Source of the DNA: Utricularia gibba
Taxonomy: Eukaryota > Streptophyta > Magnoliopsida > Lamiales > Lentibulariaceae
NCBI GenBank assembly: GCA_002189035.1
Contig: NEEC01000011.1
Span: 3,286,001 to 3,350,000, forward strand
Length of the DNA stretch: 64,000 bases
Direction: 5' to 3'
Shown: positions 1-64,000 of the stretch, piece by piece
How positions within the stretch are numbered: position 1 is the stretch's first letter
Layout of the letters: the number at the start of each line of letters is the position of its first letter
Notes under the pieces: generated by a model
Told to the model about the DNA's origin: nothing
Seen by the model: only the letters and a program-made list of their open reading frames with translations
The model's database searches: none
Program-made: the position numbers and the translations under genes

Positions 1-569
1 CAAAATTATGCGAACTAGTGACTCCACCGTGTAATACTAACCCCCATCCCCCATGGAATACATACATACACGCTAAAATCCTACCAACAGTCTAACACGG
101 GACCACGGCAAACTCAGAGGTCGATTTACATTAATTACAATTTCCACAAATCAAAGATCTTAAAACCACGGGAATAAAGTAAAATTCTCTTCTTCGCGAA
201 TTGTGTACCAAAAGCCCTAATTCACCTACAGACCAAAATTCCTGATCACGGACGGACATCATCACGAAACCAACGCAAAAATCAAGCACGACCTCAAAAA
301 ATCTGGCAACAAAATCAATAAGAAAGAAAAAGAAACTGATCCGCGCACAAGGAGATAATAAATGGCAAAGCTTATGAATCCCTCGGAACTTCCGAAAGAG
401 AGAGGGAAATTTACTATTCAGAACCCATGACTGGCGAAATGAATCAACGTTTCCGTCGGCCGGCGGGAGTCACTGGCGAGAGGCGACCTGCGACGGAGCT
501 GCTATCGTCTTGACCGCGTTATCGGGGAATACGAAGCCTGCCTGGCGCGTCGTGCAAGTCTAAACTAAT
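1..569 (-). other. Putative 5' leader of a leftward gene that leaves the window
   Basis: Read on the minus strand from the TATA box at 588-597, this stretch looks like the untranslated start of a plant gene. It has a pyrimidine-rich patch around 395-415 (CCCTCTCTCTTTC), a tiny upstream ORF of four codons near 415-430, and then T-rich DNA with a possible splice donor (CTGTAG then GTGAATTAGG) near 220-230 that would open a leader intron running past the left edge. No long open frame is visible in it, so the coding part, if there is one, lies outside the window. This is inference from promoter-like signals only. Confidence 0.35.
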
Positions 570-587
570 GTTGCGTCAGTTGCGTCA
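570..587 (-). promoter_or_regulatory. Tandem TGACGCAAC pair beside the leftward TATA box
   Basis: On the minus strand two perfect copies of the nonamer TGACGCAAC lie directly end to end, immediately downstream of the TATA-like sequence. TGACG is the core bound by plant TGA-class bZIP factors (as-1-type elements). The position just after the TATA box is unusual for such a site, so its function is uncertain; the repeat itself is plain in the sequence. Confidence 0.4.
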
Positions 588-597
588 TATTTATAAG
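588..597 (-). promoter_or_regulatory. TATA box for a leftward transcript
   Basis: The minus strand reads CTTATAAATA, a good plant TATA match, with GC-richer DNA on the downstream side (towards position 480). A start site about 30 bp further on, near 555-560, would fit. No coding region is seen downstream inside the window. Confidence 0.45.
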
Positions 598-1212
598 AAG
601 GAAAAGCAGCAAGAAGCCCCCCTCCGCTTTACACGAATTGTACACGGAACCCCATTTACTAATTTCTTATTCATTATTACTAAAATTATTCAAAATCAAA
701 ATTTAAATTCCTAAAAAATCATGTATAATACTATTTAATTAAATTTTCTTACAAAAATGAATAATTAACTTAGGAATAGAAGGGAAACTTCAGTGCAGAA
801 AATGGGAGAAATGTTTGCGTGGGGGGAGGAAACACTCCACAGGAGTGTTTTTCTTTGGTGCAATGATGACTGCACCTACACTACCTGCACATTGGGAAGT
901 TTTGCCGCAGCAATCGGCTGAAGAAGGAAAAAGCATCCTCTGGGGTGATAGTCTCTGAGGTTCACAGACTTTACTGCGGTGCCAATTCCTTTAACTTCAC
1001 CATTGCAAACAACAAACGTTTTCATCAAGGAAATATATCCGAAAAGGTTTGAAGTTAGCAGCGATGAAAGACCCGTCTCTTGCGGTTGAATGAAAAAGAC
1101 ACAGTAGAAGGGAACCAAGGCCTACGCTGGGAGAAACACACATGTGAATCAGGGGTAAATTGGCGTGTTCCATCATCATCTCTCACAAAGCGGGGAAGAT
1201 TTTTTCACCCCC
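598..1212 (-). other. 3' flank of the PABN gene and intergenic spacer
   Basis: The part next to the stop codon (about 880-1212) is probably the 3' untranslated region of the PABN gene. About 650-780 is AT-rich and may hold the polyadenylation region and the boundary to the next leftward promoter. Short open frames here show no recognisable protein. Confidence 0.4.
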
Positions 1213-2985
1213 CTAATATGGCCTGTAGCGCATGAAGGGGCGCCTAAACCTTGGAAACCTCCTGCAAGAGGGGGAGTTTACATGTTAGGCACAGAACCAA
1301 ACTGGAGCAGCTTCTCTTGGTAAATACATAGTTCCAATAGAACACAAATAGAAAAAAGTATGGATTTGGATACAATGGTAGGATAGCGCACTCATGCGGT
1401 TTACTAGGTAGGCAGGCCAGTTTTTTGACAAACAAATTACAAGAAAGATATCTCTCGTGCTCACCCATAACCATATGGTGGATAAAATGGTGATGGCATG
1501 AAGGCCCTCCTCGGTCCAAAGTAAGGATTTGGACGCCTCCCTCTGAACTGCTTCATTCCAGGAACGTTCGTTCTTTTGGCAGACACCTGAAAAATTAGGA
1601 GACGTAAGGCTGGTTTTTGGAGAGATGAGCGTTTCAATGATCAGACCATGGCCTGCCACTGCAAACCTTTAGTTGGCGGCCATGCAACTCTGACTCATTC
1701 AATAGCAGAGCATTTTGGACAGCCTCCACCTCTACAAATTCAACATAAGCAAATCCCTTGGGCTGAAAGTATTTGTCGGTCAGGATGGTGACCCTGTTCA
1801 CGGTCCCACACGACTGAAAATGTTGCTGCACTTCCTCAGGTGTGCATGCATAGTCTACCTGAGAGTGAAGAGAAAACATGTTATCCAGGAAAATATGTTC
1901 GAGGTATCAGTGGTCTCGCAAATGATTTTTTTCGGAAGCAGGAAGAGTCAGCATTCAAGCTTAACATTATCTATGCACATTACATGGCTAATTCCACCCC
2001 TCTCCCGCCTTTAAGAAAATGAAAGACGAAAAAGGGAGTTTGAAACTCACATTACCAACATAGATAGACCGCGAATCCACCTCTTCTTTCTCAGCTTGGG
2101 ATGCAGAGGCTCCATTGGAGTCATCTAACAAGCCCAAAAGGGAAAACCATAAGCATCAAATGTGAATTATGTCACTTTTAACAGGATTAAACTGAAAAGA
2201 TAATCTAGCGTAGACTCTAGGAAATTTCTACAATGTTTTACTAAATTCTATGAAAATACATAATGCACAATTAACTACATCTCGTTCAATGATAGGACTC
2301 CATACAAGCCTAATGAAACCAACGAATTTAGCAATCGAATTGATTTAGAAGTTTGTCTAAAATATCAGTGTAGAAACACAAACAATCAATTGTTCTCTAT
2401 GAATTCGTTGAGGCCCACACATTGTAATGAAGTTTGAGAACTCAAGTGCTCTAAAATAACAGAGCGATAAAAAAACATAGATAGCACCATATTTCAATTA
2501 GACAAGAGTATATACTCTCGTTATTGAGTGATGCTCATTCTTGTGTGATCAAAGAGAACTTAGAACAGGTGCAATCCAGCAGCTATTCCAAATTCAACAA
2601 TCCTCATTACAGATAAGCTAAACAACCAAACGAAGTTCCACGAAATATTTGGGGTGGGTGCAACAACAGACCTTGAGGTACGCCCATCTCCTTCTGAACC
2701 TTGGCCTGCATTTCTCGAAGAGCACCCGCTTCCTCTTCAATCTCTTGCAATCTCTTCTTCATGCTCTCCAACTCCAATCAAATTAAAATACAAACAGATC
2801 ACGTTACACTCAAATACTTACATCCGTAAAACAGTGAACACCATGTAAACGCATACCTCAGCCTTAGAGTCAGTTGCCTGGTCCATATCTGCAGATGGGT
2901 CGAAATCAGCTTCCATATACGCTTCCTCAGGCACATCGCCTCCGTAGACCGCGTCCTCCTCCTCCTGGTGCCCATGCTCCTCCAT
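1213..2985 (-). CDS. PABN: Nuclear polyadenylate-binding protein (PABN/PABPN1 type), six exons
   Basis: Plant homologue of PABPN1, which binds growing poly(A) tails in the nucleus and stimulates poly(A) polymerase. Exons on the minus strand, each with GT-AG borders: 2985-2857, 2771-2672, 2124-2051, 1858-1667, 1586-1465 and 1261-1213 (stop TAG). Joined, they give 221 residues, the usual length for plant PABN proteins (about 220-227). An acidic N-terminus ([11 protein letters not shown], residues 1-43) is followed by a coiled-coil segment rich in Glu, Lys and Leu (about 44-75). The single RRM (about 96-172) has RNP2 IYVGN at 97-101 and RNP1 KGFAYVEF at 135-142. An Arg/Phe/Tyr/Pro-rich tail ends in [11 protein letters not shown]. 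The loop before RNP1 reads DKYFQPKG where family members usually have DKFGQPKG. The promoter has a telo-box and site II motifs, as in many plant RNA and translation genes. The identification is firm; exon limits come from splice consensus and frame continuity. Confidence 0.93.
2125..2671 (-). other. Intron 2 of the PABN gene (547 bp)
   Basis: This is the longest intron of the PABN gene and separates the coiled-coil exon from the exon ending in RNP2. It begins with GT (2671-2670) and ends with AG (2126-2125), is AT-rich throughout, and interrupts a codon after its first base. No nested gene or repeat was seen. The other introns are 85, 192, 80 and 203 bp. Confidence 0.8.
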
Positions 2986-3129
2986 CCCCCTTGAAAAACT
3001 CCTGCAACCAGGGTATAGACGTACGCCAAATTATCCAGGCGAAGAAACGGGTCAAGGAACCCCTTCAGCCCGTTCGCGGATCTCGAAGACCGGATATGCA
3101 AGCGGCTCCAATTCTGCAATTGCTACGCC

Positions 3130-3138
3130 TTAGGGTTT
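3130..3138 (-). promoter_or_regulatory. Telo-box upstream of PABN
   Basis: The minus strand reads AAACCCTAA, the plant interstitial telomere motif found near start sites of genes for translation and RNA processing. It lies about 145 bp upstream of the PABN start codon, beside an A/T run, so it probably marks the core promoter or early leader. It is a single copy, not telomeric DNA. Confidence 0.6.
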
Positions 3139-3174
3139 CTGATTTTTTTTTTTCTTATCGAACGTCAATGTTTC

Positions 3175-3246
3175 TGGGCCTAATTCACTCTATTCGGGTA
3201 TGGGTCATAAACCAAACAGCCCGGATCCATCTTATGCCCAGGCCCA
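3175..3246 (-). promoter_or_regulatory. Site II (TGGGCC/GGCCCA) elements of the PABN promoter
   Basis: A site II core lies at 3175-3180 (TGGGCC on the plus strand) and another at 3241-3246 (TGGGCC on the minus strand). In plants these TCP-bound motifs commonly accompany a telo-box in promoters of growth-linked housekeeping genes, and that is the arrangement here. Confidence 0.5.
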
Positions 3247-3861
3247 AGCTAGAGCAGTTGATGACCGTTGACCAATAGTTGTTGCGGTGGACTGCCGCCA
3301 GATCTCAGCTTGGACCAGTCGCCGGCATGGCGCAGGTCCATCTTATTTCCTTATTATTCAAGTAGATGTAATTATTTTTTTCTAGTATGTGCGAAGAATG
3401 TAAAAGATACGTGGGATCAATTCGGAATAGTCGAATGCTAATAAGTATATAATGATAAATTACGATATATTTAAATTTATATGAGAAATAAATACGAACA
3501 TAATTTATTATAAAAAGATGACCAAAAATGAAAAGAATTATGAAAATCATATTTTGAATTATTTAAAATCGAATCGTTTACAAAAGTCAAATGATCATTA
3601 TTAAAATTATGGAAATAGATACAATTTATAAATAGTACACGTGAAAAGATGTAAATGTATTTAGTGGATTCAAATAATTCATTCATTCAATATTTTGAAT
3701 AATTATATAAAATCAAAGTCAAATAAATTTTCTATTCAGTATTAGATATTTTAATTTTTTATCATTAAAAAAATATTAAAAAATGATAAAAAAAAATAGT
3801 TGTGATTTTATTCTACTAGGCAAGTGGTTAACAAGTGTGTTATTTCTTCTTCTTCTTCGAG
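3247..3861. other. AT-rich spacer between PABN and the pectinesterase
   Basis: About 600 bp between the upstream region of PABN and the stop codon of the pectinesterase. From about 3,340 it is strongly AT-rich with many short A and T runs and no credible coding frame. It probably contains the 3' untranslated and polyadenylation region of the pectinesterase at its right end. One clear inverted repeat (3755-3793) is listed separately. Confidence 0.5.
3755..3793. repeat. 12 bp A/T inverted repeat downstream of the pectinesterase
   Basis: The arms TTTTTTATCATT (3755-3766) and AATGATAAAAAA (3782-3793) are perfect reverse complements with a 15 bp A/T spacer. They lie about 70-110 bp beyond the pectinesterase stop codon. 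This could be part of the 3' end signal or a small remnant of a mobile element. In such AT-rich DNA chance is also possible. Confidence 0.45.
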
Positions 3862-5215
3862 TTAGTGAGAGAGGGGGAGGTGGGGTGGTGGAAGAAGCCA
3901 CTCGGAAGCGCCGATGAAATCCAGAGTGATGAAGGGCCTCGCCTCCGTGTCGGACATGTTCTTGACGCATGGCGGCCTACCGGAAAGATTTGCTCCAGGT
4001 CCCTTGTTCTGATATTCTCCGAAGAATGTGGTGCTGTGCTTTACAATTATGTAGGATTAGTAGGGGAGGTAAGGCGTAGGAAGAGGAAGACGAATGAGAT
4101 CCAGAACAGTGGTATACCTTACAGCCCGTTTGTCGGTGATGAGGGACCATCCAGCTGGATTAACGGCGGCGCTCATTTCCGTGAAGGCGTAGACAACACG
4201 TGCGTAGGGGTACCACGGGCGGCCGAGGTAAGCGGTTTCGCCGGCGCCGGTAATGCGACAGTGGACGAACACGAATCCGTCGGCATCTGTTGCTTTTTTT
4301 CTCGCCTGCGCCGTGATGAAAGCCATCTCTTCTCCTGGGATGACGCGCAGCTCCGTGTTCTGCACACATGGACGAACTCAGCTTAGATGCAGATGCAGCC
4401 GCGATGCAGCGCCGCGTGTTAATGGTGGTGAAGGAGATCGGGAAATTATTCCGATGGGTTCAATTCAACTCACGAGGTAGAGGGACTGGCCGCTGCCGCA
4501 GATGAAATCCATGGTGCCCTCGATGTAACAATCTTTGAAAAAATGGCGGCCCATGTCGTCGACGACGGTGTCCTGAAACCCGTGGAAACTGCAGTTGTAG
4601 AAAGCAGCACTGTCTCCACTGACCCTCAAAGCCGACGCCTGAGCTCCTTTCCTTATTCCGTCCGGCCTTGGCGCCGAATTCTTGCAACAAATTAACAACA
4701 TCATCTTTTTCACTTCAACAGCGTAATAAATCCGTATAAGAAAGATTGTGTAACTTCCGGGAGACACCCACCACGACTACGAGATTCACGGCGGTGAAAT
4801 GCAGGGCCTCCACGGTCAAGGTGGCGCTTCCCATGGTGGTATACCTGGCCGCCGTGCCATCAAAGACCAATACAGGCATGTCGGTGGGGTCCCCGTACAG
4901 GGTAACGAAAGGCTTATCTCTGTCGATCATTATCTTCTCTGTGTAATTTCCAGGTCCGATATCGATGACCACCCGTCGGCGGTTATTCACCGGCACGCTA
5001 TTCAGCGCCTCGGAAATGGTCTCAAACCTCCCCCTCCCATCTTTCCTGACAGTGATGACAACCGCCGTCTGGTTGTGACTGATCTCCCCTCCCCCTCCAA
5101 CGTAGTCCTTGAACCAAGTCTCTATCCGAGACCTGTCTCCTGGAATCACATCCTCATCAGCAACCACCGCCGCCCACCCCAAAATAACGGCAACCGTCGC
5201 AGTGAGTAGCAGCAA
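3862..5215 (-). CDS. Secreted pectin methylesterase without pro-domain, four exons; start codon unclear
   Basis: Removes methyl esters from pectin homogalacturonan in the cell wall, altering wall stiffness. Exons on the minus strand: 5215-4772, 4680-4474, 4359-4118 and 4033-3862 (stop TAA), about 354 residues. The N-terminus is a hydrophobic signal peptide cut near residue 20, and no PMEI pro-domain follows, so this is the short class resembling pollen PPME1. Numbering from 5215, catalytic-site residues are present: Q162 (KGAQA), Q184-D185 (GFQDT), D206 (MDFICGSG) and R264-W266 (YLGRPW). The family usually has FIFG where this has FICG. N48, N90 and N177 are possible glycosylation sites. The C-terminus keeps the family motif WLLPPP. 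The frame at 5215 begins with TTG; no in-frame ATG precedes it before a stop. An ATG at 5238-5236 lies in another frame, one base off across a GGGGGAAA run, suggesting a frameshift or sequence error. The third donor may be 4118|4117 or 4123|4122. Confidence 0.87.
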
Positions 5216-5223
5216 TCCTTCTA

Positions 5224-5238
5224 TTTCCCCCTCCTCAT
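5224..5238 (-). other. Likely original start of the pectinesterase, out of frame by one base
   Basis: On the minus strand an ATG at 5238-5236 is followed by AGG AGG GGG AAA and then TAG. One additional base in the G5A3 run (5224-5231) would join this ATG to the signal peptide frame and place a short charged segment ahead of the hydrophobic core, as a normal signal peptide has. This may be a real mutation or a homopolymer error; the sequence cannot decide. Confidence 0.5.
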
Positions 5239-5299
5239 TTCACGGCATCCACCAGTTCAACCAGAGATGAGACAGAAATGGAAACAGTGAAACTCCTCC

Positions 5300-5317
5300 A
5301 AGAAGAAGAAGAAGAAG
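5300..5317 (-). repeat. (CTT)6 microsatellite in the pectinesterase leader
   Basis: Six perfect AAG triplets on the plus strand, CTT on the minus strand, lie about 60 bp upstream of the putative pectinesterase start. CTT-rich tracts are frequent in plant 5' leaders, so this is probably transcribed with the gene. Confidence 0.7.
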
Positions 5318-5972
5318 TTGCAGATGAAACAAAGCTCTGTTACTTGGTCGATAATGCACGAAGCGAAGCCAGGCGGATGCAGCGGAGCAACTGGAAATGC
5401 CACTCTAATGATGAAATAGAGGTCCATGGGGACTACCCAAGAACAGTGAGTTATTTAACATATAGAATATAAAAGATTTATTTTATATTAAATAATATAT
5501 ATTAATCGCATATTTGGTAGTTATTGATATTTAGTATTATAGATTATATATTTAAATAATCTGTATTTGATTTTCATTCATAAACCTATGATGATGAAAT
5601 ATTAAAAAACATTATTAAATTATGGAAAGTGAGAATATTCTAAAAATTTGTTTATTTTTAAGTTATCAAATTTTTTTTATTAAATAAGAGAAAATGGGGA
5701 TATTACAAGAATAATATATTATTTTAAATAAATAAGGATTTCTTTTTTCAATGCTGAAATAAATACGGATGTTTGATTTAATTTTTTTAGATTATTTTTT
5801 AAGCGTGGGGATGTATATACCAGGGAGTGGGCGCACGTCACTCCGGCCATTTTTTTCGGGCGGTGCTTTTTTATCAGATGAAGACAGAGGATTTATAGTT
5901 TTGTGGGTGGCGCCAGTTGAGACTGTTATTCCAATACCAAATGAAAGGGAGACAGAGACTACGAAAACAGCT
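5318..5972. other. Pectinesterase upstream region, AT-rich spacer and dirigent 3' flank
   Basis: About 5,318-5,450 has mixed composition and probably holds the leader and proximal promoter of the pectinesterase; a TATA-like stretch lies near 5,458-5,475 on the minus strand. About 5,456-5,790 is very AT-rich and non-coding. From about 5,800 composition rises again towards the dirigent stop codon, probably its 3' untranslated region. No further gene is seen. Confidence 0.45.
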
Positions 5973-6542
5973 TCAGAGTAAATGATGGCGGAATAGGATC
6001 CCTGGGCTGGATGTGTAAACATACAAGTTGTACTCAAAGAGGGCGTTGTGGGTTTCAGGATCTACAAAGACGGTGTTCTTAAGCGCATACCCAGAAGCGA
6101 GCAAATACTCGCCGGTACCCCCAACGATGGACAGCTCTCCTTGCTTTGTTGTCGTGTCCAGCCTCCCGAGAACGGAAAGTGTGCTCCCATCGTTGAATAG
6201 GATGTTCCAGTTCACAGTGATGGCGGCCACATCGAAGTCCGAGAGCGCGTGGGTTCCCTGAAGCCTGCCCACTTTGCCGGACCCAATCTCTGGCCCCGTC
6301 GTCAGAAGGTGGTCGACCACCTGGACCCGGCCGAACCATGTGGGTGATTTCTGTGTTATCGACGACTCTGCTATGTTGTACACGGATTGATTCGGCCCGG
6401 TGACGAAGTCGTGCATGTAGAAATGGAGCTTAACCAAATTGTCTGTCTCTAGATCAGTGATGATGCTGCTACTGGAAACTGCGGCCAGCATCACCAACAG
6501 GAGGGAGAGGAGGACGATGAATGTTGCACGGGATTTCTTCAT
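5973..6542 (-). CDS. Dirigent protein, single exon
   Basis: Dirigent proteins are secreted beta-barrel proteins that steer stereoselective coupling of monolignol radicals, giving lignans or lignin-related products in the cell wall. The gene is an intronless frame of 189 residues starting at ATG (6542-6540) and ending in TGA. Residues 1 to about 25 form a clear signal peptide (MKKSRATFIVLLSLLLVMLA). The family pattern follows in order: LHFYMHDFVTGP (39-50), GRLQGTHALSDFDVAAITVNW (92-112), the barrel segment up to VLGR (124-127), LSIVGGTGEYLLASGYA (137-153) and a late EYNLYVY strand (170-176). N51 lies in an N-Q-S glycosylation sequon. The last 13 residues (177-189) extend beyond the point where many family members stop, but the fold is complete. 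A TATA box lies 35 bp upstream, implying a very short leader. Which radical it acts on cannot be deduced. Confidence 0.93.
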   Translation of the reverse strand: MKKSRATFIVLLSLLLVMLAAVSSSSIITDLETDNLVKLHFYMHDFVTGPNQSVYNIAESSITQKSPTWFGRVQVVDHLLTTGPEIGSGKVGRLQGTHALSDFDVAAITVNWNILFNDGSTLSVLGRLDTTTKQGELSIVGGTGEYLLASGYALKNTVFVDPETHNALFEYNLYVYTSSPGILFRHHLL

Positions 6543-6576
6543 GGCTGCTGAGTGTGTTTCTCTCCCTTGATGGGCT

Positions 6577-6584
6577 GTTTATAG
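6577..6584 (-). promoter_or_regulatory. TATA box of the dirigent gene
   Basis: The minus strand reads CTATAAAC, a strong plant TATA match, 35 bp before the start codon. Transcription would then begin within about 5-10 bp of the ATG. Confidence 0.7.
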
Positions 6585-6859
6585 CACATACGGGACGGCT
6601 CCTGGTCATACATATTCAACTGTTTGCGTGCATCGCGAGGTGCAAAAGACCAGAGAAAGCTTTTGGACCCGTGGCTTGCGAGGAGTTTCTCTTTTGCTTT
6701 ATCAGGCCCACAGACCTACACTTTCAAAATACTTTTCCTGTTACGATGCATTAAACTAAACTCATCTCAGATGGAGTAAAACATCAGAGAGTAAGTCTTT
6801 TCTTTAGTCTGTTGCCGCTTGGGAGGTAAACACATCTCAATATGGTGTATTTCCTTGTT
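6585..6859. other. Dirigent upstream promoter, bounded by the satellite
   Basis: About 275 bp of unique-looking DNA separates the TATA box from the first recognisable satellite unit. It contains several AAAG (Dof-type) cores but no motif that stands out. It is all the non-repetitive upstream sequence available to the dirigent gene. Confidence 0.5.
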
Positions 6860-8200
6860 TCGGTTTTTGAGTCTATTCCTTACAATGCTATGATTGTGTT
6901 CCGACCTAGAGGATGTCCCCAATCCTAATGTTGGTCTTGTGTACCATTCAGTTGATATACTTCAAACTGAGATGTGTCAGTTTTTACACGACATACCTTT
7001 TAGAAGCTCTTTCTTCAGTTGTGCCACAAAATGGCCAAAGCGTTCGCAGCGATGTGACTCACGACACCTGACTCGACATGAATGTGATTTCTTGCTTGCA
7101 AAACATAGACGTTTCATTTGTTGATGTGAAATTTCGGTTTTTGAGGCAATCACTTGCAATGTTACAGGTGGGTTCCGACCCAGGGGACGTCCCTAAACCT
7201 CATGCTAGCCTCATGCATCGTTCGATTTCTAGTCGATATCTTTCAAACAAAGATGGGTCACGTTGTGCACGACATACCGTTTTGAAGCTCGTTGCGAGCC
7301 GCTCATCTTTCATGTTGAATGCCTTTTCGTCCGAGCATGTATCCGAGCTTGAATGATTGCCTTATGTTAGTCTTCAGTTATGCCACAAAGTGGCCACGAT
7401 GAAAATCGGGACACCTGACTTGATGCGAATGTGATTTTTTGCTTCCAAAACTTACACGTTTCATTTGATGATATGAAATTTCAGTTTTCAAGGTGATCCC
7501 TTGCAATGATATAGGTGGCTTACGACCTAGGGGACATCCCCAAACCTCATGCTGACCTCGTGCGCCATTTGGTTTTTAGTTGATATCTTTAAAATCATGA
7601 TGAGTCACGCTGCACATGGCATACCGTTTCGATACTCATTCCGAGCCGATCATCTTTTGTATTGAAAGATTCTTTTTCCGAAGATGCTTCAGAGCTCGAA
7701 TTATTGTCTCATGTTAGTCTACCGTCGTGCCACAAAATGGCCAAAATGTTCGTGACGATGCGACTCGTGACACCTGACTTGACACGAATGTCATTTCTTA
7801 CTCGCAAAACATACGCGTTTCATTTGACAATGTGAAATTTCGGTTTTCGAGGTGATCCCTTGCAATGCTATGAGTGGGTTCGGACAAAGGAGACATCCTC
7901 AAACCTCATGGTCGCCTTATGCACTGTTCATTTCTAGTCGATATCATTTAAAATGTGATGAGTCACACTAGGCATGAAATACATTTTGGAAGCTCGTTCC
8001 GAGCCGATCATCTTTTTTGTTGAAAGATTCCTCGTCCAGGGATGCTCCAAAGCTAAAATTATTGCCTTATGCTAGCCTCCAAATGTACCAAAAAGTATCA
8101 AAGACATTCACGACGATGTGATTCTAGACTCTCGACTCGATACAAATGTGATTTCTCGTATGCAAAACATATGCATTTCATTGGAAGGTGTGAAATTTTC
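6860..8200. repeat. Decayed long-form units at the array rim
   Basis: The first four units are clearly related to the array but highly diverged. The first is shortened (about 275 bp), having lost the segment between TAGAAGCTC and TTTCTTCAGTTGTGCC. The following ones are about 355-360 bp. They carry a roughly 12 bp insert between TTCCGACC and ACCTCATG that is absent from about 8,215 onward; at 7184-7193 it is the perfect palindrome GGGACGTCCC, with related forms at about 6910, 7530 and 7889. CpG sites of interior units often appear as TG or CA here. Confidence 0.85.
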
Positions 8201-8730
8201 GTTTTCGAGGCGAACCCTCACAATGCCACGAGTGTGTTCCTACCCACACCTGATGCAGGCCTCATGCACCATTCGGTATCTTGTCGATATATTGCAAACC
8301 GTAATGAGTCACGCTGGGCACAACATACCGCATCGAAGCTCATTCCGAGCCTGTCATCTTCTGTGTTGGAAGCTTCGTCGTCTAAAGATTTATCAAGGCT
8401 CGAATTATTGCCTTATATTTGCCTTCAATTGTGCCACAAAGTGGCCACGACGTTCGCGACGATGCGACTCGGGACTTTTGATTCGACACGAATGTGATTT
8501 CTTGCTTGCAAAACATATGCATTTCATTGGAAGGTATGAAAGTTTCGTTTTCAAGGCGATCCCTTACAATGCCATGGGTGTGTGCCTCCTACCCACACTT
8601 GATGGAGGCCTCGTGCACCGTTCGGTATCTTGGCGATATCTTGCAAACCGAGATGAGTCACGCTGCGCACGGAATACCGTTTCGAAGCTCATTCTAGGGC
8701 GGTCATCTTCCGTGTTGGAGGCTTTGTCGA

Positions 8731-8750
8731 CCGACGATGTTTTCGAGGCG
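8731..8750. repeat. Deletion junction in a satellite unit (unit about 185 bp long)
   Basis: The sequence jumps from CGACGATGT (about offset 170) straight to TTTCGAGGCGATCCC (end of the unit), so about 170 bp are missing between the unit starts near 8,570 and 8,755. Confidence 0.75.
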
Positions 8751-9557
8751 ATCCCTTGCAATGCAACGTGTGTGTTCCAAAACACACCTGATGCAGGCCT
8801 CGTGCACCATTCTGTATTTTGTTGATATCTTGAAAACCGTGATGAGCCACGTTCCGCACGACACACCGTTTCGAAGCTCATTTTGAGGCACTCATCTTCC
8901 GTTTTGGAAGCTTCGTCGTCCGACGATATATCAGAGCTGGAATTATTGCCTTATATTAGCCTTCAATTGTGCCACAAAGTGGCCACGATGTTCGCGATGA
9001 TGCGACCTCGGACTTCCGATTCGACGCGAATGGGATTTCTCGCTTTCAAGACATATGGATTTCATTGGTGGGTTTGAAACTTTCGTTTTAGAGGCTGTCC
9101 CTTACAATGCCACGGGTGTGTTCCAACCCACACCTGATGCAGGCCTCGTGCACCATTCCGTATTTTGTCGATATCTTGAATACCGTGATGAGCCACGTTG
9201 CGCACGACACACCGTTTCGAAGCTCATTCCAGGGCGGTCATCTTCCGTTTTTGAAGCTTCGTCGTCCGACGATGTATCAGAGATCGAATTATTGCCTAAT
9301 GTTAGCCTTCAATTGTGCCAAAAAGTGGCCACGATGTTCGCGACGATGCGACTCAGGGAATCCGATTCGACGCGAATGTGATTTCCCGCTTGCAAAACAT
9401 ATGCCTTTCATTGGAAGGTGTGAAATTTTCGTTTTTTAGACGATCCCTTACAATGCCACGGTTGTGTTCGAACCCGCACCTGATGTAGGCCTTGTGCACC
9501 ATTCCGTATTTTTTTGATATCCTAAAAACCGTGATGAGCCACGTTGCGCATGACACA

Positions 9558-9580
9558 CGGTTTCGAAGCTCTAATTATTG
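9558..9580. repeat. Deletion junction at shared AGCTC
   Basis: TTTCGAAGCTC from mid-unit continues directly into TAATTATTGCC, skipping roughly 70-85 bp that contain the HindIII-site segment. AGCTC occurs at both ends of the missing piece, which suggests microhomology-mediated loss. Confidence 0.75.
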
Positions 9581-10515
9581 CCTTATATTAGCCTTCAATT
9601 GTTCCACAAAGTGGCCACGACGTTCGCGATGATGCGACCTCGGACTTTCGATTCGACGCGAATGGGATTTCTCGCTTTCAAGACATATGGATTTCATTGG
9701 AAGGTGTGAAATTTTCGTTTTAGAGGCGATCCTTCACAATGCCATGGGTGTCTTCCAACCCACACCTGATGAAGGCCCCGTGCACCATTCCGTATTTTAT
9801 CGATATCTTGAAACCGTGATGAGCCACGTAGCGCACGACACACCGTTTCAAAGCTCATTCTAGGGCGGTCGTCTTCCGTTTTGGAAGCTTCGTCGTCCGA
9901 CGATATATCAGAGCTGGAATTATTGCCTTATATTAGCCTTCAATTGTGCCACAAAGTGGCCACGATGTTCGCGATGATGCGACCTCGGACTTCCGATTCG
10001 ACGCGAATGGGATTTCTCGCTTTCAAGACATATGGATTTCATTGGAGGGTTTGAAACTTTCGTTTTAGAGGCTGTCCCTTACAATGCCACGGGTGTGTTC
10101 CAACCCACACCTGATGCAGGCCTCGTGCATCATTACGTATTTTGTCGATATCTTGAAAACCGTGATGAGCCACGTTTCGCATGACATACCGTTTCGAAGC
10201 TCATTCCGAGGCGGTCATCATCCGTATTCGAAGCTTCGTCGTCCGAAAATATATCAGAGCTCGAATTATTGCCTTATATTACCCTTCAATTGTGCCACAA
10301 AGTGGCCACGACGTTCGCGACGATGCGACTCGGGGATTCCGATTCGACGCAAATGTGATTTCTCGTTTGCAAAACACATGCATTTCATTACAATGTGTGA
10401 AATTTTTCGTTTTTGAGGTGATCCCTTACAATGCCACGGTTGTGTTCGAACCCGCACCTGATGTAGGCCTTGTGCACCATTCCGTATTTTTTTGATATCC
10501 TAAAAACCGTGATGT

Positions 10516-10559
10516 AGGCCTGCATCAGGTGTGTTACAACCCACACCTGATGCAGGCCT
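10516..10559. repeat. 18 bp perfect inverted repeat at a rearranged junction in the array
   Basis: The arms AGGCCTGCATCAGGTGTG (10516-10533) and its exact reverse complement (10542-10559) flank an 8 bp loop. The right arm is the normal satellite sequence around CCACACCTGATGCAGGCCT; the left arm is the same sequence turned round and placed after a unit that stops at CCGTGATG. This is the only inverted satellite segment noticed in the array. Confidence 0.9.
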
Positions 10560-12149
10560 CGTGCACCATTCTGTATTTTGTCGATATCTTCGAAACCGTG
10601 ATGAGCCGTGTTGCGCATGGCACACCGTTTCGAAGCTCATTCCGAGCGGTCATCTTCTGTGTTGGAAGCTTCGTCGTCCGACGATGTATCAGAGCTCGAA
10701 TTATTGCCTTATATTAGCCTTCAATTGTGCCACAAAGTGGCCACGACGTTCGCGATGATGCGACCTCGGACTTCCGATTCGACGCGAATGGGATTTCTCG
10801 CTTTCAAGACATATGGATTTCATTGGAAGGTTTGAAACTTTCGTTTTAGAGGCTGTCCCTTACAATGCCACGGGTGTGTTCCAACCCACACTTGATGCAT
10901 GCCTCGTGCACCATTACGTATTTTGTCGATATCTCGAAAACCATAATGAGCCACGTTTCGCACGACATACCGTTTCGAAGCTCATTCCGAGGCGGTCATC
11001 ATCCGTATTGGAAGCTTCGTCGTCCGACAATATATCAGAGCTCGAATTATTGCCTTATATTACCCTTCAATTGTGCCACAAAGTGGCCACGACGTTCGCG
11101 ACGATGCGACTCGGGGCTTCTGATTCGACGCGAATGTGATTTCTCCCTTGTAAAACATATACATTTCATTGGAAGGTGTGAAATTTTCGTTTTTGTGGCG
11201 ATCCCTTACAATGGCACGGTTGTGTTCCAACCCACACCTGATGTAGGCCTCGTGCACCATTCCGTATTTTATCGATATCTCGAAAACCATAATGAGCCAC
11301 GTTTCGCACGACATACCGTTTCGAAGCTCATTCCGAGGCGGTCATCATCCGTTTTGGAAGCTTCGTCGTCCGACAATATATCAGAGCTCGAATTATTGCC
11401 TTATATTAGCCTTCAATTGTGTAACAAAGTGGCCACAACGTTCGCGACGATGCGACTCAGGGCATCCGATTCGACGCAAATGTGATTTCTCGCTTGCAAA
11501 AGTTATGCATTTCATTGGAAGGTGTGAAATTTTTCGTTTTTGAGGCGATCCCTTACAATGGCACGGTTGTGTTCCTACCCACACCTGATGCAGGCCTCGT
11601 GCACCATTCCGTATTTTATCGATATCTTGAAACCGTGATGAGCCACGTAGCGCACGACACACCGTTTCAAAGCTCATTCTAGGGCGGTCATCTTCCGTTT
11701 TGGAAGCTTCGTCGTCCGACAATATATCAGAGCTCGAATTATTGACTTATATTAGCCTTCAATTGTGCCACAAAGTGGCCACGACGTTCGCGATGATGCG
11801 ACCTCGGACTTCCGTTTCGACGCGAATGGGATTTCTCGATTTCAAGACATATGGATTTCATTGGAAGGTTTGAAACATTCGTTTTAGAGGCTGTCCCTTA
11901 CAATGCCACGGGTGTGTTCCAACCCACACTTGATGCATGCCTCGTGCACCATTACGTATTTTGTCGATATCTTGAAAACCATGATGAGCCACGTTTCGCA
12001 CAACACACCGTTTTGAAGCTCATTCTAGGGCGGTCATCTTCCGTTTTGGAAGCTTCGTCGTCCGACAATATATCAGAGCTCGAATTATCGCCTTATATTA
12101 GCCTTCAATTGTGCCACAAAGTGGCCACGACGTTCGCGATGATGCGACC

Positions 12150-12166
12150 TCGGACTTCCTTAAAAG
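12150..12166. repeat. Deletion junction in a satellite unit
   Basis: CGGACTTCC, which belongs late in the unit, runs directly into TTAAAAGCGTGATGAGCC, which belongs about offset 75 of the next unit. The unit end and the beginning of the next unit are therefore missing. TCC is shared by both sides. Confidence 0.75.
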
Positions 12167-14944
12167 CGTGATGAGCCGCGTTGCGCATGACACACCGTTT
12201 CGAAGCTCATTCCGAGGCGGTCATCTTCCATTTTGCAAGCTTTGTCGTTCGACGATGTATCAGAGCTCGAATTATTGCCTTATGTTACCCTTCAATTGTG
12301 CCACAAAGTGGCCACATCGTTCGCGACGATGCGACTCGGGGCTTCTGATTCGACGCGAATGTGATTTCTCCCTTGTAAAACATATACATTTCATTGGAAG
12401 GTGTGAAATTTTCGTTTTTGAGGCGATCCCTTACAATGCCACGGTTGTGTTCCAACCCACACCTGATGCAAGCCTCGGGCACCATTACGTATTTTATTGA
12501 TATCTTGAAAACCGTGATGACCCACGTAGCGCACGACACACCGTTTCGACGCTCATTCCGAGGCGGTCATCTTCCGTTTTGGAAGCTTCGTCGTCCGACA
12601 ATATATCAGAGCTCGAATTATTGCGTTATATTAGCCTTTAATTGAGCCACAAAGTGGCCACGACGTTCGGGATGATGCGACCTCGGACTTCCGATTCGAC
12701 GCGAATGGGATTTCTCGCTTTCAAAACATATGGATTTCATTGGAAGGTGTGAAATTTTCGTTTTAGAGGCGATCCCTTACAATGCCTCGAGTGTGTTCCA
12801 ACCCACACCTGATGCAGGCCTCGTGCACCATTCCGTATTTTGTCGATATCTTGAAAACCGTGATGAGCCACGTTTCGCGCGACACACCGTTTCGAAGCTC
12901 ATTCCAGGGCAGTAATCTTCCGTTTTTGAAGCTTCGTCGTCCAACAATATATCAGAGCTCGAATTATTGCCTTATATTACCCTTCAATTGTGCGACAAAG
13001 TGCCCACGACGTTCGCGACGATGCGACTTAGGGCTTCCGATTCGACGCAAATGTGATTTCTCGCTTGCAAAACACATGCATTTCATTGGAAGGTGTGAAA
13101 TTTTTGTTTTAGAGGCGATCCCTTACAATGCCACGGTTGTGTTCCAACCCACACCTGATGAAGGCCTCGTGCACCATTCCGTATTTTCTCGATATCTTGA
13201 ATACCGTGATGAGCCACGTTGCGCACGACACACCGTTTCGAAGCTCATTCCAGGGCGGTCATCTTCCGTTTTTGAAGCCTCGTCGTCCGACAATATATCA
13301 GAGCTGGAATTATTACCTTATATTACCCTTCAATTGTGCCACAAAGTAGCCACGACGTTCCCGATGATGCGACCTTGGACTTCCGATTCGACGCGAATGG
13401 GATTTCTTGCTTTCAAGACATATGGATTTCATTGGAAGGTGTGAAACTTTCGTTTTCGAGGCGACCCCTTACAATGCCACGAGTGTGTTCCAACCCACAC
13501 ATGATGCAGGCCTCGTGCACCATTACGTATTTTGTCGATATCTTGAAAACCGTGATGAGCCACGTTTCGCAGGACATACGGTTTCGAAGCTCATTCCGAG
13601 TCGGTCATCTTCCGTTTTGGAAGCTTCGTCGTCCGACGATGTATCAGAGCTCGAATTATTGCCTTATATTAGCCTTCAATTGTTCCACAAAGTGGCCACG
13701 ACGTTCGCGACGATGCGACTCAGGGCTTCTGATTCGACGCGAATGTGATTTCTCCCTTGTAAAACATATACATTTCATTGGAAGGTGTGAAATTTTCGTT
13801 TTCGAGGTGATCCCTTTCAATGCCACGGGTGTGTTCCAACCCACACCTTATGTATGCCTCGTTCCTCGTTCAATATCTTGTCGATATCTTGCAAACCGTG
13901 ATGAGTCACGCTACGCACAGCATACCGTATCAAAGCTCATTCCGAGCCGGTCATCTTCCGTGTTGGAAGCTTCGTAATCCGACAATGTATGAGAGCTCTA
14001 ATCATTGCCTTATATTAGCCTTCAATTGTGCCAAAAAGTGGCCACGACGTTCGTGAGGATGCGCCTCGGGACTTTCGATTTGACGTGAATGGGATTTCTC
14101 GTTGCAAAACATACGCATTTCATTGGAAGGTTTGAAATTTTCGTTTTTGAGGCGATCCCTTACAATGGTACGGTTGTGTTCCAACCCACACCTAATGCAG
14201 GCCTCGTGCACCATTCTGTATTTTGTCGATATCTTGAAAACCGTGATGAGCCACGTTCCGCACGACACACCGTTTCGAAGCTCATTTTGAGGCAGTCATC
14301 TTCCGTTTTGGAAGCTTCGTCGTCCGACGATGTATCAGAGCTCGAATTATTGCCTTATATTAGCCTTCAATTGTGCCACAAAGTGGCCACGACGTTCCTG
14401 ATGATGCGACCTGGGACTTCCGATTCGACGCGAATGGGATTTCTCGCTTTCAAGACATATGGATTGCATTGGAAGGTGTGAAATTTTCGTTTTAGTGGCG
14501 ATCCTTCACAATGCCATGGGTGTGTTCCAACCCACACCTGATGAAGGCCTCGTGCACCATTCCGTATTTTGTCGATATCCTTAAAAGCGTGATGAGCCGC
14601 GTTGCGCATGACACACCGTTTCGAAGCTCATTCCGAGGCGGTCATCTTCCGTTTTGCAAGCTTTGTCGTTCGACGATGTATCAGAGCTCGAATTATTGCC
14701 TTATATTAGCCTTCAATTGTGCCACAAAATGGCCACGACGTTCGGGATGATGCGACCTCGGACTTCCGATTCGACGCGAATGGGATTTCTCGCTTTCAAA
14801 ACATATGGATTTCATTGGAAGGTGTGAAATTTTTCGTTTTTGAGGCGATCCCTTACAATGCCACGGTTGTGTTCCAACCCACACCTGATGCAGGCCTCGT
14901 GCACCATTCCGTATTTTCTTGATATCTTGAATACCGTGATGAGC

Positions 14945-16330
14945 CACGTTGCGCACGACACACCGTTTCGAAGCTCATTCCAGGGCGGTCATCTTCCGTT
15001 TTTGAAGCTTTGTCGTCCGACAATATATCAGAGCTCGAATAATTTCCTTATATTACCCATCAATTGTGCCACAAAGTGGCCACGACGTTCGCGATGATGC
15101 GACTCTGGGCTTCCAATTCGACGCAAATGTGATTTCTCGCTTGCAAAACACATGCATTTCATTGGAAGGTGTGAAATTTTCGTTTTAGAGGCGATCCCTT
15201 ACAATGCCACGGTTGTGTTCCAACCCACACCTGATGTAGGCCTCGTGCACCATTCCGTATTTTATCGATATCTTCGAAACCGTGATGAGCCACGTAGCGT
15301 ACGACACACTGTTTCAAAGCTCATTCCAGGGCGGTCATCTTCCGTTTTGGAAGCTTCATTGTCCGACAATATATCAGAGCTGGAATTATTGCCTTATATT
15401 ACCCTTCAATTGTGCCAAAAAGTGGCCACGACGTTCGCGATGATGCGACCTCGGACTTCCGATTTGACGCGAATGGGATTTCTCGGTTTCAAAACATATG
15501 GATTTTATTGGAAGGTGTGAAATTTTCGTTTTAGAGGCGTTCCCTTACAATGCCACGAGTGTGTTCCAACCCACACCTGATGCAGGCCTTGTTCACCATT
15601 CTGTATTTTGTCGATATCTTGAAAACCGTGATGAGCCACGTTCCGCACGACACCCCGTTTCGAAGCTCATTTTGAGGCAGTCATCTTCCGTTTTGGAAGC
15701 TTCGTCGTCCGACGATGTATTAGAGCTCGAATTATTGCCTTATATTAGTCTTCAATTGTGCCACAAAGTGGCCACGACGTTCGCGATGATGCGACCTCGG
15801 ACTTCCGATTCGACGCGAATGGGATTTCTCGCTTTCAAGACATATGGATTTCATTGGAAGGTGTGGAATTTCGTTTTAGTGGCGATCCTTCACAATGCCA
15901 TGGGTGTGTTCCAACCCACACCTTATGAAGGCCCCGTGCACCATTCCGTATTTTGTCGATATCCTTAAAAGCGTGATGAGCCGCGCTGCGCATGACACAC
16001 CGTTTCGAAGCTCATTCCAGAGCGGTCATCTTCCGTTTTTGAAGCTTTGTCGTTCGACGATGTATCAGAGATGGAATTATTGCCTTATGTTAGCCTTCAA
16101 TTGTGCCACAAAGTGGCCACGACGTTCGCGATGATGCAAATCGGGACTTCCGATTCGACGCGACTAGGATTTCTATCTTGCAAAACATATGCATTTCATT
16201 GGAAGGTGTGAAATTTTCGTTTTCGAGGCGATCCCTTACAATGCAACGTGTTTGTTCCAACCCACACCTAATGCAGGCCTCGTGCACCATTCCGTATTTT
16301 ATCGATATCTTGAAAACCGTGATGAGCCAC
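14945..16330. repeat. Satellite block that recurs about 3.45 kb further right (first copy)
   Basis: This four-unit stretch shares rare variants, in the same order, with about 18,390-19,775: CGAATAATTTCC followed by TATTACCCAT, GTAGCGTACGAC, CTTCATTGTCC, GAGGCGTTCC, CACCCCGTTTCG, CCTTAAAAGCGTG with GCGCTGCGCATG, and GCGACTAGGATTTC. The offset is 3,443-3,448 bp, about ten units. The second copy differs mainly by one- to few-base deletions. Confidence 0.75.
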
Positions 16331-17020
16331 GTTCCGCACGACACCCGTTTCGAAGCTCATTTTGAGGCAGTCATCTTCCGTTTTGGAAGCTTCGTCGTCC
16401 GACGATGTATTAGAGCTCGAATTATTGCCTTATATTAGCCTTCAATTGTGCCACAAAGTGGCCACGACGTTCGCGATGATGCGACCTCGGACTTCCGATT
16501 CGACGCGAATGGGATTTCTCGCTTTCAAGACATATGGATTTCATTGGAAGGTGTGGAATTTCGTTTTAGTGGCGATCCTTCACAATGCCATGGGTGTGTT
16601 CCAACCCACACCTTATGAAGGCCCCGTGCACCATTCCGTATTTTGTCGATATCCTTAAAAGCGTGATGAGCCGCGCTGCGCATGACACACCGTTTCGAAG
16701 CTCATTCCAGAGCGGTCATCTTCCGTTTTTGAAGCTTTGTCGTTCGACGATGTATCAGAGATGGAATTATTGCCTTATGTTAGCCTTCAATTGTGCCACA
16801 AAGTGGCCACGACGTTCGCGATGATGCAAATCGGGACTTCCGATTCGACGCGACTAGGATTTCTATCTTGCAAAACATATGCACTTCATTGGAAGGTGTG
16901 AAATTTTCGTTTTCGAGGCGATCCCTTACAATGCAACGTGTTTGTTCCAACCCACACCTGATGCAGGCCTCGTGCACCATTCCGTATTTTATCGATATCT
17001 TGAAAACCGTGATGAGCCAC
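15640..17020. repeat. Tandem duplication of a 690 bp satellite dimer
   Basis: About 15,640-16,329 and 16,330-17,019 are nearly identical at an offset of 690 bp (two units). They share peculiarities such as the shortened GTGTGGAATTTCG, GATCCTTCACAATGCC and GCGACTAGGATTTC. Only a few substitutions were seen, for example CTAATGCAGG versus CTGATGCAGG and GCATTTCATT versus GCACTTCATT, so the event is recent compared with the general divergence of the units. Confidence 0.85.
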
Positions 17021-18389
17021 GTTTCGAACGACACACCGTTTCGAAGCTCATTCCGAGGCGGTCATCTTCCGTTTCGCAAGCTTTGTCGTTCGACAATATA
17101 TCAGAGCTCGAATTATTGCCTTATATTAGCCTTCAATTGTGCCACAAAGTGGCCACGACGTTCGCGATGATGCGACCTCGGACTTCCGATTCGACGCGAA
17201 TGGGTTTTCTCGCATTCAAGACATATGGATTTCATTGGAAGGTATGAAATTTTTGTTTAAGAGGCGAACCCTTACAATGCCACGGTTGTGTTCCAACCCA
17301 CACCTGATGCAGGCCTCGTGCACCATTCCGTATTTTGTAAATATCTTGAAAACCGTGATGAGCCTTGTTGCACACGACACACCGTTTCGAAGCTCATTCC
17401 AGAGCGGCCATCTTCCGTTTTCGAAGCTTCGTCGTTCGACGATGTATCAGAGATCGAATTATTGCCTTATATTAGCCTTCAATTGTGCCACAAAGTGGCC
17501 ACGACGTACGTGATGATGCGACTCGGGGCTTCCAATTCGACGCAAATGTGATTTTTCGCTTGCAAAAGTTATGCATTTCATTGGAAGGTGTGAAATTTTT
17601 GTTTTTGAGGCGATCCCTTACAATGGCACGGTTGTGTTCCAACCCACACCTGATGTAGGCCTCGTGCACCATTCCGTATTTTATCGATATCTTGAAAACC
17701 GTGATGAGCCACGTTTCGCACGACACACCGTTTCGAAGCTCATTCCGAGGCGGTCATCTTCCGTTTCGCAAGCTTTGTCGTTCGACAATATATCAGAGCT
17801 CGAATTATTGCCTTATATTAGCCTTCAATTGTGCCACAAAGTGGCCACGACGTTCGCGATGATGCGACCTCGGACTTCCGATTCGACGCGAATGGGTTTT
17901 CTCGCATTCAAGACATATGGATTTCATTGGAAGGTATGAAATTTTTGTTTAAGAGGCGAACCCTTACAATGCCACGGTTGTGTTCCAACCCACACCTGAT
18001 GTAGGCCTCGTGCACCATTCCGTATTTTATCGATATCTTGAAAACCGTGATGAGCCACGTTTCACACGACACACCGTTTCGAAGCTCATTCCGAGGCGGT
18101 CATCTTCCGTTTCGCAAGCTTTGTCGTTCGACAATATATCAGAGCTCGAATTATTGCCTTATATTAGCCTTCAATTGTGCCACAAAGTGGCCACGACGTT
18201 CGCGATGATGCGACCTCGGAATTCCGATTCGACGCGAATGGGATTTCTCGCTTTCAAAACATATGGATTTCATTGGAAGGTGTGAAATTTTCGTTTTGAG
18301 GCGATCCCTTACAATGCCACGAGTGTGTTCCAACCCACACATGAGGCCTTGTTCACCATTCGTATTTTGTCGATATCTTGAAAACCGTG

Positions 18390-19775
18390 ATTAGCCACGT
18401 TGCGCACGACACACCGTTTCGAAGCTCATTCCAGGCGGTCATCTTCCGTTTTTGAAGCTTTGTCGTCCGACAATATATCAGAGCTCGAATAATTTCCTTA
18501 TATTACCCATCAATTGTGCCACAAAGTGGCCACGACGTTCGCGATGATGCGACTCGGGCTTCCAATTCGACGCAAATGTGATTTCTCGCTTGCAAAACAC
18601 ATGCATTTCATTGGAAGGTGTGAAATTTTCGTTTTAGAGGCGATCCCTTACAATGCCACGGTTGTGTTCCAACCCACACCTGATGTAGGCCTCGTGCACC
18701 ATTCCGTATTTTATCGATATCTTCGAAACCGTGATGAGCCACGTAGCGTACGACACACGTTTGAAAGCTCATTCAAGGGCGGTCATCTTCCGTTTTGGAA
18801 GCTTCATTGTCCGACAATATATCAGAGCTGGAATTATTGCCTTATATTACCCTTCAATTGTGCCAAAAAGTGGCCACGACGTTCGCGATGATGCGACCTC
18901 GGACTTCCGATTCGACGCGAATGGATTTCTCGCTTTCAAAACATATGGATTTCATTGGAAGGTGTGAAATTTTCGTTTTAGAGGCGTTCCCTTACAATGC
19001 CACGAGTGTGTTCCAACCCACACCTGATGCAGGCCTTGTTCACCATTCTGTATTTTGTCGATATCTTGAAAACCGTGATGAGCCACGTTCCGCACGACAC
19101 CCCGTTTCGAAGCTCATTTTGAGGCAGTCATCTTCCGTTTTGGAAGCTTCGTCGTCCGACGATGTATTAGAGCTCGAATTATTGCCTTATATTACCCTTC
19201 AATTGTGCCACAAAGTGGCCACGACGTCGCGATGATGCGACCTCGGACTTCCGATTCGACGCGAATGGGATTTCTCGCTTTCAAGACATATGGATTTCAT
19301 TGGAAGGTGTGAAATTTTTTTAGTGGCGATCCTTCACAATGCCATGGGTGTGTTCCAACCCACACCTGATGAAGGCCCCGTGCACCATTCCGTATTTTGT
19401 CGATATCCTTAAAAGCGTGATGAGCCGCGCTGCGCATGACACACCGTTTCGAAGCTCATTCCAGAGCGGTCATCTTCCGTTTTTGAAGCTTTGTCGTTCG
19501 ACGATGTATCAGAGATGGAATTATTGCCTTATGTTAGCCTTCAATTGTGCCACAAAGTGGCCACGACGTTCGCGATGATGCGAAAAGGAACTTCCGATTC
19601 GACGCGACTAGGATTTCTATCGTGCAAAACATATGCATTTCATTGGAAGGTGTGAAATTTTCGTTTTCGAGGCGATCCCTTACAATGCAACGTGTGTGTT
19701 CCAACCCACACTGATGCAGGCCTCGTGCACCATTCCGTATTTTATCGATATCTTGAAAACCGTGATGAGCCGCGT
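18390..19775. repeat. Second copy of the 14.95-16.33 kb satellite block
   Basis: Carries the same series of rare variants as the first copy, about 3.45 kb away. Extra small deletions are obvious, such as CACACGTTTGAAAGC for CACACTGTTTCAAAGC, AATGGATTTC for AATGGGATTTC, and GACGTCGCG for GACGTTCGCG. Confidence 0.75.
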
Positions 19776-21279
19776 TGCGCATGACACACCGTTTCGAAGC
19801 TCATTCCAGGCGGTCATCTTCCGTTTCGCAAGCTTTGTCGTTCGACAATATATCAGAGCTCGAATTATTGCCTTATATTAGCCTTCAATTGTGCCACAAA
19901 GTGGCCACGACGTTCGCGATGATGCGACCTCGGACTTCCGATTCGACGCGAATGGGTTTTCTCGCATTCAAGACATATGGATTTCATTGGAAGGTATGAA
20001 ATTTTTGTTTAAGAGGCGAACCCTTACAATGCCACGGTTGTGTTCCAACCCACACCTGATGCAGGCCTCGTGCACCATTCCGTATTTTGTAAATATCTTG
20101 AAAACCGTGATGAGCCTCGTTGCACACGACACACCGTTTCGAAGCTCATTCCGAGCGGTCATCTTCCGTTTTTGAAGCTTCGTCGTCCGACAATATATCA
20201 GAGCTCGAATAATTTCCTTATATTACCCTTCAATTGTGCCACAAAGTGGCCACGACGTTCGCGATGATGCGACTCGGGGCTTCCAATTCGACGCAAATGT
20301 GATTTCTCGCTTGCAAAACACATGCATTTCATTGGAAGGTGTGAAATTTTCGTTTTAGAGGCGATCCCTTACAATGCCACGGTTGTGTTCCAACCCACAC
20401 CTGATGCAGGCCTCGTGCACCATTCCGTATTTTGTCGATATCTTGAAAACCATGATGAGCCACGTTTCGCACGACACACCGTTTCGAAGCTCATTCTAGG
20501 GCTGTCATCTTCCGTTTTGGAAGCTTCGTCGTCCGACAATATATCAGAGCTGGAATTATTGCCTTATATTACCCTTCAACTGTGCCACAAAGTGGCCACG
20601 ACGTTCCGATGATGCGACCTTGGACTTCCGATTCGACGCGAATGGATTTCTCGCTTTCAAGACATATGGATTTCATTGGAAGGTGTGAAATTTTCGTTTG
20701 AGAGGCGATCCCTTACAATGCCACGAGTGTGTTCCAACCCACACCTGATGCAGGCCTTGTTCACCATTCTGTATTTTGTCGATATCTTGAAAACCGTGAT
20801 GAGCCACGTTCCGCACGACACCCCGTTTCGAAGCTCATTTTGAGGCAGTCATCTTCTGTTTTGGAAGCTTCGTCGTCTGACGATGTATTAGAGCTCGAAT
20901 TATTGCCTTATATTACCCTTCAATTGTGCCAGAAAGTGGCCACGACGTTCGCGATGATGCGACCTCGGACTTCCGATTCGACGCGAATGGGATTTCTCGC
21001 TTTCAAGACATATGGATTTCATTGGAAGGTGTGAAATTTCGTTTTAGTGGCGATCCTTCACAATGCCATGGGTGTGTTCCAACCCACACCTGATGTACGC
21101 CTCGTGCACCGTTCCGTATTTTATCGATATGTTGAAAACCGTGATGAGCCACGTTTCACACGACACACCGTTTCAAAGCTCATTCCGAGGCGGTCATCTT
21201 CCGTTTCGCAAGCTTTGTCGTTCGACAATATATCAGAGCTCGAATTATTGCCTTATATTACCTTCAATTGTGCCACAAA

Positions 21280-21345
21280 GTTTCGCGATGATGCGACTCT
21301 TCCGATTCGACGCGAATGGATTTCTCGCTTTCAAAGCTCATTCTA
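21280..21345. repeat. Truncated satellite units with a TTTCAAA junction
   Basis: One unit is shortened around 21,280-21,300, losing part of the GTGGCCACGACG segment and of the CTCGGA segment. It then jumps from CTCGCTTTCAAA near its end to CAAAGCTCATTC near offset 120 of the next unit. TTTCAAA (21329-21335) is common to both sides, so about 190 bp were lost at a 7 bp microhomology. Confidence 0.8.
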
Positions 21346-24300
21346 GGCGGTCATCTTCCGTTTTGGAAGCTTCATTGTCCAACAATATATCAGAGCTGGA
21401 ATTATTGCCTTATATTACCCTTCAATTGTGCCAAAAAGTGCCACGACGTTCGCGATGATGCGACCTCGGACTTCCGATTCGACGCGAATGGGATTTCTCG
21501 CTTTCAAAACATATGGATTTCATTGGAAGGTGTGAAATTTTCGTTTTAGAGGCGATCCCTTACAATGCCACGAGTGTGTTCCAACCCACACCTGATGCAG
21601 GCCTTGTTCACCATTCTGTATTTTGTCGATATCTTGAAAACCGTGATGAGCCACGTTCCGCACGACACCCCGTTTCGAAGCTCATTTTGAGGCGTCATCT
21701 TCCGTTTTGGAAGCTTCGTCGTCCGACGATGTATTAGAGCTCGAATTATTGCCTTATATTACCCTTCAATTGTGCCACAAAGTGGCCACGACGTTCGCGA
21801 TGATGCGACCTCGGACTTCCGATTCGACGCGAATGGGATTTCTCGCTTTCAAGACATATGGATTTCATTGGAAGGTGTGAAATTTCGTTTTAGTGGCGAT
21901 CCTTCACAATGCCATGGTGTGTTCCAACCCACACCTGATGAAGGCCCCGTGCACCATTCCGTATTTTGTCGATATCCTTAAAAGCGTGATGAGCCGCGTT
22001 GCGCATGACACACCGTTTCGAAGCTCATTCTGAGGCGGTCATCTTTCGTTTTGCAAGCTTCATTGTCCGACAATATATCAGAGCTCGAATTATTGCCTTA
22101 TATTAGCCTTCAATTGTGCCACAAAGTGGCCACGACGTTCGCGATGATGCGACCTCGGACTTCCGATTCGACGCGAATGGTTTTCTCGCATTCAAGACAT
22201 ATGGATTTCATTGGAAGGTATGAAATTTTTGTTTAAGAGGCGAACCCTTACAATGCCACGGTTGTGTTCTAACCCACACCTGATGCAGGCCTCGTGCACC
22301 ATTCCGTATTTTGTAAATATCTTGAAAACCGTGATGAGCCTTGTTGCACACGACACACCGTTTCGAAGCTCATTCCAGAGCGGTCATCTTCCGTTTTTGA
22401 AGCTTCGTCGTTCGACGATGTATCAGAGATCGAATTCTTGCCTTATATTAGCCTTCAATTGTGCCACAAAGTGGCCACGACGTACGTGATGATGCGACTC
22501 GGGCCTTCCGATTTGACGCAAATGTGATTTCTCGCTTGCAAAACACTTGCATTTCATTGGAAGGTGTGAAATTTTCGTTTTAGAGGCGAACCCTTACAAT
22601 GCCACGAGTGTGTTCCAACCCACACCTGATGCAGGCCTCGTGCACCATTCCGTATTTTGTCGATATCTTGAAAACCGTGATGAGCCACGTTTCGCACGAC
22701 ACACCGTTTCGAAGCTCATTCTAGGCAGTCATCTTCCGTTTTGGAAGCTTCGTCGTCCGACAATATATCAGAGCTGGAATTATTGCCTTATATTACCCTT
22801 CAATTGTGCCACAAAGTGGCCACGACGTTCCGATGATGCGACTCGGGCTTCCAATTCGACGCAAATGTGATTTCTCGCTTGCAAAATTATGCATTTCATT
22901 GGAAGGTGTGAAATTTTTGTTTTTGAGGCGATCCCTTACAATGGCACGGTTGTGTTCCAACCCACACCTGATGCAGGCCTCGTGCACCATTCCGTATTTT
23001 ATCGATATCTTGAAACCGTGATGAGCCACGTAGCGTACGACACACTGTTTCAAAGCTCATTCTAGGGCGGTCATCTTCCGTTTTGGAAGCTTCATTGTCC
23101 GACAATATATCAGAGCTCGAATTATTGCCTTATATTAGCCTTCAATTGTGCCACAAAGTGGCCACGACGTTCGCGATGATGCGACCTCGGACTTCCGATT
23201 CGACGCGAATGGTTTTCTCGCATTCAAGACATATGGATTTCATTGGAAGGTATGAAATTTTTGTTTAGAGGCAAACCCTTACAATGCCACGGTTGTGTTC
23301 AACCCACACCTGATGCAGGCCTCGTGCACCATTCCGTATTTTGTAAATATCTTGAAAACCGTGATGAGCCTTGTTGCACACGACACACCGTTTCGAAGCT
23401 CATTCCAGAGCGGTCATCTTCCGTTTTTGAAGCTTCGTCGTTCGACGATGTATCAGAGATCGAATTATTGCCTTATATTAGCCTTCAATTGTGCCACAAA
23501 GTGGTCACGACGTACGATGATGCGACTCGGGGCTTCCAATTCGACGCAAATGGATTTCTCGCTTGCAAAAGATATGCATTTCATTGGAAGGTGTGAAATT
23601 TTTGTTTTTGAGGCGATCCCTTACAATGCACGGTTGTGTTCCAACCCACACCTGATGTAGGCCTCGTGCACCATTCCGTATTTTATCGATATCTTGAAAA
23701 CCGTGATGAGCCACGTTTCGCACGACACACCATTTCGAAGCTCATTCCGAGGCGGTCATCTTCCGTTTTCGCAAGCTTTGTCGTTCGACAATATATCAGA
23801 GCTCGAATTATTTCCTTATATTAGCCTTCAATTGTGCCACAAAGTGGCCACGACGTTCGCGATGATGCGACCTCGGACTTCCGATTCGACGCGAATGGGT
23901 TTTCTCGCATTCAAGACATATGGATTTCATTGGAAGGTATGAAATTTTTGTTTTAGAGGCGAACCCTTACAATGCCACGAGTGTGTTCCAACCCACACCT
24001 GATGCAGGCCTCGTGCACCATTCCGTATTTTGTAAATATCTTGAAAACCGTGATGAGCCTTGTTGCACACGACACACCGTTTCGAAGCTCATTCCAGAGC
24101 GGTCATCTTCCGTTTTTGAAGCTTCGTCGTCCGACGATGTTTAGAGATCGAATTATTGCCTTATATTAGCCTTCAATTGTGCCACAAAGTGGCCACGACG
24201 TTCCCGATGATGCGACCTGGACTTCCGATTCGACGCGAATGGGATTTCTCGCTTTCAAACATATGGATTTCATTGGAAGGTGTGAAATTTTCGTTTTAGT

Positions 24301-27300
24301 GGCGATCCTTCACAATGCCATGGGTGTCTTCCAACCCACACCTGATGAAGGCCCCGTGCACCATTCCGTATTTTTATCGATATCTTGAAACCGTGATGAG
24401 CCACGTAGCGTACGACACACGTTTCAAAGCTCATTCTAGGGCGGTCATCTTCCGTTTTGGAAGCTTCATTGTCCGACAATATATCAGAGCTGAATTATTG
24501 CCTTATATTAGCCTTCAATTGTGCCAAAAAGTGGCCACGACGTTCGCGATGATGCGACCTCGGACTTCCGATTCGACGCGAATTGGATTTCTCGCTTTCA
24601 AAACATATGCATTTCATTGGAAGGTGTGAAATTTTCGTTTTAGAGGCGATCCCTTACAATGCCACGGTTGTGTTCCAACCCACACCTGATGAAGGCCTCG
24701 TGCACCATTCCGCATTTTCTCGATATCTTGAATATCGTGATGAGCCACATTGCGCACGACACACCGTTTCGAAGCTCATTCCAGGGCGGTCATCTTCCGT
24801 TTTTGAAGCTTCGTCGTCCGACAATATATCAGAGCTCGAATAATTTCCTTATATTACCCTTCAATTGTGCCACAAAGTGGCCACGACGTTCGCGATGATG
24901 CGACTCGGGGCTTCCAATTCGACGCAAATGTGATTTCTCGCTTGCAAAACACATGCATTTCATTGGAAGGTGTGAAATTTTCGTTTTAGAGGCGATCCCT
25001 TACAATGCCACGGTTGTGTTCCAACCCACACCTGATGCAGGCCTCGTGCACCATTCCGTATTTTGTCGATATCTTGAAAACCGTGATGAGCCACGTTTCG
25101 CACGACACACCGTTTCGAAGCTCATTCCTAGGCAGTCATCTTCCGTTTGGAAGCTTCGTCGTCCGACAATATATCAGAGCTGCAATATTGCCTTATATTA
25201 CCCTTCAACTGTGCCACAAAGTGGCCACGACGTTCCGATGATGCGACCTCGGACTTCCGATTCGACGCGAATGGGATTTCTCGCTTTCAAGACATATGGA
25301 TTTCATTGGAAGGTGTGAAATTTTCGTTTTAGTGGCGATCCTTACAATGCCATGTGTGTTCCAACCCACACCTGATGAAGGCCTCGTGCACCATTCCGTA
25401 TTTTGTCGATATCTTAAAACCGTGATGAGCCGCGTTGCGCACGACACACCGTTTCGAAGCTCATTCCAGAGCGGTCATCTTCCGTTTTTGAAGCTTTGTC
25501 GTTCGACGATGTATCAGAGCTCGAATTATTGCCTTATATTAGCCTTCAATTGTGCCACAAAGTGGCCACGACGTTCGCGATGATGCACTCGGGCTTCCGA
25601 TTCGACGCGATGGATTTTTCTGCTTGCAAAACATATGCATTTCATTGGAAGGTGTGAAATTTTCGTTTTAGAGGCGATCCCTTACAATGCACGGTTGTGT
25701 TCCAACCCACACCTGATGCAGGCCTCGTGCACCATTCCGTATTTTATCGATATCTTGAAAACCGTGATGAGCCACGTTCCGCACGACACACCGTTTCGAA
25801 GCTCATTTGAGGCAGTCATCTTCCGTTTTGGAAGCTTCGTCGTCCGACGATGTATTAGAGCTCGAATTATTGCCTTATATTAGCCTTCAATTGTGCCACA
25901 AAGTGGCCACGACGTTCGCGATGATGCGACCTCGGACTTCCGATTCGACGCGAATGGGATTTCTCGCTTTCAAGACATATGGATTTCATTGGAAGGTGTG
26001 AAATTTTCGTTTTAGAGGCGATCCTTACAATGCCATGGGTGTGTTCCAACCCACACCTGATGAAGGCCCGTGCACCATTCCGTATTTTGTCGATATCCTT
26101 AAAAGCGTGATGAGCCGCGTTGCGCATGACACACCGTTTCGAAGCTCATTCCAGAGCGGTCATCTTCCGTTTTTGAAGCTTTGTCGTTCGACGATGTATC
26201 AGAGATCGAATTATTGCCTTATTTAGCCTTCAATTGTGCCACAAAGTGGCCACGACGTTCGCGATGATGCGACTCGGGACTTCCGATTCGACGCGATGGA
26301 TTTCGCTTGCAAAACATATGCATTTCATTGGAAGGTGTGAAATTTTCGTTTTTGAGGCGATCCCTTACAATGCACGGTTGTGTTCCAACCCACACCTGAT
26401 GCAGGCCTCGTGCACCATTCCGTATTTTATCGATATCTTGAAAACCGTGATGAGCCACGTTTCGCACGACACACCGTTTCGAAGCTCATTCCGAGGCGGT
26501 CATCTTCCGTTTGAAGCTTTGTCGTTCGACAATATATCAGAGCTCGAATTATTGCCTTATATTAGCCTTCAATTGTGCCACAAAGTGGCCACGACGTTCG
26601 CGATGATGCGACCTCGGACTTCCGATTCGACGCGAATGGTTTTCTCGCATTCAAGACATATGGATTTCATTGGAAGGTATGAAATTTTTGTTTAGAGGCG
26701 AACCCTTACAATGCCACGGTTGTGTTCCAACCCACACCTGATGCAGGCCTCGTGCACCATTCCGTATTTTTGTAAATATCTTGAAAACCGTGATGAGCCT
26801 TGTTGCACACGACACACCGTTTCGAAGCTCATTCCAGCGGTCATCTTCCGTTTGAAGCTTCGTCGTTCGACGATGTATCAGAGATCGAATTATTGCCTTA
26901 TATTAGCCTTCAATTGTGCCACAAAGTGGCCACGACGTACGCGATGATGCGACTCGGGGCTTCCAATTCGACGCAAATGTGATTTTTCGCTTGCAAAATA
27001 TGCATTTCATTGGAAGGTGTGAAATTTTTGTTTTTGAGGCGATCCCTTACAATGCACGGTTGTTCCAACCCACACCTGATGCAGGCCTCGTGCACCATTC
27101 CGTATTTTATCGATATCTTGAAAACCGTGATGAGCCACGTTTCGCACGACACACCGTTTCGAAGCTCATTCCGAGGCGGTCATCTTCCGTTTTCGCAAGC
27201 TTTGTCGTTCGACAAATATCAGAGCTCGAATTATTGCCTTATATTAGCCTTCAATTGTGCCACAAAGTGGCCACGACGTTCGCGATGATGCGACCTCGGA

Positions 27301-30300
27301 CTTCCGATTCGACGCGAATGGGTTTTCTCGCATTCAAGACATATGGATTTCATTGGAAGGTATGAAATTTTTGTTTAAGAGGCGAACCCTTACAATGCCG
27401 GTTGTGTTCCAACCCACACCTGATGCAGGCCTCGTGCACCATTCCGTATTTTATCGATATCTTGAAAACCGTGATGAGCCACGTTTCACACGACACACCG
27501 TTTCGAAGCTCATTCCGAGGCGGTCATCTTCCGTTTTGAAGCTTTGTCGTTCGACAATATATCAGAGCTCGAATTATTGCCTTATATTAGCCTTCAATTG
27601 TGCCACAAAGTGGCCACGACGTTCGCGATGATGCGACCTCGGACTTCCGATTCGACGCGAATGGGATTTCTCGCTTTCAAAACATATGGATTTCATTGGA
27701 AGTGTGAAATTTTCGTTTTTGAGGCGATCCCTTACAATGCCACGGTTGTGTTCCAACCCACACCTGATGCAGGCCTCGTGCACCATTCCGTATTTTTCGA
27801 TATCTTGAAAACCGTGATGAGCACGTTGCGCACGACACACCGTTTCGAAGCTCATTCCAGGCGGTCATCTTCCGTTTTTGAAGCTTTGTCGTCCGACAAT
27901 ATATCAGAGCTCGAATTATTGCCTTATATTACCCTTCAATTGTGCCACAAAGTGGCCACGACGTTCGCGATGATGCGACTCGGGGCTTCCAATTCGACGC
28001 AAATGTGATTTCTCGCTTGCAAAACATATGCATTTCATTGGAAGGTGTGAAATTTTCGTTTTAGAGGCGATCCCTTACAATGCCACGGTTGTGTTCCAAC
28101 CCACACCTGATGCAGGCCTCGTGCACCATTCCGTATTTTGTCGATATCTTGAAACCGTGATGAGCCACGTTGCGTACGACACACCGTTTCGAAGCTCATT
28201 CAGGGCGGTCATCTTCCGTTTTGGAAGCTTCGTTGTCCGACAATATATCAGAGCTGGAATTATTGCCTTATATTACCCTTCAATTGTGCCAAAAAGTGGC
28301 CACGACGTTCGCGATGATGCGACCTCGGACTTCCGATTCGACGCGAATGGGATTTCTCGCTTTCAAAACATATGGATTTCATTGGAAGGTGTGAAATTTT
28401 CGTTTTAGAGGCGATCCCTTACAATGCCACGGTGTGTGTTCCAACCCACACCTGATGCAGGCCTCGTGCACCATTCGTATTTTGTCGATATCTTGAAAAC
28501 CGTGATGAGCCACGTTCCGCACGACACACCGTTTCGAAGCTCATTTGAGGCGGTCATCTTCCGTTTTGGAAGCTTCGTCGTCCGACGATGTATCAGAGCT
28601 CGAATTATTGCCTTATATTAGCCTTCAATTGTGCCACAAAGTGGCCACGACGTTCGCGATGATGCGACCTCGGACTTCCGATTCGACGCGGATTTCTCGC
28701 TTTCAAACATATGGATTTCATTGGAAGGTGAAATTTTCGTTTTAGAGGCGATCCTTACAATGCCAGGTGTGTTCCAACCCACACCTGATGCAGGCCTCGT
28801 GCACCATTCCGTATTTTGTCGATATCTTGAAAACCGTGATGAGCCGCGTTGCGCACGACACACCGTTTCGAAGCTCATTCCAGAGCGGTCATCTTCCGTT
28901 TTTGAAGCTTCGTCGTCCGACGATGTATCAGAGCTCGAATTATTGCCTTATATTAGCCTTCAATTGTGCCACAAAGGGCCACGACGTTCGCGATGATGCG
29001 GACTTCCGATTCGACGCGAATGGATTTCTCGCTTCAAAACATATGCATTCATTGGAAGGTGTGAAATTTTCGTTTTGAGGCGATCCCTTACAATGCACGG
29101 TGTGTTCCAACCCACACCTGATGCAGGCCTCGTGCACCATTCCGTATTTTATCGATATCTTGAAAACCGTGATGAGCCGCGTTGCGCACGACACACCGTT
29201 TCGAAGCTCATTCCAGGCGGTCATCTTCCGTTTTGAAGCTTTGTCGTTCGACAATATATCAGAGCTCGAATTATTGCCTTATATTAGCCTTCAATTGTGC
29301 CACAAAGTGGCCACGACGTTCGCGATGATGCGACCTCGGACTTCCGATTCGACGCGAATGGGTTTTCTCGCATCAAGACATATGGATTTCATTGGAAGGT
29401 ATGAAATTTTTGTTTAGAGGCGAACCCTTACAATGCCACGGTTGTGTTCCAACCCACACCTGATGCAGGCCTCGTGCACCATTCCGTATTTTTGTAAATA
29501 TCTTGAAAACCGTGATGAGCCTGTTGCACACGACACACCGTTTCGAAGCTCATTCCCGAGCGGTCATCTTCCGTTTTTGAAGCTTCGTCGTCCGACAATA
29601 TATCAGAGCTCGAATTATTGCCTTATATTACCCTTCAATTGTGCCACAAAGTGGCCACGACGTTCGCGATGATGCGACTCGGGGCTTCCAATTCGACGCA
29701 AATGTGATTTCTCGCTTGCAAAACATATGCATTTCATTGGAAGGTGTGAAATTTTGTTTTAGAGGCGATCCCTTACAATGCCACGGTTGTGTTCCAACCC
29801 ACACCTGATGCAGGCCTCGTGCACCATTCCGTATTTTGTCGATATCTTGAAAACCGTGATGAGCCACGTTTCGCACGACACACCGTTTCGAAGCTCATTC
29901 TAGGGCGGTCATCTTCCGTTTTGGAAGCTTCGTCGTCCGACAATATATCAGAGCTCGAATTATTGCCTTATATTACCCTTCAATTGTGCCACAAAGTGGC
30001 CACGACGTTCGCGATGATGCGACCTTGGACTTCCGATTCGACGCGAATGGATTTCTCGCTTTCAAGACATATGGATTTCATTGGAAGGTGTGAAATTTTG
30101 TTTTAGAGGCGATCCCTTACAATGCCACGGTGTGTTCCAACCCACACCTGATGCAGGCCTCGTGCACCATTCCGTATTTTGTCGATATCTTGAAAACCGT
30201 GATGAGCCACGTTGCACGACACACCGTTTCGAAGCTCATTCCAGGCGGTCATCTTCCGTTTTGAAGCTTCGTCGTCCGACGATGTATCAGAGCTCGAATT

Positions 30301-30599
30301 ATTGCCTTATATTACCCTTCAATGTGCCACAAAGTGGCCACGACGTTCGCGATGATGCGACTCGGACTTCCGATTCGACGCGAATGGATTTCTCGCTTTC
30401 AAAACATATGCATTTCATTGGAAGTGTGAAATTTTCGTTTTGAGGCGATCCCTTACAATGCCACGGTTGTGTTCCAACCCACACCTGATGTAGGCCTCGT
30501 GCACCATTCCGTATTTTATCGATATCTTGAAAACCGTGATGAGCCACGTTTCACACGACACACCGTTTCGAAGCTCATTCCGAGGCGGTCATCTTCCGT

Positions 30600-30705
30600 T
30601 TCGAAGCGTCGACAATATATCAGAGCTCGAATTATTGCTTCAATTGTGCCACAAAGTGGCCACGAATGATGCGAGAATTTATAAGAAGCTTCGATCAGAG
30701 CTGGA
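30600..30705. repeat. Scrambled satellite junction with about 20 bp of atypical sequence
   Basis: Three losses cluster here: at GAAGCGTCGACAATAT, at ATTGCTTCAATTG and after CACGAATGATGCGAG. The last is followed by AATTTATAAGAAGCTTCG, which does not match the unit until AAGCTTCG, before the array resumes at ATCAGAGCTGG. Confidence 0.7.
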
Positions 30706-33700
30706 ATTATTGCCTTATATTACCTTCAATTGTGCCAAAAGTGGCCACGACGTTCGCGATGATGCGACCTCGGACTTCCGATTCGACGCGAATGGATTTC
30801 TCGCTTTCAAACATATGGATTTCATTGGAAGGTGTGAAATTTTTGTTTTAGAGGCGATCCCTTACAATGCCACGGTGTGTTCCAACCCACACCTGATGCA
30901 GGCCTCGTGCACCATTCCGTATTTTGTCGATATCTTGAAAACCGTGATGAGCCACGTTGCACGACACACCGTTTCGAAGCTCATTTTGAGGCGGTCATCT
31001 TCCGTTTTGAAGCTTCGTCGTCCGACGATGTATCAGAGCTCGAATTATTGCCTTATATTACCCTTCAATTGTGCCACAAAGTGGCCACGACGTTCGCGAT
31101 GATGCGACCTCGGACTTCCGATTCGACGCGAATGGATTTCTCGCTTTCAAAACATATGGATTTCATTGGAAGGTGTGAAATTTTCGTTTTAGAGGCGATC
31201 CTTACAATGCCAGGTTGTGTTCCAACCCACACCTGATGAAGGCCTCGTGCACCATTCCGTATTTTGTCGATATCTTAAAACCGTGATGAGCCGCGTTGCG
31301 CACGACACACCGTTTCGAAGCTCATTCGAGCGGTCATCTTCCGTTTTTGAAGCTTCGTCGTCCGACAATATATCAGAGCTCGAATTATTGCCTTATATTA
31401 GCCTTCAATTGTGCCACAAAGTGGCCACGACGTTCGCGATGATGCGACTCGGACTTCCGATTCGACGCGAATGGGTTTCTCGCTTCAAAGACATATGGAT
31501 TTCATTGGAAGGTGTGAAATTTTTTGTTTAGAGGCGAACCCTTACAATGCCACGGTTGTGTTCCAACCCACACCTGATGCAGGCCTCGTGCACCATTCCG
31601 TATTTTGGATATCTTGAAAACCGTGATGAGCCACGTTTGCACGACACACCGTTTCGAAGCTCATTCCAGAGCGGTCATCTTCCGTTTTGAAGCTTCGTCG
31701 TTCGACGATGTATCAGAGCTCGAATTTGCCTTATATTAGCCTTCAATTGTGCCACAAAGTGGCCACGACGTCGCGATGATGCGACTCGGGCTTCCGATTC
31801 GACGCAAATGTGATTTCTCGCTTGCAAACATATGCATTTCATTGGAAGGTGTGAAATTTTCGTTTTAGAGGCGAACCCTTACAATGCCACGGTGTGTTCC
31901 AACCCACACCTGATGCAGGCCTCGTGCACCATTCCGTATTTTGTCGATATCTTGAAAACCGTGATGAGCGCGTTGCGCACGACACACCGTTTCGAAGCTC
32001 ATTCAGGGCGTCATCTTCCGTTTTGAAGCTTCGTCGTCCGACAATATATCAGAGCTCGAATTATTGCCTTATATTACCCTTCAATTGTGCCACAAAGTGG
32101 CCACGACGTTCGCGATGATGCGACTCGGGCTTCCAATTCGACGCAAATGTGATTTCTCGCTTGCAAAATATGCATTTCATTGGAAGGTGTGAAATTTTTG
32201 TTTTGAGGCGATCCCTTACAATGGCACGGTTGTGTTCCAACCCACACCTGATGCAGGCCTCGTGCACCATTCCGTATTTTATCGATATCTTGAAACCGTG
32301 ATGAGCCACGTTGCGCACGACACACGTTTCGAAGCTCATTCAGGGCGGTCATCTTCCGTTTTGGAAGCTTCGTCCGACAATATATCAGAGCTCGAATTAT
32401 TGCCTTATATTAGCCTTCAATTGTGCCACAAAGTGGCCACGACGTTCGCGATGATGCGACCTCGGACTTCCGATTCGACGCGAATGGGATTTCTCGCATT
32501 CAAGACATATGGATTTCATTGGAAGGTATGAAATTTTTGTTTTAGAGGCGAACCCTTACAATGCCACGGTGTGTTTCCAACCCACACCTGATGCAGGCCT
32601 CGTGCACCATTCCGTATTTTTGTAAATATCTTGAAAACCGTGATGAGCCTTGTTGCACACGACACACCGTTTCGAAGCTCATTCCAGAGCGGTCATCTTC
32701 CGTTTTTGAAGCTTCGTCGTTCGACGATGTATCAGAGATCGAATTATTGCCTTATATTAGCCTTCAATTGTGCCACAAAGTGGCCACGACCGTTGACTCG
32801 GGCTTCCAATTCGACGCAAATGTGATTTCTCGCTTGCAAAATATGCATTTCATTGGAAGGTGTGAAATTTTTGTTTTTGAGGCGATCCCTTACAATGGCA
32901 CGGTTGTGTTCCAACCCACACCTGATGAAGGCCTCGTGCACCATTCCGTATTTTATCGATATCTTGAAAACCGTGATGAGCCACGTTTCGCACGACACAC
33001 CGTTTCGAAGCTCATTCCGAGGCGGTCATCTTCCGTTTTGAAGCTTTGTCGTTCGACAATATATCAGAGCTCGAATTATTGCCTTATATTAGCCTTCAAT
33101 TGTGCCACAAAGTGGCCACGACGTTCGCGATGATGCGACCTCGGACTTCCGATTCGACGCGAATGGGTTTTCTCGCATTCAAGACATATGGATTTCATTG
33201 GAAGGTATGAAATTTTTTGTTTTAGAGGCGACCCTTACAATGCCACGGTGTGTTCCAACCCACACCTGATGCAGGCCTCGTGCACCATTCCGTATTTTGA
33301 TATCTTGAAAACCGTGATGAGCCTTGTTGCACACGACACACCGTTTCGAAGCTCATTCCAGAGCGGTCATCTTCCGTTTTTGAAGCTTCGTCGTCCGACG
33401 ATGTATCAGAGATCGAATTATTGCCTTATATTAGCCTTCAATTGTGCCACAAAGTGGCCACGACGTTCGCGATGATGCGACCTCGGACTTCCGATTCGAC
33501 GCGAATGGGATTTCTCGCTTTCAAACATATGGATTTCATTGGAAGGTGTGAAATTTTTCGTTTTAGAGGCGATCCTTACAATGCCACGGGTGTGTTCCAA
33601 CCCACACCTGATGAAGGCCTCGTGCACCATTCCGTATTTTATCGATATCTTGAAAACCGTGATGAGCCACGTTGCGCACGACACACGTTTCAAAGCTCAT

Positions 33701-34854
33701 TCGGCGGTCATCTTCCGTTTTGGAAGCTTCGTCGTCCGACAATATATCAGAGCTCGAATTATTGCCTTATATTAGCCTTCAATTGTGCCAAAAAGTGGCC
33801 ACGACGTTCGCGATGATGCGACCTCGGACTTCCGATTCGACGCGAATTGGATTTCTCGCTTTCAAAACATATGCATTTCATTGGAAGGTGTGAAATTTTC
33901 GTTTAGAGGCGATCCCTTACAATGCCACGGTTGTGTTCCAACCCACACCTGATGAAGGCCTCGTGCACCATTCCGTATTTTCTCGATATCTTGAAACCGT
34001 GATGAGCCACGTTGCGCACGACACACCGTTTCGAAGCTCATTCCAGGGCGGTCATCTTCCGTTTTTGAAGCTTCGTCGTCCGACAATATATCAGAGCTCG
34101 AATTATTTCCTTATATTAGCCTTCAATTGTGCCACAAAGTGGCCACGACGTTCGCGATGATGCGACTCGGGGCTTCCAATTCGACGCAAATGTGATTTCT
34201 CGCTTGCAAAACATATGCATTTCATTGGAAGGTGTGAAATTTTGTTTTAGAGGCGATCCCTTACAATGCCACGGTTGTGTTCCAACCCACACCTGATGCA
34301 GGCCTCGTGCACCATTCCGTATTTTGTCGATATCTTGAAAACCGTGATGAGCCACGTTCGCACGACACACCGTTTCGAAGCTCATTCTAGGCAGTCATCT
34401 TCCGTTTTGGAAGCTTCGTCGTCCGACAATATATCAGAGCTGAATTATTGCCTTATATTACCCTTCAAATTGTGCCACAAAGTGGCCACGACGTTCGCGA
34501 TGATGCGAGGACTTCCGATTCGACGCGAATGGGATTTCTCGCTTTCAAGACATATGGATTTCATTGGAAGGTGTGAAATTTTCGTTTTAGTGGCGATCCT
34601 TACAATGCCACGGTGTGTTCCAACCCACACCTGATGAAGGCCCGTGCACCATTCCGTATTTTGTCGATATCTTAAAAGCGTGATGAGCCGCGTTGCGCAT
34701 GACACACCGTTTCGAAGCTCATTCCGAGGCGGTCATCTTCCGTTTTGAAGCTTTGTCGTTCGACGATGTATCAGAGCTCGAATTATTGCCTTATATTAGC
34801 CTTCAATTGTGCCACAAAGTGGCCACGACGTTCGCGATGATGCGAGACTTCCGA

Positions 34855-34890
34855 TTCGACGCGGAAAAGCTTCTCCGACTCAGAGCGAAT
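34855..34890. repeat. Satellite junction with atypical sequence
   Basis: After CCGATTCGACGCG the unit breaks off; GAAAAGCTTCTCCGACTCAGAGCG follows and the array resumes at GAATTATTGCC. About half a unit is missing, and the bridge resembles a damaged AAGCTT region. Confidence 0.7.
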
Positions 34891-37757
34891 TATTGCCTTA
34901 TATTACCCTTCAATTGTGCCACAAAGTGGCCACGACGTTCGCGATGATGCGAACTTCCGATTCGACGCGAATTGGATTTCTCGCTTTCAAAACATATGCA
35001 TTTCATTGGAAGGTGAATTTTGTTTAGAGGCGAACCCTTACAATGCCACGTGTGTTCCAACCCACACCTGATGCAGGCCTCGTGCACCATTCCGTATTTT
35101 GTAAATATCTTGAAAACCGTGATGAGCCTTGTTGCACACGACACACCGTTTCGAAGCTCATTCCAGAGCGGTCATCTTCCGTTTTTGAAGCTTCGTCGTT
35201 CGACGATGTATCAGAGATCGAATTATTGCCTTATATTAGCCTTCAATTGTGCCACAAAGTGGCCACGACGTTCGCGATGATGCGACCTCGGACTTCCGAT
35301 TCGACGCGAATGGGATTTCTCGCTTCAAACATATGCATTTCATTGGAAGGTGTGAAATTTTCGTTTTAGGCGATCCTTACAATGCCACGGTTGTGTTCCA
35401 ACCCACACCTGATGAAGGCCTCGTGCACCATTCCGTATTTTATCGATATCTTGAAACCGTGATGAGCCACGTTGCACGACACACCGTTTCGAAGCTCATT
35501 CCGGCGGTCATCTTCCGTTTTGAAGCTTCGTCGTCCGACAATATATCAGAGCTCGAATTATTGCCTTATATTACCCTTCAATTGTGCCACAAAGTGGCCA
35601 CGACGTTCGCGATGATGCGACCTCGGACTTCCGATTCGACGCGAATTGATTTCTCGCTTTCAAAACATGCATTTCATTGGAAGGTGTGAAATTTTCGTTT
35701 AGAGGCGATCCCTTACAATGCCACGGTTGTGTTCCAACCCACACCTGATGCAGGCCTCGTGCACCATTCCGTATTTTCTCGATATCTTGAAACCGTGATG
35801 AGCCACGTTGCGCACGACACACCGTTTCGAAGCTCATTCCAGGGCGGTCATCTTCCGTTTTTGAAGCTTCGTCGTCCGACAATATATCAGAGCTCGAATT
35901 ATTCCTTATATTACCCTTCAATTGTGCCACAAAGTGGCCACGACGTTCGCGATGATGCGACTCGGGCTTCCAATTCGACGCAAATGTGATTTCTCGCTTG
36001 CAAACATATGCATTTCATTGGAAGGTGTGAAATTTTCGTTTTAGAGGCGATCCCTTACAATGCCACGGTTGTGTTCCAACCCACACCTGATGCAGGGCCT
36101 CGTGCACCATTCCGTATTTTTCGATATCTTGAAAACCGTGATGAGCCACGTTTCGCACGACACACCGTTTCGAAGCTCATTCAGGCGGTCATCTTCCGTT
36201 TTGGAAGCTTCGTCGTCCGACAATATATCAGAGCTCGAATTATTGCCTTATATTACCCTTCAATTGTGCCACAAAGTGGCCACGACGTTCGCGATGATGC
36301 GACCTGGACTTCCGATTCGACGCGAATGGATTTCTCGCTTTCAAGACATATGGATTTCATTGGAAGGTGTGAAATTTTTCGTTTTAGAGGCGATCCTTAC
36401 AATGCCACGGGTGTGTTCCAACCCACACCTGATGAAGGCCTCGTGCACCATTCCGTATTTTGTCGATATCTTGAAAACGTGATGAGCCACGTTTGCGCAC
36501 GACACACCGTTTCGAAGCTCATTCCGAGGCGGTCATCTTCCGTTTGAAGCTTTGTCGTTCGACAATATATCAGAGCTCGAATTATTGCCTTATATTAGCC
36601 TTCAATTGTGCCACAAAGTGGCCACGACGTTCGCGATGATGCGACCTCGGACTTCCGATTCGACGCGAATGGGTTTTCTCGCATTCAAGACATATGGATT
36701 TCATTGGAAGGTGTGAAATTTTTGTTTTAGAGGCGATCCCTTACAATGCCACGGTTGTGTTCCAACCCACACCTGATGCAGGCCTCGTGCACCATTCCGT
36801 ATTTTGTCGATATCTTGAAAACCGTGATGAGCCGTTGCACACGACACACCGTTTCGAAGCTCATTCCAGGCGGTCATCTTCCGTTTTTGAAGCTTCGTCG
36901 TCGACGATGTATCAGAGCTCGAATTATTGCCTTATATTAGCCTTCAATTGTGCCACAAAGTGGCCACGACGTTCGCGATGATGCGACCTCGGACTTCCGA
37001 TTCGACGCGAATGGGTTTTCTCGCTTCAAACATATGGATTTCATTGGAAGGTGTGAAATTTTTGTTTTAGAGGCGAACCCTTACAATGCCACGGTTGTGT
37101 TCCAACCCACACCTGATGAGGCCTCGTGCACCATTCCGTATTTTGTCGATATCTTGAAAACCGTGATGAGCCACGTTGCACGACACACGTTTCGAAGCTC
37201 ATTCCAGCGGTCATCTTCCGTTTTGGAAGCTTCGTCGTCCGACGATGTATCAGAGCTCGAATTATTGCCTTATATTAGCCTTCAATTGTGCCACAAAGTG
37301 GCCACGACGTTCGCGATGATGCGACTCGGGACTTCCGATTCGACGCAAATGGGATTTCTCGCTTGCAAAACATATGCATTTCATTGGAAGGTGTGAAATT
37401 TTTGTTTTGAGGCGATCCCTTACAATGCGTGTGTTCCAACCCACACCTGATGCAGGCCTCGTGCACCATTCCGTATTTTGTCGATATCTTGAAAACCGTG
37501 ATGAGCCACGTTCGCACGACACACCGTTTCGAAGCTCATTCGAGGCGGTCATCTTCCGTTTTGAAGCTTCGTCGTCCGACGATGTATCAGAGCTCGAATT
37601 ATTGCCTTATATTACCCTTCAATTGTGCCACAAAGTGGCCACGACGTTCGCGATGATGCGACCTCGGACTTCCGATTCGACGCGAATGGGTTTTCTCGCA
37701 TTCAAGACATATGGATTTCATTGGAAGGTATGAAATTTTTGTTTTAGAGGCGAACCC

Positions 37758-40700
37758 TTACAATGCCACGGTTGTGTTCCAACCCACACCTGATGCAGGC
37801 CTCGTGCACCATTCCGTATTTTGTAAATATCTTGAAAACCGTGATGAGCCTTGTTGCACACGACACACCGTTTCGAAGCTCATTCCAGAGCGGTCATCTT
37901 CCGTTTTTGAAGCTTCGTCGTCCGACGATGTATCAGAGATCGAATTATTGCCTTATATTAGCCTTCAATTGTGCCACAAAGTGGCCACGACGTTCGCGAT
38001 GATGCGACTGGGCTTCCGATTCGACGCAAATGTGATTTCTCGCTTGCAAAACATATGCATTTCATTGGAAGGTGTGAAATTTTTTTTAGAGGCGATCCCT
38101 TACAATGCACGGTGTGTTCCAACCCACACCTGATGCAGGCCTCGTGCACCATTCCGTATTTTATCGATATCTTGAAAACCGTGATGAGCCACGTTTCGCA
38201 CGACACACCGTTTCGAAGCTCATTCCAGGGTCATCTTCCGTTTGGAAGCTTCGTCGTCCGACAATATATCAGAGCTCGAATTATTGCCTTATATTACCCT
38301 TCAATTGTGCCACAAAGTGGCCACGACGTTCGCGATGATGCGACCTCGGACTTCCGATTCGACGCGAATGGGATTTCTCGCTTTCAAAACATATGGATTT
38401 CATTGGAAGGTGTGAAATTTTCGTTTTAGAGGCGATCCCTTACAATGCCACGGTGTGTTCCAACCCACACCTGATGCAGGCCTCGTGCACCATTCCGTAT
38501 TTTATCGATATCTTGAAAACCGTGATGAGCCACGTTGCGCACGACACACCGTTTCGAAGCTCATTCCAGGGCGGTCATCTTCCGTTTTGGAAGCTTCGTC
38601 GTCCGACAATATATCAGAGCTCGAATTATTGCCTTATATTAGCCTTCAATTGTGCCACAAAGTGGCCACGACGTTCGCGATGATGCGACCTCGGACTTCC
38701 GATTCGACGCGAATGGGATTTCTCGCTTTCAAGACATATGGATTTCATTGGAAGGTGTGAAATTTTCGTTTTAGAGGCGATCCCTTACAATGCCACGGGT
38801 GTGTTCCAACCCACACCTGATGCAGGCCTCGTGCACCATTCCGTATTTTGTCGATATCTTGAAAACCGTGATGAGCCACGTTTCGCACGACACACCGTTT
38901 CGAAGCTCATTCCGAGGCGGTCATCTTCCGTTTTGAAGCTTCGTCGTCCGACAATATATCAGAGCTCGAATTATTGCCTTATATTAGCCTTCAATTGTGC
39001 CACAAAGTGGCCACGACGTTCGCGATGATGCGACCTCGGACTTCCGATTCGACGCGAATGGGTTTTCTCGCATTCAAGACATATGGATTTCATTGGAAGG
39101 TATGAAATTTTTGTTTAAGAGGCGAACCCTTACAATGCCACGGTTGTGTTCCAACCCACACCTGATGAAGGCCTCGTGCACCATTCCGTATTTTGTCGAT
39201 ATCTTGAAAACCGTGATGAGCCACGTTTCGCACGACACACCGTTTCGAAGCTCATTCCAGCGGTCATCTTCCGTTTTGAAGCTTCGTCGTCCGACGATGT
39301 ATCAGAGCTCGAATTATTGCCTTATATTAGCCTTCAATTGTGCCACAAAGTGGCCACGACGTTCGCGATGATGCGACTCGGGACTTCCGATTCGACGCAA
39401 TGGATTTCTCGCTTGCAAAACATATGCATTTCATTGGAAGGTGTGAAATTTTGTTTTTGAGGCGATCCCTTACAATGCAACGGTGTGTTCCAACCCACAC
39501 CTGATGCAGGCCTCGTGCACCATTCCGTATTTTGTCGATATCTTGAAAACCGTGATGAGCCACGTTCCGCACGACACACCGTTTCGAAGCTCATTCGAGG
39601 CGGTCATCTTCCGTTTTGGAAGCTTCGTCGTCGACGATGTATCAGAGCTCGAATTATTGCCTTATATTACCCTTCAATTGTGCCACAAAGTGGCCACGAC
39701 GTTCGCGATGATGCGACCTCGGACTTCCGATTCGACGCGAATGGGTTTTCTCGCATTCAAGACATATGGATTTCATTGGAAGGTATGAAATTTTTGTTTA
39801 GAGGCGAACCCTTACAATGCCACGGTTGTGTTCCAACCCACACCTGATGCAGGCCTCGTGCACCATTCCGTATTTTGTAAATATCTTGAAAACCGTGATG
39901 AGCCTTGTTGCACACGACACACCGTTTCGAAGCTCATTCCAGAGCGGTCATCTTCCGTTTTTGAAGCTTCGTCGTTCGACGATGTATCAGAGATCGAATT
40001 ATTGCCTTATATTAGCCTTCAATTGTGCCACAAAGTGGCCACGACGTACGCGATGATGCGACTCGGGGCTTCCAATTCGACGCAAATGTGATTTCTCGCT
40101 TGCAAAATATGCATTTCATTGGAAGGTGTGAAATTTTTGTTTTTGAGGCGATCCCTTACAATGGCACGGTTGTGTTCCAACCCACACCTGATGCAGGCCT
40201 CGTGCACCATTCCGTATTTTATCGATATCTTGAAAACCGTGATGAGCCACGTTTCGCACGACACACCGTTTCGAAGCTCATTCCGAGGCGGTCATCTTCC
40301 GTTTTGAAGCTTTGTCGTTCGACAATATATCAGAGCTCGAATTATTGCCTTATATTAGCCTTCAATTGTGCCACAAAGTGGCCACGACGTTCGCGATGAT
40401 GCGACCTCGGACTTCCGATTCGACGCGAATGGGTTTTCTCGCATTCAAGACATATGGATTTCATTGGAAGGTATGAAATTTTTGTTTTAGAGGCGAACCC
40501 TTACAATGCCACGGTGTGTTCCAACCCACACCTGATGCAGGCCTCGTGCACCATTCCGTATTTTGTAAATATCTTGAAAACCGTGATGAGCCTTGTTGCA
40601 CACGACACACCGTTTCGAAGCTCATTCCAGAGCGGTCATCTTCCGTTTTTGAAGCTTCGTCGTCCGACGATGTATCAGAGATCGAATTATTGCCTTATAT

Positions 40701-43700
40701 TAGCCTTCAATTGTGCCACAAAGTGGCCACGACGTCGCGATGATGCGACTGGGCTTCCGATTCGACGCAAATGTGATTTCTCGCTTGCAAAACATATGCA
40801 TTTCATTGGAAGGTGTGAAATTTTTTTTAGAGGCGATCCCTTACAATGCACGGTGTGTTCCAACCCACACCTGATGCAGGCCTCGTGCACCATTCCGTAT
40901 TTTATCGATATCTTGAAAACCGTGATGAGCCACGTTTCGCACGACACACCGTTTCGAAGCTCATTCCAGGAGTCATCTTCCGTTTTGGAAGCTTCGTCGT
41001 CCGACAATATATCAGAGCTCGAATTATTGCCTTATATTACCCTTCAATTGTGCCACAAAGTGGCCACGACGTTCGCGATGATGCGACCTCGGACTTCCGA
41101 TTCGACGCGAATGGGATTTCTCGCTTTCAAAACATATGGATTTCATTGGAAGGTGTGAAATTTTCGTTTTAGAGGCGATCCCTTACAATGCCACGGTGTG
41201 TTCCAACCCACACCTGATGCAGGCCTCGTGCACCATTCCGTATTTTATCGATATCTTGAAACCGTGATGAGCCACGTTGCGCACGACACACCGTTTCGAA
41301 GCTCATTCCAGGGCGGTCATCTTCCGTTTTGAAGCTTCGTCGTCCGACAATATATCAGAGCTCGAATTATTGCCTTATATTAGCCTTCAATTGTGCCACA
41401 AAGTGGCCACGACGTTCGCGATGATGCGACCTCGGACTTCCGATTCGACGCGAATGGGATTTCTCGCTTTCAAACATATGGATTTCATTGGAAGGTGTGA
41501 AATTTTCGTTTTAGAGGCGATCCCTTACAATGCCACGGTGTGTTCCAACCCACACTGATGCAGGCCTCGTGCACCATTCCGTATTTTGTCGATATCTTGA
41601 AAACCGTGATGAGCCACGTTTCGCACGACACACCGTTTCGAAGCTCATTCCGAGGCGGTCATCTTCCGTTTTGGAAGCTTCGTCGTCCGACAATATATCA
41701 GAGCTCGAATTATTGCCTTATATTGCCTTCAATTGTGCCACAAAGTGGCCACGACGTTCGCGATGATGCGACCTCGGACTTCCGATTCGACGCGAATGGG
41801 TTTTCTCGCATTCAAGACATATGGATTTCATTGGAAGGTATGAAATTTTTGTTTAAGAGGCGAACCCTTACAATGCCACGGTTGTGTTCCAACCCACACC
41901 TGATGAAGGCCTCGTGCACCATTCCGTATTTTGTCGATATCTTGAAAACCGTGATGAGCCACGTTGCGCACGACACACCGTTTCGAAGCTCATTCCAGCG
42001 GTCATCTTCCGTTTTGGAAGCTTCGTCGTCCGACGATGTATCAGAGCTCGAATTATTGCCTTATATTAGCCTTCAATTGTGCCACAAAGTGGCCACGACG
42101 TTCGCGATGATGCGACTCGGGACTTCCGATTCGACGCAATGGGATTTCTCGCTTGCAAAACATATGCATTTCATTGGAAGGTGTGAAATTTTTGTTTTGA
42201 GGCGATCCCTTACAATGCACGGTTGTGTTCCAACCCACACCTGATGCAGGCCTCGTGCACCATTCCGTATTTTGTCGATATCTTGAAAACCGTGATGAGC
42301 CACGTTGCGCACGACACACCGTTTCGAAGCTCATTTTGAGGCGGTCATCTTCCGTTTTGAAGCTTCGTCGTCCGACGATGTATCAGAGCTCGAATTATTG
42401 CCTTATATTACCCTTCAATTGTGCCACAAAGTGGCCACGACGTTCGCGATGATGCGACCTCGGACTTCCGATTCGACGCGAATGGGTTTTCTCGCATTCA
42501 AACATATGGATTTCATTGGAAGGTATGAAATTTTTGTTTTAGAGGCGAACCCTTACAATGCCACGGTTGTGTTCCAACCCACACCTGATGCAGGCCTCGT
42601 GCACCATTCCGTATTTTGTAAATATCTTGAAAACCGTGATGAGCCTTGTTGCACACGACACACCGTTTCGAAGCTCATTCCAGAGCGGTCATCTTCCGTT
42701 TTTGAAGCTTCGTCGTCCGACGATGTATCAGAGATCGAATTATTGCCTTATATTAGCCTTCAATTGTGCCACAAAGTGGCCACGACGTCGCGATGATGCG
42801 ACTCGGGCTTCCAATTCGACGCAAATGTGATTTCTCGCTTGCAAAATATGCATTTCATTGGAAGGTGTGAAATTTTTGTTTTTGAGGCGATCCCTTACAA
42901 TGGGTTGTGTTCCAACCCACACCTGATGCAGGCCTCGTGCACCATTCCGTATTTTATCGATATCTTGAAAACCGTGATGAGCCACGTTTCGCACGACACA
43001 CCGTTTCGAAGCTCATTCCGAGGCGGTCATCTTCCGTTTCGAAGCTTTGTCGTTCGACAATATATCAGAGCTCGAATTATTGCCTTATATTAGCCTTCAA
43101 TTGTGCCACAAAGTGGCCACGACGTTCGCGATGATGCGACCTCGGACTTCCGATTCGACGCGAATGGGTTTTCTCGCATTCAAGACATATGGATTTCATT
43201 GGAAGGTATGAAATTTTGTTTTAGAGGCGAACCCTTACAATGCCACGGTGTGTTCCAACCCACACCTGATGCAGGCCTCGTGCACCATTCCGTATTTTGT
43301 AAATATCTTGAAAACCGTGATGAGCCTTGTTGCACACGACACACCGTTTCGAAGCTCATTCCAGAGCGGTCATCTTCCGTTTTTGAAGCTTCGTCGTCCG
43401 ACGATGTATCAGAGATCGAATTATTGCCTTATATTAGCCTTCAATTGTGCCACAAAGTGGCCACGACGTCGCGATGATGCGACTGGGCTTCCGATTCGAC
43501 GCAAATGTGATTTCTCGCTTGCAAAACATATGCATTTCATTGGAAGGTGTGAAATTTTTTTTAGAGGCGATCCCTTACAATGCACGGTGTGTTCCAACCC
43601 ACCTGATGCAGGCCTCGTGCACCATTCCGTATTTTATCGATATCTTGAAAACCGTGATGAGCCACGTTGCACGACACACCGTTTCGAAGCTCATTCCAGG

Positions 43701-45941
43701 GTCATCTTCCGTTTTGGAAGCTTCGTCGTCCGACAATATATCAGAGCTCGAATTATTGCCTTATATTACCCTTCAATTGTGCCAAAAAGTGGCCACGACG
43801 TTCGCGATGATGCGACCTCGGACTTCCGATTCGACGCGAATGGGATTTCTCGCTTTCAAAACATATGGATTTCATTGGAAGGTGTGAAATTTTCGTTTTA
43901 GAGGCGATCCCTTACAATGCCACGGTGTGTTCCAACCCACACCTGATGCAGGCCTCGTGCACCATTCCGTATTTTATCGATATCTTGAAACCGTGATGAG
44001 CCACGTTGCGCACGACACACCGTTTCGAAGCTCATTCCAGGGCGGTCATCTTCCGTTTTGAAGCTTCGTCGTCCGACAATATATCAGAGCTCGAATTATT
44101 GCCTTATATTAGCCTTCAATTGTGCCACAAAGTGGCCACGACGTTCGCGATGATGCGACCTCGGACTTCCGATTCGACGCGAATGGGATTTCTCGCTTCA
44201 AGACATATGGATTTCATTGGAAGGTGTGAAATTTTCGTTTTGAGGCGATCCCTTACAATGCCACGGGTGTGTTCCAACCCACACCTGATGCAGGCCTCGT
44301 GCACCATTCCGTATTTTGTCGATATCTTGAAAACCGTGATGAGCCACGTTTCGCACGACACACCGTTTCGAAGCTCATTCCGAGGCGGTCATCTTCCGTT
44401 TTGAAGCTTCGTCGTCCGACAATATATCAGAGCTCGAATTATTGCCTTATATTAGCCTTCAATTGTGCCACAAAGTGGCCACGACGTTCGCGATGATGCG
44501 ACCTCGGACTTCCGATTCGACGCGAATGGGTTTTCTCGCTTCAAACATATGGATTTCATTGGAAGGTATGAAATTTTTGTTTTAGAGGCGAACCCTTACA
44601 ATGCCACGTTGTGTTCCAACCCACACCTGATGAAGGCCTCGTGCACCATTCCGTATTTTGTCGATATCTTGAAAACCGTGATGAGCCACGTTCGCACGAC
44701 ACACGTTTCGAAGCTCATCTTCGTTTTGAAGCTTCGTCGTCCGACGATGTATCAGAGCTCGAATTATTGCCTTATATTAGCCTTCAATTGTGCCACAAAG
44801 TGGCCACGACGTTCGCGATGATGCGACTCGGGACTTCCGATTCGACGCAATGGGATTTCTCGCTTGCAAAACATATGCATTTCATTGGAAGGTGTGAAAT
44901 TTTTGTTTTGAGGCGATCCCTTACAATGCACGGTGTGTTCCAACCCACACCTGATGCAGGCCTCGTGCACCATTCCGTATTTTGTCGATATCTTGAAAAC
45001 CGTGATGAGCCACGTTCGCACGACACACCGTTTCGAAGCTCAGAGGCGGTCATCTTCCGTTTTGAAGCTTCGTCGTCCGACGATGTATCAGAGCTCGAAT
45101 TATTGCCTTATATTACCCTTCAATTGTGCCACAAAGTGGCCACGACGTTCGCGATGATGCGACCTCGGACTTCCGATTCGACGCGAATGGGTTTTCTCGC
45201 ATTCAAGACATATGGATTTCATTGGAAGGTATGAAATTTTTGTTTTAGAGGCGAACCCTTACAATGCCACGGTTGTGTTCCAACCCACACCTGATGCAGG
45301 CCTCGTGCACCATTCCGTATTTTTGTAAATATCTTGAAAACCGTGATGAGCCTTGTTGCACACGACACACCGTTTCGAAGCTCATTCCAGAGCGGTCATC
45401 TTCCGTTTTTGAAGCTTCGTCGTCCGACGATGTATCAGAGCTCGAATTATTGCCTTATATTAGCCTTCAATTGTGCCACAAAGTGGCCACGACGTTCGCG
45501 ATGATGCGACTCGGGGCTTCCATTCGACGCAAATGGATTTCTCGCTTCAAAACATGCATTTCATTGGAAGGTGTGAAATTTTTGTTTTTGAGGCGATCCC
45601 TTACAATGCCACGGTTGTGTTCCAACCCACACCTGATGCAGGCCTCGTGCACCATTCCGTATTTTATCGATATCTTGAAAACCGTGATGAGCCACGTTTC
45701 GCACGACACACCGTTTCGAAGCTCATTCCGAGGCGGTCATCTTCCGTTTTGAAGCTTTGTCGTCCGACAATATATCAGAGCTCGAATTATTGCCTTATAT
45801 TAGCCTTCAATTGTGCCACAAAGTGGCCACGACGTTCGCGATGATGCGACTCGGACTTCCGATTCGACGCGAATGGGATTTCTCGCTTCAAACATATGCA
45901 TTTCATTGGAAGGTGTGAAATTTTCGTTTTGAGGCGATCCC
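37758..45941. repeat. Higher-order repeat: eight-unit block of about 2.73 kb, three tandem copies
   Basis: Using TTACAATG as phase, the copies are 37758-40500 (2,743 bp), 40501-43234 (2,734 bp) and 43235-45941 (2,707 bp). Marker variants repeat in the same order: a GTAAATATC unit (37820, 40563, 43298), a unit with the short GAAATTTTTTTTAG and ACAATGCACGG (about 38080, 40820, 43555), a GATGAAGG unit (39165, 41903, 44628), a second GTAAATATC unit (39876, 42615, 45322) and an ATCGATATC unit. The next expected marker, near 46,040, is absent, so the series ends at three. Confidence 0.8.
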
Positions 45942-48904
45942 TTACAATGCCACGTGTGTTTCCAACCCACACCTGATGCAGGCCTCGTGCACCATTCCGT
46001 ATTTTTCGATATCTTGAAAACCGTGATGAGCCACGTTGCGCACGACACACCGTTTCGAAGCTCATTCCAGCGGTCATCTTCCGTTTTGAAGCTTCGTCGT
46101 CCGACAATATATCAGAGCTCGAATTATTGCCTTATATTAGCCTTCAATTGTGCCACAAAAGTGGCCACGACGTTCGCGATGATGCGACTCGGACTTCCGA
46201 TTCGACGCGAATGGGTTTTCTCGCTTCAAGACATATGGATTTCATTGGAAGGTATGAAATTTTTGTTTTAGAGGCGAACCCTTACAATGCCACGGTTGTG
46301 TTCCAACCCACACCTGATGCAGGCCTCGTGCACCATTCCGTATTTTGTAAATATCTTGAAAACCGTGATGAGCCTTGTTGCACACGACACACCGTTTCGA
46401 AGCTCATTCCAGAGCGGTCATCTTCCGTTTTGAAGCTTCGTCGTCCGACGATGTATCAGAGCTCGAATTATTGCCTTATATTAGCCTTCAATTGTGCCAC
46501 AAAGTGGCCACGACGTCGCGATGATGCGACTCGGGGCTTCCAATTCGACGCAAATGTGATTTCTCGCTTGCAAAATATGCATTTCATTGGAAGGTGTGAA
46601 ATTTTTGTTTTTGAGGCGATCCCTTACAATGCCACGGTTGTGTTCCAACCCACACCTGATGCAGGCCTCGTGCACCATTCCGTATTTTATCGATATCTTG
46701 AAAACCGTGATGAGCCACGTTCGCACGACACACCGTTTCGAAGCTCATTCCGAGGCGGTCATCTTCCGTTTTGAAGCTTTGTCGTTCGACAATATATCAG
46801 AGCTCGAATTATTGCCTTATATTAGCCTTCAATTGTGCCACAAAGTGGCCACGACGTTCGCGATGATGCGACCTCGGACTTCCGATTCGACGCGAATGGG
46901 TTTTCTCGCTTCAAGACATATGCATTTCATTGGAAGGTGTGAAATTTTCGTTTTAGAGGCGATCCCTTACAATGCCACGGTGTGTTCCAACCCACACCTG
47001 ATGCAGGCCTCGTGCACCATTCCGTATTTTTCGATATCTTGAAACCGTGATGAGCCACGTTGCGCACGACACACCGTTTCGAAGCTCATTCCGAGCGGTC
47101 ATCTTCCGTTTGAAGCTTTGTCGTTCGACAATATATCAGAGCTCGAATTATTGCCTTATATTAGCCTTCAATTGTGCCACAAAGTGGCCACGACGTTCGC
47201 GATGATGCGACCTCGGACTTCCGATTCGACGCGAATGGGTTTTCTCGCTTCAAGACATATGGATTTCATTGGAAGGTATGAAATTTTTGTTTTAGAGGCG
47301 AACCCTTACAATGCCACGGTTGTGTTCCAACCCACACCTGATGCAGGCCTCGTGCACCATTCCGTATTTTGTAAATATCTTGAAAACCGTGATGAGCCTT
47401 GTTGCACACGACACACCGTTTCGAAGCTCATTCCAGAGCGGTCATCTTCCGTTTTTGAAGCTTCGTCGTCGACGATGTATCAGAGCTCGAATTATTGCCT
47501 TATATTAGCCTTCAATTGTGCCACAAAGTGGCCACGACGTTCGATGATGCGACTCGGGGCTTCCAATTCGACGCAAATGTGATTTCTCGCTTGCAAAATA
47601 TGCATTTCATTGGAAGGTGTGAAATTTTTGTTTTTGAGGCGATCCCTTACAATGCCACGGTTGTGTTCCAACCCACACCTGATGCAGGCCTCGTGCACCA
47701 TTCCGTATTTTATCGATATCTTGAAAACCGTGATGAGCCACGTTGCACGACACACCGTTTCGAAGCTCATTCCGAGGCGGTCATCTTCCGTTTTGAAGCT
47801 TTGTCGTTCGACAATATATCAGAGCTCGAATTATTGCCTTATATTACCCTTCAATTGTGCCACAAAGTGGCCACGACGTTCGCGATGATGCGACTCGGGC
47901 TTCCATTCGACGCGAATGGATTTCTCGCTTGCAAAACACATGCATTTCATTGGAAGGTGTGAAATTTTTCGTTTTAGAGGCGATCCCTTACAATGCCACG
48001 GTTGTGTTCCAACCCACACCTGATGCAGGCCTCGTGCACCATTCCGTATTTTGTCGATATCTTGAAAACCGTGATGAGCCACGTTTCGCACGACACACCG
48101 TTTCGAAGCTCATTCAGGGCGGTCATCTTCCGTTTTGAAGCTTCGTCGTCCGACAATATATCAGAGCTCGAATTATTGCCTTATATTACCCTTCAATTGT
48201 GCCACAAAGTGGCCACGACGTTCGCGATGATGCGACCTCGGACTTCCGATTCGACGCGAATGGGATTTCTCGCTTTCAAGACATATGGATTTCATTGGAA
48301 GGTGTGAAATTTTCGTTTTAGAGGCGATCCCTTACAATGCCACGGTGTGTTCCAACCCACACCTGATGCAGGCCTGTGCACCATTCCGTATTTTGTCGAT
48401 ATCTTGAAAACCGTGATGAGCCACGTTCGCACGACACACCGTTTCGAAGCTCATTCGAGGCGGTCATCTTCCGTTTTGAAGCTTCGTCGTCCGACGATGT
48501 ATCAGAGCTCGAATTATTGCCTTATATTACCTTCAATTGTGCCACAAAGTGGCCACGACGTTCGCGATGATGCGACCTCGGACTTCCGATTCGACGCGAA
48601 TGGGATTTCTCGCTTTCAAACATATGGATTTCATTGGAAGGTGTGAAATTTTCGTTTTAGAGGCGATCCTTACAATGCCACGGTGTGTTCCAACCCACAC
48701 CTGATGCAGGCCTCGTGCACCATTCCGTATTTTTCGATATCTTGAAAACCGTGATGAGCCACGTTGCACACGACACACCGTTTCGAAGCTCATTCCGAGG
48801 CGGTCATCTTCCGTTTGAAGCTTTGTCGTTCGACAATATATCAGAGCTCGAATTATTGCCTTATATTACCTTCAATTGTGCCACAAAGTGGCCACGACGT
48901 TCGC

Positions 48905-48950
48905 GATGATCTTTTTTGAACTTCCCGAATCAAGGAAATTGCCTTATATT
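48905..48950. repeat. Satellite junction with about 25 bp of atypical sequence
   Basis: After TTCGCGATGAT comes CTTTTTTGAACTTCCCGAATCAAGGAA in place of the usual unit; the array continues at ATTGCCTTATATTACC. A large part of one unit is missing and the bridge matches the satellite only weakly. Confidence 0.7.
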
Positions 48951-51900
48951 ACCCTTCAATTGTGCCAAAGTGCCACGACGTTCGCGATGATGCGACTCGG
49001 ACTTCCGATTCGACGCGAATGGATTTCTCGCTTTCAAACATATGGATTTCATTGGAAGGTGTGAAATTTTCGTTTTAGAGGCGATCCCTTACAATGCCAC
49101 GGTGTGTTCCAACCCACACCTGATGAGGCCTCGTGCACCATTCCGTATTTTCGATATCTTAAAACCGTGATGAGCCACGTTGCGCACGACACACCGTTTC
49201 GAAGCTCATTCCGAGGCGGTCATCTTCCGTTTTGAAGCTTTGTCGTTCGACAATATATCAGAGCTCGAATTATTGCCTTATATTAGCCTTCAATTGTGCC
49301 ACAAAGTGGCCACGACGTTCGCGATGATGCGACCTCGGACTTCCGATTCGACGCGAATGGGTTTTCTCGCATTCAAACATATGGATTTCATTGGAAGGTA
49401 TGAAATTTTTGTTTAAGAGGCGAACCCTTACAATGCCACGGTTGTGTTCCAACCCACACCTGATGCAGGCCTCGTGCACCATTCCGTATTTTGATATCTT
49501 GAAAACCGTGATGAGCCTTGTTGCACACGACACACCGTTTCGAAGCTCATTCCAGAGCGGTCATCTTCCGTTTTTGAAGCTTCGTCGTTCGACGATGTAT
49601 CAGAGCTCGAATTATTGCCTTATATTAGCCTTCAATTGTGCCACAAAGTGGCCACGACGTTCGCGATGATGCGACTCGGGCTTCCAATTCGACGCAAATG
49701 TGATTTCTCGCTTGCAAAATATGCATTTCATTGGAAGGTGTGAAATTTTTGTTTTTGAGGCGATCCCTTACAATGCACGGTTGTGTTCCAACCCACACCT
49801 GATGCAGGCCTCGTGCACCATTCCGTATTTTATCGATATCTTGAAAACCGTGATGAGCCACGTTTCGCACGACACACCGTTTCGAAGCTCATTCCGAGGC
49901 GGTCATCTTCCGTTTTGAAGCTTTGTCGTTCGACAATATATCAGAGCTCGAATTATTGCCTTATATTAGCCTTCAATTGTGCCACAAAGTGGCCACGACG
50001 TTCGCGATGATGCGACCTCGGACTTCCGATTCGACGCGAATGGATTTCTCGCTTCAAAACATATGCATTTCATTGGAAGGTGTGAAATTTTCGTTTTAGA
50101 GGCGATCCCTTACAATGCCACGGTGTGTTCCAACCCACACCTGATGCAGGCCTCGTGCACCATTCCGTATTTTGTCGATATCTTGAAAACCGTGATGAGC
50201 CACGTTGCGCACGACACACCGTTTCGAAGCTCATTCGAGGCGGTCATCTTCCGTTTTGAAGCTTCGTCGTCCGACGATGTATCAGAGCTCGAATTATTGC
50301 CTTATATTAGCCTTCAATTGTGCCACAAAGTGGCCACGACGTTCGCGATGATGCGACCTCGGACTTCCGATTCGACGCGAATGGGATTTCTCGCTTTCAA
50401 ACATATGGATTTCATTGGAAGGTGTGAAATTTTCGTTTTAGAGGCGATCCCTTACAATGCCACGGTGTGTTCCAACCCACACCTGATGAAGGCCTCGTGC
50501 ACCATTCCGTATTTTGTCGATATCTTGAAAACCGTGATGAGCCACGTTGCGCACGACACACCGTTTCGAAGCTCATTCCGAGGCGGTCATCTTCCGTTTT
50601 GAAGCTTTGTCGTTCGACAATATATCAGAGCTCGAATTATTGCCTTATATTAGCCTTCAATTGTGCCACAAAGTGGCCACGACGTTCGCGATGATGCGAC
50701 CTCGGACTTCCGATTCGACGCGAATGGGTTTTCTCGCATTCAAACATATGGATTTCATTGGAAGGTATGAAATTTTTGTTTTAGAGGCGAACCCTTACAA
50801 TGCCACGGTTGTGTTCCAACCCACACCTGATGCAGGCCTCGTGCACCATTCCGTATTTTTGTAAATATCTTGAAAACCGTGATGAGCCACGTTGCACACG
50901 ACACACCGTTTCGAAGCTCATTCCAGGCGGTCATCTTCCGTTTTGAAGCTTCGTCGTCCGACGATGTATCAGAGCTCGAATTATTGCCTTATATTAGCCT
51001 TCAATTGTGCCACAAAGTGGCCACGACGTTCGCGATGATGCGACTCGGGGCTTCCAATTCGACGCAAATGTGATTTCTCGCTTGCAAAACATATGCATTT
51101 CATTGGAAGGTGTGAAATTTTTCGTTTTTGAGGCGATCCCTTACAATGCCACGGTTGTGTTCCAACCCACACCTGATGAAGGCCTCGTGCACCATTCCGT
51201 ATTTTCTCGATATCTTGAAACCGTGATGAGCCACGTTGCGCACGACACACCGTTTCGAAGCTCATTCCAGGCGGTCATCTTCCGTTTTTGAAGCTTCGTC
51301 GTCCGACAATATATCAGAGCTCGAATTATTGCCTTATATTACCCTTCAATTGTGCCACAAAGTGGCCACGACGTTCGCGATGATGCGACTCGGGGCTTCC
51401 GATTCGACGCAAATGGATTTCTCGCTTCAAAACATATGCATTTCATTGGAAGGTGTGAAATTTTCGTTTTAGAGGCGATCCCTTACAATGCCACGGTGTG
51501 TTCCAACCCACACCTGATGCAGGCCTCGTGCACCATTCCGTATTTTGTAAATATCTTGAAAACCGTGATGAGCCTTGTTGCACACGACACACCGTTTCGA
51601 AGCTCATTCCAGGCGGTCATCTTCCGTTTTGAAGCTTCGTCGTCCGACAATATATCAGAGCTCGAATTATTGCCTTATATTACCCTTCAATTGTGCCACA
51701 AAGTGGCCACGACGTTCGCGATGATGCGACTCGGGGCTTCCAATTCGACGCAAATGTGATTTCTCGCTTGCAAAACATATGCATTTCATTGGAAGGTGTG
51801 AAATTTTTGTTTTAGAGGCGATCCCTTACAATGCCACGGTTGTGTTCCAACCCACACCTGATGCAGGCCTCGTGCACCATTCCGTATTTTATCGATATCT

Positions 51901-54900
51901 TGAAAACCGTGATGAGCCACGTTTCGCACGACACACCGTTTCGAAGCTCATTCCAGGGTCATCTTCCGTTTTGGAAGCTTCGTCGTCCGACAATATATCA
52001 GAGCTCGAATTATTGCCTTATATTAGCCTTCAATTGTGCCACAAAGTGGCCACGACGTTCGCGATGATGCGACCTCGGACTTCCGATTCGACGCGAATGG
52101 GTTTTCTCGCATTCAAGACATATGGATTTCATTGGAAGGTATGAAATTTTTGTTTTAGAGGCGAACCCTTACAATGCCACGGTGTGTTCCAACCCACACC
52201 TGATGCAGGCCTCGTGCACCATTCCGTATTTTGTAAATCTTGAAAACCGTGATGAGCCTTGTTGCACACGACACACCGTTTCGAAGCTCATTCCGAGGCG
52301 GTCATCTTCCGTTTGAAGCTTGTCGTTCGACAATATATCAGAGCTCGAATTATTGCCTTATATTAGCCTTCAATTGTGCCACAAAGTGGCCACGACGTTC
52401 GCGATGATGCGACCTCGGACTTCCGATTCGACGCGAATGGGATTTCTCGCTTCAAGACATATGGATTTCATTGGAAGGTGTGAAATTTTTGTTTAAGAGG
52501 CGAACCCTTACAATGCCACGGTTGTGTTCCAACCCACACCTGATGCAGGCCTCGTGCACCATTCCGTATTTTATCGATATCTTGAAAACCGTGATGAGCC
52601 ACGTTTCACACGACACACCGTTTCGAAGCTCATTCCAGGCGGTCATCTTCCGTTTGAAGCTTGTCGTCGACAATATATCAGAGCTCGAATTATTGCCTTA
52701 TATTAGCCTTCAATTGTGCCACAAAGTGGCCACGACGTTCGCGATGATGCGACCTCGGACTTCCGATTCGACGCGAATGGGTTTTCTCGCTTTCAAACAT
52801 ATGCATTTCATTGGAAGGTGTGAAATTTTTTGTTTTTGAGGCGATCCCTTACAATGCCACGGTTGTGTTCCAACCCACACCTGATGCAGGCCTCGTGCAC
52901 CATTCCGTATTTTATCGATATCTTGAAACCGTGATGAGCCACGTTGCGCACGACACACCGTTTCGAAGCTCATTCCAGGCGGTCATCTTCCGTTTTGAAG
53001 CTTTCGTCCGACAATATATCAGAGCTCGAATTTTTGCCTTATATTACCCTTCAATTGTGCCACAAAGTGGCCACGACGTTCGCGATGATGCGACTCGGAC
53101 TTCCGATTCGACGCGAATGGGATTTCTCGCTTTCAAAAACATATGGATTTCATTGGAAGGTGTGAAATTTTTGTTTTTGAGGCGACCCTTACAATGCCAC
53201 GGTTGTGTTCCAACCCACACCTGATGCAGGCCTCGTGCACCATTCCGTATTTTATATCTTGAAAACCGTGATGAGCCACGTTCACACGACACACCGTTTC
53301 GAAGCTCATTCCGAGGCGGTCATCTTCCGTTTCGCAAGCTTTGTCGTTCGACAATATATCAGAGCTCGAATTATTGCCTTATATTAGCCTTCAATTGTGC
53401 CACAAAAGTGGCCACGACGTTCGCGATGATGCGACCTCGGACTTCCGATTCGACGCGAATGGGTTTCTCGCATTCAAGACATATGATTTCATTGGAAGGT
53501 ATGAAATTTTTGTTTTAGAGGCGAACCCTTACAATGCCACGAGTGTGTTCCAACCCACACCTGATGCAGGCCTCGTGCACCATTCCGTATTTTCGATATC
53601 TTGAAAACCGTGATGAGCCGTTGCACACGACACACCGTTTCGAAGCTCATTCCAGAGCGGTCATCTTCCGTTTTGAAGCTTCGTCGTCCGACGATGTATC
53701 AGAGATCGAATTATTGCCTTATATTAGCCTTCAATTGTGCCACAAAGTGGCCACGACGTTCGCGATGATGCGACTCGGGCTTCCGATTCGACGCAAATGT
53801 GATTTCTCGCTTGCAAAACATATGCATTTCATTGGAAGGTGTGAAATTTTTGTTTTGGCGATCCCTTACAATGCCACGGTTGTGTTCCAACCCACACCTG
53901 ATGCAGGCCTCGTGCACCATTCCGTATTTTGATATCTTGAAAACCGTGATGAGCCACGTTGCGCACGACACACCGTTTCGAAGCTCATTCCAGGGCGGTC
54001 ATCTTCCGTTTTTGAAGCTTCGTCGTCCGACAATATATCAGAGCTCGAATTATTGCCTTATATTACCCTTCAATTGTGCCACAAAGTGGCCACGACGTTC
54101 GCGATGATGCGACCTCGGACTTCCGATTCGACGCGAATGGTTTCTCGCTTCAAAGACATATGGATTTCATTGGAAGGTGTGAAATTTTTGTTTTAGAGGC
54201 GAACCCTTACAATGCCACGGTTGTGTTCCAACCCACACCTGATGCAGGCCTCGTGCACCATTCCGTATTTTGCGATATCTTGAAAACCGTGATGAGCCTT
54301 GTTGCACACGACACACCGTTTCGAAGCTCATTCCAGCGGTCATCTTCCGTTTTTGAAGCTTCGTCGTCCGACGATGTATCAGAGCTCGAATTATTGCCTT
54401 ATATTAGCCTTCAATTGTGCCACAAAGTGGCCACGACGTTCGCGATGATGCGACTCGGGCTTCCAATTCGACGCAAATGGATTTCTCGCTTCAAAACATA
54501 TGCATTTCATTGGAAGGTGTGAAATTTTTTTTTTGGCGATCCCTTACAATGCACGGTTGTGTTCCAACCCACACCTGATGCAGGCCTCGTGCACCATTCC
54601 GTATTTTATCGATATCTTGAAAACCGTGATGAGCCACGTTTCACACGACACACCGTTTCGAAGCTCATTCCGAGGCGGTCATCTTCCGTTTTGAAGCTTG
54701 TCGTTCGACAATATATCAGAGCTCGAATTATTGCCTTATATTAGCCTTCAATTGTGCCACAAAGTGGCCACGACGTTCGCGATGATGCGACCTCGACTTC
54801 CGATTCGCGAATGGATTTCTCGCATTCAAACATATGGATTTCATTGGAAGGTATGAAATTTTTGTTTAGAGGCGAACCCTTACAATGCCACGGTGTGTTC

Positions 54901-57900
54901 CAACCCACACCTGATGCAGGCCTCGTGCACCATTCCGTATTTTATCGATATCTTGAAAACCGTGATGAGCCACGTGCACACGACACACCGTTTCGAAGCT
55001 CATTCCGAGCGGTCATCTTCCGTTTTGAAGCTTTGTCGTTCGACAATATATCAGAGCTCGAATTATTGCCTTATATTAGCCTTCAATTGTGCCACAAAGT
55101 GGCCACGACGTTCGCGATGATGCGACCTCGGACTTCCGATTCGACGCGAATGGGTTTTCTCGCATTCAAGACATATGATTTCATTGGAAGGTATGAAATT
55201 TTTGTTTTAGAGGCGAACCCTTACAATGCCACGGTTGTGTTCCAACCCACACCTGATGAAGGCCTCGTGCACCATTCCGTATTTTGTCGATATCTTGAAA
55301 ACCGTGATGAGCCGTTGCACACGACACACCGTTTCGAAGCTCATTCCAGAGCGGTCATCTTCCGTTTTTTGAAGCTTCGTCGTCCGACGATGTATCAGAG
55401 ATCGAATTATTGCCTTATATTAGCCTTCAATTGTGCCACAAAGGCCACGACGTCGCGATGATGCGACTCGGGCTTCCAATTCGACGCAAATGTGATTTCT
55501 CGCTTGCAAAATATGCATTTCATTGGAAGGTGTGAAATTTTTGTTTTTGAGGCGATCCCTTACAATGCACGGTTGTGTTCCAACCCACACCTGATGCAGG
55601 CCTCGTGCACCATTCCGTATTTTATCGATATCTTGAAAACCGTGATGAGCCACGTTTCACACGACACACCGTTTCGAAGCTCATTCCAGGGCGGTCATCT
55701 TCCGTTTTGAAGCTTCGTCGTCCGACAATATATCAGAGCTCGAATTATTGCCTTATATTACCCTTCAATTGTGCCACAAAGTGGCCACGACGTTCGCGAT
55801 GATGCGACCTCGGACTTCCGATTCGACGCGAATGGTTTTCTCGCTTCAAGACATATGGATTTCATTGGAAGGTATGAAATTTTTGTTTAGAGGCGAACCC
55901 TTACAATGCCACGGTTGTGTTCCAACCCACACCTGATGCAGGCCTCGTGCACCATTCCGTATTTTGTAAATATCTTGAAAACCGTGATGAGCCACGTTGC
56001 GCACGACACACCGTTTCGAAGCTCATTCCAGGGCGGTCATCTTCCGTTTTTGAAGCTTCGTCCGACAATATATCAGAGCTCGAATTATTGCCTATATTAG
56101 CCTTCAATTGTGCCACAAAGTGGCCACGACGTTCGCGATGATGCGACTCGGACTTCCGATTCGACGCGAATGGATTTCTCGCTTTCAAAACATATGCATT
56201 TCATTGGAAGGTGTGAAATTTTTCGTTTTTGAGGCGATCCCTTACAATGCCACGGTTGTGTTCCAACCCACACCTGATGCAGGCCTCGTGCACCATTCCG
56301 TATTTTGATATCTTGAAAACCGTGATGAGCCGTTGCACACGACACACCGTTTCGAAGCTCATTCCGAGCGGTCATCTTCCGTTTGAAGCTTTTGTCGTTC
56401 GACAATATATCAGAGCTCGAATTATTGCCTTATATTAGCCTTCAATTGTGCCACAAAGTGGCCACGACGTTCGCGATGATGCGACCTCGGACTTCCGATT
56501 CGACGCGAATGGGTTTTTCTCGCTTCAAACATATGGATTTCATTGGAAGGTATGAAAATTTTTTTTAGAGGCGAACCCTTACAATGCCACGGTGTGTTCC
56601 AACCCACACCTGATGCAGGCCTCGTGCACCATTCCGTATTTTTGTAAATATCTTGAAAACCGTGATGAGCCTTGTTGCACACGACACACCGTTTCGAAGC
56701 TCATTCCAGAGCGGTCATCTTCCGTTTTTGAAGCTTCGTCGTCCGACGATGTATCAGAGCTCGAATTATTGCCTTATATTAGCCTTCAATTGTGCCACAA
56801 AGTGGCCACGACGTCGCGATGATGCGACTCGGGCTTCCAATTCGACGCAAATGTGATTTCTCGCTTGCAAAACATATGCATTTCATTGGAAGGTGTGAAA
56901 TTTTTTGTTTTTGAGGCGATCCCTTACAATGCCACGGTTGTGTTCCAACCCACACCTGATGCAGCCTCGTGCACCATTCCGTATTTTGTCGATATCTTGA
57001 AAACCGTGATGAGCCGTTTGCACGACACACCGTTTCGAAGCTCATTCCGAGGCGGTCATCTTCCGTTTGAAGCTTTGTCGTTCGACAATATATCAGAGCT
57101 CGAATTATTGCCTTATATTAGCCTTCAATTGTGCCACAAAGTGGCCACGACGTTCGCGATGATGCGACCTCGGACTTCCGATTCGACGCGAATGGGTTTT
57201 CTCGCATTCAAGACATATGGATTTCATTGGAAGGTATGAAATTTTTGTTTTAGAGGCGAACCCTTACAATGCCACGGTGTGTTCCAACCCACACCTGATG
57301 CAGGCCTCGTGCACCATTCCGTATTTTGTAAATATCTTGAAAACCGTGATGAGCCTTGTTGCACACGACACACCGTTTCGAAGCTCATTCCGAGGCGGTC
57401 ATCTTCCGTTTCGAAGCTTGTCGTTCGACAATATATCAGAGCTCGAATTATTGCCTTATATTAGCCTTCAATTGTGCCACAAAGTGGCCACGACGTTCGC
57501 GATGATGCGACCTCGGACTTCCGATTCGACGCGAATGGGTTTCTCGCTTCAAACATATGATTTCATTGGAAGGTGTGAAATTTTTGTTTTAGAGGCGATC
57601 CCTTACAATGCCACGGTTGTGTTCCAACCCACACCTGATGCAGGCCTCGTGCACCATTCCGTATTTTATCGATATCTTGAAAACCGTGATGAGCCACGTT
57701 GCACACGACACACCGTTTCGAAGCTCATTCCAGGCGGTCATCTTCCGTTTTGAAGCTTTGTCGTTCGACAATATATCAGAGCTCGAATTATTGCCTTATA
57801 TTAGCCTTCAATTGTGCCACAAAGTGGCCACGACGTTCGCGATGATGCGACCTCGGACTTCCGATTCGACGCGAATGGTTTTCTCGCTTCAAGACATATG

Positions 57901-60900
57901 GATTTCATTGGAAGGTATGAAATTTTTGTTTTAGAGGCGAACCCTTACAATGCCACGGTTGTGTTCCAACCCACACCTGATGCAGGCCTCGTGCACCATT
58001 CCGTATTTTGTAAATATCTTGAAAACCGTGATGAGCCTTGTTGCACACGACACACCGTTTCGAAGCTCATTCCAGAGCGGTCATCTTCCGTTTTGAAGCT
58101 TCGTCGTCCGACGATGTATCAGAGATCGAATTATTGCCTTATATTAGCCTTCAATTGTGCCACAAAGTGGCCACGACGTACGCGATGATGCGACTCGGGG
58201 CTTCCAATTCGACGCAAATGTGATTTCTCGCTTGCAAAACATATGCATTTCATTGGAAGGTGTGAAATTTTTGTTTTTGAGGCGATCCCTTACAATGCCA
58301 CGGTTGTGTTCCAACCCACACCTGATGCAGGCCTCGTGCACCATTCCGTATTTTATCGATATCTTGAAAACCGTGATGAGCCACGTTTCGCACGACACAC
58401 CGTTTCGAAGCTCATTCAGGGCAGTCATCTTCCGTTTTGGAAGCTTCGTCGTCCGACAATATATCAGAGCTCGAATTATTGCCTTATATTACCCTTCAAT
58501 TGTGCCACAAAGTGGCCACGACGTTCGCGATGATGCGACCTGGACTTCCGATTCGACGCGAATGGGTTTTCTCGCATTCAAGACATATGGATTTCATTGG
58601 AAGGTATGAAATTTTTTTTTAGAGGCGAACCCTTACAATGCCACGGTGTGTTCCAACCCACACCTGATGCAGGCCTCGTGCACCATTCCGTATTTTGTCG
58701 ATATCTTGAAAACCGTGATGAGCCTTGTTGACACACCGTTTCGAAGCTCATTCCAGAGCGGTCATCTTCCGTTTTGAAGCTTTCGTCCGATGTATCAGAG
58801 CTCGAATTATTGCCTTATATTAGCCTTCAATTGTGCCACAAAGTGGCCACGACGTCGCGATGATGCGACTCGGCTTCCAATTCGACGCGCAAATGTGATT
58901 TCTCGCTTGCAAAAACATATGCATTTCATTGGAGGTGTGAAATTTTTTTTGAGGCGATCCCTTACAATGCCACGGTTGTGTTCCAACCCACACCTGATGC
59001 AGGCCTCGTGCACCATTCCGTATTTTATCGATATCTTGAAAACCGTGATGAGCCACGTTTCGCACGACACACCGTTTCGAAGCTCATTCCAGGCGGTCAT
59101 CTTCCGTTTTGAAGCTTCGTTCGACAATATATCAGAGCTCGAATTATTGCCTTATATTAGCCTTCAATTGTGCCACAAAGTGGCCACGACGTTCGCGATG
59201 ATGCGACCTCGGACTTCCGATTCGACGCGAATGGTTTTCTCGCATTCAAGACATATGGATTTCATTGGAAGGTATGAAATTTTGTTTTAGAGGCGAACCC
59301 TTACAATGCCACGGTGTGTTCCAACCCACACCTGATGCAGGCCTCGTGCACCATTCCGTATTTTGTAAATATCTTGAAAACCGTGATGAGCCTTGTTGCA
59401 CACGACACACCGTTTCGAAGCTCATTCCAGAGCGGTCATCTTCCGTTTTTGAAGCTTCGTCGTCCGACGATGTATCAGAGATCGAATTATTGCCTTATAT
59501 TAGCCTTCAATTGTGCCACAAAGTGGCCACGACGTCGCGATGATGCGACTCGGGGACTTCCAATTCGACGCAAATGTGATTTCTCGCTTGCAAACATATG
59601 CATTTCATTGGAAGGTGTGAAATTTTTGTTTTGAGGCGATCCCTTACAATGCCACGGTTGTGTTCCAACCCACACCTGATGCAGGCCTCGTGCACCATTC
59701 CGTATTTTTATCGATATCTTGAAAACCGATGAGCCACGTTTCACACGACACCGTTTCGAAGCTCATTCCGAGGCAGTCATCTTCCGTTTTGCAAGCTTGT
59801 CGTTCGACAATATATCAGAGCTCGAATTATTGCCTTATATTAGCCTTCAATTGTGCCACAAAGTGGCCACGACGTTCGCGATGATGCGACCTCGGACTTC
59901 CGATTCGACGCGAATGGTTTTCTCGCATTCAAGACATATGGATTTCATTGTGTTGAAATTTTTGTTTTAGAGGCGAACCCTTACAATGCCACGGTGTGTT
60001 CCAACCCACACCTGATGCAGGCCTCGTGCACCATTCCGTATTTTGTAAATATCTTGAAAACCGTGATGAGCCGTTGCACACGACACACCGTTTCGAAGCT
60101 CATTCCAGGCGGTCATCTTCCGTTTTGAAGCTTCGTCGTTCGACAATATATCAGAGCTCGAATTATTGCCTTATATTAGCCTTCAATTGTGCCACAAAGT
60201 GGCCACGACGTTCGCGATGATGCGACCTCGGACTTCCGATTCGACGCGAATGGGTTTCTCGCTTCAAACATATGGATTTCATTGGAAGGTGTGAAATTTT
60301 TGTTTTAGAGGCGATCCCTTACAATGCCACGGTTGTGTTCCAACCCACACCTGATGCAGGCCTCGTGCACCATTCCGTATTTTATCGATATCTTGAAAAA
60401 CCGTGATGAGCCACGTTTCACACGACACACCGTTTCGAAGCTCATTCCGAGGCGGTCATCTTCCGTTTCGCAAGCTTTGTCGTTCGACAATATATCAGAG
60501 CTCGAATTATTGCCTTATATTAGCCTTCAATTGTGCCACAAAGTGCCACGACGTTCGCGATGATGCGACCTCGGACTTCCGATTCGACGCGAATGGGTTT
60601 TCTCGCATTCAAACATATGGATTTCATTGGAAGGTATGAAATTTTTTTAGAGGCGAACCCTTACAATGCCACGGTTGTGTTCCAACCCACACCTGATGCA
60701 GGCCTCGTGCACCATTCCGTATTTTGTAAATATCTTGAAAACCGTGATGAGCCTTGTTGCACACGACACACCGTTTCGAAGCTCATTCCAGAGCGGTCAT
60801 CTTCCGTTTTTGAAGCTTCGTCGTCCGACGATGTATCAGAGCTCGAATTATTGCCTTATATTAGCCTTCAATTGTGCCACAAAGTGGCCACGACGTACGC

Positions 60901-63900
60901 GATGATGCGACTCGGGGCTTCCAATTCGACGCAAATGTGATTTCTCGCTTGCAAAAGATATGCATTTCATTGGAAGGTGTGAAATTTTTGTTTTTGAGGC
61001 GATCCCTTACAATGGCACGGTTGTGTTCCAACCCACACCTGATGCAGGCCTCGTGCACCATTCCGTATTTTTCGATATCTTGAAAACCGTGATGAGCCAC
61101 GTTGCGCACGACACACCGTTTCGAAGCTCATTCTAGGGCGGTCATCTTCCGTTTTGGAAGCTTCGTCGTCCGACAATATATCAGAGCTCGAATTATTGCC
61201 TTATATTACCCTTCAATTGTGCCACAAAGTGGCCACGACGTTCGCGATGATGCGACCTCGGACTTCCGATTCGACGCGAATGGATTTCTCGCTTCAAACA
61301 TATGGATTTCATTGGAAGGTGTGAAATTTTGTTTTAGAGGCGATCCCTTACAATGCCACGGTGTGTTCCAACCCACACCTGATGCAGGCCTCGTGCACCA
61401 TTCCGTATTTTGTCGATATCTTGAAAACCGTGATGAGCCCGTTGCACACGACACACCGTTTCGAAGCTCATTCCAGAGCGGTCATCTTCCGTTTTTGAAG
61501 CTTCGTCGTCCGACGATGTATCAGAGATCGAATTATTGCCTTATATTAGCCTTCAATTGTGCCACAAAGTGGCCACGACGTCGCGATGATGCGACTCGGG
61601 CTTCCAATTCGACGCAAATGTGATTTCTCGCTTGCAAAACATATGCATTTCATTGGAAGGTGTGAAATTTTGTTTTTGAGGCGATCCCTTACAATGCACG
61701 GTTGTGTTCCAACCCACACCTGATGCAGGCCTCGTGCACCATTCCGTATTTTATCGATATCTTGAAAACCGTGATGAGCCACGTTGCACGACACACCGTT
61801 TCGAAGCTCATTCCAGGCGGTCATCTTCCGTTTTGGAAGCTTCGTCGTCCGACAATATATCAGAGCTCGAATTATTGCCTTATATTAGCCTTCAATTGTG
61901 CCACAAAGTGGCCACGACGTTCGCGATGATGCGACCTCGGACTTCCGATTCGACGCGAATGGGATTTCTCGCTTTCAAAACATATGGATTTCATTGGAAG
62001 GTGTGAAATTTTTGTTTTTGAGGCGACCCTTACAATGCCACGGTGTGTTCCAACCCACACCTGATGCAGGCCTCGTGCACCATTCGTATTTTGTCGATAT
62101 CTTGAAAACCGTGATGAGCCTTGTTGCACACGACACACCGTTTCGAAGCTCATTCCGAGGCGGTCATCTTCCGTTTTGAAGCTTTGTCGTCCGACGATGT
62201 ATCAGAGCTCGAATTATTGCCTTATATTAGCCTTCAATTGTGCCACAAAGTGGCCACGACGTTCGCGATGATGCGACTCGGACTTCCGATTCGACGCGAA
62301 TGGGATTTCTCGCTTTCAAACATATGGATTTCATTGGAAGGTGTGAAATTTTTGTTTTAGAGGCGATCCCTTACAATGCCACGGTTGTGTTCCAACCCAC
62401 ACCTGATGCAGGCCTCGTGCACCATTCCGTATTTTATCGATATCTTGAAAACCGTGATGAGCCACGTTGCGCACGACACACCGTTTCGAAGCTCATTCCA
62501 GGCGGTCATCTTCCGTTTTGAAGCTTCGTCGTCCGACAATATATCAGAGCTCGAATTATTGCCTTATATTAGCCTTCAATTGTGCCACAAAGTGGCCACG
62601 ACGTTCGCGATGATGCGACCTCGGACTTCCGATTCGACGCGAATGGATTTCTCGCTTTCAAAAAACATATGATTTCATTGGAAGGTGTGAAATTTTTCGT
62701 TTTTGAGGCGATCCCTTACAATGCCACGGTTGTGTTCCAACCCACACCTGATGCAGGCCTCGTGCACCATTCCGTATTTTGTCGATATCTTGAAAACCGT
62801 GATGAGCCACGTTGCACACGACACACCGTTTCGAAGCTCATTCCAGGGTCATCTTCCGTTTTGAAGCTTCGTCGTCCGACAATATATCAGAGCTCGAATT
62901 ATTGCCTTATATTAGCCTTCAATTGTGCCACAAAGTGGCCACGACGTTCGCGATGATGCGACCTCGGACTTCCGATTCGACGCGAATGGGATTTCTCGCA
63001 TTCAAGACATATGGATTTCATTGGAAGGTATGAAATTTTTGTTTTAGAGGCGAACCCTTACAATGCCACGGTTGTGTTCCAACCCACACCTGATGCAGGC
63101 CTCGTGCACCATTCCGTATTTTGTAAATATCTTGAAAACCGTGATGAGCCTTGTTGCACACGACACACCGTTTCGAAGCTCATTCCAGAGCGGTCATCTT
63201 CCGTTTTTGAAGCTTCGTCGTCCGACGATGTATCAGAGCTCGAATTATTGCCTTATATTAGCCTTCAATTGTGCCACAAAGTGGCCACGACGTTCGCGAT
63301 GATGCGACTCGGGCTTCCAATTCGACGCAAATGGATTTCTCGCTTGCAAAACATATGCATTTCATTGGAAGGTGTGAAATTTTTGTTTTTGAGGCGATCC
63401 CTTACAATGCCACGGTTGTGTTCCAACCCACACCTGATGCAGGCCTCGTGCACCATTCCGTATTTTATCGATATCTTGAAACCGTGATGAGCCACGTGCG
63501 ACGACACACGTTTCAAAGCTCATTTCAGGCGGTCATCTTCCGTTTTGGAAGCTTCGTCGTCCGACAATATATCAGAGCGAATTATTGCCTTATATTACCC
63601 TTCAATTGTGCCAAAAGTGGCCACGACGTTCGCGATGATGCGACCTCGGACTTCCGATTCGACGCGAATTGGATTTCTCGCTTCAAAACATATGATTTCA
63701 TTGGAAGGTGTGAAATTTTCGTTTTAGAGGCGATCCCTTACAATGCCACGTTGTGTTCCAACCCACACCTGATGCAGGCCTCGTGCACCATTCCGTATTT
63801 TGTCGATATCTTGAAAACCGTGATGAGCCACGTTGCGCACGACACACCGTTTCGAAGCTCATTCCAGGCGGTCATCTTCCGTTTTTGAAGCTTCGTCGTC

Positions 63901-64000
63901 CGACGATGTATCAGAGCTCGAATTATTGCCTTATATTAGCCTTCAATTGTGCCACAAAGTGGCCACGACGTTCGCGATGATGCGACTCGGGGCTTCCGAT

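Follow-up and report, generated by a model that had tools for sequence, protein, structure and literature searches.

A 344 bp satellite family of Utricularia gibba with large, gene-flanked arrays 0.41–0.94 Mb from telomeres

The tandem repeat described here, with a unit of ~344 bp, is a new satellite family of U. gibba of a well-known kind, and its position is the interesting part. On balance we read it as a non-centromeric, heterochromatic satellite in a subterminal position that is homogenised separately on each chromosome, with a single large block on each of at least five of them; we give this reading an even chance of being correct. U. gibba serves as a model for extreme genome compaction, and a family of about 2 Mb, or ~2% of the genome, shows that this small genome does keep large satellite arrays. 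The stretch of DNA under analysis (64,000 bp, hereafter the window) comprises bases 3,286,001–3,350,000 of contig C255 (3,424,836 bp) in a PacBio assembly of 100,091,633 bp (100.09 Mb) and 516 contigs. The U. gibba PacBio assembly has been described as having a contig N50 of 3.4 Mb and 581 contigs (PMC5793159).

The array in the window and its neighbouring genes

Units of ~344 bp are arranged head to tail and in a single orientation from position 6,858 to the window end (64000). TRF reported one array at 12162–64000 (period 342, 150.5 copies, score 63609) and shorter, diverged stretches from 7019 to 12159, while an HMM of the unit, whose consensus is 344 bp long, gave 174–175 matches from 6858/6859 to 64000, on the + strand only and never interrupted by more than about 25 bp. 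The two methods agree with the first-pass annotation that this is a real tandem array in one orientation. The core array, of subfamily A, spans 12162..64000 on the + strand and holds ~150 units of 335–346 bp (TRF, HMM), with ~94% mutual identity and HMM scores of about 390–430 bits. Within the window the array shows a weak higher-order periodicity of 2 and of 8 units.

The array had also been said to start abruptly beside genes. Genes do adjoin it, but the edge is graded. The units nearest the genes (6858..9250, + strand) are degenerate or truncated, with HMM scores of 65–394 bits and 67–79% BLAST identity to other copies, and the first of them, at 6858–8016, match most weakly (65–267 bits). 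A transition zone of truncated and rearranged units follows (9254..12159, + strand; irregular junctions at 9571, 10514 and 12159; TRF periods of 187–346), and homogenised units start after ~9 kb. At its other end the array, previously given as 57 kb, runs off the window as stated, but it continues to the contig end at C255:3,424,836 and measures ~132 kb in total as assembled, the sequence from the window end to 3,396,001 having been read in part. C255 ends inside the array, and the assembly was not continued across it.

As for the HindIII and SacI sites noted in the unit, the array contains 162 of the 165 HindIII sites and 126 of the 127 SacI sites in the window, and the commonest HindIII spacings are 341–346 bp. 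A HindIII ladder of ~344 bp, proposed as a check on the array, is nevertheless expected from sequence for subfamilies A and C only. HindIII sites are absent from the sampled arrays of subfamily D, of subfamily E (C402) and of contig C354, so that a missing full ladder would be no refutation of the array. The unit is CpG-rich as described, with a CpG observed/expected ratio of 1.43 in the array versus 0.88 in the gene part of the window.

The first satellite unit lies 318 bp from a dirigent-family gene (6015..6541, − strand; Pfam PF03018, E = 2.3e-38). Further from the array are a pectinesterase gene region (3900..5330, − strand, limits approximate), recognised by its N-terminal exon (Pfam PF01095, E = 4.3e-16) and reading frames, and a gene with an RNA-recognition-like frame split by introns (1500..3000, − strand, limits approximate, from reading frames), which we take, from reading the frames, to resemble a nuclear poly(A)-binding protein. 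A second dirigent gene lies ~0.5 kb past the array on contig C496 (3888–4478 of the sampled segment), and dirigent genes are thus found on one strand within ~0.5 kb of array A on both sides (C255 and C496). The two encoded proteins are 39–41% identical and are not each other's closest relatives. Genome-wide, dirigent genes occur in only about ten places.

Subfamilies, chromosomal position and polarity

Genome-wide, 5,299 matches at three or fewer mismatches were counted for a 28-base core of the unit, and 0 for the reversed pattern. At 344 bp per unit this amounts to ~1.8 Mb, a figure that leaves out most of subfamily E, the divergent one; the assembled pieces of E (C402 1–140.5 kb; C410, 81.6 kb; C74, 84.5 kb; C382, 33.7 kb; parts of C385 and C411) add roughly 0.37 Mb. 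The arrays were read as samples and not in full length, and sizes of contigs taken as whole arrays are therefore upper estimates. Divergent edge copies and rare variants served as genome queries for array copies.

Comparison of per-contig unit consensuses defined at least five subfamilies. Identity between contigs is 90–96% in subfamily A (C255, C287, C496), 94% in B (C375, C354), 99% in C (C163, C178, C221, C508), 87–100% in D (C480, C107, C155, C180, C184, C194, C231, C290, C330, C331, C332) and 84–98% in E (C402, C385, C411); C410, C74 and C382 belong to E as well. Between subfamilies it is 60–84%, E being the most distant at 60–71%. Units within one contig range from 75–77% identity in E up to 98–99% in C and D, which suggests that E is old and that C and D are young; the B array on C375, 63 kb long, has ~82% identity between units. 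A pattern of this kind is what is usually seen in satellite arrays evolving locally, locus by locus, by unequal exchange. Contig C385 largely duplicates the C411 array edge, with near-identical matches (C385:25001–29000, C411:1–5500); it possibly represents another haplotype or a redundant contig. Isolated, diverged unit copies also lie far from the arrays, at C375:1920501–1923000 and at C402:2061154–2061837, the latter beside a Copia element.

The telomere repeat in the assembly is TTTAGGG. Each subfamily has one contig (for B, one assembled locus) that also bears a telomere. On C496 (A), the telomere is at base 1 and the array runs from ~609 kb to the contig end, a distance of 609 kb. On C375 (B), the array at 2,355.5–2,418.3 kb is 800 kb from the telomere at the right end. 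The array occupies the first 6.1 kb of C411 (E), 937 kb from the telomere at the end of 943 kb, and the first 2.8 kb of C480 (D), 736 kb from the telomere at the end of 739 kb. On C508 (C), it occupies the first 41.9 kb, and a degenerate telomeric repeat stands at the end of 456 kb, 414 kb away. The first-pass annotation had left a centromeric, pericentromeric or subtelomeric location open; the choice is now narrowed to arrays on at least five chromosomes, each 0.41–0.94 Mb away from one telomere. In none of the five telomere-anchored cases does the distance exceed 0.95 Mb, and the long-arm contigs stop short of the opposite telomere. None of the five adjoins the telomeric repeat, as a strictly subtelomeric array would, the separation being 414–937 kb. 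The + strand of the unit reads toward the telomere in all five, an agreement with a two-sided chance of 1/16 under random orientation in this small sample (n = 5).

Contigs break inside the arrays on both sides, and the arrays may explain several breaks in the assembly. C255 (3.42 Mb) ends in array A and C402 (2.63 Mb) in array E, and in both contigs the orientation of the array is as expected if they were joined to C496 and C411, respectively. This supports the view that C255 and C496, and likewise C402 and C411, are neighbours on one chromosome each. The pairing of C255 with C496 gains extra support from the same-strand dirigent genes on both sides of the array, given how few sites in the genome carry such genes.

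At the sampled edges of A, D and E, genes lie within 0.3–3 kb of the array, a few kb having been sampled per edge: dirigent and pectinesterase genes at the left edge of A, a dirigent gene at its right edge, a carbohydrate phosphorylase gene at the right edge of D and a group 1 glycosyltransferase gene at the right edge of E. The B array on C375 has a direct repeat of 422 bp, 82% identical, immediately outside both edges (positions 5094–5512 and 6358–6789 of two separate sampled segments), as if the array lay inside, or had arisen within, a tandem duplication. In the few kb compared, no flank is common to different subfamilies, as the phosphorylase, glycosyltransferase and dirigent genes do not recur; common flanks are found only within a subfamily, namely the dirigent pair of A and the 422 bp duplication of B.

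On C402, a few short samples contained a Copia reverse transcriptase at 2.06 Mb and a BED-finger/hAT-like frame at 2.30 Mb, together with a long gene-like reading frame at 1.0 Mb and a repetitive far contig end. These samples suggest that the TE-rich region of C402 is about 2 Mb or more from the array; since the TE-type sequences lie at that distance, a TE-rich pericentromere seems not to be located at the array.

Sequence character of the unit

The description of the unit as about two nucleosomes long holds for its length (344 = 2 × 172), but no duplication of ~172 bp is present within it. Its two halves align no better than shuffled sequence (score of 15.0 versus a shuffled mean of 15.8), and we therefore rejected a dimeric origin from a ~172 bp nucleosomal repeat. 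No inverted-repeat structure was found in the unit, and the unit had no match in plasmid records. Rfam gave no match to rRNA or any other RNA family in the window or the sampled arrays, which upholds the assignment to an unrecognised family; a match to an rDNA spacer, named beforehand as a result that would remove the novelty, was not found in the same sequences. An origin from rDNA, its spacer or another RNA was accordingly rejected, and the 5S-derived repeat on the same contig lies 3.29 Mb off, at its opposite end. The literature found on 344 bp satellites consisted only of animal papers, and the repeat annotation of the U. gibba genome paper may already list the family.

The 5S-derived repeat is a separate tandem array of a ~153–157 bp unit (C255:1–11500) with no Rfam match, in which each unit includes what seems to be the 3' end of 5S rRNA. 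This 5S-like motif recurs every ~545 bp on contigs C222–C229, probably as the normal 5S rDNA unit, and the C255 array looks like a deleted 5S repeat amplified beside the 5S locus. Another tandem array, with seven copies of a 1,369 bp unit at 99% identity, occupies the left end of C375 (1–9500).

Relative to the consensus, transition rates in the core array are 0.039 at CG, 0.060 at CHG, 0.018 at CHH and 0.018 at A/T sites; CG and CHG sites thus have 2.2× and 3.4× the rate of CHH or A/T sites, respectively. In all contigs tested, transitions are more frequent at CG than at CHH sites. This pattern suggests CG and CHG methylation in the past, and with CG and CHG transitions at two to several times the CHH frequency, the block is probably CG/CHG-methylated heterochromatin.

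CpG is over-represented in all subfamilies (observed/expected 1.0–1.5), and CAG/CTG sites are 2–10 fold scarce in all of them (0.09–0.58, versus 1.1–1.5 in the flanks), the flanking genes showing the opposite trend for both. CAG/CTG ratios below 1 were also obtained for two TE samples, the 5S-derived repeat and the 1,369 bp tandem repeat, and the depletion is therefore not decisive as a centromere marker. Maize CentC and Arabidopsis CEN178 are without CAG/CTG sites, and maize knob180 has three; the scarcity is possibly a general trait of some plant satellites.

Interpretation and comparison with known satellites

In the preferred reading, one large block would occupy the distal arm of each of at least five chromosomes, 0.41–0.94 Mb from the telomere, and would probably take the form of heterochromatin methylated at CG and CHG. 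Each block would stay locally uniform through unequal crossing-over and gene conversion, which would give rise to chromosome-specific subfamilies, with degenerate, truncated units arising at the edges, where exchange may be rare. Spread between chromosomes probably took place via exchange of like-oriented distal regions, or else one ancestral array was inherited by duplicated arms; either route would produce a constant unit direction relative to the nearest telomere. The telomere distances, the polarity and the gene flanks speak for a block that is subterminal or interstitial; they speak against a strictly subtelomeric location and, with less force, against a centromere.

The main rival reading, in which some five acrocentric chromosomes have these arrays as their functional centromeres, is a serious possibility to which we lend somewhat less credence. 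It draws on the single block per carrier chromosome with chromosome-specific homogenised subfamilies, as in centromeric satellites, on the large total (no less than 1.8 Mb, and ~0.37 Mb more from E), on a unit length of two nucleosomes, on contigs broken inside the arrays on both sides, and on the excess of CpG and scarcity of CAG/CTG in all subfamilies. No unit copy was found on the large telomere-bearing contigs C1–C4 among the best candidates scored; C3 and C4 carry a telomere at both ends, and C1 and C2 at one end in the available sequence. A later paper mentions four putatively entire chromosomes in the U. gibba assembly and, citing the genome paper, putative centromeric regions without satellite repeats (PMC8333044). 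A proponent of centromeric arrays would hold that they escaped notice, the published description being based on four fully assembled chromosomes with satellite-free centromeres. The resulting arrangement of two centromere kinds in one genome, satellite-free on the fully assembled chromosomes and gene-contacting 344 bp arrays on at least five acrocentrics, strikes us as rather unlikely. Against centromeric arrays, the sampled edges abut genes without flanking TE accumulation, the TE-rich samples of C402 lie 2 Mb from the array, all five arrays are <0.95 Mb from a telomere with one polarity, and array B on C375 extends over only 63 kb, with ~82% unit identity. The gene flanks and the TE sampling are the reasons for preferring the subterminal block.

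Alternatively, all five loci could be homeologues descended from a single ancestral array that whole-genome duplications in the lineage multiplied, and could persist passively with no present function. This would account for the shared polarity of the units on five arms, for their comparable telomere distances and for the stepwise divergence of the subfamilies, with E most distant at 60–71%; we hold it improbable, as the immediate flanks are dissimilar between subfamilies over the few kb compared. An assembly artefact, or a repeat from rDNA or a contaminant, might be suspected from the assembly breaks in the arrays and the uncertain copy number. This explanation is largely refuted by independent contigs, several of which join the arrays to plant genes and plant telomeres; the interspersed, diverged edge copies and the lack of an rRNA or other Rfam match in the window and sampled arrays speak against it as well, and we regard it as very improbable.

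The arrays offer FISH and ChIP probes for five chromosomes, and the family makes centromere marking in U. gibba directly testable. If the arrays are not centromeric, they represent an ordinary, though well-mapped, case of distal satellite evolution.

Among plant centromeric satellites, CentC, CentO, CEN178 and Gn7c161 likewise form one block per chromosome, with homogenised variants and a nucleosome-scale unit. CentC and CEN178 also resemble the U. gibba satellite in having few CAG/CTG sites. In contrast to these centromeric repeats, the U. gibba unit has twice the usual length without internal duplication, its sampled edges abut genes and it was found on only some chromosomes. Gn7c161 is the 161 bp centromeric satellite of Genlisea nigrocaulis, a member of the same family as Utricularia (PMC4542322). 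A relation to Genlisea tandem repeats was rejected, as three published primers (two for the 161 bp and one for a 144 bp repeat) do not align with the unit, the two Gn7c161 primers reaching best local scores of 8–9 of 24–25.

By description, the arrays can be likened to interstitial knobs such as maize knob180, which are also non-ribosomal satellite blocks in gene-bearing arms; the unit length differs, however, and nothing observed in U. gibba points to neocentromere activity or drive. Also by description, khipu of Phaseolus, the potato subtelomeric repeats and pAv34 of Beta form large distal arrays on several but not all arms, and they have local homogenisation and units of several hundred bp in common with the U. 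gibba satellite, those of pAv34 being 344–362 bp long. Unlike these repeats, the U. gibba array lies 0.41–0.94 Mb inside the telomere, with genes between.
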